A DNA stretch of 64,000 nt from Zygnema cylindricum (taxonomy: Eukaryota; Streptophyta; Zygnematophyceae; Zygnematales; Zygnemataceae): positions 171,292 through 235,291 of the forward strand of contig JBBHKE010000060.1 in NCBI GenBank assembly GCA_037447655.1. The letters are read 5' to 3'. A program made the position numbers and the translations under genes. The notes under the pieces were generated by a model. The model was not told the origin of the DNA and did not search any database. It saw only the letters and a list, made by a program, of their open reading frames with translations. Positions 1-64,000 of this stretch are shown here, in pieces. The first letter of the stretch is position 1. Every line of letters begins with the position of its first letter.

Positions 1-3000
1 AGATTCAAGTTCGAGGATCGAAGATCGTGGATCGAGGATCGAGGGTCGAGGATCGAGGGTCGAGGATCGAGGATCGAGGATCGAGGATCGAGGATCGAGG
101 ATCAAGGATCGAGGATCAAAGATCGTGGATCGTGGATCGTGGATTGTGGATCGTGGATTGTGGATCGTGGATAGTGGAACGAATATAGTGGATCGAGGAT
201 CGAGGATCGAGGATCGAGGATCGTGGATCGAGGATCATGGATCGTGGATCGTGGATTGTGGATCGTGGATCGAGGATCGTGGATCGTGGATCGAGGATCG
301 AGGATCGAGGATCGAGGATCGAGAATCGAGGATCGAGGATCGAGGATTGTGGATCGTGGATCAAGGATCGAGGATCGAGGATCGAGGATCGAAGATCAAG
401 GATAGAAGATCGAGGATCGAGGATAGAAGATCGTCGATCGAGGATCGAGGATTGAGGAATGAAGATCGTGGATCGTGGATCGAGAATCAAGAATCAAGGA
501 TTGAGGATCGAGGGTCGAGGATCGAGGGTCGAGGAACGATGATCGAGGATCGAAGATCGAGGATCGAGGATCGAGGATCGAATATCGAGGATCGAGGATC
601 GGGGATTGTGGATCGTGGATTGTGGATCGTGGATCGAGGATCGAAGATCGCAAATCAAAGATCGAGGATCGAGGATCGAGGATCGAGGATCTTGAATCGT
701 GGATCGTGGATCATGGATCGTGGATCGTGGATCGAGGATCGAGGATCGAGGATCGAATATAGAGGATCGAGGATCGAGGATCGAGGATCGAGGATCAGGG
801 ATCGTGGATCGTGGATCGAGGATCGAAGATTGAAGATCGAGGATCGAGGATCTAGGATCGAGGATCGTGGATTGAGGATCGAGGATCGAGGATCGTGGAT
901 CGTGGATCGTGGATCGAGGATCGAAGATCGAGGATGGAGAATCGAGGATCGAGGATCGAGGAATGAGGATTGATGATCGAGGATCGAGGATCGAGGATCG
1001 AGGATGGAGGATCGAGGATTGAAGAATCGAGGATCGAGGATCGAAGATCAAGGATCGAGGATCGTGGATCGAGAATCGAGGATAAAGGATCGAGGATCGT
1101 GGATCGAGGATCGAGGATTGTGGATCGATGATCGACGATCAAGGATCGTGGATCGTGGATCGAAGATCGTGGATCGAGGATCGAGGATCGAGGATCGTTG
1201 ATCGAGGATCGAGAATCGAGGATCGAGAATCAAGATTGAGGATCGAGGATCGAGGATCGAGGGTCGAGGATCGAGGGTCGAGGATCGAGGATCGAGGATC
1301 GAGGATCGAAAATCGAGGATTGAGGATCGAGGATCGTGGATCGTGGATCGAGGATCGTGGATCGTGGATGGTGGATCGTGGATCGTGGAACGAAGATCGT
1401 GGATCGAGGATCGAGGATCGGGAATCGAGGATCGAGGATCGTGGATCGAGGATCGAGGATCAAGGATCGAGGATCGAAGATCGAGGATCGAGGATCGAAG
1501 ATCGTGGATCGAGGATCGAGGATCGAGGATTGAGGATTGAAGATCATGGTTCGTGGATCGAGAATCGAGAATCGAGGATTGAAGATCGAGGATGGAGGAT
1601 CGAGGATCGTGGATCGTGGATCGTGAATCGTGGATAAAGGATCGAGGATCGAGGATCGAAGATCGTGGATCGAGGATCGAGGATCGAAGATCGTGGATCG
1701 AGGATCGAGGATCGAGGATCGAGGATCGAGGATCGTGGATCGAGGATCGAGGATCGTGGATCGAGGATCGAGGATCGAGGATCGAGGATCGAGGATCAAT
1801 GATCGAGGATCGAGGATCGAGGATCGAGGATGGAGGATCGAGGATCAAGGATGGAGGATCGAGGATGGAGGATCAAGGATCGAGGATCGAGGATCGAGGA
1901 TCGTGGATCGTGGATCGAGGATCAAGGATCGAGGATCGAGGATCGAAGATCGAGGATCGAGGATTATGGATCGAGGATCAGGGATCGTGGATCGTGGATC
2001 GAGGATCGAAGATTGAAGATCGAGGATCGAGGATCTAGGATCGAGGATCGTGGATTGAGGATCGAGGATCGAGGATCGTGGATCGTGGATCGTGGATCGA
2101 GGATCGAAGATCGAGGATGGAGAATCGAGGATCGAGGATCGAGGAATGAGGATTGATGATCGAGGATCGAGGATCGAGGATCGAGGATGGAGGATCGAGG
2201 ATTGAAGAATCGAGGATCGAGGATTGAAGATCGAGGATCGAGGATCGTGGATCGAGAATCGAGGATAAAGGATCGAGGATCGTGGATCGAGGATCGAGGA
2301 TTGTGGATCGATGATCGACGATCAAGGATCGTGGATCGTGGATCGAAGATCGTGGATCGAGGATCGAGGATCGAGGATCGTGGATCGAGGATCGAGAATC
2401 GAGGATCGAGAATCAAGATTGAGGATCGAGGATCGAGGATCGAGGGTCGAGGATCGAGGGTCGAGGATCGAGGATCGAGGATCGAGGATCGAAAATTGAG
2501 GATTGAGGATCGAGGATCGTGGATCGTGGATCGAGGATCGTGGATCGTGGATGGTGGATCGTGGATCGTGGAACGAAGATCGTGGATCGAGGATCGAGGA
2601 TCGGGAATCGAGGATCGAGGATCGTGGATCGAGGATCGAGGATCAAGGATCGAGGATCGAAGATCGAGGATCGAGGATCGAAGATCGTGGATCGAGGATC
2701 GAGGATCGAGGATTGAGGATTGAAGATCATGGTTCGTGGATCGAGAATCGAGAATCGAGGATTGAAGATCGAGGATGGAGGATCGAGGATCGTGGATCGT
2801 GGATCGTGAATCGTGGATAAAGGATCGAGGATCGAGGATCGAAGATCGTGGATCGAGGATCGAGGATCGAAGATCGTGGATCGAGGATCGAGGATCGAGG
2901 ATCGAGGATCGAGGATCGAGGATCGAGGATCGAGGATCGTGGATCGAGGATCGAGGATCGTGGATCGAGGATCGAGGATCGAGGATCGAGGATCAATGAT

Positions 3001-3330
3001 CGAGGATCGAGGATCGAGGATGGAGGATCGAGGATCAAAGATGGAGGATCGAGGATGGAGGATCAAGGATCGAGGATCGAGGATCGAGGATCGTGGATCG
3101 TGGATCGGGGATCAAGGATCGAGGATCGAGGATCGAGGATCGAGGATCGAGGATTATGGATCGAGGATCGAGGATCGGGGATCGAGGATCGAGGATCGTA
3201 GATCGAGGATCGAGGATCGAGGATTGTGGATCGTGGATCGAGGATCGAGGATCGAAGATCGAGGATCGAGGATCGAAGATCGAGGATCGATGATCGAGGA
3301 TCGAAGATCATGGATCATGGATCGAAGATT
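1..3330. repeat. 7-bp satellite array, unit GAGGATC
   Basis: Continuous tandem array of a heptamer GAGGATC, with frequent GTGGATC, GAAGATC and GAGAATC variants. It runs from the window edge, so its full length is unknown. Each unit carries GATC, and GATCGA creates a TCGA site. Because 7 leaves remainder 1 on division by 3, all three frames of a strand spell the same heptapeptide, approximately DRGSRIE on plus and DPRSSIL on minus. No unit variant makes frequent stops, so long open frames exist in all six frames and are artefacts of the repeat. Function is unknown; pericentromeric or subtelomeric satellite is an inference only. Confidence 0.97.
795..3160. repeat. Higher-order duplication in the heptamer satellite (2 x 1,183 bp)
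   Basis: The variant pattern of units from about 795 recurs from about 1,978. Rare landmarks such as a CAGGGATC unit, a TCTAGGATC unit, GAATGAGGATTGATGATC and an AAGAATC unit recur at the same offset of 1,183 bp, which is exactly 169 heptamers. Few differences separate the copies, so the duplication is recent compared with the divergence among single units. This is higher-order repeat behaviour typical of satellites evolving by unequal exchange. Confidence 0.9.
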
Positions 3331-3344
3331 GCAATCGTGATTAG

Positions 3345-3487
3345 GATCAGGATTGGGATTGGGATTGAGATTGGTATTGGGATTGGGATTGGGATTGGGA
3401 TTGGGATTGAGGTTGGGATTGGGATTGGGATTGGGATTGGGATTGGGATTGGGATTGGGATTGGGATTGGGATTTGGATTGGGATTC
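3345..3487 (+). repeat. GGGATT hexamer microsatellite
   Basis: About twenty near-perfect GGGATT units directly follow the heptamer satellite after a short transition (AGGATCAGGATTGGG). The G-rich strand has GGG runs separated by three bases, a classical G-quadruplex-forming pattern. It is not a permutation of TTTAGGG or TTAGGG, so it is not a canonical plant or vertebrate telomere repeat. Confidence 0.95.
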
Positions 3488-3687
3488 TATCAATTTTCAA
3501 ATACCTTTGTGACTCCATGCAGTATCCTAACTTTGCTGACGTGGCAAGATTAATGTCGAAACTGACTAACATTTCACGTGTTGAAAAAAAAACTCCACTC
3601 AGATGTCATGTTGTCCGTATCAACGCATTTTCTGTGGAAGAAATAGATTTGAAAATGATTATAAAATAAAAATGAAAAATACGCAAA

Positions 3688-3918
3688 AAGTAAGATAAGA
3701 AAACTTATTCATGGAACAGATAGAGAATTAATTAAAAAAAGAAAAAGGGGGACAAAGTATGATAAGAGAATGTATTCATGGAATAGAAAGAGATATTTGA
3801 ATAAAAAAAAAAAAGACATACAAAGTTAGATAAGAATATTTATTCATAAACCAAAAAGGGATAATTAATTTTAAAGAGAAAAAGACAGACAAAGTTGGAT
3901 AAGAAAATGTATTTTTCC
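3688..3918. repeat. AT-rich minisatellite, about 67-bp period
   Basis: Four diverged units begin with AAAGTAAGATAAG-like sequence near 3,688, 3,755, 3,821 and 3,890, each followed by a TATTCATGGA-like core and an A-rich tail. Period is 66-69 bp. The flanks 3,488-3,687 and 3,919-4,394 hold no recognisable gene. Confidence 0.8.
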
Positions 3919-4394
3919 ATGCGAATGTCAATTAAGCCGCATCAATTCACGCCATCTTGTGGGAGAAATAAAATAGAATAGAATAGAAAAATATAGTTGC
4001 ATAAAATTTCTTTAGAAAAATTGGAGAAGGGTTGGAAACATATCAAACAACTATTCTGTTGATTACATACCGTGTATTCTAATTTGTTTTTTGTTGTTTG
4101 AAATGTTACCTGCACCATAATGAAGTGCAGAAACCATTTGCACTTCAGAAATTGAACTGGAGCTTTGATCACAGCTACTGTATCCTCTTTTTTAGACGTT
4201 GCCCAAGTATTGTTGGAAGTTGGTAACGAAGAAGTTGGAGTTAAGAATTTTGCTTCAAGCTATGCTTGATTATTTAAAGCCGTCGAGAAGGGTTTGTAAC
4301 CTGCAAAAAAATGTTGATTCGAGTGTGTTTTAGTAGGGAATAATAGGTTCTATAATTTTAATCATATGATTCGCAAATAAAAATCTGGAAAAGA

Positions 4395-4565
4395 GAAAAA
4401 AATGCCAAAAGGAAGGAAGGCAAAGAAGAGAAAGGAAATTTAGTAATGGCGACGAGAGAGGAAGAGTGGTAGAGAAAATGGGAAAGAGAGAGAGAGGGAG
4501 AGAGAGGGAGAGAGAGACGAGGGGAATAGAGAGAGAGAGGAGAGAAAAAGGAACAAAGGAAGAGC
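4395..4565 (+). repeat. Purine-rich GA/GGAAG tract
   Basis: Strand-asymmetric purine run with GAGAGAGGGAGAGA-type repeats and AAGGAAGG motifs. It is low-complexity sequence; triplex or H-DNA potential is an inference. No coding signal. Confidence 0.85.
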
Positions 4566-4659
4566 GGACGGTTGTAAGAGATTATCAAGCGGATCCAAAA
4601 GTTTTTTTAAATGGCTTAACAGTCATATACATAAGACATCCATTGAATGTCAAAATAAG

Positions 4660-5240
4660 GAAAGGAAAAGATAGACAACGACAAAATACAAAAAAGACAA
4701 AGTATGGAAGAGACAAAACACACAAAGGACAAAATAAAGAAGAGACAAAATATATAAAAGACAATATACAAAAAGGACAAAATACACAAAAGACAAAATA
4801 CACAAACGACAATATACACAAAGGACAAAATTTAGAAAGGACAATATACAGAAAAGACAAATACACAAATGACAAAATGCAAACAGGACAAATTACATAA
4901 AAAGGCAAAATCTTGAAGAAGGACAAAATACAAAAATGGCAAAATACATCAAGGACAAAATACATAAAAGGGCAAAGTACATACAGGTCCAGTAAGGATA
5001 AAATACAGAAATGACAAAAATTTGGAAAAAGACAATAGACCATCTCCGCTCAATCAGCTGTCCGTCCGTCGTCTAAAGGACCAGGACAAAGTGCAGAAAA
5101 GACAAAATACACAAAGGGCAATACATCAGAGATAATATACATAAAAAACAAAATACACAACACAAATCCGTTAAAGGCAAAATACAGGAAAGACAAGACA
5201 AATTCAAATTACATAAAAGACAAAATACAAAAAAAAACAT
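4660..5240 (+). repeat. Degenerate GACAAAATAC array, copy 1
   Basis: Irregular tandem array of decamer-like words (GACAAAATACA, GGACAAAATACAC, AAAGACAAAG) with variable spacing. The reverse complement gives long artificial frames rich in Phe, Cys, Leu, Tyr and Ser that resemble membrane proteins but follow the repeat period. Not coding. Confidence 0.9.
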
Positions 5241-7800
5241 AAATCATCAAAGGCATCTATGCGTAAGGGAAGGATGGGATGTGTCTACCTTCGGCATATA
5301 GCAGCAAAAATAGAGATAATTCTTGAATGGCACTCCTAAGACGGTAGTACCTTACCCATGCTCATGTATACAGTGATCACATAATAAAAAGCGAAGCAGT
5401 GCGGGCAAGAACTCCCAAAGGAACCGCTGGGACACTTGCCAGTTTAGCAGGAGTTGTCTGCAAAAGAAGGTCAAGGTCAGTCTTGGGCCGAAGGGTTTAA
5501 ATTCAAAATACCTTTAAAATCTCTCATAAAGCGTTTATTATCTATTTCCTCAACTAATCCAATACTACGCTTTTTCCGTGAAAAAAAAATGGAAGATTTA
5601 TGTCTTCTTAACCATCCATGCATACACACTATTTTTATCGAACACATCCAGATTACAAAAATAAACGATGGTTGAATATAGCTTTGATAGCATCATTAAA
5701 CCACCGCGATTGAAAAAAATCACAAAACAAAAGTTTTTCAAATTCAGGTTTCAAAGCTTGGGAAAAGGCACACAGCAAACATTAGGACTTTATTGCTGAC
5801 TTGGAGAATAAAATGAATGCACTTGCCATAAAACTGCTACTTGCTAAAAACCTTCGCTGTACTCGTCCAAAATCCATAACATTATCCATCATCAGATTTA
5901 TGAATTAAGAAAAAAGACAAATACTGAAAGGACAAAAAGCTGAAAGGACAAAACACAAAAAATGGCAAAATATGAAAAAGACAAAACAAGGAAAGGACAA
6001 AACACAGAAAAGACAAATACAAAAAAAGACAATATACAGAAAGGACATAGTATGTAAAGGACAAACTACACAAAAGACAAAATACACAGGACAATATGTA
6101 CAAAAGACAAAGTAAGGAAAGGACAGAATAGGAAAAGACAAAATATAGAAAGGACAAAATACACAAAAGACAAGTCACACAGGTCAAAATACAAAAAGGA
6201 CAAAGTATAGAAAAGACAAGGCACACAAAGGACAAAATAAAAAAGGGACAAAAAACACAAAAGACAATATACAAAATTGAGAAAATACATAGGACACGAA
6301 GGACAAAACGCAGAAAAGACAACATAAAAATGACAAAATATGGAAAGGACATAAAAAGGAAAGGACAAAATACAAAAAAGACAGCATACAAAGGAAAAGA
6401 CAAATACACACAGAACAGTATATACACAGGACAAAGTAAAGAAAGGACAAATAGGGAAAAGATAAAACTCAGAAGGACAAAATCCAATAGGACAAACACA
6501 GAAAGGATAAAACACAAAAACGACAAAATACTGAAAGGACAAAATACAGAAAGGACAAAGTATAAACACACAAAGGACAAAATACAAAAAGGGACAAAAA
6601 TACAAAAGACAACATACAGAAAGGACAAGATACAAAATGGACAAAATACACAAAGAGCAAAATACTCAAAGGACAAAATGCACAAAGGGCAAGATTCACA
6701 AAGGACGAAATAGAAGCACAAAATATGGAAAAGACAAATTCACGAATGACAAAATGCAAACAGGACAAATTACATAAAAAGGCAAAATATTGATGAAGGA
6801 CAAAATACAGAAATGGCAAAATACGTCAAGGATAAAATACAGAAATGACAAAAATTTGGAAAAGGACAACATAAAAAAGGCAAAATATATAAAAGAAAAA
6901 ATATGGAAAAGACAACAAAAAACAAAATAAGAAAGACAATAGAAAACAGACAAAACACAAAAAAAGACAAATTGCAGAAAGGACAAAATACACAAAAGAC
7001 AATACAGCAAGGATAAAATACATAAAAGACAAAATACACCAGACAAATCCGCTAAAGACAATACAGAAAAGACAAGACAAATTCAAATTACATAAAAGAC
7101 AAAATACAAAAAAAGACATAAATCATCAAAAGCATCCATGCGTAAGGGAAGGATGGGATGTGTCTACCTTCAGCATAGCGGCAGGAATAGAGATAATTTT
7201 TTGAATGGCACTGCTAAGACGGTAATGCGCGCAGAAATTTGGTACCCTACCCATGCTCATGTATACGGTGGTCTCCTAATTAAAAGGCGAAGCAGTGCGG
7301 GCAAGAACTCCCATAGGAACCGCTAGGACACTTGTCAGTTTACCAGGAGTTGCCTGCAAAAGAAGGTCAAGGTCAGTCTTGGGCCGAAGGGTTTAAATTC
7401 AAAATACCCTTTAAAATCTCTCATAAAGCGTTTATTATCTATTTCCTCAACTAATCCAATACTACGCTTTTTCCGTGAAAAAAAAATGGAAGATTTATGT
7501 CTTCTTAACCATCCATGCATACACACTATTTTTATCGGACACATCCACATTACAGAAATAAACAATGGTTGAATATAGCCTTGATAGCATCATTAAACCA
7601 CCGCGGTAAAAAAAAAACACAAAACAAAAGTTTTTTAAATTCAGGTTTCAAAGCTTAGGAAAAGGCACACAGCAAAACATTAGGACTTTATTGCTGACTC
7701 GGAGAAGAAAATGAGTGCACTTGCCATAAAACTGCTACTTGCTAAAAACCTTCGCTGTACTCGTCCTAAATCCATAACATTATCCATCCTCAGATGGCTA
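4860..7800. repeat. Tandem segmental duplication, offset about 1.88 kb
   Basis: The stretch of about 4,860-5,890 is repeated at about 6,735-7,800 with high identity. It includes the end of the GACAAAATAC array, the CTATGCGTAAGGGAAGGATG segment (5,259; 7,138), a GGTCAAGGTCAGTCTTGGGC segment (5,470; 7,366) and an unassigned unique part ending near TCCATAACATTATCCATC. The expanded array lies between the copies. Confidence 0.88.
5905..7130 (+). repeat. Degenerate GACAAAATAC array, copy 2 (expanded)
   Basis: Same motif family as the array at 4,660-5,240 but about twice as long. Its right end repeats landmarks of copy 1, for example the segment with ATGACAAAATGCAAACAGG (4,870 and 6,747). Long minus-strand frames across it are repeat artefacts. 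Confidence 0.9.
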
Positions 7801-8007
7801 AAGGAGGAAAACTCGTATAAAAAAGCGGATTTTGCGTCAATTGAAATGAAACAACACTATAAATGTGATACCTTGTCCTTATGGTCCAGTAAATTTCTCA
7901 TTGAAGTTGGACACCTTATGAAATTTTTACAGAAGGACTCAAGAACCACTGCAATGTCTAAACTTATACAGTTTATTGCAAAACCATCATATGAACACAC
8001 ACAATAG
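7711..8007 (+). CDS. Uncharacterised 98-residue open frame
   Basis: ATG-initiated frame starting in the duplicated segment and extending into sequence unique to the second copy. The translation is not low-complexity, with a Lys/Ser-rich middle and a Phe/Leu-rich stretch, and contains a possible amphipathic helix (FLIEVGHLMKFL). I recognise no family. The first copy (about 5,815) loses the frame downstream, so the duplication gives no support for selection. It could be an exon or chance. Confidence 0.15.
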   Translation: MSALAIKLLLAKNLRCTRPKSITLSILRWLKEENSYKKADFASIEMKQHYKCDTLSLWSSKFLIEVGHLMKFLQKDSRTTAMSKLIQFIAKPSYEHTQ

Positions 8008-8134
8008 ACCTCATCCATGTTAACAATCAGATGATATAACTGATCATAACATCTCGTTCTTGTGATTATGGCTAATCGTGTACCTGTTACAGCGTTTGCT
8101 GGCAAATCCAATCTTGATCACCAGCCAGATTGAT

Positions 8135-8392
8135 GCGTTGCTGAAATGAAGTCGTCCGACACAGCCCTGAGAAAAAGACAGAAAAGACAAAGAAAAGACA
8201 AAAAAAAGTGTTAAAAAGATAAAAAATAGTGTTGATTGGGTCCAAATTTTATGGGTATTGCGCAAATGTTGTCGTTCGAAACAACCCTCAGAAAAAGACG
8301 AAAAGTGAAAGAGACAGAAAATGGTGTTTAAGAGACAAAAATATTGCTTAAAATAGCAAAAATAATGTCGATTGGGTCCAGATTTTGCAGAT
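8135..8392. repeat. Two-copy tandem repeat, about 125 bp
   Basis: Both units contain GTCGTCCGACACAGCCCTGA / GTCGTTCGAAACAACCCTCA-like starts, an AGAAAAAGACAGAAAAG tract and a GATTGGGTCCA(A/G)ATTTT end (8,235 and 8,375). Diverged direct duplication with no coding signal. Confidence 0.75.
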
Positions 8393-8399
8393 AACTCCT

Positions 8400-11300
8400 A
8401 GGTTATCCAATCTAATTATTGGTTATAATTTGTGAAAAATAACATACATTGTGAATATTTTACCGCCAATTTGTAAATTAACAACATATGTATACCCAAA
8501 AAATGGTCAACGGCGATAAGGACAGTGTATCTTGCAGCAGCAAAACCCTTAAGCGAGAAAAACACATTTTGCTGTAAGCAGATTAGATGGTCATTAGCAG
8601 AGGCAACTCATGGAACTATCGGCTAACCTACTTTACACCTTGTAACAATCTTCCACAGCGAAAACCACGATTTCTAGAACAGGTTACGAAGGTGTAGTAC
8701 TCCTATTGGGAAACAGTCTACACTTTTGATAGTGACAGAGCCATCGAGAAGTTCCATCTTGAAGTGACCAGTATTTGATACATTTGAACCTCACCCGAAA
8801 AAAAATTGCCAATTATGAACTAACTTAAAAACATCCCGGCATCGTTGTTTGATTGGCTGAGAATATCATACTTCTAACTAAGATAACGAGTTCCACAATT
8901 AGCTGTGGAGATAGTCAAAAAAATGTATTGCAACAAAAGGGAATGTTTAAGGTTGCCATTGTTACAGCTGTATTTTGAGTTTTTTTCACGCTTTATTCTG
9001 ACTAAACGTTTGAACATTCAGGTTACAAATTTTTTTTTTAAAGCGTAGCTGTCAATAGCATGCATAATTAACAATTTTTCGACAGCTGTACTTCAAATTT
9101 TTAAAACTAGGAAACAATTCCAACTAGAAACTGAGCAACTTCAAAATAAAAACTGTTGAATTTTAACTAAAAGACGCCCGATTTCAATTAAAAAATATAT
9201 AATGTCCACTAACCTTCGGTTGCTATTTTGTTTTCTATGCATTTGTTTTCGTCCAAATTTGCAGGCCTTTGCCTGTGGCTGAAAAAATATAAACAGAAAC
9301 CAGAAAAAATAAAAAATCGCATTATGATTATGTATAACTCATGCAAAACTAATGTAAAAACCAAAACAGGCATCACAACAAGCATCACCTTTGCAGCTGT
9401 CGTAAAAAACCTAAGAAAATTTAAAAATAAACAAAAGGCCTTTGTACCAAATTTATAAGACAGGTGGCAAGTTAAGCCAGATTTGTCACATTTTCGCAGA
9501 AAATAAAAATTGACATGTGTAAATAATAAAACCCCAAGTCATAACCTCATAATCTAGCAGCTTTGGTTGTCAAAAATCCAGGTCATGTACATTTGGCCTC
9601 ACCTGAATTTATAAACAATTTCCACTGCTTCTTAGGTGATGCCCGGTAAATAAATGAATCCAAGACCAGCCGCCGCAGCTACTGTGAAGACATACATGGC
9701 GGGTACTATTAACCGTTAACATTCTCTTTCTGCTTAAAGGTGGAGGAGTCTGCTGGACCAGGCCGCCGTTGAGAGCACAAATGTGCCCAAGAAAATCTGA
9801 ATTAAACAGACCAAACAAGTAAGGATTATTAGAGCAAAAAGCAAAAAGTGTGAAAGGAAGAAGAAACAGCTATACTGGTTGAAACATGTTTCAAAATTTC
9901 AACGAGTCAGCTAGGTCTGGTTTGTCCATATAAAACTAGGGTTTACTCTCACCAGTAAATATTCCCCATCACGCTGATGATAAACGCTTCCTTACACAGC
10001 TAGCACTAAAGTAAGCAAAATATCCACAACTGAACTGATAAACGATACAAATAGAGGCCCTCAAGTGTCCCTTGTCCCTTGTCTTTTTGTGCCTCCAGAA
10101 AAACAAATGGATCATCGATCCACTGCCGCCATACTGACACAGCATATCTACTTCCACTAAATGGTCCATAAAACCCTATAAAACCGTAAAAACATAGGGC
10201 ACAAAAATTATGACCATTAAACCACCACGACAGCTTACTTTATTAAAAAAAAAAATCAACCACAATTACATAAATTTCCACAAAAAGCTACACCGCGCAT
10301 CGTTATTAGTGTCAAAGTTTAAATAGCGTAAAAAAAAAAATAGTGTTATTGATTCTAATTTAGTGCCAGAAATGTGGCAGATTATTGGTCCACGTCCTTA
10401 AATAGCGTTGCTAATTTAATTTCGAAAATCATGTATACTAATTGCGGGAAAAAATCAAGATTTTAAGAACCCAAATTAGAGTTAATAACACTAATAACGA
10501 TGCGCGGTGTACATCATCACAAGCTAGTAGAGCAAAGAAATTTAGTGTAGATAAAACTGACGTTGACAATTATTCACCACTATTAGTGATATATATGTTT
10601 TTACGGTCAAAAGCACAAGAAGACCGGCATTGAATTAGGGCTATCAAAACCAACAGCGACTCATGGCCTAGAAATTGATATAATCCTTACTTGTGATTGG
10701 TTTAACCCTGAAGTATGCGGCTTCATTCTGTTAACTTCATTCGGTGAGTTGTCATCAAGGACAACATAGGAACCAGATGCTTTGGGCTTTTTTAAGTTTC
10801 CCAGCCTCGACTTCCTCAGAATTCATTCCTGCGACCATCGGCCAAAAAAAAAATTTAGGGCTTTTTAGGGTTTCTATGGCCTTCCCATAGGTGGCATCAA
10901 AAATCAGTTGCAAGAGAATAAATATTTTTTTAGTGTCTATTTATTCGTTAACACATTATCAGGAAAAATTTGGTAGTTGTTTTTTTGTAGTCTATTTATC
11001 GGTTGGCACTTCACAAATTATTTAGCAAGGTACTACAAGCATTTGCAAAACCAATATAGACAGCCAATAAAAACGAGCAAACCAAAAACAAGATGCCCAT
11101 GGTCTCCTGAGTAAGGCATAAGCGAAATGAAATCAGATACCTGTGTTGAGAGAAAAGGCATAACCTTTCAGCAGGCTGACAAAAAATTATCCAAGAAACA
11201 AGACGTTGACAACTGTCACCGAGATTAATAAAGACTACCTAATAATTATCAAAAACAAACATCACATTGAAAGAGTTCACCAAGAACCACATTTCAAAAT

Positions 11301-12600
11301 GATAAACAACCAAGCACATCTGCCGCTAGAAAAAACATAGATACATCGCAGCAATATGGAGATTCAATTGCAAAACAAAAAATCAAAAAAAAACGAAGCA
11401 AACAAAAAAAAATAGCAACTGTTTTAAGACTCTTTCCTGCAGCGTCACAATAGTAAAACCAAGGAAACATACTATTGTAACTGGTTTAGACACCTTTATT
11501 TTTTTAATGACATTTGCATAATCAGTAAAATCAACAATCCAACTACTTGCATTGCCAGAAAACTATCGACTGTCGTTAAACCATAACCAATATTACTGTT
11601 CATGAAGACTAACTTAATGTAACCGTTAGGTCCACAAGGACATTGAAGGGCCTTAAACTCCACCACACTAATACATTTCAATCAATCAATTGCTCTCAAA
11701 ACCTTGCAAAAGTATGTTTAAAAATAAACTTCAGCAAGAAGACCTAAAGTAAAATCGAAACGAGACAGACTTCCACCAACGAGCCAAAAAGAGGATCGCA
11801 TTAACAGAAAACAGAACATCGGCTTGCCTTAAAACAAACATCAAGCATATTTTTGGTTCTCATATTGAAAAAGAAGCAAATGTTCACAATATTGTAGCCT
11901 GCAATTTTGGGAAAAGAAACACTCACGAAGAAAAAAAAAAGTTGTGGGGAAATCAGACATCAAACATTGCAAACTGAGTATCAGGATGTTCCAACTTTTA
12001 ATTCAATGAAGACACTCCAAAATAGATCAGGAAATAATCTAAAAGGAAAGAAAAGCAGAGGAGCCTTGTGCCCTTACCAGTCAGCTGTACTGGAAGCAGT
12101 ACTTGTAGAGGGGGAGTGGGGAAACCCGAAAACCTCTGTTGTCATCATTTTATGATGAAATCGAGTGAGCCAATAGGCTTGTTGTTCTGCCATGCAACGA
12201 GCCAGCTGTCACTCATCCATCACATGCAAATAATCAACCAACTCTTGCTGTTGAAAAAGCCTCCATCTGCACCAAAAAAAACCGTTTTTTCAGAGAAGCA
12301 AAATCCATAATGTACTTTAGATTCTTCGTTTTTCAAATAAGCAAAAACAGAGAATTTACTTAAGATACTCTCTGAAATATCCAATCAGTGATACTGCTCC
12401 AGAATTTACGCAGACACATACCCTAGAGAACTGAGACTAACCAGCCTTTTTTATGCATAATAACAGTAAATCATCTTTACAATCGATTATATGTACAATC
12501 AATTATATTTCCAGTAAATCACATCCATTTTCATATTTGCGGTATATTCAGAATAAATGAACTCACCAATTCCACAGCTGGTTTCTCAGTCATAATTTCG
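8400..12600. other. AT-rich unassigned DNA
   Basis: Read on both strands. No conserved protein motif, RNA gene or recognisable mobile element found. Short frames of 60-80 codons occur at the density expected by chance. A small GC-richer patch near 9,603-9,729 has splice-like borders but no continuous frame. A minus-strand stretch near 12,090-12,270 reads like protein for about 60 residues but contains a stop. Confidence 0.6.
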
Positions 12601-12642
12601 GAAACAGTTGCAGAAACACGCAAACGTGTCAAACGCAAACCA

Positions 12643-12644
12643 TT

Positions 12645-12688
<44 letters not shown>
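12643..12688. repeat. (TTTC)n microsatellite
   Basis: Eleven or more uninterrupted TTTC/CTTT tetramers. Confidence 0.97.
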
Positions 12689-12750
12689 GGGAACAACAGC
12701 CTTTCTACGGAACTGAGAAGCCATAGAGCTTCAGCTTCATCCGGAACTGG

Positions 12751-13002
12751 CTATGCTGCAAAACTCGTACTTTTCTCCTTTACAAGTAATGTTTCGGCTA
12801 AACGACAAAATTCTTCTGTCCTTTGGAGGGTAATTTGGCGCAAATGCTTAACGGCCTCTCCCGTGCGAGGCCCCGCCATCGCAGAAACTCCATGATTAAC
12901 TCCACGATTAATTTTTGCTGTGAGAGTAGAATCACTCCATACCACAGACCTGGCCACTCCTAATATTGACAGCACAGCAGCAGTAGCCATGGGTTTCTGC
13001 AA
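12751..13002 (-). CDS. Uncharacterised 83-residue open frame
   Basis: Minus-strand frame in a locally GC-richer patch. The N-terminus (MQKPMATAAVLSILGVARSV) is Ala/Ser/Val-rich and could pass for an organellar targeting peptide, followed by a charged helical stretch with several Arg, Glu and Lys. No family recognised. A first exon of a host gene is possible, but I could not follow it into further exons, and the plus strand is equally open for part of this stretch. Confidence 0.15.
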   Translation of the reverse strand: MQKPMATAAVLSILGVARSVVWSDSTLTAKINRGVNHGVSAMAGPRTGEAVKHLRQITLQRTEEFCRLAETLLVKEKSTSFAA

Positions 13003-13029
13003 AATAACTTGTATTCCTCATTATGCAGC

Positions 13030-13255
13030 CTATGCGGGAGCAATTGGCAGAAGCCCTTGGAATTGCGTTGTTGGACATTCCGTTGTTTGCAAAATTGGAG
13101 TCTAACGAGGGAGAGGGAGAGGGAGAGGACAGCTGGCAGGTTGAACGTACTGTTGTTTTGAAAATTTATAATCTAACTTGGGAGAGGGAGAGGGAGAGGG
13201 AGAGGGAGAGGGAGAGGGAGGAGAGAAGGAGCGGGAAAGGAGGGAGGGTCCGTTA
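13030..13255 (+). repeat. Duplicated segment carrying GGGAGA microsatellites
   Basis: Two consecutive units share GTTGTTTGCAAAATTGGAGT / GTTGTTTTGAAAATTTATAA then (T)CTAAC followed by a GGGAGA array, the first about four units (13,109-13,131), the second about nine (13,180-13,220) with a GGAGGG tail. The microsatellite was duplicated with its flank and then expanded in the second copy. Confidence 0.75.
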
Positions 13256-13685
13256 AAAATCGACAAAATAAGTGGTACGTTAAGAACAAAACGACATAGG
13301 AAACGTATAAAGTACAAACCAAACAGCACGAAACGACAAAATTAAAAAGTAACGCTAGACCTGTGAGTCACAGTCAAAACGACATATCAAACGTATGGAC
13401 GTTCCAAGTACATCGATAAAAATAAATCGTTGAAACTGGACGCTAATACGAGGCCGAAAACTATACATGTAGACGTTACGTGTAGATCGACAAAAGAAAA
13501 AAGTACGCTACAGTAATACGTCAGAAAGAAACATACGCTGTAAAAAAACGCAGCATCAAAAACAGTCCAAGACACCAAAACGACAAAGATAAAATAGACG
13601 TTAAAGTACAAATTGACAAAGAGAATAGATCGGTTCGAAAACGCACCTTGCAAGTACCGCTACACCGCGAATCGTAATTAGAGTA

Positions 13686-14460
13686 AGGGTGTGTCCCCAT
13701 GTGCATAAGTAAGGGTTTTTTCCTGTCGTTTTGCTGTAAAACTTAGCGCCGTACTGCCTAAGTTGCAACCGTACGAAGGAATCGCAAATTTGTAGAGTAC
13801 AATTTGCGTCATCCCTGAACTTAAGATGTACGAAAAGTTGTCGTCTTGTGCTTTTCGACCCACTTCGACGACAAAAAACGTCATCTTCAACCTTATCTTT
13901 AAAACACATGCGCGATGTGATTTAAAATTAGGTTTTTTCGATTGACAAATAGGAACATACTTTCGCACGTGCCATAAATTTCGACAAAAATCCTACGATT
14001 TCCAAGGACAAAGAAAAGTACATAGTTCGCTATGTTTTGTCCGTTTGCGTTCTAATACGACAAAGACGAGTACACAATTTGTTTGGATTTGTCCGTTTTA
14101 GGGATTTCTTTTTTTGCAGGGGTCTTCAAATTCCGATGCCATTTCACGTCGAGCGGACAGGCGACGCGAAGACAAAGCGCATCTTCTTCGACCGTGAAAT
14201 TGCACAGGCTGGAAGGCGCTACGTCTACAATGTCACGGTAAGACATGCGACGTCACACGCAGGTACAAAAAACAACGTGCGACCACAGATTGTAGACGTT
14301 GACAACCGTCACAGGTACTGTCGACGTATACAATCGTCACAAGCGTAAGTTACGATTTCGTCCTTACAAACATAGGGACACTTGAACACCGGGTCCGGCG
14401 GATCCGCGCTAAAATACAAAGTAATTTCGCTAAGTTACAAGTACATGGGGACACACCCTA
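13686..14460 (+). mobile_element. TIR element, 775 bp (unclassified DNA transposon, probably non-autonomous)
   Basis: Ends are perfect 17-bp inverted repeats AGGGTGTGTCCCCATGT (13,686-13,702 and complement ending at 14,459). The element is flanked by AGTA direct repeats (13,682-13,685; 14,461-14,464) if one extra A belongs to the right end, so the target duplication is tentative. The right half has a partner copy on the opposite strand near 24,300-24,760. It contains a 103-codon frame (14,037-14,348) whose translation resembles the frame of the other copy (shared MPFHV-RT-DAK and NRHRYC words). No transposase motif recognised, and superfamily is unassigned. Confidence 0.6.
14037..14348 (+). 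CDS. Open frame inside TIR element, unknown
   Basis: 103-codon frame with Arg/His-rich composition. The paired frame on the minus strand at 24,450-24,719 shares an FGFVRF start, an MPFHVxRTxDAK core and a VxNRHRYCxxIQxSQ end while the DNA is well diverged. Either a short conserved coding remnant or DNA similarity between copies of a non-coding element. The substitution pattern must decide. Confidence 0.25.
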   Translation: MSVCVLIRQRRVHNLFGFVRFRDFFFCRGLQIPMPFHVERTGDAKTKRIFFDREIAQAGRRYVYNVTVRHATSHAGTKNNVRPQIVDVDNRHRYCRRIQSSQA

Positions 14461-16570
14461 AGTAGCGCTAATTCGGTCGCCCAAAATTTCGACTCTATCA
14501 CGTCATTTAGAGTAAATGATTCTAGTTTTTTCATTATTCTAATTTAGGGAAGGTTTAATTAGCGTAAAAAATTATAATATAGGTTCGTTTTAAATAGTAT
14601 GGAGTACGGACGACGTCCGTCAGTGCAAAATTGTACTTTCTTAAATAAAAAGGTACAAATACTGATTTAATAGACTCGCGGTCGCACGTCGAGTCGCAAT
14701 AAACAAAAAGACTCAATCACATCGAAAAAAATCGTTCGCATAACTTTCGTCCGTCGACAGCATCGTCGTCAGTGTGAACATTAACCCTTAAGTTACATGT
14801 TACAAGTTTATAGTATAACGGCGACAACACGTGTTTGCGTTTATTTCTATAATAACTTTGTAACTGTTGTTCGACGTTCCGCGTATTCAGTTAAAATAGG
14901 GAACTTCGCACCAATTTCATTAAAACTGTATTCTAATATAGGACCGCGTCTGTTTTAGCGTAAATATAAATCCTAAAAAAACCAAACTTACCAAAATGTC
15001 CCTTGAAAGGAGTAACTTTTTACTGAAATATGGGTTTTTACCACAATGGCACATGAAATAGAGTAAACATATTGACAAAAATTGAATAAATATACAACAT
15101 TTGGCGTGGGTGATATATTTCGTGAGGTAACGCCAAATGCGGACAGACCTCACAAAATACAATCTTCTTGGACCAATCACAGTCACGCTTTCTTTGTCCT
15201 ATCGCAACCGTTTTTTTTTTTTTTGGTTCCTTGTGGAATTTGACGACTGCGCCGCCATCCTAAAAATCTCTCCATTTTTTTAACAGGGAGCTGACACAAT
15301 TTCGCTTCCTCTTTCACCTCCATGGATTGCTTCGCCCACGTCATCGCTTTGACGCCGTTTTCTTACATTTTTTAATTCTGTTAGACGAAATGGCAAACAT
15401 TTTGTTGCCCGTCAACTCCACCATTGATGACGTGGCAAGAGCCTACGCTCTTACTGGAGTGGCTCAGTATGACGTGGCAATTACCATTTTCCTTTAAAAT
15501 CCAAATAAAATTTTTGGAGACCCATGATAGCTTCTTCTTTATTATCCTTTCACTTTTTTGCCGGTTTTTTCCAAGCAGGTTATGTCTTTACTAATCTTTA
15601 TTATATTATCTTGTTTTATGAAGCCTTATTTGAAGGTAACTCCTATCTTTTTTTTTTTTTTTTTTTTAACTTTTGTTTCCCCCCTTTCACCTTTTCTGTT
15701 AGCCGGTTTATTTAAGCTTGGTTATTTTCCCTCTTATAAATATTCATGTTATGAGTTTTGAAAGAAATTTTGTGAATGTTTAGAAAGGAAATACAAATTC
15801 TTTTGTTATGTTTTGGTTGAAGAATGCTGACTTTTTTTCGAAACGGAAATGGTATGCAACTCTTTTTCGTATTTTTCTTACTTTCTTTACCTTCATTTTA
15901 TTGTCCTCTTTTTGATTTCAGTATATATGCAGGAGTCAACTTTCGAAAATACCTAAAGGATGGCTTGAGTGTTGGTTTCAAAGTACATTGCGAAAAATAA
16001 AAAAAATAATGAAAAAGTTCATACTAACTCAAACTATCCATGTTTTAGTAAACATATTTTTGTTGTTTATGAACTCATTAGACAAGTCCAAAGTACCTAT
16101 GTGTTATGCATATGTATTTTTTCTGAACTAGCAGCTCTATTTGTAATGTACCTTTTCTGAGCGACTCCTCCAACCACAAAGTTCTTTGCTGCTCTCTTAT
16201 CATCCGAAATCTCTAATGCAACTTGTAGTTATCTAGGGTTTGGTAGATTTTAGTCCCCTGCAGCTTTCATCCGTGTATTCTCCCTCTTCACTTCCTGTCT
16301 TTTTCTCTCTCTACTCCCTTTTCGTCGTTTCACATTTCTTTAGGTTGGCTACCTTTATTTTTTTATATGAGAAAAAAGTTTCCAGCCTATGTTTTTCGCT
16401 AAACTTTTGAGGCAGCGTTGCGGAGGTTTTATTCAAAACATTTAGAGGATCTTAACTTTGTTGTTTTTTTAGGTTTAGTTTTCTCATTGCTTTTTGTTTT
16501 TCCCTGTTTTTTCAAAAGAGTGTTTGCGTTTATGAAATCAAAAAATTTGGAGCAAATTCTACTAGATACC
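14461..16570. other. Unassigned AT-rich DNA
   Basis: No gene, RNA or repeat family recognised. Poly-T runs near 15,210 and 15,650 and a pyrimidine-rich stretch near 16,290-16,340 are the only notable features. Confidence 0.6.
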
Positions 16571-16949
16571 AAAGATGGGATTGTAACACACCGGAGTGCC
16601 TAGCCTGCACAAATAGTCACAAGCGGAAGCGAAAATAAACTCACAACAAAAAACACTCACACTCTCAAATTCACCACCATAAAATTCTGGAGGAAATAGG
16701 CACATATTAAGTCGAAGCTTTTCTTACTTACTTACAAAACTTCTTATTGTCTCACACTTCTCTCAAAGCTTGGAATGCAGTTTATGGATTACGGCCGCAA
16801 AGTTAAACTAACATAGTTTAATCCTTAGAGACAAGTTAACATCACTTTTCTAAAACCATACTAAGAGTCAAACAATTCAATTAACGAAGACATATTTAAT
16901 TGAAGCAAAACGTGAGTAGGACCTTGTGTTGTCCATAGCCATTTTCAGC

Positions 16950-17720
16950 TATGGATTTCCCCTCCAAAGCACCATAGTCTATCCCAAAACAGCCAACTTT
17001 GATTCCACTCAGAGTTCTACAGAATAACCAAATCAAGCTGAAACTACACAAACAGATATTTCCTAGGCCATTTAGTATTCCCACAAATTCTCATATAAAT
17101 ATACCAACCAGAATTCCCACATCACCCAGTCAAAGTTGCCAAAAAACAGCCTGCCGGAACTTTGATAAATCTGACCAACTTCACAATAAATCCTCAAGAA
17201 AACCAGACACACACTAGGTCTGAAAATTTGCCACAGTATTTTCAATACAAGGGGAAACACACATGCAAAATTTCAGATAAATTTACGATACCTTCGAGCA
17301 ATTGGGTTGAAATTACCAAAGAGCAAAGCGGGTCCAAAATTCTAGCGCTTAAAATGACTAAGTCCTACAAATATACACTACAACTTACTACTAACTATAC
17401 GGAGGCATACCAGCCGTACGTAATCAATCAACTACCTCTATTAATGTGAGTGTACTTGAGATCTACACTAATAATTAATACACAGGACAAATCATTGTTA
17501 AATATTTATAAGTCTTACAATTTCCGTCAAACGAATCGGGACCGTCCAAAATAAATATCATGTGATGGACGCGATTTCGCGTCCCTCACCAAACTGACGG
17601 CGCAGCCGTCCGCAGATCTTATTCGGCAACCTTGATGTCGTGTCGCGTGGTCACACAATCCACTTGACGAGCTGACGTCACCTCATCCAAATTAGTCCGT
17701 ACTGTCGGGGTCCTTTTTCC
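16950..17720 (+). mobile_element. LTR-C family copy
   Basis: Similar to 36,367-36,860 in the same orientation and to 32,280-33,185 in reverse complement. Shared landmarks are GAAACTACACAAACA, a TTTGATAAA segment, the ACGGAGG(T/C)ATACCAGCCGT block near 17,400 and the self-complementary GACGCGATTTCGCGTC (17,568). The unit extends beyond these limits (about 16,580-18,130 is plausible) but its ends and target duplication were not found. Assignment to an LTR rests on its placement beside copia fragments elsewhere in the window. Confidence 0.55.
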
Positions 17721-18129
17721 AATAAGTGTCGTTCCCGCCACTTTCAGTTCGAAATCCTTTCGTCATCATTATGATTTGTACCTGTGGCATACCTTTCCAA
17801 ATCATTCCAAATCGGATTGCTTCGCGATACGCCGTTCATTTTACATAAACATTCCGTACCTTTTCTTATGTATGTTCACGCCACTCAAATAGTTTCGTAC
17901 GTCCGAAAACAATTAGTACCATTACTCTCCCAATCCGCAAATCCATTCGATCCTCCACATTAAATCCAGATAACATACGCATTAACATCGCGTACTGCAT
18001 TCCCTGAACATCGTGTACGCACGAAACTAACTTTTCAAAACAACACATTGTGTGCGGTATGAAGGCATAACTAAATACACATACTAAAATACCAAATGTT
18101 ATTTACCGAACTGAACATAAACACTCACA

Positions 18130-20113
18130 TAGACTCTTAGACGATTCTCACTATGTGAATGATAACACCCTCTCACTGTTCTTCCCTCTATCTCACTTGC
18201 GACAATTCCCCACTCCCTCTCTCCTACTACCCTTTAATATTTATCTGATAAGCCCTTCCCTCTTAACCCATTGCTCGCTTGGTCTCTTTATCCCTCACGA
18301 ACAAGCCCTTTATTTGTAAGATACACGAGAAAGGGAAAAAATACCGCTACAAGTGAACATATGTGCAATCAAGTGTTAGCCTTATTTGACAAAAAAAAAT
18401 TGTATGTACATGTGAAAATTAACAAAACAACTACAAGGCCAAAATTTAGTTTTACTTTGGAATCATTAACTATGCCTATCGCAATCATATGTTGTCCAAA
18501 CTCAAACTCCACAATGATGTGCAATTGATTTTAAACAACATACGATGCTTCGGTCCATATTCGTTTTCCGCTCCACCAGTTCACTTTGTTTGACAGTTTT
18601 AATCGGTTTACACGATGCCCTGTCCAAAAATAAAAATATTTTTATCTTTGGCCTCAAACCAGGTAGCCACCAATGGGCCCTCTTTGTGCCATCCTGTAAA
18701 TATTTTTTTTTGTTGAGTTTTAACAATTTTTTACCCTATTTATGGTCACGTGGAACACTTTTTTTATGACACCTTGTGAACGGATTGGGATCTCTTCTAC
18801 ATTATTGATAATTATCTGGACTTATGTCATATGCACTATGATATATAATATGTCAAAACATATGTACTTTAAAACCTAAATTTAAATCTCAATGGCAGCC
18901 ACAAAAAGTGAGGGATCAAAACAAGTATGTCTATACGTACATGTGGAATAAAAAATATACAAAAACCTTTTAAGCGTCAACCATTCGTGAAATTATAAAT
19001 GTTTCATTGAAAATGATACTATTAATATGGAAAAGAAACATGGTTTACAAGATGGGCTATACAATTTAGTTTTATAGCTAAAAACAGTTTTCTAGGTTCA
19101 AGTTGTAGTAGAAGCATCTACCTTGCTAATAGAGTTATAAATTTTGTTTTTTTTTGGCCGAAAAACATCTGTTAGTAATACTAATTAATAGAGTGGATTA
19201 CAATCTCCCTCGTCCCCTAGACTAAATGAGTATTATGCATTCTATCATCGCGTAAACGCTTATATTTCCTTTACTATAATGGGCAGTCTTGCTGTGTTCT
19301 ACAGTGTTTGATATCATAGTTGGTGTTGACAGTAGTTTACACTCGCTTTTAGGAGCCTTGCCATTTGTCGACATTTTCCGTAAATAATAATTCACATTTG
19401 ATGCATCATCTAGAAAGATTTTATTACCAACAATGCAATTTTACAAAAATGGAAACATGATAGGACACGAGTGTTAGTAAAACAAACATCAACATCTGCC
19501 TTTTGTTCAAATTAAAATATATTTTTAAATAGTGAATAGCTGCAATTATACATTTTGCACTCAAGCTGCGGATGTACTCCACTCATCAACACAACAACAC
19601 ACCATAAACGAAACAAACTCGGTCATTTTTCCAAACAAGACTACTATGGCGATGAAATAGATTTACAAAAATCCAAACTAAGAATCATTCAAAACCTAAA
19701 ACCCTAATATTGTGGTATGGACAAGAATGTCATTATGTATGTATGGTCGTAGATACATATTTGACTCGGCTGTTGCAAACATATACATAACTCTTTTTAC
19801 AAAAAAATAAATAACGTACCCAAAGAAGTTACGTATAATACTATTGTTGTCAAACCCAACTCTATAAAACGATGGTCAGTTTTATCTACCAACTTCTTCT
19901 CTAGAGGAACAAATAAACAACAAACTGTCCCGATGTTTAACCTAAAATATATCGCGAGAAACAACAACCACTGCAAAAAAGAAAAAACTCTTTAAATAAA
20001 TAAGCTCCAAAAGTCGAAACTGTGATATTTTTTCCCACCTCTTGCATTTGAGTTACTTCGTCTATTTGTCTTTCATCTTTACTCCTCTTCATCGTTCTCT
20101 CTTTATCTTTCTC
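18130..20113. other. Unassigned AT-rich DNA
   Basis: No coding, RNA or repeat signal that I can support. Confidence 0.6.
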
Positions 20114-20118
20114 CTTAC

Positions 20119-21110
20119 TGCAACTCTGAGACCTCCATTGGTACTCAGAGTAGGCAGCTTGCTAGAAGCCTCTAGGATAACCTCAATTCTTTAAGCTTTG
20201 TCTGAATATTGCTGACACCCTGACATAATAGAGACTGACCAAACTGCACCCCTTGGAAGGGTTGACTCCCCTGAGTCTGCCACAAAAAGAATCATTGAAT
20301 TTTCTCCCCTGAGCATTTAATTATCAATGTTCAAAGATGACCCTTTTATACAAGAGCCTTGTAAGAGAGAGGCGGCTACCTCTAATTTTCTAAGTCCTAA
20401 ACCCCTCTCTAAACCCTCTCCTACTAATGTACGGATCCAATCAGTTGAGTGTAGAGTACAAAAAGGTACTTGGTCCGAAGTACTTTTTGTACGGCCATTG
20501 TACGACATGGCCAGAAAGACAACGCTTGCCATATCTGGGTTCGCCATAGTATGTCCCGAAGATGCCGTTATCCAATGTCATGCTGCCATGTGTCACATGT
20601 TGTGGTCATGACCGCAAAACGCCAAATCAACCATTCCGCGATACCAGCTTTTTTCTCCGTCGTTAGATTGATGTCCGCCTTAATTAATAGCCGTTTAAAA
20701 TACAAGTACTACATTTCCGGTGTAATTCTATTTTAACTCTGTCTGTGTGATTGTGGTCCGTTTCTCAGTAAATCGAACTTCTCTATTTCGTCATCTTTAA
20801 GTAGTTATCGTACCCTATATACTTCAGCACTGGTCTTAGACTATAGGGTAAGACTAATGGCTACTTTGACGGATGGTAGGTACCAGGATCAAATCTTGGG
20901 TCGGTCAATCCTTTTGGTAAGTTTGTCAAGGATCTGCCTTCTGACTCTAGAAGGAGCATAGGCAGCCATGGCTCTAGCTTCCTCTCCAGCCTTCAGTGAC
21001 TACGACAAGTATGGGGGCTAGAGAGAGAAGCTAGAAGCAAGCTGCCTCTGTTTTTTCCTGCTCCTACTTAAATCATTTAAATAACCTAGAAAATACCTTT
21101 AATTTCAACA
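20119..21110 (-). mobile_element. Solo LTR, family A (copy A1)
   Basis: Complete LTR with TG...CA ends flanked by a perfect 5-bp target duplication CTTAC (20,114-20,118 and 21,111-21,115). Read on the minus strand it starts TGTTGAAATTAAAGG and ends GGTCTCAGAGTTGCA. Inside are a CCATGGCT segment, the tRNA-like module (20,866-20,908), duplicated GTACTT-type words near 20,460-20,500 and a conserved CCAGGGTGGC-like segment. A single LTR with a duplication indicates insertion followed by LTR-LTR recombination. Confidence 0.9.
20866..20908 (+). other. tRNA-minihelix-like module in LTR A1
   Basis: 43 nt folding as a 9-bp acceptor-like stem (TTGACGGAT with GTCGGTCAA), 8-nt linker GGTAGGTA, and a 5-bp T-arm-like stem CCAGG/CTTGG around a 7-nt loop ATCAAAT. 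The stem pairs fully, with one G-T wobble. Equivalent modules lie in A2 and A4. It lacks anticodon and D arms between the acceptor strands, so it is not a functional tRNA. Confidence 0.55.
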
Positions 21111-21115
21111 CTTAC

Positions 21116-23580
21116 TTCCTGTAGACTTGTATCTTGAGGCTCATATACTTCTCGCGTTTAGCCATTTCTAGGCCAATGAAAGTAAAAAGAAAGAGAACAG
21201 TGTACACAAGGTAGTACTAGGGCTATAAAACCAAAACAGAGAAACTGATTCAGCATACTTGGGAGAAAAGGAGAGCTAAATGTTTGATCTCTATAAACAA
21301 ACATACAAAAAAAAACCTTAGGCACAAATATCAACCAGGTTCAATTAAATGAGCCAACTAAAAATGTCAATAAACAAATGCGATTATTAGTGTTACTTGC
21401 CAATGATCGCAATAATTTTTACCAAAAAATTTGGAATAACGCCAATAATTGCATGTACAATTACCATATAAGACAAATCAGGTGCGTAACTAAAGATCTT
21501 CAGTAGAAGCGTGATCATAAAATATCTCAGTTTTCAAATCCAGCACTTAAGCCACTTAAGCCAATTCTGAGTATTGTAAAACAAACAACTGTAGAGAACA
21601 CATGGTCATCAACAGTCGACTCAAATAGGGATCACCATTGCTACTCATAGTATAATAGTACAAAGAAGTTGCGGTTAACAGAATAGAACAAAAAAAAACT
21701 TCCGCAAAATACGGAATATCCTCGATGATAATGCTTCAGAGGGACTAATGAAACTTGTACATATTCAAACTCATATGCTTTAACCGACTTAGTCAACCAA
21801 AACGAATCGAAAGAAAACTTACCGTGTCACCAAATGCAACCATGACAAAAAGTTTGGAAGAAAGAGACATGAGATCCACTCTGCAAAAAACAAATTAAGG
21901 ACCGTTAAAATGCTCGAATATCTCAAAAGTGAATTAAAAAAGTGGATCGTTCGAGTGAGCAATAGAACTTAATAGTAAAACTAGATGGCAAAGGTTAATT
22001 GTAACCCTAATCATGACTATAAGGGCTAATCTCAATTGAACTAATGACCGTCTAAACACTTAATAAAAGATCTAATCAAAATCAGTATTGTTATCACACA
22101 TTCAATAAGGTTTTAAATAACAGAATCAGAAGTAATTTTGCAACTAGGCCTCAAAATTATGAAGAAACCCAAGGAGAAACCAAGCAAAAAAGGCTAAAAT
22201 ATATATTTGAGGCATAATCGACTTTCAAATGTATCCACCTACAATACAAAAAAAGGTTAAGAAAGAAAGGTATACAAAGATGGGGTGAATGAAGAATGAC
22301 TATATAGGAAAATGGCAACAAAGAAAGGGTATACGAAGAAAAGGTGAACAAAGAAATGGGGCAATATTATAATAAAAGGGTATATAAGGATAGGCTGGAA
22401 ATAATACAAAGAAAGGTTGGTCTCCCTCACTTTATGGTAACATGTTGTTTTTTTCCGGCGGACACCTGCGGGATTGACAGCTGTAGGTTGAGTCCCCACA
22501 TTTTCGCCCGTGGTGTTGTCATGTTCGCTCAAAGCTTTTTCCACGAGTGGAATATATATGGGAAAATTAGAAAAGTGAGAGGTAAAAAAAATGAGGCAGT
22601 CCATTATGAAAGGACGGTGGGCTCAAAATTTAGATGTTTATTTTTGGTTTTAAATTTCAAATCTCACATTTTTTCAATCTCAAAAACGAAGCGGGAATCT
22701 ATAAAAGTTGCCGCCGAAATATTCTATAAATATTCCATTAAAAATGATGCAGCTTATTGAATGCACATAATTTTATTACAAGAGAGACCAAAAGGACAAG
22801 ACGGTGTTGTATTATCGTTGTTTTGCAACGGTGACGTTTTTGCGGTTAATAAATTAACCACTTGTAACTGTGGTCATCCAATAATATGTCGCGTTACGTC
22901 GATTCATCAAGGTAATTGTAAATTGCGACAAAATTATAATAATTTTTTACCCTAATATGTATGTCTTTTGTAACTTACTCAACAGATCGCAACTTTATTA
23001 GAGTTAAGGCACTTTATTAAAGTGAAAGTACTCTAATAAAACCAACAATGTGCGACGTTATTTGAGTTCAAAAGTACCTTTTTCATATGAAAATCAAACA
23101 ACGTAACGGAAGTGCCGTTTACACTTGAATTACAAGCGTAATACATTCGTCCATAAATGTGGATTTTTAATTATTTAGCTGCAAAATTTACATGTAACCT
23201 TTGACGGTGGTACGACGTAACAGTATTCATTAAGCGCGACAAATAGTACTAGCGTCATAATGCCGTCAAAACGTACAGCCTGTCAGTTTTTGTAGGTCTA
23301 CATAATTTAGTGATCATATTTACAGTGCGGATAATTATTGCCGCCATAACCCAATATAGAGTACTTAAATAAATTAAAGTAAACTTCCTCTGTAAAAAAG
23401 TTCTATCACATAAATTAGCGTTAATAACTCTATTTTTTTTGTTTTCTAACTCTAATTTTTTATTTACTATAACTAGGATTCGCGGTAATCTATAGATTAC
23501 ACAACAAATGAAAAAAAAACAAAACCAAAAACCTGCGTTGTATAAAGAACGAAAAAGGAACAAAGCAAAATCGATCATTT
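21116..23580. other. Unassigned DNA
   Basis: No supported gene or repeat. A 138-codon frame at 22,344-22,760 and an overlapping minus frame are of ordinary composition but match no family I know. Confidence 0.6.
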
Positions 23581-24000
23581 AGAAAATGTATGTCCCCAAT
23601 GGGACGTTGGATTAAACGACAGAACCAAAAATGACAAACAGGAGAAACCAAAATGACAAAACTAAAAAGGTGCGTTGAGATTTCAAAAAATATTGTGGCG
23701 ACATCAAAACGAAAAAAAAACAACGAAAACAAAAAAAAAATAGATCCGTTGGTAAACGTGGGTTGCATACGACATCGCAAATAAAAAACATGTGACGAAA
23801 CTAGAAAAGACAAATAAGGTGCGTGCACAAAAAATGACAAGAAAAAAACAACTGTTTGACTTCAAATCAACAAACCAAAAATACATCCGTTTGATAACGT
23901 GGACAAAATCAAAAAGGTTCGTGTACAAAAAAGACAAAGAAACAATAAAATTTTAAATAAAAATCGATAAATCCATTGAAAAACGTTTGCTGCCAAAGAA
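23580..24000. repeat. Diverged tandem repeat, roughly 90-145 bp period
   Basis: Units share an AATC(C)GTT(T)G-TAAACGTGG-like core (23,740; 23,883; 23,965, and weaker at 23,592) followed by A-rich AAAACGACAAA-type sequence and GGTGCGTG. Strongly decayed. Confidence 0.45.
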
Positions 24001-24284
24001 ACGTGTTGTTTTATACGACATAGTACAAAAGGACTGGAAACACGGCGGAAACCTTTGGAAATCCGAGACACCTACAGTACTACAAACTCTGGCGTCCTTG
24101 AATTCAGTTGAACAAGGAAAGCTAACTACTGTACAGATTCGGCGAGATATTGAATCGAATTTGCCGTCGGATGTAATTCATCGGATGGGTGACTTTATGC
24201 CGACTTAAGAATTTTTTAACGGAATGACAAACTGTGTTTGCCAAAGATTCTTGAAGGGAATTCACCGACACACTCATACTAAAC

Positions 24285-24760
24285 AATGAAGGCATGACCC
24301 CATGTACTTGTAACTTAGCAAACACTCATACTAAACAATGAGGGTATGTCCCCATGTACTTGTAACTTAGCAAATTTAATTTGTACTTTAGCCCGGATCT
24401 GGCGGACCCGCTTTTCAAGTGTCCCTATGTGTTAGAACTTAATCGTAACTTACTTTTGTGACAATTGTATACATTGACAATATCTGTGACGGTTGCCAAC
24501 GTTTACAATATGTGTTGTCGCCCAATATTTTTTGGAGCTGTTTCTGACGTCGCATGTCTTATCGTGACATTGTAGACGTACCTCCGGTGCCGTTTCACGG
24601 TTGAAAATGATGCAATTTGCCTTTGCGTCGCTTGTCCGGTCAACGTGAAATGGCATCAGAACTTCGAGATCATTGAGAAAAAATATCCGTACTAGACAAA
24701 AACGGACAAAACCAAACAAATTGTGTATTTTTTTTCGTCATATTTGAACGCAAACGGGCA
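24285..24760 (-). mobile_element. TIR element, second and truncated copy
   Basis: Reverse-complement counterpart of 14,040-14,460. The terminal GGGTATGTCCCCATGTACTTG end is tandemly duplicated here (24,293 and 24,341 units, 54-59 bp apart), and the opposite end is missing. Carries an 89-codon minus frame (24,450-24,719) related to that of the first copy. Confidence 0.6.
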
Positions 24761-25259
24761 AAACACGTTACTCTATAACACTTGGTGGAAGTGGAGCTGG
24801 AGCAGTAGTTGTAGAAGTAGACATAGCTAAAAAAAAAAGGTAAACAAGAATCCCACCAAAAACACCACTTTTGATTCACTACACAATCTAACACACAGAT
24901 CCAATTGACACCAAATAAAACACATCCACAAATCACAAGATAAGTTGTCAATTCCCAAAATTATAACACAATTGGTCGAGTAAACCATAAGATATGGACT
25001 TTGCAAGTTTCCCAGAAAATGCCCTTTGATTTCTATATTCCCAAAACTGGATATCAAAATATTTGTAAGTTCTAAAATTTATATATTGTGTGAGTATCTA
25101 CTGCTCACTAACCAATCAGGTGTTTGTACCAGAAAATTAACGTACTTCCAAAAACCTATTTGCAACTAGCCTAAAGGTGAATAGTAAACACTATTTACTA
25201 ATGTAGTACACTACAACAATTTGTTAATTCAAGTATTCACAATTTGGCACCGTACACAT

Positions 25260-25706
25260 AATGTTGCTGCTTAGTCAGCAACAGCCAAATAAGTCCACTC
25301 GGTTGTGGTTAACTTATACGAATATCTGGAGTGTTTACGAAACACCTCGTCACTTGTGGTCCCCACTTGAATCTCAGCCGTTAGTCTTATAAAATCACCG
25401 TCCAGTATTTGTCTTTTTACAATTGTGTTCCCAGATGTCCAGTTCACATTCCGTCCGTCCGATCTGCCGAATTCCCTCGTTCGATAAATGACATGTGTCC
25501 AAGACAATTCCGCACTTCTACGTTGTCTATAATGTTGACGCGTGTTTATGTGACCGTACGATATACTCTAGAGTTACTTCTTCACTGTCACAATATTTAA
25601 GGTAAGTATTACCATCACCTTGAACCAAAAGTATTATAGGTTATAAACCTCCCCTCACAGCTCTATCTACTAAGGACAAAGCTTTAAAACCAACACTCCC
25701 CTAAAG
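25260..25706 (-). mobile_element. Copia 3' LTR, family B (partial)
   Basis: Lies just downstream, in minus sense, of the copia RNase H C-terminus and a polypurine-like TTTAGGGGAG, and starts TGTTGGTTTTAAAGC at 25,706. Similar to 37,040-37,545, sharing CTCCCCTCACAGC, GGTAAGTATTAC and TCGTCACTTGTGGTCCC. The far end was not defined; 24,761-25,259 has no recognised feature. Confidence 0.7.
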
Positions 25707-25735
25707 ATTTAATCTTAGTTATTCACTCAACCCAA

Positions 25736-26071
25736 TAGTATTTTTGCAGAACTGTAATTTAGGTTCAGGCAGAGCTTTAGTTAGCATATTTGCAACCATA
25801 TTTTCATTCAACAAATAACACAATTTTATGACTCTAGCAAGCACATTTTATCGGACAAAATGCACTCTAACATCCATGTGCTTACTCTTAAAGTTGTGGT
25901 TGGGATTGGATGCGTATGCAATGGCTGCCTGGTTATCATAGTAGATGACTTGAGGACTAGTCTTCTTCTGACCTAATTTCTGTAAAAGTGCCTTTACCCA
26001 TTGGAGTTCCTTTAGGGCAAAAATTGTTGCCATATATTGTGATTCCTTTGTTAACTCGGGCGTGACCTTCT
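25736..26071 (-). pseudogene. Ty1/copia RNase H C-terminal fragment
   Basis: Minus-strand reading contains the copia RNase H signature around KESQYMATIFALKELQW, then YYDNQAAIAYASNP with the catalytic Asp, KSKHMDVRVHFVR and, after a stop, the usual ANMLTKALPEPK tail. RNase H degrades template RNA during reverse transcription in the virus-like particle. The upstream RT is absent because LTR-A copy A2 cuts the frame at 26,072, within the stretch that should read W-x-S-K-K-x-V. Downstream it meets a polypurine-like tract and LTR-B, so this is the genuine 3' end of a copia element. Confidence 0.85.
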
Positions 26072-27065
26072 TGAAACTCTGAGACCTCCATCGGATCTCA
26101 AAGTAGGCAGCTCACACGAAGCCTCTAGGATAACCCTGACCCCTTTGTGTTTCAGCAAGAATAACTGCCACCCTGGCAGACAAAAACTCTGACCAGCAAA
26201 AAGAAACTCTGAATTTGCTCCCCTGAGCAGTAAGTTATGAAGGGTCAAAGTTGACCTTTTGTACAGGAGCTCTCTGGGAGAGAGGGTCTAATCTATCAAA
26301 AGGTTCTAAGTCCTATCTCTCTCTAAAACTCTATCTACTGAAGTACCACACCAATCATAAGAGTGTATCGTACATAAAGGTACATGTGCCGATGTACTTT
26401 GTGTACGACCATTGTACAACATGGCCAACAAGTCGACACATGTCTTTTTTGGATTCGTTCCCGGAATCCCCAGAGATGCCGAAATCCAATGTGATTGTGC
26501 CACGAGGCAATTGATGTGACGTCGACCATAAACCGCCGAAAACTCATTCCGCGATCTCGGCATGTTTCGTGGCCGTCTGATGAAGTCGGATTACAATCGT
26601 GGCCGTCATTAATACTTGCGCACTATTTGTTTCGCCTTTGAAACAAAATGCGCGGTATCCGTTTCGGATGTTCCGTGGCCGTACATTACAAGTGTATCTA
26701 TGTATAAATATTCCGTTGAATGAAAATAGGCTACGTGTTAACATCTAAATAATTACGAAACCCTATATGTCCAATTATGATGCCAGACTAACTGGTTAAG
26801 GCTACCGGCTATGTTGACGGACGGTAGGTACCAGGTTCAAATCCAGGGTCCGTCAATTTCTATTTTGGTAAATCTACCAAAATCTACAACCCGTAACTTT
26901 ATTTTTTAATCAGCATAGGCAGCCATGGCTCTAGCTCCCTCTTCAACCTTCAGTGACTACGACAAGTGTGGGAGCTGAAGAGAGAAGTTAGAGGCAGACT
27001 GCCTTGGCTTCTTTTCTGCATTTTGCAAAACCTAGAAAATACTAAAATAACCTTTTGTTTCTACA
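26072..27065 (-). mobile_element. LTR, family A (copy A2)
   Basis: Starts (minus sense) TGTAGAAACAAAAGG at 27,065 and ends CAGAGTTTCA at 26,072. The left flank is copia RNase H and the right flank gypsy gag. The 5-bp flanks CTTCT and ATCTC do not match, so this copy is a recombinant junction and not a simple insertion. Confidence 0.85.
26781..26858 (+). other. tRNA-like module with A- and B-box-like motifs in LTR A2
   Basis: Contains an A-box-like CTAACTGGTTAAGGC (26,788) and an exact B-box match GGTTCAAATCC (26,834), spaced as in a type-2 Pol III promoter. The 3' part 26,814-26,856 forms a 9-bp perfect stem (TTGACGGAC/GTCCGTCAA), linker GGTAGGTA and T-arm CCAGG-TTCAAAT-CCAGG with one mismatch. 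It lies on the strand opposite to LTR transcription. Tests for transcription are lacking. Confidence 0.6.
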
Positions 27066-27079
27066 ATCTCAAGGTGGGG

Positions 27080-28975
27080 CTACGACTATGGCCAGACTTG
27101 TCGAAATAGATAGGGAGGTTTTAGAGGAGGAAAAGAAGAAATTATGGGAACTGGAACTCCGACTGATAAGGGATGCACGGCTTAGATCCAGAGGACTTTT
27201 GAGGGAGTAGGTCTCTACGTCTCCTATACTTAATCCTTACATCTAGGAGCCAAGAAGGGAAGCCGCTCCAGTTCCTAAGTCTCACCCTAAGAAGACTCCA
27301 TCTGGGTATCCACAAGAACTTCTTTTTTAGTGGGGAGGGGAAGGAACAACAGAACCTAATGAAAAGGGTTTGGGTGCCGATCTACCTTATGAGTTCGCTC
27401 ACATCTCTCGAGAGCATCCTACCATTGAATCAATGAATATCTCTTCCGCCGTGGAGGCTTATGTGGAATTACGGCTAGACAAAAGGATTCACATCCCTTT
27501 GAGACGAACTACTTTGCCTTTGCCACTTTCCGGACAAATAGCTGAATCCCTTGCAACTGCCGCGCGAAAAGAAACTTCCATTCCTGCCTACTCTCCACCT
27601 CACCGACATTCTCAATCATCCTGTTCTAAACCACTCCCGTCTCCTCTTCCCAGGCGCACTCTTAGGGGACAAACCCCGTATCCCAAGCAAGGTCCTTTGC
27701 CATCCGCGTCTTTTTCATCATCCTAGGGGACACATCCAAACATATCGGATCTTCAAATCCCATCGGAAAAGAGAAGTCGACGATCGCGAAGACCTTTCGC
27801 ACCTCGGGAAATTGGAGGATTACTTAGGTGAGACATTTATCCTCCAACCATCTTTTCAGAACCAGGCGCTTCCTTAGTGGGGGGGAGAGTGGCCATTTCA
27901 AGCTGCTACTTCTGTCGGAGAAGTAGGCGATATCGGATCCGAAAACGAAGAGCAAGGGGTGATTTCACCGGCACAGTTTGTCAGTCCCACTAGACCTCAT
28001 TCTCCACAATTCACTAAACTTGCGGAGGAGGAGAAAGAGATGGGGGACAACCGAATATTTTTGGGGGATAACTATAGGATTGCATTCTCAGATTTTGAAC
28101 TATTGTGGAAATCCTTCACTCAGTCCGAAATCAACAAATATCGGGGAGGGGTTATATAGAATGACTTTCTCAGATTTTGAACTATTGTGGAAATCCTTCA
28201 CTCAGTCCGATATCAACAAATATCAGAGAGGGTTATATCGAATGACTTCGAGACTACCCTCTTCCCTATGATGGTCAACTATCTCTCTCGAGGGGCTTTG
28301 GCGAATTAAAAGGAGCGACAACATCTCCTGATGGCTCCTAGCATCATAATTTGCGACTCGACTCTCAATGCCGCAGTTTCACAAGCGGAAGCCGACTTGG
28401 CTTCAGCGGTAGCCGCTTTTGTCTCTCCCATCTTTACTGAGGGACATAAATCTGCAGGCCCAAGGTCAAGCCTACGTTAACCAGCTGCAAGCTATTCATG
28501 CAGCCCGGGCCACCATTCGAATGATTGCCAACCCCTCTCCTCGCACCACACTCCTCAACGCCTGGGGACTTTTGTATACATAGAGAAATGAGTCCGCTAT
28601 TAAAGAATTTAAGGACTTCCGGTGCTTGAAAAATGAGACGCCTCAAACCCTTTTCAATAGGCTCTCAAGCCTTTGCTAGAAAACAAAGCTGTCAATTATT
28701 GATCTTCCAGCGATGGCAACCAAGTACTTTATCGCTGTCTCAAATTCGTTTGGACCCACCGGACAAGCTCTTTTGGATAATTCGATCGCAGGGCAGGCCA
28801 TCCCTGACATTAACCCTCGGCTAAAGAAATCTCCCTGGCATCCATGAAACTGTACGATCACTTCTTCAATAGTGAAGCTCGGGAAAGGGATGTCACCAGC
28901 AAGGCAAGAGCAAATTTTGTTGGGTTTGGCGGAGAAACCTCTCATCTGTGTGGGAACTATCTATATTTTCAGCCA
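27080..28975 (+). pseudogene. Ty3/gypsy family D gag, decayed copy
   Basis: Structural protein for the virus-like particle. Translation parallels the gag of the 53.5-57 kb element: the LEEEKKKLWEL segment, GLGADLP, PAYSPPHR, the AEEEKEMGD segment and DFELLWKSFTQS, MVNYL, LLMAPS, QAEADLA, NAW, NESAIKEF, ETPQTLFNRLSSLC and LPAMATKYFIAVSNSFGPTG. It has several frameshifts and TAG/TAA/TGA codons. A 78-bp tandem duplication at about 28,083-28,240 repeats the DFELLWKSFTQS part. A deletion near 28,980 removes nucleocapsid, protease, methyltransferase, RT and RNase H, and joins gag to the integrase. The N-terminus is cut by LTR A2. Confidence 0.85.
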
Positions 28976-29104
28976 ACGGGGAGGGACAGGCACCCATAGG
29001 AGGTGGGCGGAAGGATATATGGAATGATCCGGATTCCCTGCAATCCATAAAACGGAGATCTCCTCTTCCACACTTGTCTAGAGTTCAATTATCCCAAGTT
29101 TAAA

Positions 29105-30230
29105 CCTGTATGGCGGCGTATGACTGGGACAGAGGTATTCTCCTACGGAAATGGGCGGACGGACAAAGGAAGTGGTTCCTCCTCCCTCCAATTGAGAAAC
29201 TCTGATTATTCGTCTCCATCATCAATGTGGACATTTCGGGCAAAAACAAACTACTTCCTTGGTCATTAAATCCTATTGGTGGCATGGGTTGCGGGCTTAG
29301 GTCAACCGAATTGTACAAACTTGTTTTTTTGTGCGACCGGGTAAACAACTTTCGACAAAAAGGGCGGAACCGAGTTGCATTCTTGGCTCGTCAAGGAGAT
29401 GTTTTATCGATGGTCTGTGGATCTCTAGGGGGCTCTGCAGACCAGCCGATGGGGCAATCACTTCGTGCTCGTAATGATCGAACAATTTTCCAAATGGATA
29501 GAATTGGTGGTTTTGCCCCGAAAGGAATCAAAGTCCATTCGAGATGCCATTTTGTAGAGAGTGTTGTCTCAATTCGGAGCGCCCGCGGAAGTTTTGACCG
29601 ACCAAGGCTCTGAATTTGCCGAAGAATTTTCCACCCTCTTAGAGAAATGCCTCATTGATAATCGGCCAACCAGTTGGGACCACTCACAGGCCGACGCATT
29701 GGCAGAAAGGTGCGTTCAAACAGTAAAGAGGTCACTGCGGAAATATGCGGTCGAAGAAAGTCTGGTGGAGTGGGACCGAAGGGTTCCTTAGATTGCCATG
29801 GGATACACGTTCTGCTGACAAGCTTCCCTCCACTCCTATAGACCTTACTTCATCCTATTTGGACGACATCCCATCCTCTCCGGAGCCGCCGTGGCCCAAA
29901 CGGTGGTCCTTTTGGAAATGGATGACCAGGGGACTGTCAAAAAACTGATCTCTTAAAGAGCTAAAGTGTTCCACCGCGAGATACCTGTTGCCATGGGAAA
30001 TTTACAGTCGGCTCAACACCGAGATCAGTTGTGGTATTCCCAACGAAGGAGCAAGAATTAAGTGCCCAAACAGCGACAGTTTATGCCCGGGGACTTTGTA
30101 TATAGGACGCAACAGAAAAAGGATACATTAGATATTTTCGCCGGTCGGGTAATCCTAAAAGTGGTTAAAGTTTCTGAAAAGGGGGATCTTACTTTGGAGG
30201 GGAAAGATGGTCAAAAAATTTAAGAGAACC
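29105..30230 (+). pseudogene. Ty3/gypsy integrase, family D
   Basis: Inserts the DNA copy into host chromatin. The order is visible across frames: a pre-integrase segment (WDRGILLRKWADG), zinc-binding HxxCGHFG...C region, core with first Asp in WSVDL (29,420), second Asp in LTDQGSEF, and Glu in HSQADALAERCVQ, followed by a GDFVYRT and LTLEGKDG module of the GPY/F type. All three catalytic acids appear to be kept, but TAG, TGA and TAA codons and at least one frameshift break it. Homologous to the minus-strand integrase at 43,609-44,664, whose first Asp is lost. Confidence 0.85.
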
Positions 30231-30468
30231 AAATCAATGTTGCCCCTTGCCATCTTCGAGGATTTGAGGACGAACCCACTTTCCACTTGACTTATTTCGT
30301 CGATCCTCCCCCCTGCTCCTCATTCTGTGATATGTCCTCCCAGCTTGACCACGTTTTGGTATGCAACCACCGCACCCAGTGGTGGCATCCTTCATGTCTT
30401 CCCTCCTCCTAGGAGCCAAACCATTAGCCCTCAATCACCTTGTTATGCGGGAGCTGCAAATTGAGTGA
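30231..30468 (+). pseudogene. PHD-like finger at integrase C-terminus
   Basis: Same frame as the integrase tail. Cys-SSF-Cys, then VLVCNHR with the Cys kept but the next ligand changed to Arg (CGC), then H and C in WWHPSC, and a last pair in LLCGSC. Spacing matches the canonical PHD finger of the 43 kb copy. Two TAG codons interrupt it and it ends KLSE-TAA just before a G-tract. PHD fingers read histone H3 tails; here one zinc ligand is missing. Confidence 0.65.
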
Positions 30469-30494
30469 ATAACAACTTAATTCTTAGTCACGAT

Positions 30495-30512
30495 TGACTA
30501 AGAGGGGGGGGA
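30495..30512 (+). other. Polypurine tract of family D element
   Basis: AAGAGGGGGGGGAAATTG between the integrase/PHD stop and the LTR start TGCGACTTCGG. This is the expected position for plus-strand priming of reverse transcription. Confidence 0.6.
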
Positions 30513-30514
30513 AA

Positions 30515-31985
30515 TTGCGACTTCGGATCTATTGCCTTTACAACCACCCTTTTCCGGTCATATGGGGAAAGTGAGGGGAAGTGGGGTATCTTTTCTTCTT
30601 CCCAAACTTGCATTTCTCAGCTTGCCCCATTCTCTGCAATGCCTTGCATGCACGTCTCCGGGAGGTATGGGAGGGCCAAATTGGGCATTATCATGTTCAT
30701 GAGAAGCACCCGCATTTCGAGGTTATTGATACGACTCCAATGCCGACCATATACGCCAAAAGCTTCATTCTTCATGGTGCACCAGGAACGCTCGACAGCT
30801 GTCAAGCTTGTGTGCGATTTCGGCACACCATTATTTCCCAAGATCTTCGGAACCCTTTCTACCTCTACGGACCTCAGCGTACGGCAAAGGAGGCACACAA
30901 AACCAGACCACATCAAGGGATTTCTTGAACTAAACGGAAAGCACTTTATTTCCCACCTAACGGAGGGCGGAAAGCCAAGTAATTCTGCTTCAAAGATTTC
31001 AGTCTGTTACATGCAGTCAGTTGCCACTTGACCTTTTGGGGGTCACATTGTGGAATGCCACGTAACTCTTATGATAGTCATTTAGATTTGGCTGTCTTAC
31101 GTCAGTAGGAATTTAGTTCAGGTCCAACTTACTTTTTGTCCATTAATTAGGTCAAGACAAAATCTGGCTGTTAGGCGTCATTTCCAGTACTTGGTCATAT
31201 TGACGTGGAACCAACTTTGACTTCTAGCCGTTAATCTAGCCGTGGCTGGAAGCACAACTTTTTTCCCTAAGCGTAGTACAGCTTAAGTTGTCTTTTGTCA
31301 GTTCGATAGTAGTTGCTTTCAGCTGATTGGTTCCTTGTATTGCTTTGACTTTTTTGACCAGAAGTGGAAAAGCTTGGTTGTATAAGGCACTTAGGGCCGA
31401 AGGAGAGAGATTGTTTTTCAGTACTGTCTCTTGTGAAATACCTCAGAGATATTCCAAACAAACCTTCTTTTGGAGAATCTTTGTTGTGCTTGATTGCTTA
31501 ACTCTATCACCATCTTTGTTTGGATTTGTCTTGTTTGGAGATCATAGTTCAGGCAAGTAGTTCTCACTATCAATCCTTTTAGGGGATCTTGACTGTTTGC
31601 TATTGAAACCGAGAAGAGTCCAGTCGGTTCTAATCTGCGGAAACCGAGTGGTGAAGGAGAATTGTACCGGTCTTCGGTGCCTTTGGGAGATATTTCGTCT
31701 TCCCTTGTTGTCATGTTGGCTTTCTAGGGTATGTTGAGCTTGCTTTGCCATAATTCTTCATTATATCTTTTATTCTAATTCATGGGGCAAGGTGATATTG
31801 TTAAATATGAAACAGCCAACCATTTCTATTTTTATTATTTTCGCGTGGAAGTTTATTTGCCCTCCGCCGGTAGTTCTCTTTGGATTTTACTGTGGTCTTT
31901 CGAGAACAAGTTTCTCGCATCCGCAGTACTAAAACAGCGGGTTCTTAGGGTATAAAAGTTAGACTTCCAGTGAATAAGAAAAAAT
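30515..31985 (+). mobile_element. Gypsy LTR, family D
   Basis: Follows the polypurine tract and begins TGCGACTTCGGATCTATTGC. The last 600 bp (31,370-31,980) resemble 52,811-53,500: GTATAAGGCACTT, GGGCCGAAGGAGA, TTCAGTACTGTCTC and GGGCAAGGTGA. A TATAAAA box lies at 31,951. The first 285 bp recur at 31,986-32,270, so a second LTR begins directly after it. Confidence 0.65.
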
Positions 31986-32270
31986 TGGGCTTTCGGCCCT
32001 ATTGCCTCTACGGCCACCCTTTTTCAGTCATATGGGAAAAAGGGAGGGGAAGTGGGGTATATTTTCTTCTCCCCAACCTTGCATTTCTCAGCTTGCCTCA
32101 TTCTCTGCAATACCTTGCATGCACGTCTCTGGGAGGTATGGGAGAGCCAAACTGGGCATTATCATGGTCATGGGAAGCACCCACATTTGGGGTTATTGAC
32201 AGTACTCCAATGCCGACCATTTATGCCAAAAGCTTCATTCTTTATGGTGCACTAGTCACGCTCGACAGTA
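31986..32270 (+). repeat. Second, truncated copy of LTR-D start
   Basis: TGGGCTTTCGGCCCTATTGC to CACGCTCGACAG, a near-identical direct repeat of 30,515-30,800 about 1.47 kb upstream. Its continuation is replaced by an inverted LTR-C segment. Confidence 0.8.
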
Positions 32271-32279
32271 GGCGTAATT

Positions 32280-33185
32280 TATGGCCAAGTACGTAATTGC
32301 GTTTTGGACAAATTTGGATGGTTTAACGTCGTTTCGTAAATTGGAATTTGGGACCACGTGAAGTTACATCAAGGGTGCCGAATAAAAGCTATGGACGGCG
32401 GACAAAGGCAGTTGTAATTTTTTCATGGAATGGGGACGCAAAATCGCGTCAAATCATAAGATGTACATTTTGGACGCCCCGGATTGTTTGACGAAATTCG
32501 AGGAGTTTCGTTGAGTGACTCAACATACGATTTTGTGAGATTGTGTGTACTTGTAAATATTTGTAACAACAGTGGTTTGTCTTTTTGTGTATTTGTTAAT
32601 AGTGTAAATTTTTTTATTCTGACATACCTTGAATTATTCGGGTATACTCACATTAAATTAACTAGATGGTAGTTTACAAACGGCTGGTATACCTCCGTAC
32701 ATTTAGTAGTGAACTTGAGTATAAACTTGTAGGACCTAGTTTTTTTTTATCATCACAGTTAAGTTTATCAAAGCAATGGCACACTGTTTTTTTGCAACTT
32801 TGACGTGATGGTGTGATCACCCTGATTGATTTTTCTGTGTGAAACTTTGTAGAGATATTCGTTGACTTACAAACTACACGTGTGTATAGTTTCATTCTGT
32901 ATTGTCAATTTTGTAAATTTTTGTGGGAAGTCTACTTAGTTAGTTTGAGAAGCTGTTAGTTATTTTTGGGAAACTCTGGAGCTTATATCTTTTAGATTCC
33001 TTGGTGGACTTGGCTGTAGCTTTAATATTTTAAAGTGTATATGGTATACTGCATATTGCTGCAATTTGAGGTGATTTTTTTTACTGTGGAGTAATATGTG
33101 CTGTCTGAAATATAGCTGTTTTGGGGTAGTCTGTGGGTGTCTTCGTTGAGTAATCCATGGCTGAAATAGGCTTTGGACAATAGTT
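32280..33185 (-). mobile_element. LTR-C family copy, inverted
   Basis: Reverse complement of the 16,950-17,720 copy. The GACGCAAAATCGCGTC region (32,434) and the CGGCTGGTATACCTCCGT block (32,680) match in order. Ends abruptly where copia RT sequence begins at about 33,186. Confidence 0.65.
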
Positions 33186-34687
33186 TAGAGGCCATAAAAT
33201 CCTCCTACCCTAACTCTAGACTCTCACTAACTAGAATACTAGAATTGGAGTCATCACCCTCCAATTTTTGCCTAAACTCCATAAGAGTTACACACCTTTT
33301 AACTTCCTTCATTTCGAATTTTTCAAGCATATTTCCTATAGCCTCTTTTTGATTCAACATGATTACTTTCTTATTCTTATCTCTTTCTACTTGTATTCCT
33401 AAAATATACTCGGCCTCTCCGAGGTCTTTCTTCTCAAATCTTGATTTTATGGCTTCCTTAATACAGTTTATTTCACTCATAGACTTGCTAATAAATAGAA
33501 GATCATCTACATATACGACAGTATATAGTACTCCATCCTCCCTTGCAATATATACATAGAGTGATCTGAACTAATCCTTTTAAAACCTAGTCCTGTCAAA
33601 AACCCATTTAGCTTTAGGTTCCACATCTTAGGGCTCTATTTCAGCCCATACAAGGATTTTAACAATTTGCACACTAATTTCTCCTTTCCTTTTTCTTCAT
33701 ACATTGTTGGTTGCTGCATATATATAGTTTCTTCTAACTGTGCAAGAAAAAAGGTTGTTTTGACGTCCATATGATGGACGTCCATATTCTCAATTGCAGC
33801 TAAACTTAGCAGAATTCTAACAGTTGGAAATCTTACAACCAGAGAAAAAGTCTCCTCAACATCAATTCACTCTTTCTGATTATAACGCTTGGCCACAAGT
33901 ATGGCCATATACCTCTCTATTGTGCCATCCATGTTTATTTTTACCTTGAACACCCACTTATTCCAAATGGCTTTTCTGGACGGAGGAAGCTCCACCAACG
34001 CCCACGTTTGAGCTTCCATAATGGATTTCATCTCATCATTAACTGCCTCAATCCAGTGACTCCTTTCCGGTGATGAGAAGGCCTTTCGAATGGTCAGAGG
34101 TTCCTTCGAGGCGGTAGAAAATGAAAAGTGCTATCCAGATTGCGGACGCCTGGTAGATCTCCTTCCCCCCCCCGAAATTATGAGGTCAAGATTGATGGAT
34201 GCCTGGCGTTCTTTGTTTATCGTAGAGCAAGATGTGTGTCCTCCGAGAGTGTTAAAGATGACTCCAAGGGAGCCGTAAGAGGGACTTGAAGGTCCGTGGA
34301 CACAGTCTCTATAGGTTGTTGGTGAGTAGTCTAAAAGTAAAGGTATTCTTTGTTTCAAATATAACATAATCGTGCAATTTTTCCTCCGCCGATTTATCTC
34401 TAATGGTGAAATAATCAGCCGATTCTACTTCATCTTTTATAATGATATTCTTTAACACAACTTATTTTTTTTTATCAAATACATACGCCCTCTACCCTTT
34501 AGAGCTATCATCATATCCCATTAGAATAACCGGTAAGCCTTTCGGTTCTATTTTCCAAGTATTTTGAGATGTGTTAAGAAAGAAGCACTTACTACCAAAA
34601 ACTTTAAAATGACTAACTTGAGGTTTCCTACTTTTCCATACCCCAAATGGTGTAGTGCTATGTGATCTTGATGCAATCCTACTTTAT
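33186..34687 (-). pseudogene. Ty1/copia pol fragment: integrase end and RT
   Basis: Minus-strand translation starts in the integrase C-terminal region (SHFKVFGSKCF, VILMGYDDSSKG) and runs through RT with the catalytic VVYVDDLLFIS near 33,500 and the KKDLGEAEYILGIQVERD segment, then stops at the LTR-C border just after the FMAS word. Several stops and frame changes. RT copies element RNA into DNA. It abuts a plus-strand copia gag at 34,688, so the two halves of a copia genome point away from each other. Confidence 0.85.
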
Positions 34688-36366
34688 ATCAACTGCAACA
34701 TCCTACGCTATCTCACTCAAGGACTTGCATGTCCTCATTTGCTGGTAGAAAGGGCATCCGATCTTTGGATGGCTCTCATAGAGATGTACCGAAGTGGTAC
34801 GATTCAGCAACAACAGTTGGCTGATCAAAAAGTTAAGGAGTATGTATACAAAGGGGGAAATATGTTGGATTTTTGCAATTAGCTTGCTACACTCTTCATG
34901 GAGCTAGAGAGTGCGGGAAAAGTTTTTAGTGAAAAAGAAAAGGTTAACTGTTTACTGATGAAGTTACCTGATGAGTTCGAGAACATTGTCAACCGTGTGC
35001 AGGACTTGCCGGACTCAAGGTGGATATGGAACTCAGTGGTAGGGATGATTCTCGTTCGAGAGAATACGATTGAGATCCAAAGGGGAGGAAAGAGTGGCCA
35101 AGCCTTGGCAAAAGCGACTGATTGGAGGAACAAGGATTCCCGGAAACCAGTCGGAAACTATGGGGGTAGGGAGCAGAAAAAACAGGTTGGCGAGTTCGAA
35201 CCAAGGGCTCCCAAAGGTTTATGTCATTTTTGTAACAAACCGGGGCACTATTTGGCAGAGTGCACCAAGCTAACCGAGCTTCGGTTAAAGGAGGGGCAGA
35301 CCGGTGGTACCCCGAGAGGAAAGAAAAAGGCCCTTGTCACATAGGTACTTGAGGCGGAATCCGAGGACGAGGACAATGAGCTCCTTTTGGATGAGGAGTT
35401 GGAGGCGAAAACTGAGGTTGAAATTCCACGAAGGTAGAAATGTGCTTACGGTGGATTGAAAGGTGAAGCAGGCTGGATTATAGATTCAGGTGCCTCAATG
35501 CACATGTGTAAGGATAGGCACCTTTTCATTAAGATAAGAAAGATTCCCACCGTAGAGATAGAGTACGGGGATGGGAGGATAGTCACCACTACTCTTGTAG
35601 GATCGGTAGACCTGAAAGTGTTAGTAAAAGGAAAGACATCCATATTAACATTCTCCGATGTATTGTTTATTCCGGAGCTGAACAAAAACCTTATCTCTAC
35701 ATCAGTATTAGATGATAAGGGTTTTTTCACTAGCACTAGAGAAGGAGTCTTTACTGCTAGTTTTGAGGAGGATGTCTTTTTCATTGCTAAGAAAGGTAGC
35801 CATGGGATGTTTAGGCTGATCTTAAGTAATGAAACAAAGAAACTTTATTATGCTGATGTTCATGATATTATGATGTGGCATAAGAGGCTTGGGCATGTGA
35901 ATCTAGATAAGTTAAGAGAGATGAAAAAAAAGGGAGTGGTGGAAGGGATTCAGTTCAGTGAGAGTGATGATATAAGTGATTGTAGTGGGTGTGCTCAAGG
36001 TAAAGCACACAGATTACCCTTTCCTAAAACAGCCACCTACAAGGGAGAAAAACTTCTAGATCTAGTACACACAGATATTTGGGGACCGGCTAGAGTGCCC
36101 TCACCGGGGGGGAAGAGATTTATGATGACTATAACTAATGATTGGTCTCGGTATTCCCGGGTGTATTTTTTGAAAAACAAGTCAGAAGCTGAGGATTGTT
36201 TTAGACAATATAAAGCATGGAGCGAAAAACTCCATGAAACTCCAATCAAGAGAGTAAGGAGTGACAATGGTGGAGAGTATACTTCTAACCAGTTTTTGGT
36301 TTTTCTGAGGGAAGATGGTGTCCAACACCAATAGACAGTTCCAGAAAATCCGGAACAGAATGGGCA
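34688..36366 (+). pseudogene. Ty1/copia gag-protease-integrase, truncated
   Basis: One frame throughout, interrupted only by TAG codons (34,880; 35,342; 35,435; 36,332). Order: gag helical region (LWMALIEMYRSG, LLMKLPDEFENI), zinc knuckle CHFCNKPGHYLAEC, protease WIIDSGAS with the catalytic Asp, GAG-pre-integrase LWHKRLGHVN-type (here MMWHKRLGHVN) with CSGC, then integrase core with HTDIWGP and SDNGGEY. Ends just after the TVPENPEQNG word where LTR-C sequence begins. RT and RNase H are missing. Confidence 0.9.
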
Positions 36367-36860
36367 AACTGCACCAATATGCATTATATATTCTACACTA
36401 TAGCCTCCCAAAGTTAGAGCCTACTCCACAAATGAATCTAAAAGATATGAGCTCCAGATTTTTCCAAAAACAGTTGACAGCTTATCAAACTAACCAAGTA
36501 AATCTCTCACATAATTCTACAAAAATAGCATAACAGAATGAAACTACACAAACATATAGTTTCTATATCATAGAATATCCACACAAAGTTTCATATCAAG
36601 ATATCAATGAGAGTGATCACACTGACAGGTCAAAGATGGAGAAAAACAATCTGCCATTACTTTGATAAACTCAGCTGATGATAAAATAAATTGAGTCCTA
36701 CAAGTTTATAATCACAAAGTTATCTACTGAGACCTAAACTACAGACAATGTACGTCAACAATACATATTTTGTAGCGGAGGTACGTCCAAACCCTAATTA
36801 TGACTTTTATCTAATTTCACTTTGTAACACTAAAAAATAATTCACTACCTACAAATTAGA
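36367..36860 (+). mobile_element. LTR-C family copy
   Basis: Same orientation as the 16,950 copy and inverted relative to the 32,280-33,185 copy. Shared words include GAAACTACACAAACA, TTTGATAAACT and a CCTACAAGTTTATA segment. The junction with copia integrase is abrupt. Confidence 0.65.
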
Positions 36861-37039
36861 GTTGTTTTGGATATTTACAAATACGAGCCGTACATGAATT
36901 GTGCAACTTGCTTAGTATTAGTGAATTCGTCCTTACAGCTGTAAGCGCCCGTACAAGTAAACTTTGAATTTGCGGATCACCGTTAAATGTAGAGCAAATC
37001 GTATCAGTGGATGACACGCGTCCAGTAACTTTATCCCAA

Positions 37040-37545
37040 TGTGATCCCACTTCAAATCGAGTCCGTCGACTCGATTCGTATCCGCCGTTCGTTTTTGTCG
37101 CGTGTGTCAACATAGGTCACATAAGTCCAACCGAGTGTTGTCATGTGGTACGAATCACCTGAGTGTGTACGGCGTGCTTCGTCACTTGTGGTCCCGTGTG
37201 AATTGTGTCCGTCGTCATGATTCAAATTAACGGTTATTACGACAGACCGTACCATCTATAATCTTTAAATTTGATTCAAATTATGTCCGTCCGATTATGC
37301 AAATTCATTTGTCCGATGTACGACGCGTGTAAATGGTCGTCGCGAATTTTCTTTAAAGCTTGTATAGTCTTCGACTTCCGACACGTGTCCTTGCAAAAGT
37401 ACAACATACTCAAGACAACGTCTGTTACTGTCATACTATATATGGTAAGTATTACATCATGCTTCCCAAAAATATTATAAGTCCTAAAAGTCTCCCCTCA
37501 CAGCCTCATCTACTGAGGACTAAAGCTTTCAAATTACAACACCAA
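37040..37545 (-). mobile_element. Copia LTR, family B (second copy)
   Basis: Parallels 25,260-25,706 in the same orientation, with start TGTTGTAATTTGAAAGC near 37,542, the CTCCCCTCACAGC segment, GGTAAGTATTAC and TCGTCACTTGTGGTCCC. The 36,861-37,039 stretch probably belongs to the same LTR. 37,546-37,692 is unassigned, with a homopolymer-rich segment. Confidence 0.65.
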
Positions 37546-37692
37546 TCATGATGTTAGTACTTCTATGGTACCAAAAGTACAAAAAACAATAATGGTGGAT
37601 AGTATTGACAATACAAAACCTTCAATTTGTTTCGTTTTTTGCTTACAAGACCGAAACCTTTTTTTTGTTTTTTTTTTCGTAAACCCCCCCAT

Positions 37693-38757
37693 GTAGAAAT
37701 CAATGGTTATTTTATTATTTTCTAGTTCTAAATTGGAATGTAGAAAGAAGCCAAGGAAGTCTGCCTCTAACTTCTCTCTCAAACTCCCACACTTGTTGCA
37801 GTCACTGAAAAGTTGGAGAGGAAGCTAGAGCCATGGCTACCTAGGCTATCCAGAGGTTTACGAGAAATAGATTAGTTAATTTACAGATAGGAAGGTTTAT
37901 TTTGCTAAAAGGTGTATGTCGGTGACATGATTTGATCCTGGTACCTGCCGACCGTCAAAGCGCCGGTAGCCGGTAGCCTTAGCCTTTAAGTCTAGAAGTT
38001 CCGATACATACTATAGGGTTTGATTTGTATTTATATGTTACCACGTAGGAAAATTCATTTAACGGCGGATGTTTACGATTACATAGATCTCGTTATGTAA
38101 ACATACGGATTTCGGTATGGACAACAAACAAGTACTGTGCATTTTGTTTGTTTTACGAAACAAATACCGCTCATGTATTTATGACGGTTACGATTGAAAT
38201 TTGCATTCAATCGGACGGCCGAAAAGAAAGCCGAGATCGCCGAAGATATTCTCAGCGGTTTGTGGTCATCGCCACATTAGATGATACGTGGCACGATTAC
38301 GTTAGATCGCGGCATCTCCGGGAATTAAGGGACCGAATCCGGATATGACATGTGTCGACATTAAGGCCATGTCGTACAAATTCCGTACATAAAGTACACC
38401 GGCAGCTCTACTTTTATGTACGTCAGTGTAATATGATTGGTGCTGTACACCAGTAGATAGAGTTTATGAGAGAGATAGGACTTAGAAAAATTGGTAGATA
38501 GGACCCTCTCTCCCAGAGAGTTTCTGTACAAAAGGTCAACTTTGACCCTCCATAACTTACTGCTTAGGGGAGCAAATTCAGAGATTCTTTTTGCTATTGA
38601 CTCAGGGGAGTCTTGCCTTCACAGGGGTGAAGGTGGTCAGAGTATTTTTCTGCCAGGGTGGCAGTTATTTTTGCTTAAACACAAAGGGGTCAGGATTATC
38701 CTAGAGGCTTCTTGGAAGCTGTCCACTTTGAGGACTTATGGAGGTCTCAGAGTTTCA
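37693..38757 (+). mobile_element. LTR, family A (copy A3)
   Basis: Starts TGTAGAAATCAATGG and ends GGTCTCAGAGTTTCA. The right flank is copia RT, cut in the AAKRVMRY motif. Flanking 5-mers do not match, so it is not a simple solo insertion. A decayed tRNA-like module lies at 37,916-37,958 on the minus strand. Confidence 0.85.
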
Positions 38758-40762
38758 CAATATCTCATAACTCTTTTTGCAGCTTCTTAGTCAGTTTTTT
38801 TCGGATTTTGTAGACTCTTACTTAATGCACCAACAGCTATTGCAATATCGGGCCTAGTACAATTCATGAAATAGTTGAGGCTATTAACTTCCTGTCTATA
38901 CGGTTTTGAGGCCATAAACTCCTCCTCCCCTGACTCTAGACTATCATTGATTATAATACCTAAATGAGAGTCGTCTCCCTGTAATTTTTGCATAATCTCT
39001 ATAAAAGTTACACACCTTTTAGCTTCTTTTATCTCAATTTTTTCAAGCATAGAACCTTTAACGTCTTTTTAGGTTAACATTATCTGTTTCTTACTTCTAC
39101 ATCTTTCTACTTGTATCCCTAACATATGTTTAGCTTGACTAAGGCCTTTCATCTTAAAAAATCGGATTTTAAAGCTTCATTAATCCGGTTTATTAAATCC
39201 ATGGATTTGCTAATAAGTAGTAGATCATCTATATATACAACAATATAGAGTACACCATCCTCACCCTGCAAAACATACGCTGAGTGATCTGAGCTGAATC
39301 TCCTAAAACGTAGTCCAGTTAAGAACTCGTTCAATTTTAGGTTCCATTGTGTGGGGGCATGTTTCAGCTTGTACAAAGATTTCATCAGTTTATAGCCTAG
39401 TTTTTCCTTTCTTTTCTCTACATACATTTCTCATTGTAGCATATAGATGGTTTCTCCAAGCTGTCTATGAAGGAAAGTTGTTTTAACATCTATTTGATGT
39501 ACTTTCATGTTTTCATTTGCTAGTAGACTTAATAGAATTCTGACAGTTGGAAACCTTACCACCGGAGAGAAAGTCTCCTCATAGTCAATTTCTTATTTCT
39601 TATTGTAGCTTTTAGCCACAAGTGTCGTTTTTTATCTTTCAATGGTAACATTTGGGTTTAGTTTCACCTTGAATACCCATTTGTTGGTGATGGCTTTCTT
39701 GTCCGGAGGATGATCGACCAACTCCCACATTTGAGCCTTTATTATAGACTTCATCTTATCATTTGCCTCCTCAATCCAATGAGTTCTTTCGGGTGACAAG
39801 AAGGCTTCCCGAATGGTTAGTGGTTCTCCTAAGGTTGCAAAGGATGCAAAGTGGGAGCTTTATTGAAGAAGGCTACTAGATCTCCTTCCCCTTGGAAATT
39901 CTAAAACGAAGACCGAAGGATGTCTCGCGTTCCTTGTCAGTCTTGTGACTTGTTCTCTCGACTCTTCAAGCTGTTCAGTATGCTCCGTTGGAAATGTAAG
40001 AGGAGCTTCATGGTGAGAAGAAACCTTTTGTGCAATGGGTTGCAGAACAAATGGAAAATATAATGTATTTTGCATATCAAAAATGATATATTCCTGTGAT
40101 TTTTCTTCTGCCTATTTTTCTGGCATTGGAAATAAATATGCCGACTCCTCTTCATCTTTGAGAATAATATTGATAGACACCACTATCTTTTCTTTATCCA
40201 AAACTTGTACGCTATATCTTTTTGAGCTATCATCATACCCCATCAATATACAAGGTAAACCTTTCAGATCCATTTTCAAGTATGTGGAGATGTGTCAAAA
40301 ATAAAGCATTTACTTCCAAATACTTTGAAATGACCAAACTCAGTCTTTCTACCTGTCCTTATTTTAAACGGTGTAGTGCTAACCGACCTAGATCCAATCC
40401 TATTCCTAACATAAACCGCACAATCAGCCCAGAATTTCATATCAACATTCTTATATGCTAACATAGATCTAGCATACTCTGTAATAGTTTTGTTTAGTCT
40501 CTCAAAAACACCATTTTGTTGAGGTGTGTAGGGAACAGTTAGTTGGTGACTTATACCCTCTTCTAGGAGAAAACTTTCAAACTCTTTCAAGATATACTTT
40601 CCACCATTGTTTGATCAGAGCTCCAAAATCGAAACACCATGTTGTTTTTCTGCCCAAGCTTTGTAGTGTTTGAAATGACCCAAACACTTCACTTTTTTCT
40701 TTTATGAAGTAAACCTTTTTCAAACCTGGAGAAGTCATCTTTAAAAGTGACCATAAAACCAA
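38758..40762 (-). pseudogene. Ty1/copia integrase-RT fragment
   Basis: Minus-strand reading: integrase core remnant (VTFKDDFSRF, then after a frameshift KVYFIKEKSEV), TVPYTPQQNGVFERLNKT with the catalytic Glu, VRNRIGSRS, FGHFKVFGSKCFIF, then RT with SLYKLKHAPTQWN and an intact VVYIDDLLLIS catalytic motif (about 39,230), and CTRPDIAIAVGALSKSLQNP near 38,830. Several stops and frameshifts. Its upstream part lies beyond solo LTR A4, and its 3' end is cut by LTR A3. Confidence 0.88.
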
Positions 40763-40767
40763 CCACC

Positions 40768-41801
40768 TGATATTTTGTGTCCTCCATTGGACTACATAAT
40801 AAAGGAAGCCTCTAGATAGTTATTAACTAACCCAATTTCAATGGCAATCACTGCTACCCCAGCAAACAAGCACAAAATTTGACAGCACCCTTGTGCAGCT
40901 TGGACTCCCTTGAGTTCGTAGAAAAAGAAATCTCTGAAAACGTCCAACCAGGTGATAAGTTATGAGGTAGTAAAAATGCCAATTTGTACAAACTCTCAAA
41001 GGGAGAGGTGACTACCTACCAAAATTTTCTAAGTCTTGATTCTCTCTGATAACTTATATGTATTGAAGTACGGACCAATCGAATTACTGTACTGTACCAA
41101 AAAGTACTACTGCCGGTGTACCTTTTGTACCGCCTATGTACGACAAGGCTATTAAGCGGACGCGTGTCCGTTTTTCACTCGTCTATATGTTCCTCGCAAT
41201 TCGTATGACCGAATGTCATCCCTCCACGTGGCTCTAGGTCATGCCACGTCACAAAACGCCAAATTGACCACTCCGGGATTTCGGCGATGACGTGAGCCGT
41301 TGGATTTTACGCGAAATGCAATCTTAGCTGTAACAAATACTTGCGCGACATTTGATTTGCTGTCGAAACAAAATGCGCAGTATCCTTTTAAAATTACTAT
41401 CGTACTACGTACTTTCTAAAACTCTATCTATCTATGTCGTATACAGTTGCAGTTAAATGGATTGATTTCTCCCAAAATAAATATATATCTATCACATACT
41501 ATAGCATTTAGCATTGGTCCTAATCTATTAGGATAAAGTTGACCGCTAGCGGCCAACTTGACGAACCGCAGGTACCGGGATCAAATCCCGGGTCCGTCAA
41601 GTATATTTTTAGTAACCTAAAAAATAACTGCTTGTTGAACTAAGGCAGCCATGGATCAACCACCCTCTCTATCTTTAGTGACTACAACAAGTATGGGGGC
41701 TAGAGAGAGGAGGTGGAGGTAGGGTGTCCGTCTTTTTCTTTTCCTTTTATACAAACATATTTAAACCTGGAAATCACTTTAGAAATCTATTAATTTCAAC
41801 A
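40768..41801 (-). mobile_element. Solo LTR, family A (copy A4) inside copia integrase
   Basis: TG...CA ends flanked by perfect 5-bp target duplication CCACC (40,763-40,767; 41,802-41,806). Removing it rejoins the integrase reading from the VTSAG word to VGFMVTFKDD. Contains the best-paired tRNA-like module at 41,558-41,600. Confidence 0.92.
41558..41600 (+). other. tRNA-minihelix-like module in LTR A4
   Basis: 43 nt: 9-bp stem TTGACGAAC/GTCCGTCAA with one mismatch, linker CGCAGGTA, perfect 5-bp T-arm stem CCGGG/CCCGG and 7-nt loop ATCAAAT. Compared with A1 (CCAGG/CTTGG), the third T-stem pair has changed from A-T to G-C on both sides. Confidence 0.6.
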
Positions 41802-41806
41802 CCACC

Positions 41807-42085
41807 CCAGCAGAGGTTACCTAAGCCGGTCCCAAAACATCAGAATGGATAAGCTACAAAGCCTTTGTAGACCTATATTCTGATTCCTAAGGAAATGGTA
41901 ACTTGTGAATCTTTCATAAAGAGCAACCATCACATGACTTAACCGGCTGATTAGTTAGAGGAACACCTTCAATTTTGCTAGCAGTAACCATTTTTTTCAA
42001 GTTGTCATAATTAACATGACCTAGTCTCTTATGCCATAATTCATTCTCAGATATAACATTTGAGTAGAGAACATCATTTTCCTTA
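41807..42085 (-). pseudogene. Ty1/copia GAG-pre-integrase fragment
   Basis: Upstream continuation of the 38,758-40,762 copia. It reads ELWHKRLGHVNYDNLKKM and CDGC, the HHCC zinc region before the integrase core, then KIHKLPFP and HSDVLGP with the first integrase Asp. TGA and TAG codons interrupt it. The gag and protease parts are missing beyond 42,085. Confidence 0.85.
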
Positions 42086-43110
42086 GTATTGTTGTGCATG
42101 TGTCAAACAACGTGGAGATGCATTCAATATCATCATTTATGCTCCTCTTAAACCCAAATGATGAAAAAATATTGAGAATGAAATAAGACATGAAAGAGAA
42201 AAATGAATAAATATAACAACAGGCAAGGTTAAAGAAAAAGAAATGGCAACAACTTAGCAAATTAGGGTTAGGTCGGTTTGTGAATGCGTGAACCTCCAAA
42301 TGGAACACGACTTAAAATGGTCCAATCACGTCGCTTCGTCAGAACTGACAGCCGATTTGTCTGCCACTTGCGTCGACGGTCCAGATATGATATTACGAAA
42401 ATCACATACTTTGTATTGACGACCGAGATGCTACTCCACGCGAAATGATTAAAATGTGTTGTGGTCCGGGATTCAAGGGAATGAAAGCTTGTACGGTAGG
42501 ACCGCAGATACGGTCCTCTTTGTCGTCGCGCAAATTTCGAAAAATGTAAGTCGTACGATCGACGTGAAATGATCAAAGTTACCGTCGGCGCGAATCGCAA
42601 AAAGTATATATAGAACGGTAAGTTTGTTTGTACCGACGTGAATTTGAACATGAGTTGTCGGCGAGAAATCCTGGAGAAAAAAATATGAACAGTCGACATG
42701 AATCAACCTTATTCACTGTCGTCAGAAATCCCGAAAATATAAGTCGTATGGTACAAGTCGTCGCGGGAATCCCGGGAACTATATATAGTACTGTACAACT
42801 CTTACGGTCATGCGAAACCCAAATAACACCCAAATATAAATTAGTGTGGCGGCTGCCCGTCGTAACACCTAGATATAAACAACTAGAATGGTCGACGAGA
42901 TGTGGCATGACACGTGTCGTGCATGTGTCAAACAACGTGAAGATGCATGCAATATCATTAGCTATGCTCCACTTAAACCCAAATGATGAAAAAATATTGT
43001 GAATGAAATAAGACATAAAGGAGAAAAATAAATACATATAACAAAAGGCAAGATGAATGAAAAAAGAAAGGGCAATGACTTAGCTTGTTATGGTTAGGTT
43101 GGTTTATTCT
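42085..43110. repeat. Direct repeats (about 190 bp) around a diverged-unit block
   Basis: 42,085-42,280 and 42,907-43,110 are direct repeats, both running from GTGTCAAACAACGT through CTTAAACCCAAATGATGAAA to GGTTAGGT(C/T)GGTTT. Between them are diverged units with repeated GTCGxCGxGAAAT and AAAxTATAAGTCGTA words. Possibly the two ends of an LTR-like or satellite-derived element downstream of the gypsy PHD relic. Identity not established. Confidence 0.6.
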
Positions 43111-43124
43111 CCCCCCCCAGCTCT

Positions 43125-43608
43125 TTAGCCGGCAAAGGAGCAGGCCAACACGACCGGAAGCTCGCGACATCTGTGGCAAAACCAGTGACCACCCGGAACT
43201 GCCAACAATGGTGGCACCAAACACTCCATGTGAAACCCTTGATAGCAATGATCACAAAGTAACATGGTTTTTTCCCCGTCCAATCGATGACAAAAGGTAC
43301 ATGTCGTCGTTTGCGTAATCGGCATCTGCATAAGATCCATATCCTGCGACAAATCTGGTAAGTAACATGGAGCACAATTCTTGGAGTGCTCTCCAAAAAT
43401 CCGTGTGTCCGCTCCTTGTAATCCCAACATTCGGTTCGGATCCACCTCGATAATCCGTAGGATGTGTGCACAAACATCCGTGTTGAAATTGTCAAAAGAT
43501 TGCTTGCAAAGATAAACATAGTCTCCCACCCGATAGGGCTACTGTTGCGGCCTATAACTGCCGCTTATGGTGCTGACAAAACCGAAGCGTGTCCCGATGT
43601 TGGGTAAT
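43125..43608 (-). pseudogene. GPY/F-like module plus canonical PHD finger of gypsy pol
   Basis: The open part starts VGDYVYLC (43,532), a GPY/F-type integrase tail, and continues through CAPCYLPDL to a PHD finger. Counting the Met at 43,529 as 1, ligands are C77, C80, C92, C95, H100, C103, C118 and C121, a full C4HC3 set, with the conserved Trp two residues before the last pair (HWFCHRC). PHD fingers bind modified or unmodified histone H3 tails in chromatin. Here the finger takes the position chromodomains occupy in chromoviruses, suggesting targeting or tethering of the integration complex. One frameshift and TAG codons separate it from the integrase. Confidence 0.85.
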
Positions 43609-44664
43609 CTACAAGTTATCAAAAGCCATGGGCATTTCACGGGCAAAAAGCAAAGCACGACAAGTAAGTTCTTCCAAAAAAATAGCGTCAAACATCAGCA
43701 AAAGTTGAAAGCTTGCAGCTTTCTGAATATTGCGACTGAGCAACGGTTGTCGCCCAAATAAAACACAATACGGGCTAAAATTAGCTAGTCTAGCCTGAAC
43801 TGACATGCGATATCCCATGGTAATGTAGCCGAGGGACTCGTCCCAAACCGAAATGTATTTCTTTAAGCAATGTTTACGCAAGGCACGATTAAATGTGTAG
43901 ACTGCTCGTTCAGGGAGGCCATGGGCCTGGGGATGATCCCAACTAGTACGGCGATAATCGATGAGAGCCTCATCAAGCATCTCTTGAAATTCTCCCCAAA
44001 ATTCAGTACCTTGATCCGTAAGGACCTCGACTGGGGCACCGTATATCATAAGAACATGTTCTTTAAAAGCTACGGTAATTAACTTAGCTGTCTTATAAGG
44101 CAAGGCTACGACTTCTACCCACTTATTGAAATTTTTGATCATAATCATGATGTATTGTTTCCCTCTTGGTGAGATGGGAAATGGTCCGGCCAAATTGACC
44201 GACCATCGATAGAACAAACACCTAATAGGTAGAGGTTGGAGCGTAGTCTGCCGGTTAGAAAAAGAAGTTCGGAGACAATCACAGGTGGCACACTTGTGTA
44301 GAATAGCAACGACATCAACTTGCATTCTTGACCACCAATACCGTGCCTGAACTAGACTTAACGTACGCTTTGTACCGTAGTGACCAAGCTCAGTGTGAAT
44401 CAGCTCAATGAGAGAAAGACACTCAGTAAGCCGTGGAACGTGGCTATGGCTTCCGTCTGCCAACAACCAAACTAAAGATCCCGCGAGCCAAAGGTAACTT
44501 TTGGCCCTCTTTATCACTCTGTCTTCTTCATCAGAGGTAGTGCCAGACCTGAAGGTCTGGGAGGATAGGAAAAGAATGAGAGGCCCATCACGCCAAGGAT
44601 CTGTGGCAAGACGGGGGTTTGGAATAGAGGCCAAGCAGTAAGTAAGATAAAAACCCATTGACAT
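43609..44664 (-). pseudogene. Ty3/gypsy integrase
   Basis: 351-codon open frame, long for a relic. The H2C2 zinc region is intact (HTELGHYG...CATCDC). In the core, the first catalytic Asp is replaced by Asn in WSVNLAGP (codon at 44,194-44,196), the second is present in LTDQGTEF, and the Glu is in HPQAHGLPERAV. The substitution is a single G-to-A change and should abolish strand transfer. Ends in TAG where the related copy at 30,005 has CAG. Confidence 0.92.
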
Positions 44665-44689
44665 GACGGGAACATCATCGTCATCAAAA

Positions 44690-45179
44690 TCCTGTCGAAC
44701 TTCGTTATCTGTCGTTCGGGGTAAAGGATTTCGGGAAATTCCGTCTGCGTTTAGACTAAGAAGACCAGGTCGGTGAATTATTTCAACGTCATATTTTTGT
44801 AATATTAAAGATCATCGGGCTAGCTTCTGGAAAGCTTATTGTTCGTCATCAGCCAATGTAAGGGCTGGTGGTCAGTTAGGAGTGTGAAAGGTGTTCCGTA
44901 CAAATAATGGCGGAAGTGAATGACCCTTTAAACCGCGGCTATACATTCTCATTCGTAGCTACTATAATTTGATTCAGCCCGGTTATTCCTTTTACTTGCG
45001 TAAGCAACTACGTATTCCTCTCGGCTCAACTCTCTTTGTGCGAAGATGGCAGGGATTACTGGTTTCCCAAAATCTGTTTGGAGACAAAAAGGAAGTTTGT
45101 GATTGGGAGGATGGAGAATTGGGACATTTGATAAGGCTAATTTTTGAAATGCGGAAATCTGATCGAGACCCCATATAAA
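44690..45179 (-). pseudogene. Ty3/gypsy RNase H
   Basis: Minus reading after RT: LQTDFGKPVIPAIF (first Asp), VVAYASKRNNRAESNYSSYE, FRHYLYGTPFTLLTDHQPLHWL, and after a frameshift LQKYDVEIIHRPG, the usual gypsy order. TGA, TAA and TGA codons sit at conserved Arg/Gly and Trp positions. Degrades RNA in RNA-DNA hybrids during element replication. Confidence 0.85.
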
Positions 45180-46018
45180 CTACACTTTCTTCTTGAGAAG
45201 GTTGTTTAACGGAGATGTGATGGTGCTAAAATTAGATACAAACCTGCTATAATAATCAGAAAGTCCGAGAAAGGCTCGCAGACTTATGAGGTCCGTGGGA
45301 ACACGAAATTTACTGATTGCCTCTACCTTTGCTTCGAGAGGAGTGATCCCCTCAGCCGAGATAAAATGGCCGAGGTAAGGAACTCCCTCGGCTCCAAAAA
45401 ACCTTTTCGCTGGATGACATTTTAATCCAACCTTTTTTAACTCACTCAATACCCATTCGATGTGAGCAGCGTGCTTTTTGATAGTAGCCGAAGCAATGAT
45501 GAGAACATCAATGTAACATCTAGCAAACTTACAACCTCCAAGAACGAAGTCTATGACTTTTTGAAATACTGCCGGAGCATTTATCGGTCCGAATGGCATT
45601 ACAGCCTATTCCCATTGGTCGTCACTACCCCAAAAGGCAATTTTATGCCGGTTTTTTTCCTCTATCTCAATTTGATAAAATCCTTGACGGAGGTCAAAGA
45701 TACTAAAATACTTTGCTCCGCCTACGTGATCAAATATTTCTTTGACAACAGGCATGGGATGACAATCTTCAACCGTTCTAGCATTTAGTTCACGATAGTC
45801 ACCACACATTCGACGTTCAGTAAAATTACCCTCAAAATCCTTTTTCTAAGGCATGACATTGGGAGCTGCAAATATGGAGTCTGATTGATAGATTAGGCTA
45901 GCCTCCTCTAGTTTAACTGATTGCTTGTCTACCATTTCCCATTCAGTTTGCGACAAACAATGTTTTGGTTTAAATATCGAGCGGTCATCTTCGAGATCTG
46001 TCATGCCGCATGATATCG
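45180..46018 (-). pseudogene. Ty3/gypsy reverse transcriptase
   Basis: Minus reading: MCGDYRELNART, YFSIFDLRQGFYQIEI, VMPFGPINAPAVFQK, the catalytic box CYIDVLII (second Asp of YIDD replaced by Val), GHFISAEGI and RAFLGLSDYYSRFV. TAG codons at MP-stop-KKD, E-stop-AVMPFG (normally Trp) and KKKV-stop-F. The upstream end joins a CG-rich block at 46,019; protease and methyltransferase are not present. Confidence 0.9.
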
Positions 46019-46135
46019 GTAGCACGCATGCACGATATTTCGCAAGCATGCACGATATCGTGCACGCACGGGAGTTATCCGACGCGCGCGCACGATATCA
46101 TGCACGCACGCGCGATATTTTGGCACGCATATATA
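46019..46135. repeat. CpG-rich alternating purine-pyrimidine minisatellite with palindromes
   Basis: Repeated GCACGCATGCACGATAT-type words. Includes the perfect 16-bp palindrome TGCACGATATCGTGCA (46,049-46,064) and runs such as GCACGCACGCGCGAT with Z-DNA potential. A TATATAAG box follows at 46,129. Confidence 0.75.
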
Positions 46136-47310
46136 AGTTTCATTCGCACGTGCGGAGTCATGTTGGTTCACTTTTTGTGACTTGTACGCGATTCGCATAC
46201 GCGTCTAATTGAATACATACTAATTTTGTGCGTATTGTTTGTTTCGTTGCATTTCGTAGGCACACGATCTCGATAGTACTTTCGCAAATATTGTTGTGGC
46301 GACGCGTCGCGATTTCCTGGAGTATTTCGTGCAATATGTTTTGTTTCGTGCGTACGTACGCGATTTTGGAGTATAGACGCCAAGTATCGTTTGGCGACAA
46401 AGCGCGATTTCCAGGAGCATTGGTGGCGCTTCAATGTACTTTTATTCCTTAAAGTCATGAACCCATGTAGGTTCACGCATACATGTAGATAGGGAGGGTT
46501 TTTACCCTAGGACGGTGGATTTTGTTAGGCATACGGCAGACGATGATTGGTCGCCTATTGGCCAAACATCTGAAGTAGTTCGTTCATGAGAACTAGCCTA
46601 GACTTAGGTTAGGGTTTGTGTAGGCGTAGTGTAGCTAATACTTAGTCTATTTTCAGACTTAGAATTTCTAGCTTTTGGACAAGAATTTTCTCTTGGCGGC
46701 GGAGCTTTTCTCTTGCTCTCTCCCTCACCGATTGCTCAAGTTTCTTCCTTTCTTTTGCTAGCTAGCTGTAGAGGCTAGATAGTTTACGTAACATTCTCCT
46801 TTGTAATTCTGCCCACGCTTTTAATCCACGCGGCCCAAGGCCAAGTCCGGAAGGTTTCCCTCCAACTTGTGTCATTTTTGGGAAGTGGTGGATTGGAGTT
46901 CGTGTGGAGAAGCATCCAGATCCGGCTGCCCTTCCCACGGACAGCTAGACGGTTTAGGTGTTTGTTTTGTGTTGTTTGTATTTTCGGTTGGGAATGGAAG
47001 GGTGAATTTTGGCCGAATTTTGAGTTTTCCTTGTTTTTGGTTGGAATTATTTATTTTGCTTTGTTGCTTTCGTACGAGATAACTCTTGTAAAGAATACGT
47101 TGAAGACCCAAGAGCCTAGTGGCTACCTTGTGGCTGAGTATTCTTTTCCAAAAGAAAATAATAATAAAAAATCTATAAAAAATATAAATTTATTTTATAT
47201 AAAAAAAAAAAAACATTTTGTTTTTGTTTTCCGCTATTTCTTTCTTTCAATCTTTATCTCTTATTTTGTTGCCACTATATTTTTTTGCTTTCGTGTTAAA
47301 CCTAAGTTTT
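46136..47310. other. Unassigned DNA, possible LTR/leader of gypsy element
   Basis: CG-containing sequence to about 46,470, then AT-rich. No protein motif recognised. Its placement between a gypsy relic and a gypsy gag suggests LTR or leader sequence, but repeat partners were not found in this window. Confidence 0.4.
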
Positions 47311-47318
47311 GTATCAAA

Positions 47319-47550
47319 TTTAGGGTTAATCTGCAAAATTAGGGTTAATCTTCAGAATTAGGGTTCAGAGGCAAAATTAGGGTTTTGGCTGCAAAATTAG
47401 GGTTGCAGCATATTTAGGGTTTATTCCTTTTGATTCCAGTCCTTAGGTCGGTATCCTTCTATTCTCTGGCTGCAGATTTGGAGTCTTGGACGTCTAGAAT
47501 CAGGGTTTAGCTTTGGAATTAGGGTTTTCCAAGTGGAATTAGGGTTGGCT
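47319..47550 (+). repeat. Cluster of TTAGGGTT (telobox-like) motifs
   Basis: About eight AAATTAGGGTT-like motifs near 47,320, 47,338, 47,356, 47,376, 47,396, 47,412, 47,518 and 47,537, the first five about 16-20 bp apart with unlike spacers. They lie in the leader of the gypsy element that begins coding at 48,376. 47,551-48,375 shows no other feature. Confidence 0.8.
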
Positions 47551-48375
47551 GCTGGCTTTGGATTATTGTGGTCACAAGTTTGGCTGTATATCTAGAGTTT
47601 GAGCGGCCTCCTACTTGATTTTACCACACTTTTAATATCTATCGTTTTTGTGTGTCTTATTGTTTATTTTTCTTCCACCGAACGCTTTCTTCCCTTCCTT
47701 CCATTGGTCCCTTAACATTCCACAGCCTACATCTTCACGGTATGGACGGGTCTTGCGGAGGGTTATTTTGGAGACATTGCTCGGAGGAAATTTCGTGGTG
47801 AAAATATTATCCCATGGAACTCTGCAAAACCTAAATTGCTTCGAAAAAGTTCGGTTCACCATTAGTGCTCACCAGAGCACTAAAGGTGTCAGTAAATAGC
47901 CGATGCCTTGCGGGTGCAGGAGCGTTTCGATTTAGTGTGGACACTCGTGTAGGGGATCGGTGTGGAGGGGTTCCATCGTGAACCTTTCTTATTGAGCATA
48001 TGCATTTTCCTGCTTTCCCTGCATGCTATCTGGCCCTAAGTGGCCTTGGATTTTCGTGTGACTATCTGGAGTGGGATTTCTTGCTACATCTTGCCGTGGG
48101 TGGCACTGTGTAGATCTTTTCTCGGCTGTGTTGTTGTAGATCTACACCCTAGGGTGCCTGGATAGCAATTTTCTTGTTTTTATAGATCTGGCCCTTTGGC
48201 CTTGCCAACTGTTTGCAGGGTAGAAGTTTTGGTAAACCGGCTTCTTGCTAGATATGACCATCGGGTCTTGATAGTGACTGACTGTGTTGACTGGACGAGT
48301 GGATTGGTCTGACACGTGTTGCATCTCGGTTAGGTTGTGCGAAACATTTCATTATTGTAGTCAGGGTTTTCCCCT

Positions 48376-49905
48376 TTGTTTATGCCCACAGATTGGGATA
48401 ACCTTCATTATTTCTCCGAGTCCACCCGAGGAGGTACACTATATCGTCCTCCACAATTAAATCTTTCGGATTTTCCCGAATCGTGGACCACATCCGATCT
48501 AATTGCGGATCGCAGATCGCCTTTAGTGCGGTCTGGTCTCACATCTACGTCATCGCTGTCCTCGGTTTCATCTAGGTCATACCTAGAGGGGACCGAAGAA
48601 AACTTTCCGGAGGAAACCTTTCCTACTCCTCACACTAGTAGGTTCCTTGCCAGCCTAGCTTTGGCACAACCGGCCCATCCTCCCCTTTACGACATCGCTT
48701 CTTCTTCAGAGGGATCCATAGGAAGGATGCAATTCTGCTTTTCCGGATTAAAGGACACCATGTCCTTATCGCATTTCAGTATGTAATAAGATACAGAAAT
48801 GAGGGATTTAGCATTTAGATATCAGGATAGGTTTGACCTCCGTGTCGCTTTTTCCCTTCTCGGTCGATACCTCCGTAGTACGGCCCTCACACTCTACACT
48901 CGCAAGTACGAGGATGTGCTTGCGATGACAGAGTACGTGGCTCCCTTTGTGGGGTTACCAGAAGTCTTAGGCCAATTGGATATCCTATATCAGACACCAA
49001 GACCAAAGGTATTAGATGCCAATGGGGACGAGTTGTATCCAGCTATCCCCGAGGTTCCTTGTCAGTACGCAGTGGCTGCCCGAGCGGCGGTCTCAGCTAG
49101 AGCGGGGGGCACCATTCCCTTACGTGAACCACTCTCAGTCATGTTTGACATCCTCTAAGAGGAGTACCGGATGCAAAATCCGGATCAGATAAAGGAGTTG
49201 ATGAACTTCGAGCGTAGGCAAGGTGAAACTGCCCCTGCCTTCCGGGCTCGGATGGAAACTCTGCGGGAGGCATTACCGGACCTCATGTCCGATGCACAGG
49301 CTGTCCAAATATTTGTGGGACAGTTTCCAGGTCCATCAAAGAGGTTTATCCAAAACCACCTCAGTCAGATGTATGGACTGAAATTCACCTTTGAGCAAGC
49401 GGCTCAATACGCGGTAGAGTATGAGATGCAGACCTTGTGGTGGAACGCCCATGAGCGTTCCAAACCTCCTCATAGAGAACTGGTTAATACATCTCCTCCT
49501 CCACCTAAAAACCCATGGCCTCCTAATAGGCCCCAGAAGACGCCAGCCATGGGAACTCCACACGTTAGTCCCGGAAACCGAATGTGTTTCCGATGTGGAA
49601 AAACCGGGCACGATGCCCCCAGGTGTCTTGACAAGGCGGCCACTTGCACTCATTGCCACCAAAAGGGACATTATGTCCATCGGTGTCACATCAAAAACCC
49701 TAATTTCACCTACCAAAATCAAATAAAGAACGGTGGAATTCCGACCCGTTCCGCGAAACCAGTCACTCTCCCTAAGGAGACCGGGAAAGAGGAAGCTCCC
49801 CCTAAGATCTCTCGTAGAGAGAGAGAGAAGGCCGAGCTTCAAGCCACAATGGCGGCCATGATGAAAGAGCAATTTGCAGCTTTCATGGCGGAAATGAAAC
49901 CGTAG
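48376..49905 (+). pseudogene. Ty3/gypsy gag of methyltransferase element 1
   Basis: A single reading frame of about 510 codons broken only by TAA TAA (48,784), TAA (49,156) and TAG (49,903). The N-terminal third is Ser/Thr/Pro-rich. The middle resembles the retrotransposon gag fold (EYRMQNPDQIKELMNFERRQ, FVGQFPGPSKRFI). Counting from 49,171, zinc knuckles CFRCGKTGHDAPRC (139-152) and CTHCHQKGHYVHRC (159-172) follow. The C-terminus is a charged helix (REREKAELQATMAAMMKEQF). Gag assembles the particle and binds element RNA. The frame stays open past the TAG until TGA at 50,122, overlapping the protease frame. Confidence 0.9.
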
Positions 49906-50039
49906 TTTACTGGGATGGCCAGGACCGTTGTCCACATGCCGTCGTTGGCTGGGCGAACCCTTCGGGATTCCATCGTCCAACAACGGGTGGCCACATTTGA
50001 AAAGGGCTCAGCAGACCATAACCGAGTGGGCAAATTACA

Positions 50040-50965
50040 TAATTCTCGTGTCCCACTCTCATTTGCAAAAGAGCCTCTGCCTTCCCTACCGACACAGCTC
50101 ATACCATCGCGGCAAAGGCACTGACCATATTGGATGGCACTATTCATGAGGCTCATCGCGTAAAGGAGCAATTAAATATTCTTTTAAAAATGTTGGAGGA
50201 TGTACCGAAAGCCCTTCCCCTCATTGATGAGGTCGCAACGGCAGTCGCTTTGTGGGCTCTACAGTTGAACCGCAGTCTCTCAACGGTTGAACCCGTTACT
50301 ACAGAAGAGCGTCATAATCTCGATCCCTATATCAATTTCCTTGATAACTCATTGGGATCATTCTCACTGAACGGTGTTCACCCCACTCTTCTTCTCATGG
50401 ACACCGAGGCCAAACCCGTGATCCTCGGATTTGGATTTGCGCTCAAGCTTGGTCTGACAGCAGACAAGCTTCAGGCGACCACTACTCGCGTTCTTACTTC
50501 GGCTGGGACCACGGAGCCGGTCCTCGGAATCACAAAGGACCCGCTCATCTTTCGGTTTGAGACAAGAACCGAAAATGAGTCTGTTGAAATTGCTGTCAGA
50601 GCATTAGTCACTAAATGTGACAACTATGAGTGTTTGGTGGGTCAAGACGTTATATTTCTTATTGGCGGTGGTGTGGACATGCAAGACCAAACGTTTTCTT
50701 ATCGACCGACACACTTTCCGGAGCGCAGAATCTGTCTCCCTCTCATTTCAGCCCGCCGACCTTTGCCCACTATGGCTCACTCGGCTACGGCTCTTCCCCC
50801 ATTTTTGGGGAACTCCGTTGGGGCGGAAATTTTCCACTCTCTTTAGGCCAAATAAATTATACTGGATAGTTCTCCCTTACCCGAGCTCTTTGCGGAACCG
50901 GGTTTTTAATTAATTCTCACACCTTTGACAATATTTATAAGTCCACATTATCTATTCCATTAATG
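50040..50965 (+). pseudogene. Retropepsin-like protease region, element 1
   Basis: Lies in the -1 frame relative to gag; the ATG-initiated part begins at 50,130. The N-terminal half is a helical linker. Around 50,395 LLLMDTEAKPVILGFGFALKLG is replaced in parts: it aligns with the retropepsin DTG-A segment, but the Gly of DTG is Glu. The second-half signature is CLVGQDVIF. TAG at 50,844 follows. The frame then reaches a TGA (50,964) overlapping the methyltransferase ATG. Element 2 keeps a proper DTGA, so this copy is probably inactive. Confidence 0.7.
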
Positions 50966-52023
50966 ACTATTCCTCCTATCCCGATGATTGCCACTGATCC
51001 TTCGGGTTTCCTTCCAATCAGTTGGAAGCCCGTACAGCTGAGTCCTCATCCGGACGGGGTCGTTATTCTAGACCTATTCGCTGGGATCGAAACTTCACTA
51101 TTGTCATGTTTACGGAATGGTCTCCTCATCCGTCACTACTATGCAGTAGAAATTGATGCATTAGCTAGAAAAGCACAACTGCACCACTGTAATCTCCTGT
51201 ATTCACAGTATCCACATTTGTTTCCAAAGTCAGCCTTTCTACACATGCACACAGCTCTTCCACAAGATATCCGCATCCTTAGTAATCATCATCTTTGGGA
51301 TGTCGAACCGATAGACCTTGTTTTCGGTGGGTGGGATCGTCAAGGCATGGCTCGGGCCGGCAAAGGTCTTGGTTTGGCGGATCTCCGTACTAAATTGTTT
51401 TTTGAGCTTTTGAGGGTCCTTCATTTTCTTCAAACCATATCCAAGCCTATCGGATATATTTTAGAGAACTTCGCTGCTTATAATGACCCTCGGCCAACAG
51501 TTCTGGCCGACTATAAGCGCATAGAACACCTTATCGAACCCCCGCTAATTATTGAGGACGCTTAGCATGGGTCCATTGCACATCGGGTTTGCTCCAAATG
51601 GACGAACTTAATCGATGTTGGTCGTCTTTGTGAGGCTAATTTGTTGGTACGACCTCCCACTTTAGACATTACAACCGATTTGCTTCCCTTCCACCAAGTC
51701 GAATCATGTGTCCAATCTGACTACCCTCCGAATTACAACATTAATGTACCTGGCTAGCCCCTCAAGGTCCTTCCTACTTTAGTGTGTTACCCTAATTCCC
51801 ATGCATACTCTCATAACGGTCCAGGCATGCTCCGGAATAATGTCACTGGAGAGTTAGAGGAGCCTACGGCCGCAGAACAGGAGCATCTCATGCATTTTAT
51901 CCCAGGCACTACTGCGACCCCCGGCCTTTCGGATAGATAGCGTTGCACTTTGTTGGGTAGGGTCATGGATCCTCAATCTTTATCATTTGTCTTAGGTCTC
52001 GGCCTTGCAGCTGGTCGCTACGT
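50963..52023 (+). pseudogene. DNMT3-like cytosine-5 DNA methyltransferase, element 1 (catalytic Cys lost)
   Basis: Family role: transfers methyl from S-adenosylmethionine to cytosine C5. Motifs occur in non-rearranged order: I LFAGIET (residues 38-44), II YAVEID (Glu63), IV LVFGGWDRQG (120-129), FFELLRVLHF, VI YILENF (about 166-171), VIII AHRVCSKWTN, IX VLPTLVCYPNSHAY and X LLGRVMDP. Motif IV should be Pro-Cys; here it is Asp-Arg, with Arg126 codon CGT where element 2 has TGT. TAGs lie at 51,563, 51,755 and 51,938. The order excludes plant DRM (rearranged) and resembles DNMT3, including FFE-RLLH-like and LLGR segments. Sits directly after protease. Confidence 0.88.
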
Positions 52024-52810
52024 ATAGAATCACCCCGTGCAACCAGTTGGGGGGGGGAATACGGCGGCTCCTTCACGTCTTGTTTCCTCTTGCACCTCTC
52101 CTAGTCTAAAGGGAAATCCATTTCAATTTTTTCTCTTCCCTTCTCTCACATCGGCGGTTAAGGACATCTCCATCTATGATTTCCAAAAACCCAGTCATAT
52201 GTCTTGGGAAATCCCGGCCTATATAGCCGTTTAATCCTCAATTTCATCGTTGTCAAGCTCGGGTGCTTCTCAGGCACCACTTTTATCAAACCATGGATTT
52301 CCCGGCCTTTTCCCTTCGTACGGTAATAAGAGCACCGAGAAAGGAGCGCACTCAGCCGGACCCGATCCTTCTATTTTCTCAATTGAGTCGAACGCACTTG
52401 GTTTCGCGGCCAACGGAGGCCGAACGACAAAGTTATTCTGTTATAAAGATTGTCCCCCTGCTACCTGCTACCAGCTGCCACCTGTCCCATTGGAGGCTAC
52501 ATTGTGTAGTGTTACGTAGTTATTGGGATAGTCTTGTAGATTTTGCTGTTGGCTATCCGCAGGACGTTAGTTTAGGTCCATTAGCCGGGTAGAGCATTTA
52601 TTAAGAAGAGTCAAAGTTAGGCGGTTCACGTCAATTTAGAACTTTGCTGCTCAGAATGGTATCATAAAGAAACACATGGCTTATAATCTAACCGGAGATA
52701 GTCGCCTAACTTTTTGCCCTAAGTGTAATCCCACTTGTTTTGTCTTACGTCCGGACGATAACAATTGATGGTCGTTGATTGGCCCTTAGTGTTGCTTTGA
52801 ATTTGGCACT
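52024..52810 (+). other. Open-frame continuation after methyltransferase 1, unrecognised
   Basis: The methyltransferase frame runs on to 52,519 with only TAG/TAA interruptions (52,024; 52,231). The translation is Ser/Pro-rich, beginning just before a nine-base G-tract (52,048), and resembles no RT. RT, RNase H and integrase of element 1 are absent. 52,520-52,810 has no recognised content. Confidence 0.45.
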
Positions 52811-53520
52811 GTCGATAGGACAAACTTGGGATGTATAAGGCACTTGGGGCCGAAGGAGACATGTTGGTGTTTCAGTACTGTCTCCTGAGAAAAACCCTAG
52901 AAATTCCAGCAAACTTTCTTGTGGAGAACTTTTGTTTTGTGTGTGATTGTGACCCTATTGCCATCTTGATTTTCATCCGTCCTTTGTGGAAATTGTAGTC
53001 CGGTTTGGTGGTTGGCACTGTCTTTCCTATTTGGGCGATTTGTGGACTGGTGTTTGTTGGAAATCAAGAAGGGTCTTGCTGGTTCCGGGTCGCGGAAACC
53101 AAGGAGTTAAGGAGGCCTTACCTGTTCCGGGGTTTCCGGGGGAGATTTCGTCTCCTTTTGTTGTCCACGTTACTTTTTGGGGGTAGGTTGAGCTCGCTTG
53201 CTATTTTTTATATTCTATCTTAATTCTCCATCTTTTTAAGGGCAAGGTGAAATTGTTAAATCTGAGACAACATTCTTTCTATTTCTATCCTTTCAAATTT
53301 TTTGAGTGGAAGTATCTTTGTTCTCTCTTTGGTAGTTCTTTTTTTGTCTTCGGTTGGGTTTCCTCCGGGGGAGATTACCAGAATCTTTTGTACCAGGATA
53401 GTGGATTATGAGAGGACTTTTGTTAGACTTTCGGCAGACCATCACAGTACTGAAACAGCCACCAATCTCTTTAGGTTAAAGAGGACAAGTGCTTAGGGCG
53501 GAGTATTTTTATAAGGGGAT
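52811..53520 (+). mobile_element. LTR-D/leader of methyltransferase element 2
   Basis: Resembles 31,370-31,980 of LTR-D: GTATAAGGCACTT, GGGCCGAAGGAGA, TTCAGTACTGTCTC, GGGCAAGGTGAAATTG and TGGTAGTTCTTTTT. It ends in a TTTTTATAAGGGG TATA-like word (53,508) about 30 bp before the gag ATG at 53,545. The upstream half of the LTR is missing. Confidence 0.7.
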
Positions 53521-53544
53521 TTAGATCTTCTTCTCCCGTCAGCT

Positions 53545-55767
53545 ATGGGGGGAGGAGAAGTTCAGGATAAATATCTTCCGGGTGTCAGATCGGAAGAGCA
53601 AGAGAGGCAGAAAGCGGTGGCTCAAGAGGAAGAGTCTCAGATGCCTGAGGAAGCACCCCCCTTTGGCTCCCCTTTACACATAGAGCGGTTACTTAGGGGA
53701 GAGATGCCTCCGGAGGTTGCAGTCAAAACTCCTCCAACGCAGCCAGAGAGGCGACCCTCTCCTCCACCTCCACCTGTCTTTTCCCCCGAGAACTTTCCAA
53801 CTTTGTCCGAGTCAGCCCGAGCTTGGGCAGCGGAGAGGGCGGAGAGGCCACCCCTTTCCCCTAAAAGTCGTAGAAAGGGGTTGGCACACAAGGAAGCGGT
53901 CCCTGGTCACCTTCCCAAAACTGGTTGCTTCACCAGGTCTAAGGCACCGATAACAGAGATTATGCATAGATTCAGAGATTATATCTGACCCTAACCGGCC
54001 AGGTCAGAAGGAAATCTTAGCCCTTCATAATCTCCATGAATTGAAGGTTAAGAAGGAGTTGGTGCAGCAAGTGGCCAGGTCAGACCGAGCCAAGGGGTAC
54101 GCCCACTAGGAGGTGTAGTAGAGTTAGTGAGTAGTTCGTCGGAGAGCGGCTCCCCAACCTCAGCACTGGAGCAACTGGGAGGACCATCAACTTACTACCC
54201 GCAACCCACTCAATCTCAAGACACTGCTACCAGCAGGCCATCTCCTGGCGGGGCGGTCCCTCGGACACGGGCCAAGGAAGGGACTAGCAAGCGACGGTTA
54301 CGGGAGCCGAAGAAGGGGTATCGGTTTGATCATCAAGACCGCAAGGGCAGGTTCGCTCCCTGACCAAAAGCGGAGCCATTTTTTCCTTCTGACTCCCTTT
54401 CTCCAAGCTCAAGGTCTCCCTATGCCCCGACAGTGCGACCATCATAGGGGTTGTGGCGCTCTAGACCTTCCTTTCCTGAGGTACCCGGGTTGGGGATTGC
54501 GGATCTCTCGAGGGTGGTAAGCAGCACGCAAAAATTGGTGGAGATCCTCCGATCCCAGAGTCAGGCTACGGCGAGGGCTGGACCTGTCACCATAGATTGG
54601 GAGGCCCTAGAAGAAGAACGGAAGAGGGCCTTAGAAGAATAACTGTTCCTAATTACGGAGGCAAGACGAAAATTAGGGGGAATCCTTAGTGGACAGGGAT
54701 CTCTTCCTAGAGAGACAGGTCCCTCTTTTGAGAGACAACCTACCGAGCAGACTGCCCCTACTGAGACTCCATCTCCCAAGACTTCTTCGGAACGTAGACC
54801 GGAGTCCCCTCTTCAGCGGGAAGGAGGGGGAACAACAAGATCTAACAAATAGGGGATGGGTGCAGATTTACCAGAGAACGTTGCAGCCCCCTCCACTGAG
54901 CCTCCTACTTTTTTCTCAATGGCTGGGTCTTCAACTGAGGAGGCTGTGGTGTTATTACAACCCGACCAGAGACAACACATCTCCTTAGGGCTGTCTACTC
55001 CTCCTCCATCTCCACCTCAGGCATCCTCTTATTCGCCTTTTGTTTCTCCGGCCGTTGCAGTCCGTGGGTCACCGAGACCACCTATCTTACCCTACAAGTA
55101 CGACGTTCCTGCTTACTCTCCTCCTCACCGACGTTCTCCCGCTTCGAGCAAAGGAACTCCTCCACCAAAAACCTCCAGAAGGCGTCCACGGAGACAAACA
55201 CCTTTCCCTCGTAGTCCTCAGTCATCTCCATCCCCTTCTCCACCAATCCCTCAAGGACCACCGGTGATTAAACCTATTCTCCACATTCCTTCGGTGGAAA
55301 CAGTTCTCAGGGAGGAACGGGCCTCTCTTAGGTATAGAGGAGCAGGACTTCAGGCAGCTTTTCCCAAGCTGATAAGCTCCTCGTTTTCTAAGGGCCAACT
55401 CAAGGGAGATATAGGTCCTCTTACTATCTCACCAGTAACCGGAACTTCCTCAGTGGGGGGGAGGGCCATCCCTTGTCAAGCAGCTCCGCGTACCGGAGAA
55501 GGAGGCGGCTCCGAGCCACCCGACGCGAATTCAGGGGTCATTTCACCGGTTCAGTTTGTTGGTCCCACCGGACAATCATCTTCCCAGGTCCCCAACCTTG
55601 CAGAGGAGGAGAAAGAAATGGGGGACGCAAGGATCTTTAGAGGAGATAGCTCGGGAATCGCTTTCTCTGATTTCGAATTGCTGTGGAAGTCGTTCACCCA
55701 ATCTAAAATCAACAAATACCGGGGCGGAGCCATTCCGGATGTCTTCAGACCACTGTTTTTCCCATGA
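53545..55767 (+). pseudogene. Family D gag, N-terminal Pro-rich region (element 2)
   Basis: Begins MGGGEVQDKYLPGV. A long low-complexity region rich in Pro, Ser, Glu and Arg, with the EALEEERKRALEE helix, MGADLP, PAYSPPHRRSP, the VGGRAIP segment preceded by a G7 tract, the LAEEEKEMGD word and DFELLWKSFTQS, matching the 27 kb copy in order. Two frameshifts (53,984 and about 54,105) and TGA/TAG/TAA codons. No enzymatic domain; probably matrix-like or spacer sequence. Confidence 0.8.
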
Positions 55768-57224
55768 TGGTGAACTATCTTGCTGGTGGAGCGTTGGCAG
55801 ACTACAAGGAGCGATAACCTCTTCTGATGGCTCCCAGCATCAAAATTTCAGACCCTACCCTTGATGAAGAAGTTTTGCAGGCTGAAGCAGACTTGGCTGC
55901 CGCAGCAGCCGCGTCGGTCACGGCAAATTTCTCGGAGGACATGAAACTACAGGCGCAAGGACAAGACTATGTCGCTCAGCTTCACGCCATCCAGGGTGCT
56001 AGAGCAGCCACTTGGAGGGTTTCAGACCCAACCCCTTGTACAACACTTCTGAACGCTTGGAGATTTATTTACACCAAGAAGAATGAATCTGCTATCAAGG
56101 AGTTTACGAAATTCCGTTGTCAAAAGAGTGAAACTCCCCAGACTCTTTTTTAACAGATTGGCCAGCCTTTGTCAGAAGACCAAACTCTCTACCATTGATC
56201 TCCCGGCAATGGCAACTAAATACTTTATCGCCGTCAGAAACTCGTTCGGACCCACGGGTTAGGCTGCCCTTGATAATTCGATTGCTCGACAAGCCATTAG
56301 GACATCAATCCCACCGCCAAAGAAATCTCTTTGGCCGCCATGAAGCTCTATGATAATTCCGTACATAGAGAGGCCCAAGAAAAGGCAGTAACAGGGAAAA
56401 CCCGGGGAAACTTTGCAGGATTGGCCGGAGAAATGCCTGCTGAAAATGAGGAGTCAGCGGAACTCTTAGCATTGCGGAAGCTCAAGGGAAAAAGGTGAAG
56501 GATAGCGGATTCGAACCCGCCATGGGTGCCGATGATCCCGTTTTCCTCTATAACTGTCTAAACTGTCAACAAACAGGTCATGGATGGAAGCGATGTCCCC
56601 GAAAGCTCAAACCGGAATTAGCTCTCAAGCAAAAGGAATGGGAGAAGGGGGAGCTGAAAGGACAAAGAGGCAGCAAAAAAGGAAACAAGGAGGAGGGTCA
56701 GACGACAAAACTCCGGTTACCAAGGAAAATTACCGACCGACTCCACGATCTGAGACTGCCAAAATGTTGCAAGCCCAGCTGCGACAAATAAAACTTCCAA
56801 AATTCGATGACGCACAAATCTCCAATGAGCTGAGGGGCAAATACACCATTGAGGGCTCGAACTATGAGGCTTGCGGTTTCATGGGTCACAAGGAAGGGAA
56901 ATGTACAAAAGAATGGAGTCCCGAAGGAAATGATGCAATATGCACTTTTCACCGGAGAAGGAGAAACCGCCGTGAATCCTCTCCCTTTGGAGCTCCTTTA
57001 CCCTTAGGGACGTCGCACCCCGGAGAACCTTGAACGACAGTACATAGGTCAAGCTCCACTAACCCCGGAGGTAATCATCCAGCAGCAGAGCTAGCAGAGC
57101 CAACAAGAAACCGCGGAGGGCGAAGACGATGACGAAGTGATAGGGTGGGACATGGAACCTCCTAAAGCCCATCATGCACAAACCTTTTTTTGTGGAGCCT
57201 GGAATGTCAGCGTGGGGGAAAATT
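55768..57224 (+). pseudogene. Family D gag core and nucleocapsid (element 2)
   Basis: Capsid-like helical region (MVNYL, QAEADLAAAAAAS, TTLLNAWRFIYTKKNESAI, ETPQTLF, DLPAMATKYFIAV), then zinc knuckle CLNCQQTGHGWKRC near 56,555 and a second knuckle at about 56,860 whose first Cys is Tyr (YEACGFMGHKEGKC). Ends in an acidic Gln-rich tail cut by LTR A5 at 57,225. Stops include TAA 55,814 and TAG 56,260, both aligned with Gln codons of the 27 kb copy, plus one frameshift near 56,150. Confidence 0.85.
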
Positions 57225-58342
57225 TGTTGAAATTTAAGTATTTTCTAGGTCTGTAATTTTCTATGTGTTTAAAAGATAGTATTAAAAGGTTTTAAAGTTT
57301 CTACTTAGTGCTTGGAAATACTTCTTTCTCTATATACTTGTCGTAGTCACTAAGAGATAGAATAAACCCCATGTCTACCCACAGATAGTTAGGGAGACAG
57401 GCTGGAGGGTTGAGAGGATAGTCTGCCAAAATGAATGTTGAAAAGGGAGGTATTTTGTAGTCTTTCTTTTGGACTTATTGCAGCCCTCATACTTGTTGTA
57501 CTCACTGAGGACCTGTATAAAGCCATGGCTGCCTGCTGCAGCTAAAAGAGACGGGAACACAAATTAGGGCAGTTTTCTTTGCAAAATATATTCAATGCAC
57601 CCTGTGAGAATTGATCCGTTGACGTTTGGATTATTACCGTACGAATTAACCGTGCGCCTTATCTAGTAAGCCTTGAAATTCGTTATACTTATATAGCGCG
57701 ATAATGATATGAAGCTGTACGGCATCGGACATTTCATTTAACAAATTACGGGACGATTTATGCATGGAAACATACCGCGCCGCACGAAATCGGTACCGCA
57801 CGCAATATACGAATTAACATTTAATTTCGACAGACGAAATCAAATGTCAAGATAACATCGAACGACTCACAGTGGAGCCGGAATACCGGAAAAGACATTT
57901 GGCGATTTGCGGAGCAGTTGTCGGCGGATGACACGTGGCAACATATGGTTGGACAGCGAATATTACGGGAGGAGCAACTACGGCTCCGGAACTGACACGT
58001 GTCAGCGGATCGGCCATGTCGTACTATGGCGTACAAGAAGTACAACGGTACCTGTACCTTCTTGTACTTTACAGTTATATGATTGGTCGAGTACCTTAGT
58101 AATAGGCTTAGAGAAGTAGCTTAGGACTTAGAATATTTTTGGATTTTTAAGCCTCTCTCCCAGAGAGCTTCTATATTTATGGACCAACTTTGGTCAGCCA
58201 TAACTTAATGCTCGGGTGAGCAAATTCAGTGATTGTTTTTGTTGCGGACTCAAAGGAGTCCAAGCTACACAGGGGTGTAGTCGGTCAGAGTTATTGTTTG
58301 CCAGGGTGGCTGCATTTCTAAGGGAAAGTCAAAGTGGGTGAA
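57225..58342 (+). mobile_element. LTR, family A (copy A5), 5' LTR of a nested copia element
   Basis: Starts TGTTGAAATTTAAG; 1,118 bp to the point where identity with A6 (59,903-61,020, also 1,118 bp) stops. The two differ at only a few percent of positions, so they inserted as one element recently. It directly abuts gag coding sequence, so primer-binding site and gag start are missing. It lacks the terminal GGTCTCAGAGTT segment of A1-A3. Confidence 0.9.
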
Positions 58343-59685
58343 AGTCTTCAGAGATATGGGAAGAACTAATTCAGATTTATAAGAGTGAGACTATTCAGAG
58401 GCAGTAGTTAGTAAAACAGGAAATAGAGGCCTATGTTTATAAAGGCGGTAACATGATAGAGTTTTGCAATGATATTGCTGCGTTATATGTTGATCTTGCT
58501 AGTGCGGGATATGTAGAATCTGAGGAGAGAAAGATTAATACACTACTCATGAAACTCCCAGATGAGTACGAAAACATCATTTGTCGTATGAAGGCAATTG
58601 ATGGTTCCTCGTGGACTTGGAGCTTTACCATGGGGATAATTCTTGTGAGGGAAAGCATTTTGGAGCTTCGTAGGGGAAGTGACACGGTGAATGCATTTAC
58701 AGCTGGTGGTGATTGGCGGAAGCATGATGAGAGGAACGGCGGTGATTAGCGGAAGCGTGATGAGAGGAGTGATGGTGATTGGCAGAAGCATGATGAGAGA
58801 AAGAAAGATAAAGTTCAACCTTATTGGAACTTTGGTGGAAAGAGAGGGAGAGGAAAAGAAAAGGGAGTTTTGAAAAAAGGGGTTTGCTTCTTTTGTAGAA
58901 ACACGGGTCACTATATTGAGGAATGTCCTTGTTTAGAAGAAATGAGAAGTAGGATTGAGGATGAGGAGGAAAAAGGGGAAGAGGAGAAAGAGGATGAAGA
59001 TATTTTGAAGCTTCTCCACATCGGTAGTATGGAGAAGAGTGAAAAGCACACACAAATTCCACGAAGGCAACAGTGTGCTTTTGGAGGTATAAGAGAAGTA
59101 AAGAGAGAGGAGGTACTTGAGGATTTCAAGGAGTGTAGAGTGTATGACTTAGAAATGAGAAAGTCAGATCTAGGATCTATAAGTGAAAAAGAGAAAAATA
59201 AAATTAATGAGGATAATTTCATAGATATTTCGGAAAATGAAAACTGGTTGGAAAGGGAGACTTCAACAGATTATGAGGAGAGGGGAGAAGTAAAACTAGA
59301 GGGGGTTTTAAAAGATAAGGGGGAAGATGAATATTTAATGAAAGGTTTAGGGGAGGAGAAATATTTATTCGGAATAAAATTAGAAAGTGATAGTGGAAAG
59401 AATTCAATGGGAGAGAGTGAGGAAAGTTCAGAAAATGGGGTGAGTATCATGGATAAAAATATGAGTACGGATGACGTAGACCTTATGAGGGACTTGGTGA
59501 GGACACTCGTTTTTGGGAAAATTTGGGAGGGTAATGGATTTGACATCACTAATAGGAGTGAGGCCACTTATGAAGATGTGCCTGTAAAAGGGTTAACATC
59601 TGGGTATGTGATTCAAATTGGGGATGAGGCTGGCTGTTGGAATTGCAAGCGGAAAATTGAATTTTGCTCGGATGAAAAAGGGTAG
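58343..59685 (+). pseudogene. Copia gag fused to an unrecognised acidic domain
   Basis: One frame with two TAG codons (58,405; 58,747). The N-terminal part is copia gag (SSEIWEELIQIYKS, LLMKLPDEYENI) and matches the 34.7 kb copy. A 33-bp unit (DWRKHDER-type) is tandemly triplicated at 58,708-58,800. Zinc knuckle CFFCRNTGHYIEEC follows, then homology continues to PRRQQCAFGG, where the 34.7 kb copy enters its protease. Here about 190 residues of acidic Glu/Asp/Ser-rich sequence follow instead, ending in a CWNCKRKIEFC motif. No protease, integrase or RT. The frame reads on past TAG at 59,683 for 47 codons to a TGA. Confidence 0.8.
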
Positions 59686-59881
59686 GGGTGGTTAAAATCC
59701 TTGCTCCAAAAGGCTCGGATTTTTGACAAGAAAATTAATATGTGCGATCAACAAGATGGAATGTTTATTTCTGCACATCTAATAAATCTTTTTAAATACG
59801 AGGGTATTCTCTTGAAATTTTTATGAGGAGAAAAGAAAGAAAAAAAAAAAAATTGTCTTTGGTGGGAGGTGAAAGAAAAAT

Positions 59882-59902
59882 AGACTAGAAAATAAGGGGA
59901 GT
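59882..59902 (+). other. Polypurine tract before LTR A6
   Basis: AGACTAGAAAATAAGGGGAG, then the LTR start. This is the plus-strand primer position and shows that A6 is a true 3' LTR. Confidence 0.65.
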
Positions 59903-61020
59903 TGTTGAAATTTAAGTATTTTCTAGGTCTGTAATTTTCTATGTGTTTAAAAGATAGTATTAAAAGGTTTTAAAGTTTCTACTTAGTGCTTGGAAATACT
60001 TCTTTCTCTATATACTTGTCGTAGTCACTGAGAGATAGAAGAAACCCCATGTCTACCCACAGATAGTTAGGGAGACAGGTTGGAGGGTTGAGAGGATAGT
60101 GTGCCAAAATGAATGTTAAAAAGGGAGGTATTTTGTAGTCTTTCTTTTGGACTTATTGCAGCCCTCATACTTGTCCTAGTCACTGAGGACCTGTATAAAG
60201 CCATGGCTGCCTTCTGCAGCTAAAGGAGACGGACAGACAAATCAGGGCAGTTTTCTTTGCAAAATATATTTAATGCACCCTGTGAGAATTGATCCATTGA
60301 CGTTTGGATAATTACCGTACGAATTAACCGTGCACCTTATCCAGTAAGCCTTGAAATTCGACACACGTATATGGCGCGATAATGATTTAAAGTAGTACAG
60401 CGTCGGACATTTCATTTAACAAATTACGGGACGATTTATGCATGGAAACATACGCGCCGTACAAAATCGGGACCGCACGCAATATACGAATTAACATTTA
60501 ATTTCGACGGACGAAATCAAATGTCAAGATATGATCGAACGACTCAGAGTGGAGCCGAAATACCGGAAAAGACATTTGGCGGTTTGCGGAGCAGTTGTCG
60601 GCGGATGACACGGAGCAACATATGGTTGGACAGCGGATATTACGGGAGGAGCAACTACGGCTCCGGAACTGACACGTGTCAGCGGATCGGCCATGTCGTA
60701 CTATGGCCGTACAAGAAGTACAGCGGTACCTGTACCTTCTTGTACTTTACAGTCATATGATTGGTCGAGTACCTTAGTAATAGGCTTAGAGAAGTAGCTT
60801 AGGACTTAGAATATTTTTGGGTTTTTCAGCCTCTCTCCCAGAGAGCTTCTGTATTTATGGACCAACTTTGGTCAACCATAACTTAATGCTCGGGTGAGCA
60901 AATACAGTGATTCTTTTTGCTGCCGACTCAGGGGAGTCCAAGCTACATAGAGGTGTAATCGGTCAGAGTTATTGTTTGCCAGGGTGGCTGCATTTCTAAG
61001 GGAAAGTCAAAGTGGGTGAA
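59903..61020 (+). mobile_element. LTR, family A (copy A6), 3' LTR of the nested element
   Basis: Near-identical to A5. The expected 5-bp target duplication (AAATT left of A5) was not found right of A6 (TGTGT, or downstream alternatives), so the right LTR border is uncertain or the element was rearranged. Confidence 0.9.
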
Positions 61021-61143
61021 TGTGTCCGAATCTCATATTCTAACTTTGCATTCTGTGGTGGAACTGAGCACACAAAAAGTCTTATTTCACAAGGGTGAAG
61101 CTGAAATGGGGTTCTGATTGTCAAGGGGTCAATCATTTGGGTT

Positions 61144-61150
61144 TATATAA
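61144..61150 (+). promoter_or_regulatory. TATATAA box upstream of protease region
   Basis: TATATAA lies 58 bp before an ATG (61,208) that opens the frame leading to the protease. It may be chance in AT-rich sequence. Confidence 0.25.
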
Positions 61151-61207
61151 ACTTCGAGTCGGCACTTTCTAGATTAGCTTCTTTGGATCTGCGAATTCTG
61201 TGTGGCA

Positions 61208-62416
61208 ATGGAGCCCATAGAATTTCAACAATCTCAAGCACCTCCGGAACTCCACTGTGGCGCAAAAAAGAGACCGGCAAGAGCTAGCCCTAGGAGACCA
61301 TAACAGGAACGCCACTGGGCCTCTGTCCTTCACCCTCAAGGCCGTTATGCTGAACGACAAGATAGGTCTTGCGATAAAACCCACACATCCACCTCCACCA
61401 TCCTCGAAGAAACTACCTCCGGTTTCGAAAATTTCCAGAAAGACAAACAGCAGCGAGAGAAGGAGTCACTGGAACAAGGGAAAAAGGACAATCAGGACTG
61501 GTTCGAAAAGTATATGGCCAAACGCCCTGAAAAGGAAGATCCCCAAACACCTCATGTTCCTGATTCTGGCTCAGAAAGTGAGCAAAAAGTACTCGATCAG
61601 GACCAGAAGGAACACAACTCATCTCCCTCTTCACCGAAAGTGACACTTCCTTCCTCCAAACCGGCTGTCATGCTAGTCCGACACCTCATGCCCTATGCTC
61701 TCACCCACGTGAAGACCCTCGCATCTTCCCACAATCTGCCCGAAAAAATCCTCATTCAGGCTTTGGGAGAGGAAATCCACTCTGGAAAAGGGGGGGTAGA
61801 CAAGACCACGCCGCCAACCGCCTCATTTTTGTCTACACATCCTAAAACACCTATAGTGGATAGGGACTACAAAGTCTTATCAGTGGCTCTCATACTGAAC
61901 AGAACCGGAAACTTTCGACTTAACGGATACAGGGGATACCAGGATGTTGTGGTCGACACCGGAGCTCTCCCCAACCTCATCACCACCTCTGCGTTGCAAA
62001 GAATGCCCGAGGAGCTCCGACCTGAAATCTACCCAAGCAACATATGCTTAAGCACCGTAAGCAGCGGCAGTCAACCAGTACATGGAATAATCAAGGCCAT
62101 GGTCATCAAGTTTTCAGATGACAGGGGCCAACTAGTGAAAATTGAGCTTCCCTTCTTAGTGGTGGAAGGAACTCAATTCGAAATCCTGTTGGGAATGGCA
62201 ACCTGGACTCGGCTTAATATGAGTTTAAGCGTGTGGAAAGAACAATGCACCATTCGGGACCCCAAGAATCCGGAAGGAACCAAAGTAGTGGTTCCTCTTA
62301 ATTTATGGAACCGGGAAAAGATCAATGTACCCGTGGCTGGTTGCTACCAGGTGAACACTACCTCCTCTCTGACGGAAATGTGTGGTAGCTCCACCGATAT
62401 CGCCAAAGAAATTTAG
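61208..62416 (+). pseudogene. Gag-protease linker and retropepsin, element 2
   Basis: One frame from ATG with TAA at 61,302 and closing TAG at 62,414. Residues before about 61,650 form a charged coiled-coil-like linker (ENFQKDKQQREKESLEQG). The protease has VVVDTGALPNLIT with an intact DTGA, and the flap/second-half signature FEILLGMATWTRL. It processes gag-pol in the particle. It resumes element 2 after the nested LTR-A element; 61,021-61,207 is unassigned. Confidence 0.85.
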
Positions 62417-63600
62417 GAATTCCCTATTTCTAAGCGGTGGGAAGAGGAATATGAGAACACATTATCGCAGATAACAAAACTTTGGTGGGAAGTAGATAAA
62501 GCCTTAACAGCTGTTTTTGTCAAAGGGAAAGAACCTCCAGCGAAATCTTCGGACGTTCCTCCGGACTATCAAAATTTCAATCGACAAATGGTGTCATTAT
62601 TGATCCCGAGTTCTGGACTCCAGATATTATCCCTATTTTCTGGAATTAGCTCGGACCTCGAGGCTGTCTTGAAGGCTGGATATAAAGTGGACTCATACGT
62701 GGCCGTGGAAATCTCACCAGATGCTCCAGCCATCAGTGAACACCGACTTCAACAACTCCACCAACTGTATCCCCAGCAACTCCCGGTATCCGCCATCTGC
62801 AGATCACACCGAAGTGTTCCGCAAAATACGACAATTTCTTAAAACCTCATCTCGCCTCATCTCGCTATGCTAGGGCGAGTAGATTTGGTGATTACAGGAT
62901 GGCCATGTGAAGGATACTCTCTAGCAGGGAAGGCGAAGGACATCAAGACAGTTGAAGTCGAACTTTCTTCCAAATGATAAAATTAATTTCCTGGCTGCTG
63001 CAGTCCCAAGACACACCACTGGGGTACGTTTTGGAGAATGTCCACCCGGGAGATTATCAGAGAAAACAAGTCGCCAATAGCTGGAATAAAGTCAAAAAGA
63101 TTTTAGGAGCTCCACTTGTTTTCGATGCAGCAACACTAGGATCCAAGGCCCACAGAGTGAGGGCATACTGGACGAACTTGATACCTCTGTCAATTCTGAC
63201 CAAGCTCTTACAGAACCATCACCCAGATCCCTAGATTACCCTGCAACAAATTTTAGGGCCAGGGCGAATGGCCACTCCAGTAACAAAGGCTAATCGTCCT
63301 CCGTTCTTCTGGTGCAACAAACCAGGACAACCAAGGCGAGCACTGCCAACCTTGGTTTCCTTCCCCAACAGCCATGCGTATCGAAAAGGATCAGCCGGAA
63401 TGATATTTGACAGCGTAAGTGGAGTATGGACCACACCCACGGTGGAAGAACGAGAACAAGCTATGGGATTCCAACCTACCAACACGTCGGGACCAGGTAT
63501 TTCAGACCTCTAGAGGTGCAGCCTACTTAGACATAGCATGGATTTAAATGCAATAACATGGGTGATAAAACATTCTCTGGCCTTCCCCAGCATATAGTCT
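62417..63600 (+). pseudogene. DNMT3-like cytosine-5 DNA methyltransferase, element 2 (catalytic Cys kept)
   Basis: Continues the protease frame after TAG 62,414. Motifs: I LSLFSGISS (about 62,630), II YVAVEIS, IV VITGWPCEGYS with catalytic Cys codon TGT at 62,906, VI YVLENVHPG, VIII AHRVRAYWTNLIP, IX RALPTLVSFPNSHAYR, then REQAMGFQP and motif X near SMDLNAITWVI. Interrupted by TAA 62,840, one frameshift near 62,955, TAG 63,232 and TAG 63,511. The last TAG is at the same alignment position as TAG 51,938 in copy 1. Non-rearranged order as in DNMT3. The protein is more complete at the active site than copy 1 but cannot be made as one chain under the standard code. Confidence 0.9.
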
Positions 63601-63639
63601 CCAATATCAAGGGCTACCTTCAAGCTCCAGAGTTGTTGG

Positions 63640-64000
63640 CGGTGCAGGCTCACTTGCAGCTTGAGGGGGGGAGAAAGGAAAGAAACAGGTTTTATCATCA
63701 AAATTTTCCAGTCCCTGCATTTTACCAAAATTGAGAGATTCCTTAGTGGGGGGGAGCGGAGGCTCGGAAGGGGAAAGTTTAGCGGAAGTTGTTAGCACCA
63801 GCATTCAAACGGAAGGAGAAGAGGTAGACCCGCAGGTAAGGCTAGAATTTGATATCTTCCGCTAGGGTAGGCCCCTGGAGGTCTGGGCAGCGGTGGAACC
63901 CGAAAAGATGGATTGGACTCTAGGGAGCAGTTGGATCCGCAGCAAAAGTCCTGGCTCTTCGACCTGTTGGAGAAAAACAAACAGTTGTTTTCCTAGTCAA
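63640..64000 (+). pseudogene. Methyltransferase-RT linker and start of gypsy RT, element 2
   Basis: A Gly/Glu/Ser-rich linker (GGSGGSEGESLAEVV) starting near a G7 tract at 63,749, then acidic sequence (QTEGEEVDPQVRLEFDIF, LEVWAAVEPEKMDW). The end reads WLFDLLEKNKQLF, the usual lead-in to gypsy RT. The window ends here, so RT, RNase H and integrase of element 2 lie outside. Confidence 0.6.

Follow-up and report, generated by a model that had tools for sequence, protein, structure and literature searches.

We analysed a 64,000-nucleotide stretch of Zygnema cylindricum DNA (the window) and found four decayed copies, E1 to E4, which we assign to one Ty3/Gypsy-like retrotransposon lineage; taken as a whole, with the mechanism proposed below, we regard this as the likely explanation. 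Comparison with public relatives indicates that the intact form of the lineage was very probably a single polyprotein with the order gag-protease-DNMT3-RT-RNase H-DDE integrase-PHD. As a rule, DNA methylation is turned against retrotransposons. In this lineage one polyprotein unites a methylation writer with a probable histone reader, across several diverged relatives, which makes it testable why elements retain a DNMT and whether a PHD finger can substitute for a chromodomain as an integration guide.

Four decayed copies in the window

The first-pass annotation of this DNA had listed E1 (27-32.3 kb) and E2 (52.25-64 kb), both of which are borne out, and had overlooked E3 (46.0-52.25 kb, plus strand) and E4 (minus strand, 46.0-42.1 kb). 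E2 appears to be nested inside E3, E3 inside E4 and E4 inside a copia element, one edge of each having been seen. Neither Rfam nor tRNA scanning produced a match in the window, and an NCBIfam scan returned general matches only (rve transposases, dcm).

E1, on the plus strand like E2, is cut at its 5' end at about 27066 and retains a gag remnant (matched part 27822..28937), an integrase H2C2 zinc domain (29163..29324; PF17921, E=3e-10; P0002 1916-1969) and an integrase core with C-terminal part (29375..30319; PF00665, rve, E=3e-10). Positions 29375-30400 align to residues 1986-2327 of the public relative P0002 at 45% identity and contain 7 in-frame stops. A degenerate PHD finger follows (30320..30457), in which alignment shows one Cys changed to Arg. 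The claim that E1 ends in an integrase and a PHD-like finger thus stands on a firm integrase and a weak finger: the latter scored 14.5 bits against PF00628 (E=0.036; cut-off 24) and was absent from the whole-frame Pfam scan at E<=0.5, and its first part is covered, together with the integrase, by one alignment to P0002.

E2 begins with a terminal repeat (A1, 52251..53440, right edge approximate), followed by a broken gag region (53515..57223) delimited by sequence reading and the match to E1. An LTR-gag-LTR element is inserted at 57224..61023 (LTRs 57224-58345 and 59902-61023, 94.7% identical; gag knuckle read by eye), and no flanking target duplication was seen to prove that both sides belong to one element. 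Beyond it lie a protease (61814..62251; P0001 584-727) and a DNMT3-like methyltransferase (62579..63582) in two frames, with stops and a broken frame. Both domains were weak in Pfam (E=0.013 and 0.014), compared with E=1e-21 and 2e-71 against P0001. The RT lead-in at the window edge is a weak match (E=0.28). Of the series gag, protease, methyltransferase and RT lead-in read in E2 by the first-pass annotation, the domains hold, the lead-in is faint and the continuity between gag and protease is lost to the insert. The E2 gag matched that of P0001 at the zinc knuckles only (best E=0.034). A short query with the E2 methyltransferase frame found nothing at E<=0.001 among 482 candidates, and a query with the region did find relatives.

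E1 and E2 are related, as had been proposed. Their gags are collinear (27822-28149 with 55398-55727, 70.3% nucleotide identity; 28159-28937 with 55655-56433, 69.8%), and a terminal repeat sequence joins them (30937-31881 with 52390-53343, 66.9%). Since 80% identity is the usual rule for one family and the gag identity is about 70%, we treat them as related subfamilies and not as a single gypsy family.

E3 starts with an apparent left end and leader (45999..48630), followed by a gag with 4 in-frame stops and two CCHC knuckles read by eye (48631..50058; P0002 37-523, E=6e-43), a protease (50304..50756; P0002 643-795, E=3e-26; just E=0.13 in Pfam) and a DNMT3-like methyltransferase with 3 in-frame stops (51014..52009; P0002 935-1275, E=2e-82; best PDB match DNMT3A). 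On the minus strand, E4 comprises RT and RNase H with 5 in-frame stops (44829..45998; P0002 1385-1776, 58%; RVT_1 E=6e-18, RT_RNaseH E=3e-22), an integrase with 2 (43576..44826; P0002 1778-2208, 47%; H2C2 E=4e-11) and a clear PHD finger (43167..43301; PF00628, E=2e-9, 37.8 bits, cut-off 24).

Relatives with both domains in one frame

None of the four copies holds methyltransferase and PHD together within the 64-kb window, the 3' end of E2 lying outside it. P0002 does: its single 2358-residue frame reads gag-protease-methyltransferase-RT-RNase H-integrase-PHD, the gag being assigned by position and by zinc knuckles read by eye. This is the intact order that the first-pass annotation had predicted, and its parts map onto all four copies: residues 37-1275 onto E3 (gag, protease, DNMT), 1385-2344 onto E4 (RT to PHD), and others onto E1 (integrase-PHD) and E2 (DNMT). 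The Ty3/Gypsy Pol order protease-RT-RNase H-integrase, with a DDE integrase, is present in P0002, and its RT-RNase H-integrase part in E4; the predicted fold of the P0007 integrase matches those of PFV and Ty3.

A PHD was found in 7 of 18 integrase matches, six of which also have the methyltransferase, the seventh (P0003) starting inside a methyltransferase tail; none of the 11 others lists either domain. The two share a single frame in P0002, P0004, P0006, P0007 and P0008, and by alignment in P0005 as well, so that among public relatives the two domains are not confined to separate families. Neither P0001 nor alignment A1 retrieved a relative from IMG/VR (3 and 36 pattern matches), in scans from which records of the same or a near genome may have been omitted.

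A PHD clade with a movable or losable methyltransferase

Trees of integrase and RT had been suggested as a check. By integrase, E1 and E4 fell in one clade with P0002 and P0003 (100/98 in a tree computed without P0015 and P0019; 100/99 in a second without P0013, P0015-P0019, L003, L005 and L006, which carried a long-branch warning for P0010), and the PHD-bearing clade had 100/100 support in both. The RT tree (without P0005, P0007, P0008, P0015, P0017, P0019 and L003-L006) recovered the group at a lower 89/85.

The methyltransferase occupies two positions, between protease and RT (type I, e.g. P0002) or between RNase H and integrase (type II), and the two types are split deeply (100/100) in the methyltransferase tree, which was computed without P0003 and without a cellular DNMT3 outgroup. 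L002 has a PHD and keeps an open frame, with no detectable methyltransferase; we therefore take the PHD as the clade marker and the methyltransferase as a movable or losable module. An old PHD clade that captured a methyltransferase twice, once at each position, is a serious contender to which we give somewhat less than an even chance. It would explain the two positions and the type I/type II split, and also the RT grouping of L001 and L002, neither of which has a methyltransferase between RNase H and integrase, with the type II P0004 and P0006 (100/100). However, one capture followed by shift and loss fits equally well, both types are nearest DNMT3A, and the integrase tree, which requires a minimum of 2 presence changes, does not separate gain from loss.

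Affinities and putative roles of the methyltransferase and the PHD

The methyltransferases of P0001, E3 and P0008 are nearest DNMT3A by sequence, and the predicted fold of that of P0007 is nearest DNMT3A/3B. All seven database methyltransferases (P0001, P0002 and P0004-P0008), of both types, retain the catalytic Cys (motif IV), Glu (VI) and R-x-R (VIII), and E2 still has them as motifs; E3 has lost the Cys (motif IV reads GWDRQG). Such retention across the deep type I/type II divergence is as expected under selection. We also observed that the type II P0004 matches the N6-adenine methylase model PF02086 below its cut-off (E=0.0037), a model that the P0005 scan did not list.

The C4HC3 PHD scored above the Pfam cut-off in E4 and P0002-P0008 and below it in E1. 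Nearest to the E4 PHD among solved structures are PHF12, Lid, KDM5A and KAT6A; those of P0002, E4 and P0008 are nearest KDM5/Lid, PHF12, KAT6A, BAZ2A and CHD4, so that their closest counterparts are readers of the H3K4me0 type. PHDs that read H3K4me3 have a Trp at the cage position. E4 and P0002-P0008 have Gly or Ala there, and on both grounds we lean slightly towards a reader of the H3K4me0 type; E1 has Trp, and its PHD may therefore differ in type from the others. No chromodomain was listed for E4 (E<=1) or for six relatives (E<=0.01). Placed at the integrase tail, the site of the chromodomain in chromoviruses, the PHD may bind the H3 tail unmethylated at K4 and could guide integration into quiet chromatin. 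The methyltransferase would target the new cDNA or the site of insertion, and the copy would thus arrive already methylated; the chances that it methylates either are about even.

CpG depletion was considered as a trace of self-methylation and rejected as not specific: observed/expected ratios of E1-E4 (0.57-0.87) are no lower than those of three neighbouring copia pieces (0.52-0.60), so that nothing points to special self-methylation. This lack of a special CpG loss, the open frame of L002 and the reported activity of DNMT-less retrotransposons in Symbiodinium (according to the text of PMC5890265) would suit a methyltransferase that is a passenger or a host-friendly brake and not an aid to transposition. 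The catalytic residues kept in all seven database copies despite deep divergence argue the other way, and we think this alternative unlikely.

Apparent split terminal repeats

The termini of the lineage are very likely split repeats with the layout A-coding-B-A-B, assembled from the ends of E1, E2, E3 and E4, no single copy having both. Two subfamilies show B-A-B directly after a G-run. In E1 these are B1 (30512..30798, 88% identical to B2), A2 (30799..31981, starting at a GACA-GC-TGTC junction) and B2 (31982..32268), the apparent right terminus, where GACA ends at 32267. In E4, on the minus strand, they are B1 (42915..43105, past a G-run 3' of the PHD), A2 (42280..42914, starting at a GACA-CG-TGTC junction) and B2 (42090..42279, 87% to B1), the apparent right terminus, which reads CAACA and abuts a copia reading frame whose gag_pre-integrs begins beside it. 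The left ends of E2 and E3 start at A. That of E2 begins TGTCAAGC (TGTC), with no B found ahead; that of E3 begins TGTCATGCC, the same as E4 A2, one base past the point at which the E4 homology to P0002 ends, and beyond this common start E4 A2 had no blastn match to the stretch past the E3 left end. The local match score of the E2 A start was reached by 19 of 5660 random stretches, not strong alone, and the end motifs each recur once by chance (TGTCAAGC at 55474, TGTCATGCC at 45858 on the minus strand); ends were therefore assigned by position.

Identical long terminal repeats at both ends were not found, the B-A-B right ends and the A left ends without B coming from different copies, and for this reason we say Gypsy-like. 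Ordinary LTR elements, with B-A-B an accident of truncated tandem LTRs, are an improbable reading. It could draw on the pooling of ends from different copies, on the lack of any B-A-B repeat on the 3' side of L001 and on the modest score of the E2 start; the recurrence of B-A-B immediately past the G-run in two subfamilies, the positions of the E2 and E3 left ends and the independent report of DIRS-like repeats in KnitGypsy-Dnmt3 (text of PMC5890265) speak against it.

Finally, it is highly improbable that methyltransferase and PHD mark separate families whose adjoining broken elements mimic one: the lack of both in any copy of the window, the E2 halves split without a matching target duplication, the poor gag match of E2 to P0001 and the PHD-only L002 are outweighed by the shared frames of P0002 and its relatives, the mapping of P0002 onto E3 and E4 and the clustering of the E1 and E4 integrases with P0002/P0003.

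Comparison with known systems

In animal DNMT3 with an ADD domain, methylation activity is linked to a PHD-like module that recognises unmethylated H3K4. That is one host enzyme, whereas in the single-polyprotein lineage methyltransferase and PHD lie far apart. In the split repeats the B-A junction joins right and left ends and would serve completion of both cDNA ends. As a speculation that we hold to be rather unlikely in its entirety, the element might have rebuilt the DNMT3-ADD logic: an H3K4me0-reading PHD on the integrase would site the copy on nucleosomes with unmethylated H3K4, the DNMT3 writer from the same polyprotein would methylate it there, and the pre-joined right-left end junction would feed a DDE integrase and not a tyrosine recombinase.

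In the chromoviruses of Ty3/Gypsy, as generally described, a chromodomain at the integrase C-terminus functions as a histone-reader-like module; the lineage described here has a PHD instead, and a methyltransferase in addition. Ginger1-9_HM, of the Ginger1 group, shares with it a Gypsy-like integrase with a C-terminal PHD, which there lies beside a Ulp1 protease (PMC2836005). Ginger1 elements are DNA transposons, to our knowledge without reverse transcriptase or methyltransferase, as for their class.

Methyltransferase capture by retrotransposons is known, as the first-pass annotation noted, from two elements in the text of de Mendoza et al. (2018, PMC5890265). SymbioDIRS-Dnmt3 shares Dnmt3 in Pol and split repeats (A-coding-B-A-B) with our lineage; its domain order differs between two structures, the text mentions no PHD, and it has a tyrosine recombinase. 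This DIRS hallmark was not found here, a DDE integrase standing in its place in E4, P0002 and relatives. For the combination with a PHD, which the first-pass annotation did not know as described, we found no description in the literature; the main text on KnitGypsy-Dnmt3 of Klebsormidium nitens names none, although the element itself could still have one. Purifying selection is reported there for KnitGypsy-Dnmt3, and its methyltransferase is reported to show no activity in yeast, a result that the authors call inconclusive (PMC5890265). KnitGypsy-Dnmt3 is the closest precedent, having in common with our lineage Gypsy-type domains, a DNMT3-type domain in the Pol frame and a DIRS-like repeat order, and the joining of split repeats to a DDE integrase blurs the boundary between Gypsy and DIRS replication.

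Copies of the family in the window

Four decayed Ty3/Gypsy-like copies were distinguished, E1, E2 and E3 on the plus strand and E4 on the minus strand. The first-pass annotation had linked E1 and E2 through their gag and a terminal repeat (LTR-D), and both likenesses were borne out: the gag at 27.8-28.9 kb matches 55.4-56.4 kb at ~70% nucleotide identity and the LTR-D copies are 66.9% identical. In E1 (27.1-32.3 kb) an internal loss near 28.94-29.01 kb joined gag directly to the integrase end. The integrase claimed for this copy is present (H2C2 and rve domains), but the PHD-like finger said to follow it scored under the Pfam cut-off (E=0.036). Gag, protease and methyltransferase were all found in E2, as proposed, but an insert (57224-61023) separates gag from protease and the methyltransferase that follows is split over two frames; the window end falls at the RT lead-in. 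The annotation had overlooked E3, a second methyltransferase at 51.0-52.0 kb with protease and gag upstream, and E4, in which RT, RNase H and integrase are followed by a PHD finger that clearly exceeds the cut-off (PF00628, E=2e-9, 37.8 bits).

Intact relatives combine both domains

The protease-methyltransferase region of E2, used as a protein query, gave one match at E<=0.01 among 4068 candidates. This protein, P0001, carries a gag-like stretch (assigned by position and by knuckles read by eye), protease, methyltransferase and RT, inside which the sequence ends. With the E4 integrase, 18 matches were obtained at E<=0.001 among 2107 candidates, seven of them with a PHD finger (P0002-P0008). 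A methyltransferase domain was listed in four of these seven (P0002, P0004, P0007 and P0008). That of P0006 scored slightly too low (21.4 bits vs a cut-off of 22) and that of P0005, which begins past motif I, scored weakly (E=0.011) yet could be aligned over motifs IV to X, while P0003, 79% identical to P0002 over the aligned part, starts inside the final residues of the methyltransferase. Neither domain was listed in any of the 11 remaining integrase matches, and a rescan of four of them agreed. P0002 (2358 residues) holds the complete order: a gag-like part, then, as Pfam stretches, protease (residues 663-711), methyltransferase (953-1137), RT (1443-1596), RNase H (1660-1789), integrase (1925-2090) and PHD (2300-2344).

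In tblastn searches, residues 37-1275 of P0002 mapped to E3 and residues 1385-2344 to E4; its integrase-PHD part also mapped to E1 and its methyltransferase to E2. E1 and E4 clustered with P0002 and P0003 in two integrase trees (support 100/98 and 100/99), and the PHD-bearing rows entered formed one clade at 100/100 with both 9 and 12 rows; the RT tree gave the same grouping at 89/85 only. In the methyltransferase tree E3 was sister to P0002 (99/97) and the two pieces of E2 stood alongside P0001 (87/83).

Kinds of methyltransferase and PHD finger

The best PDB methyltransferase match was DNMT3A for P0001 (1e-11), E3 (4e-6) and P0008 (3e-6). An AlphaFold model of P0007, only fair (mean pLDDT 57.6), had DNMT3A and DNMT3B (methyltransferase) and PFV and Ty3 (integrase) among the Foldseek matches listed; the DNMT3 chains limited to the catalytic domain gave TM by target of 0.63-0.70 at an rmsd of about 6. 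The Cys, Glu and R-x-R of motifs IV, VI and VIII occur in all seven database rows (P0001, P0002, P0004-P0008), and Glu replaces the Pro of the PC motif in four. E2 retains the motifs despite its broken frame; E3 reads GWDRQG, its Cys gone.

The PHD finger of E4 is closest to those of PHF12, Lid, KDM5A, KAT6A and BAZ2A, that of P0002 to Lid and KDM5 demethylases, and that of P0008 to CHD4 and Lid. Many of these reference fingers bind H3 unmethylated at K4, and readers of H3K4me3 have Trp at a given position; here Gly or Ala stands in E4 and P0002-P0008, and Trp in E1.

A small tail, perhaps a Tudor-like barrel, follows the PHD in the type II relatives (a grouping explained below) P0007 (residues 1005-1080), P0004-P0006 and P0008, and in L001 and L002 (the last two being loci from the scan described below). 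Strands are predicted in that of P0007 with moderate confidence; the other tails were compared by eye. Behind the PHD of P0004 (residues 1958-2000) lies a possible second, N6-adenine-type methyltransferase (PF02086, E=0.0037, under cut-off); PF02086 was not listed at E<=0.1 for the P0005 C-terminus. P0006 has a G-patch-like motif at residues 1272-1293, between methyltransferase and integrase (E=0.0019, under cut-off).

Proposed gain, shift or loss of the methyltransferase

The family comprises two architectures and one form without METHYLTRANSFERASE. In type I (P0001 and P0002) the methyltransferase is flanked by protease and RT, in type II (P0004, P0006 and P0008) by RNase H and integrase; only methyltransferase-integrase-PHD is visible in P0005 and P0007. 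When prokaryote assemblies were scanned with alignment A1, six loci emerged from 38 pattern matches. L005 and L006 are distant; the PHD scan covered L001-L004, and all four carry integrase-PHD, on MAG contigs. Their assemblies are labelled Mollicutes, Halanaerobiaceae and Halorubrum and the contigs are those of retrotransposons, probably misbinned eukaryote DNA. The twins L002 and L003 (99.4% identical) show a presumed gag, a weak protease match (E=0.065, under cut-off), RT, RNase H, integrase and PHD; no methyltransferase was found in them by Pfam at E<=0.5 or by tblastn with P0004 and P0006. L001 has none between RNase H and integrase, its stretch upstream of RT being mostly not visible, as is the region upstream of integrase in L004. 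L001 and L002 grouped with type II in the RT tree (100/100). The PHD is thus the mark of the clade, and the methyltransferase was either gained twice, or moved and was also lost.

Element ends and proposed nesting

The terminal repeats appear to be split into parts A and B in the order A-coding-B-A-B, as pieced together from the ends of different copies. B1, A2 and B2 occupy 30512-30798, 30799-31981 and 31982-32268 in E1, and 43105-42915, 42914-42280 and 42279-42090 on the minus strand in E4. In both, a G-run directly precedes B1 and the B1-A2 joint reads right-end GACA, two bases, left-end TGTC. E2 starts at 52251 with TGTCAAGC, upstream of which no B was found. E3 starts at 45999, one base past the end of E4 homology to P0002, with TGTCATGCC, the same nine letters as E4 A2; each start motif was found once more elsewhere. 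B2 of E4 ends CAACA and adjoins a copia reading frame. We read the region as a set of nested insertions, the LTR-gag-LTR insert lying in E2 (plus), E2 in E3 (plus), E3 in E4 (minus) and E4 in a copia, with one edge per insertion within the window. Such a nest would account for E4 without its front half and E3 without its back half.

The insert has 1.1 kb LTRs (94.7% identical) that enclose gag-like sequence containing a single zinc knuckle; no pol was seen by eye, nor a matching target duplication at its apparent edges, and it is perhaps a non-autonomous copia. Diverged relatives of its LTR lie at 26072-27065, 37692-38757 and 20119-20671, in both orientations. A satellite of 7-base units (consensus TCGAGGA, about 474 copies, 3.3 kb) with strong GC skew occupies 11-3329.

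Proposed mechanism and comparison with known elements

The PHD finger could guide integration as a substitute for a chromodomain, cDNA or the new insertion site would be the target of the methyltransferase, and the B-A junction might be the template from which complete ends are made. No support for the proposed methylation role came from CpG loss in the element copies.

Judged by titles, abstract starts and passages, no paper among those listed by searches of the open-access literature was recognised as pairing a methyltransferase with a PHD finger. Passages of a 2025 DNMT survey mention DNMT3 in retrotransposons and have 'PHD' solely as a fellowship name (PMC12344493); in PMC5408684 it occurs only within a reference. 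A Gypsy element with a captured methyltransferase has been published from Klebsormidium (KnitGypsy-Dnmt3; PMC5890265), and 'PHD' is absent from the main text of that paper. A PHD on a Gypsy-like integrase has been published for a Ginger1 DNA transposon (PMC2836005). The A-coding-B-A-B order is that of DIRS elements, and de Mendoza and colleagues report it for KnitGypsy-Dnmt3 as well (PMC5890265).
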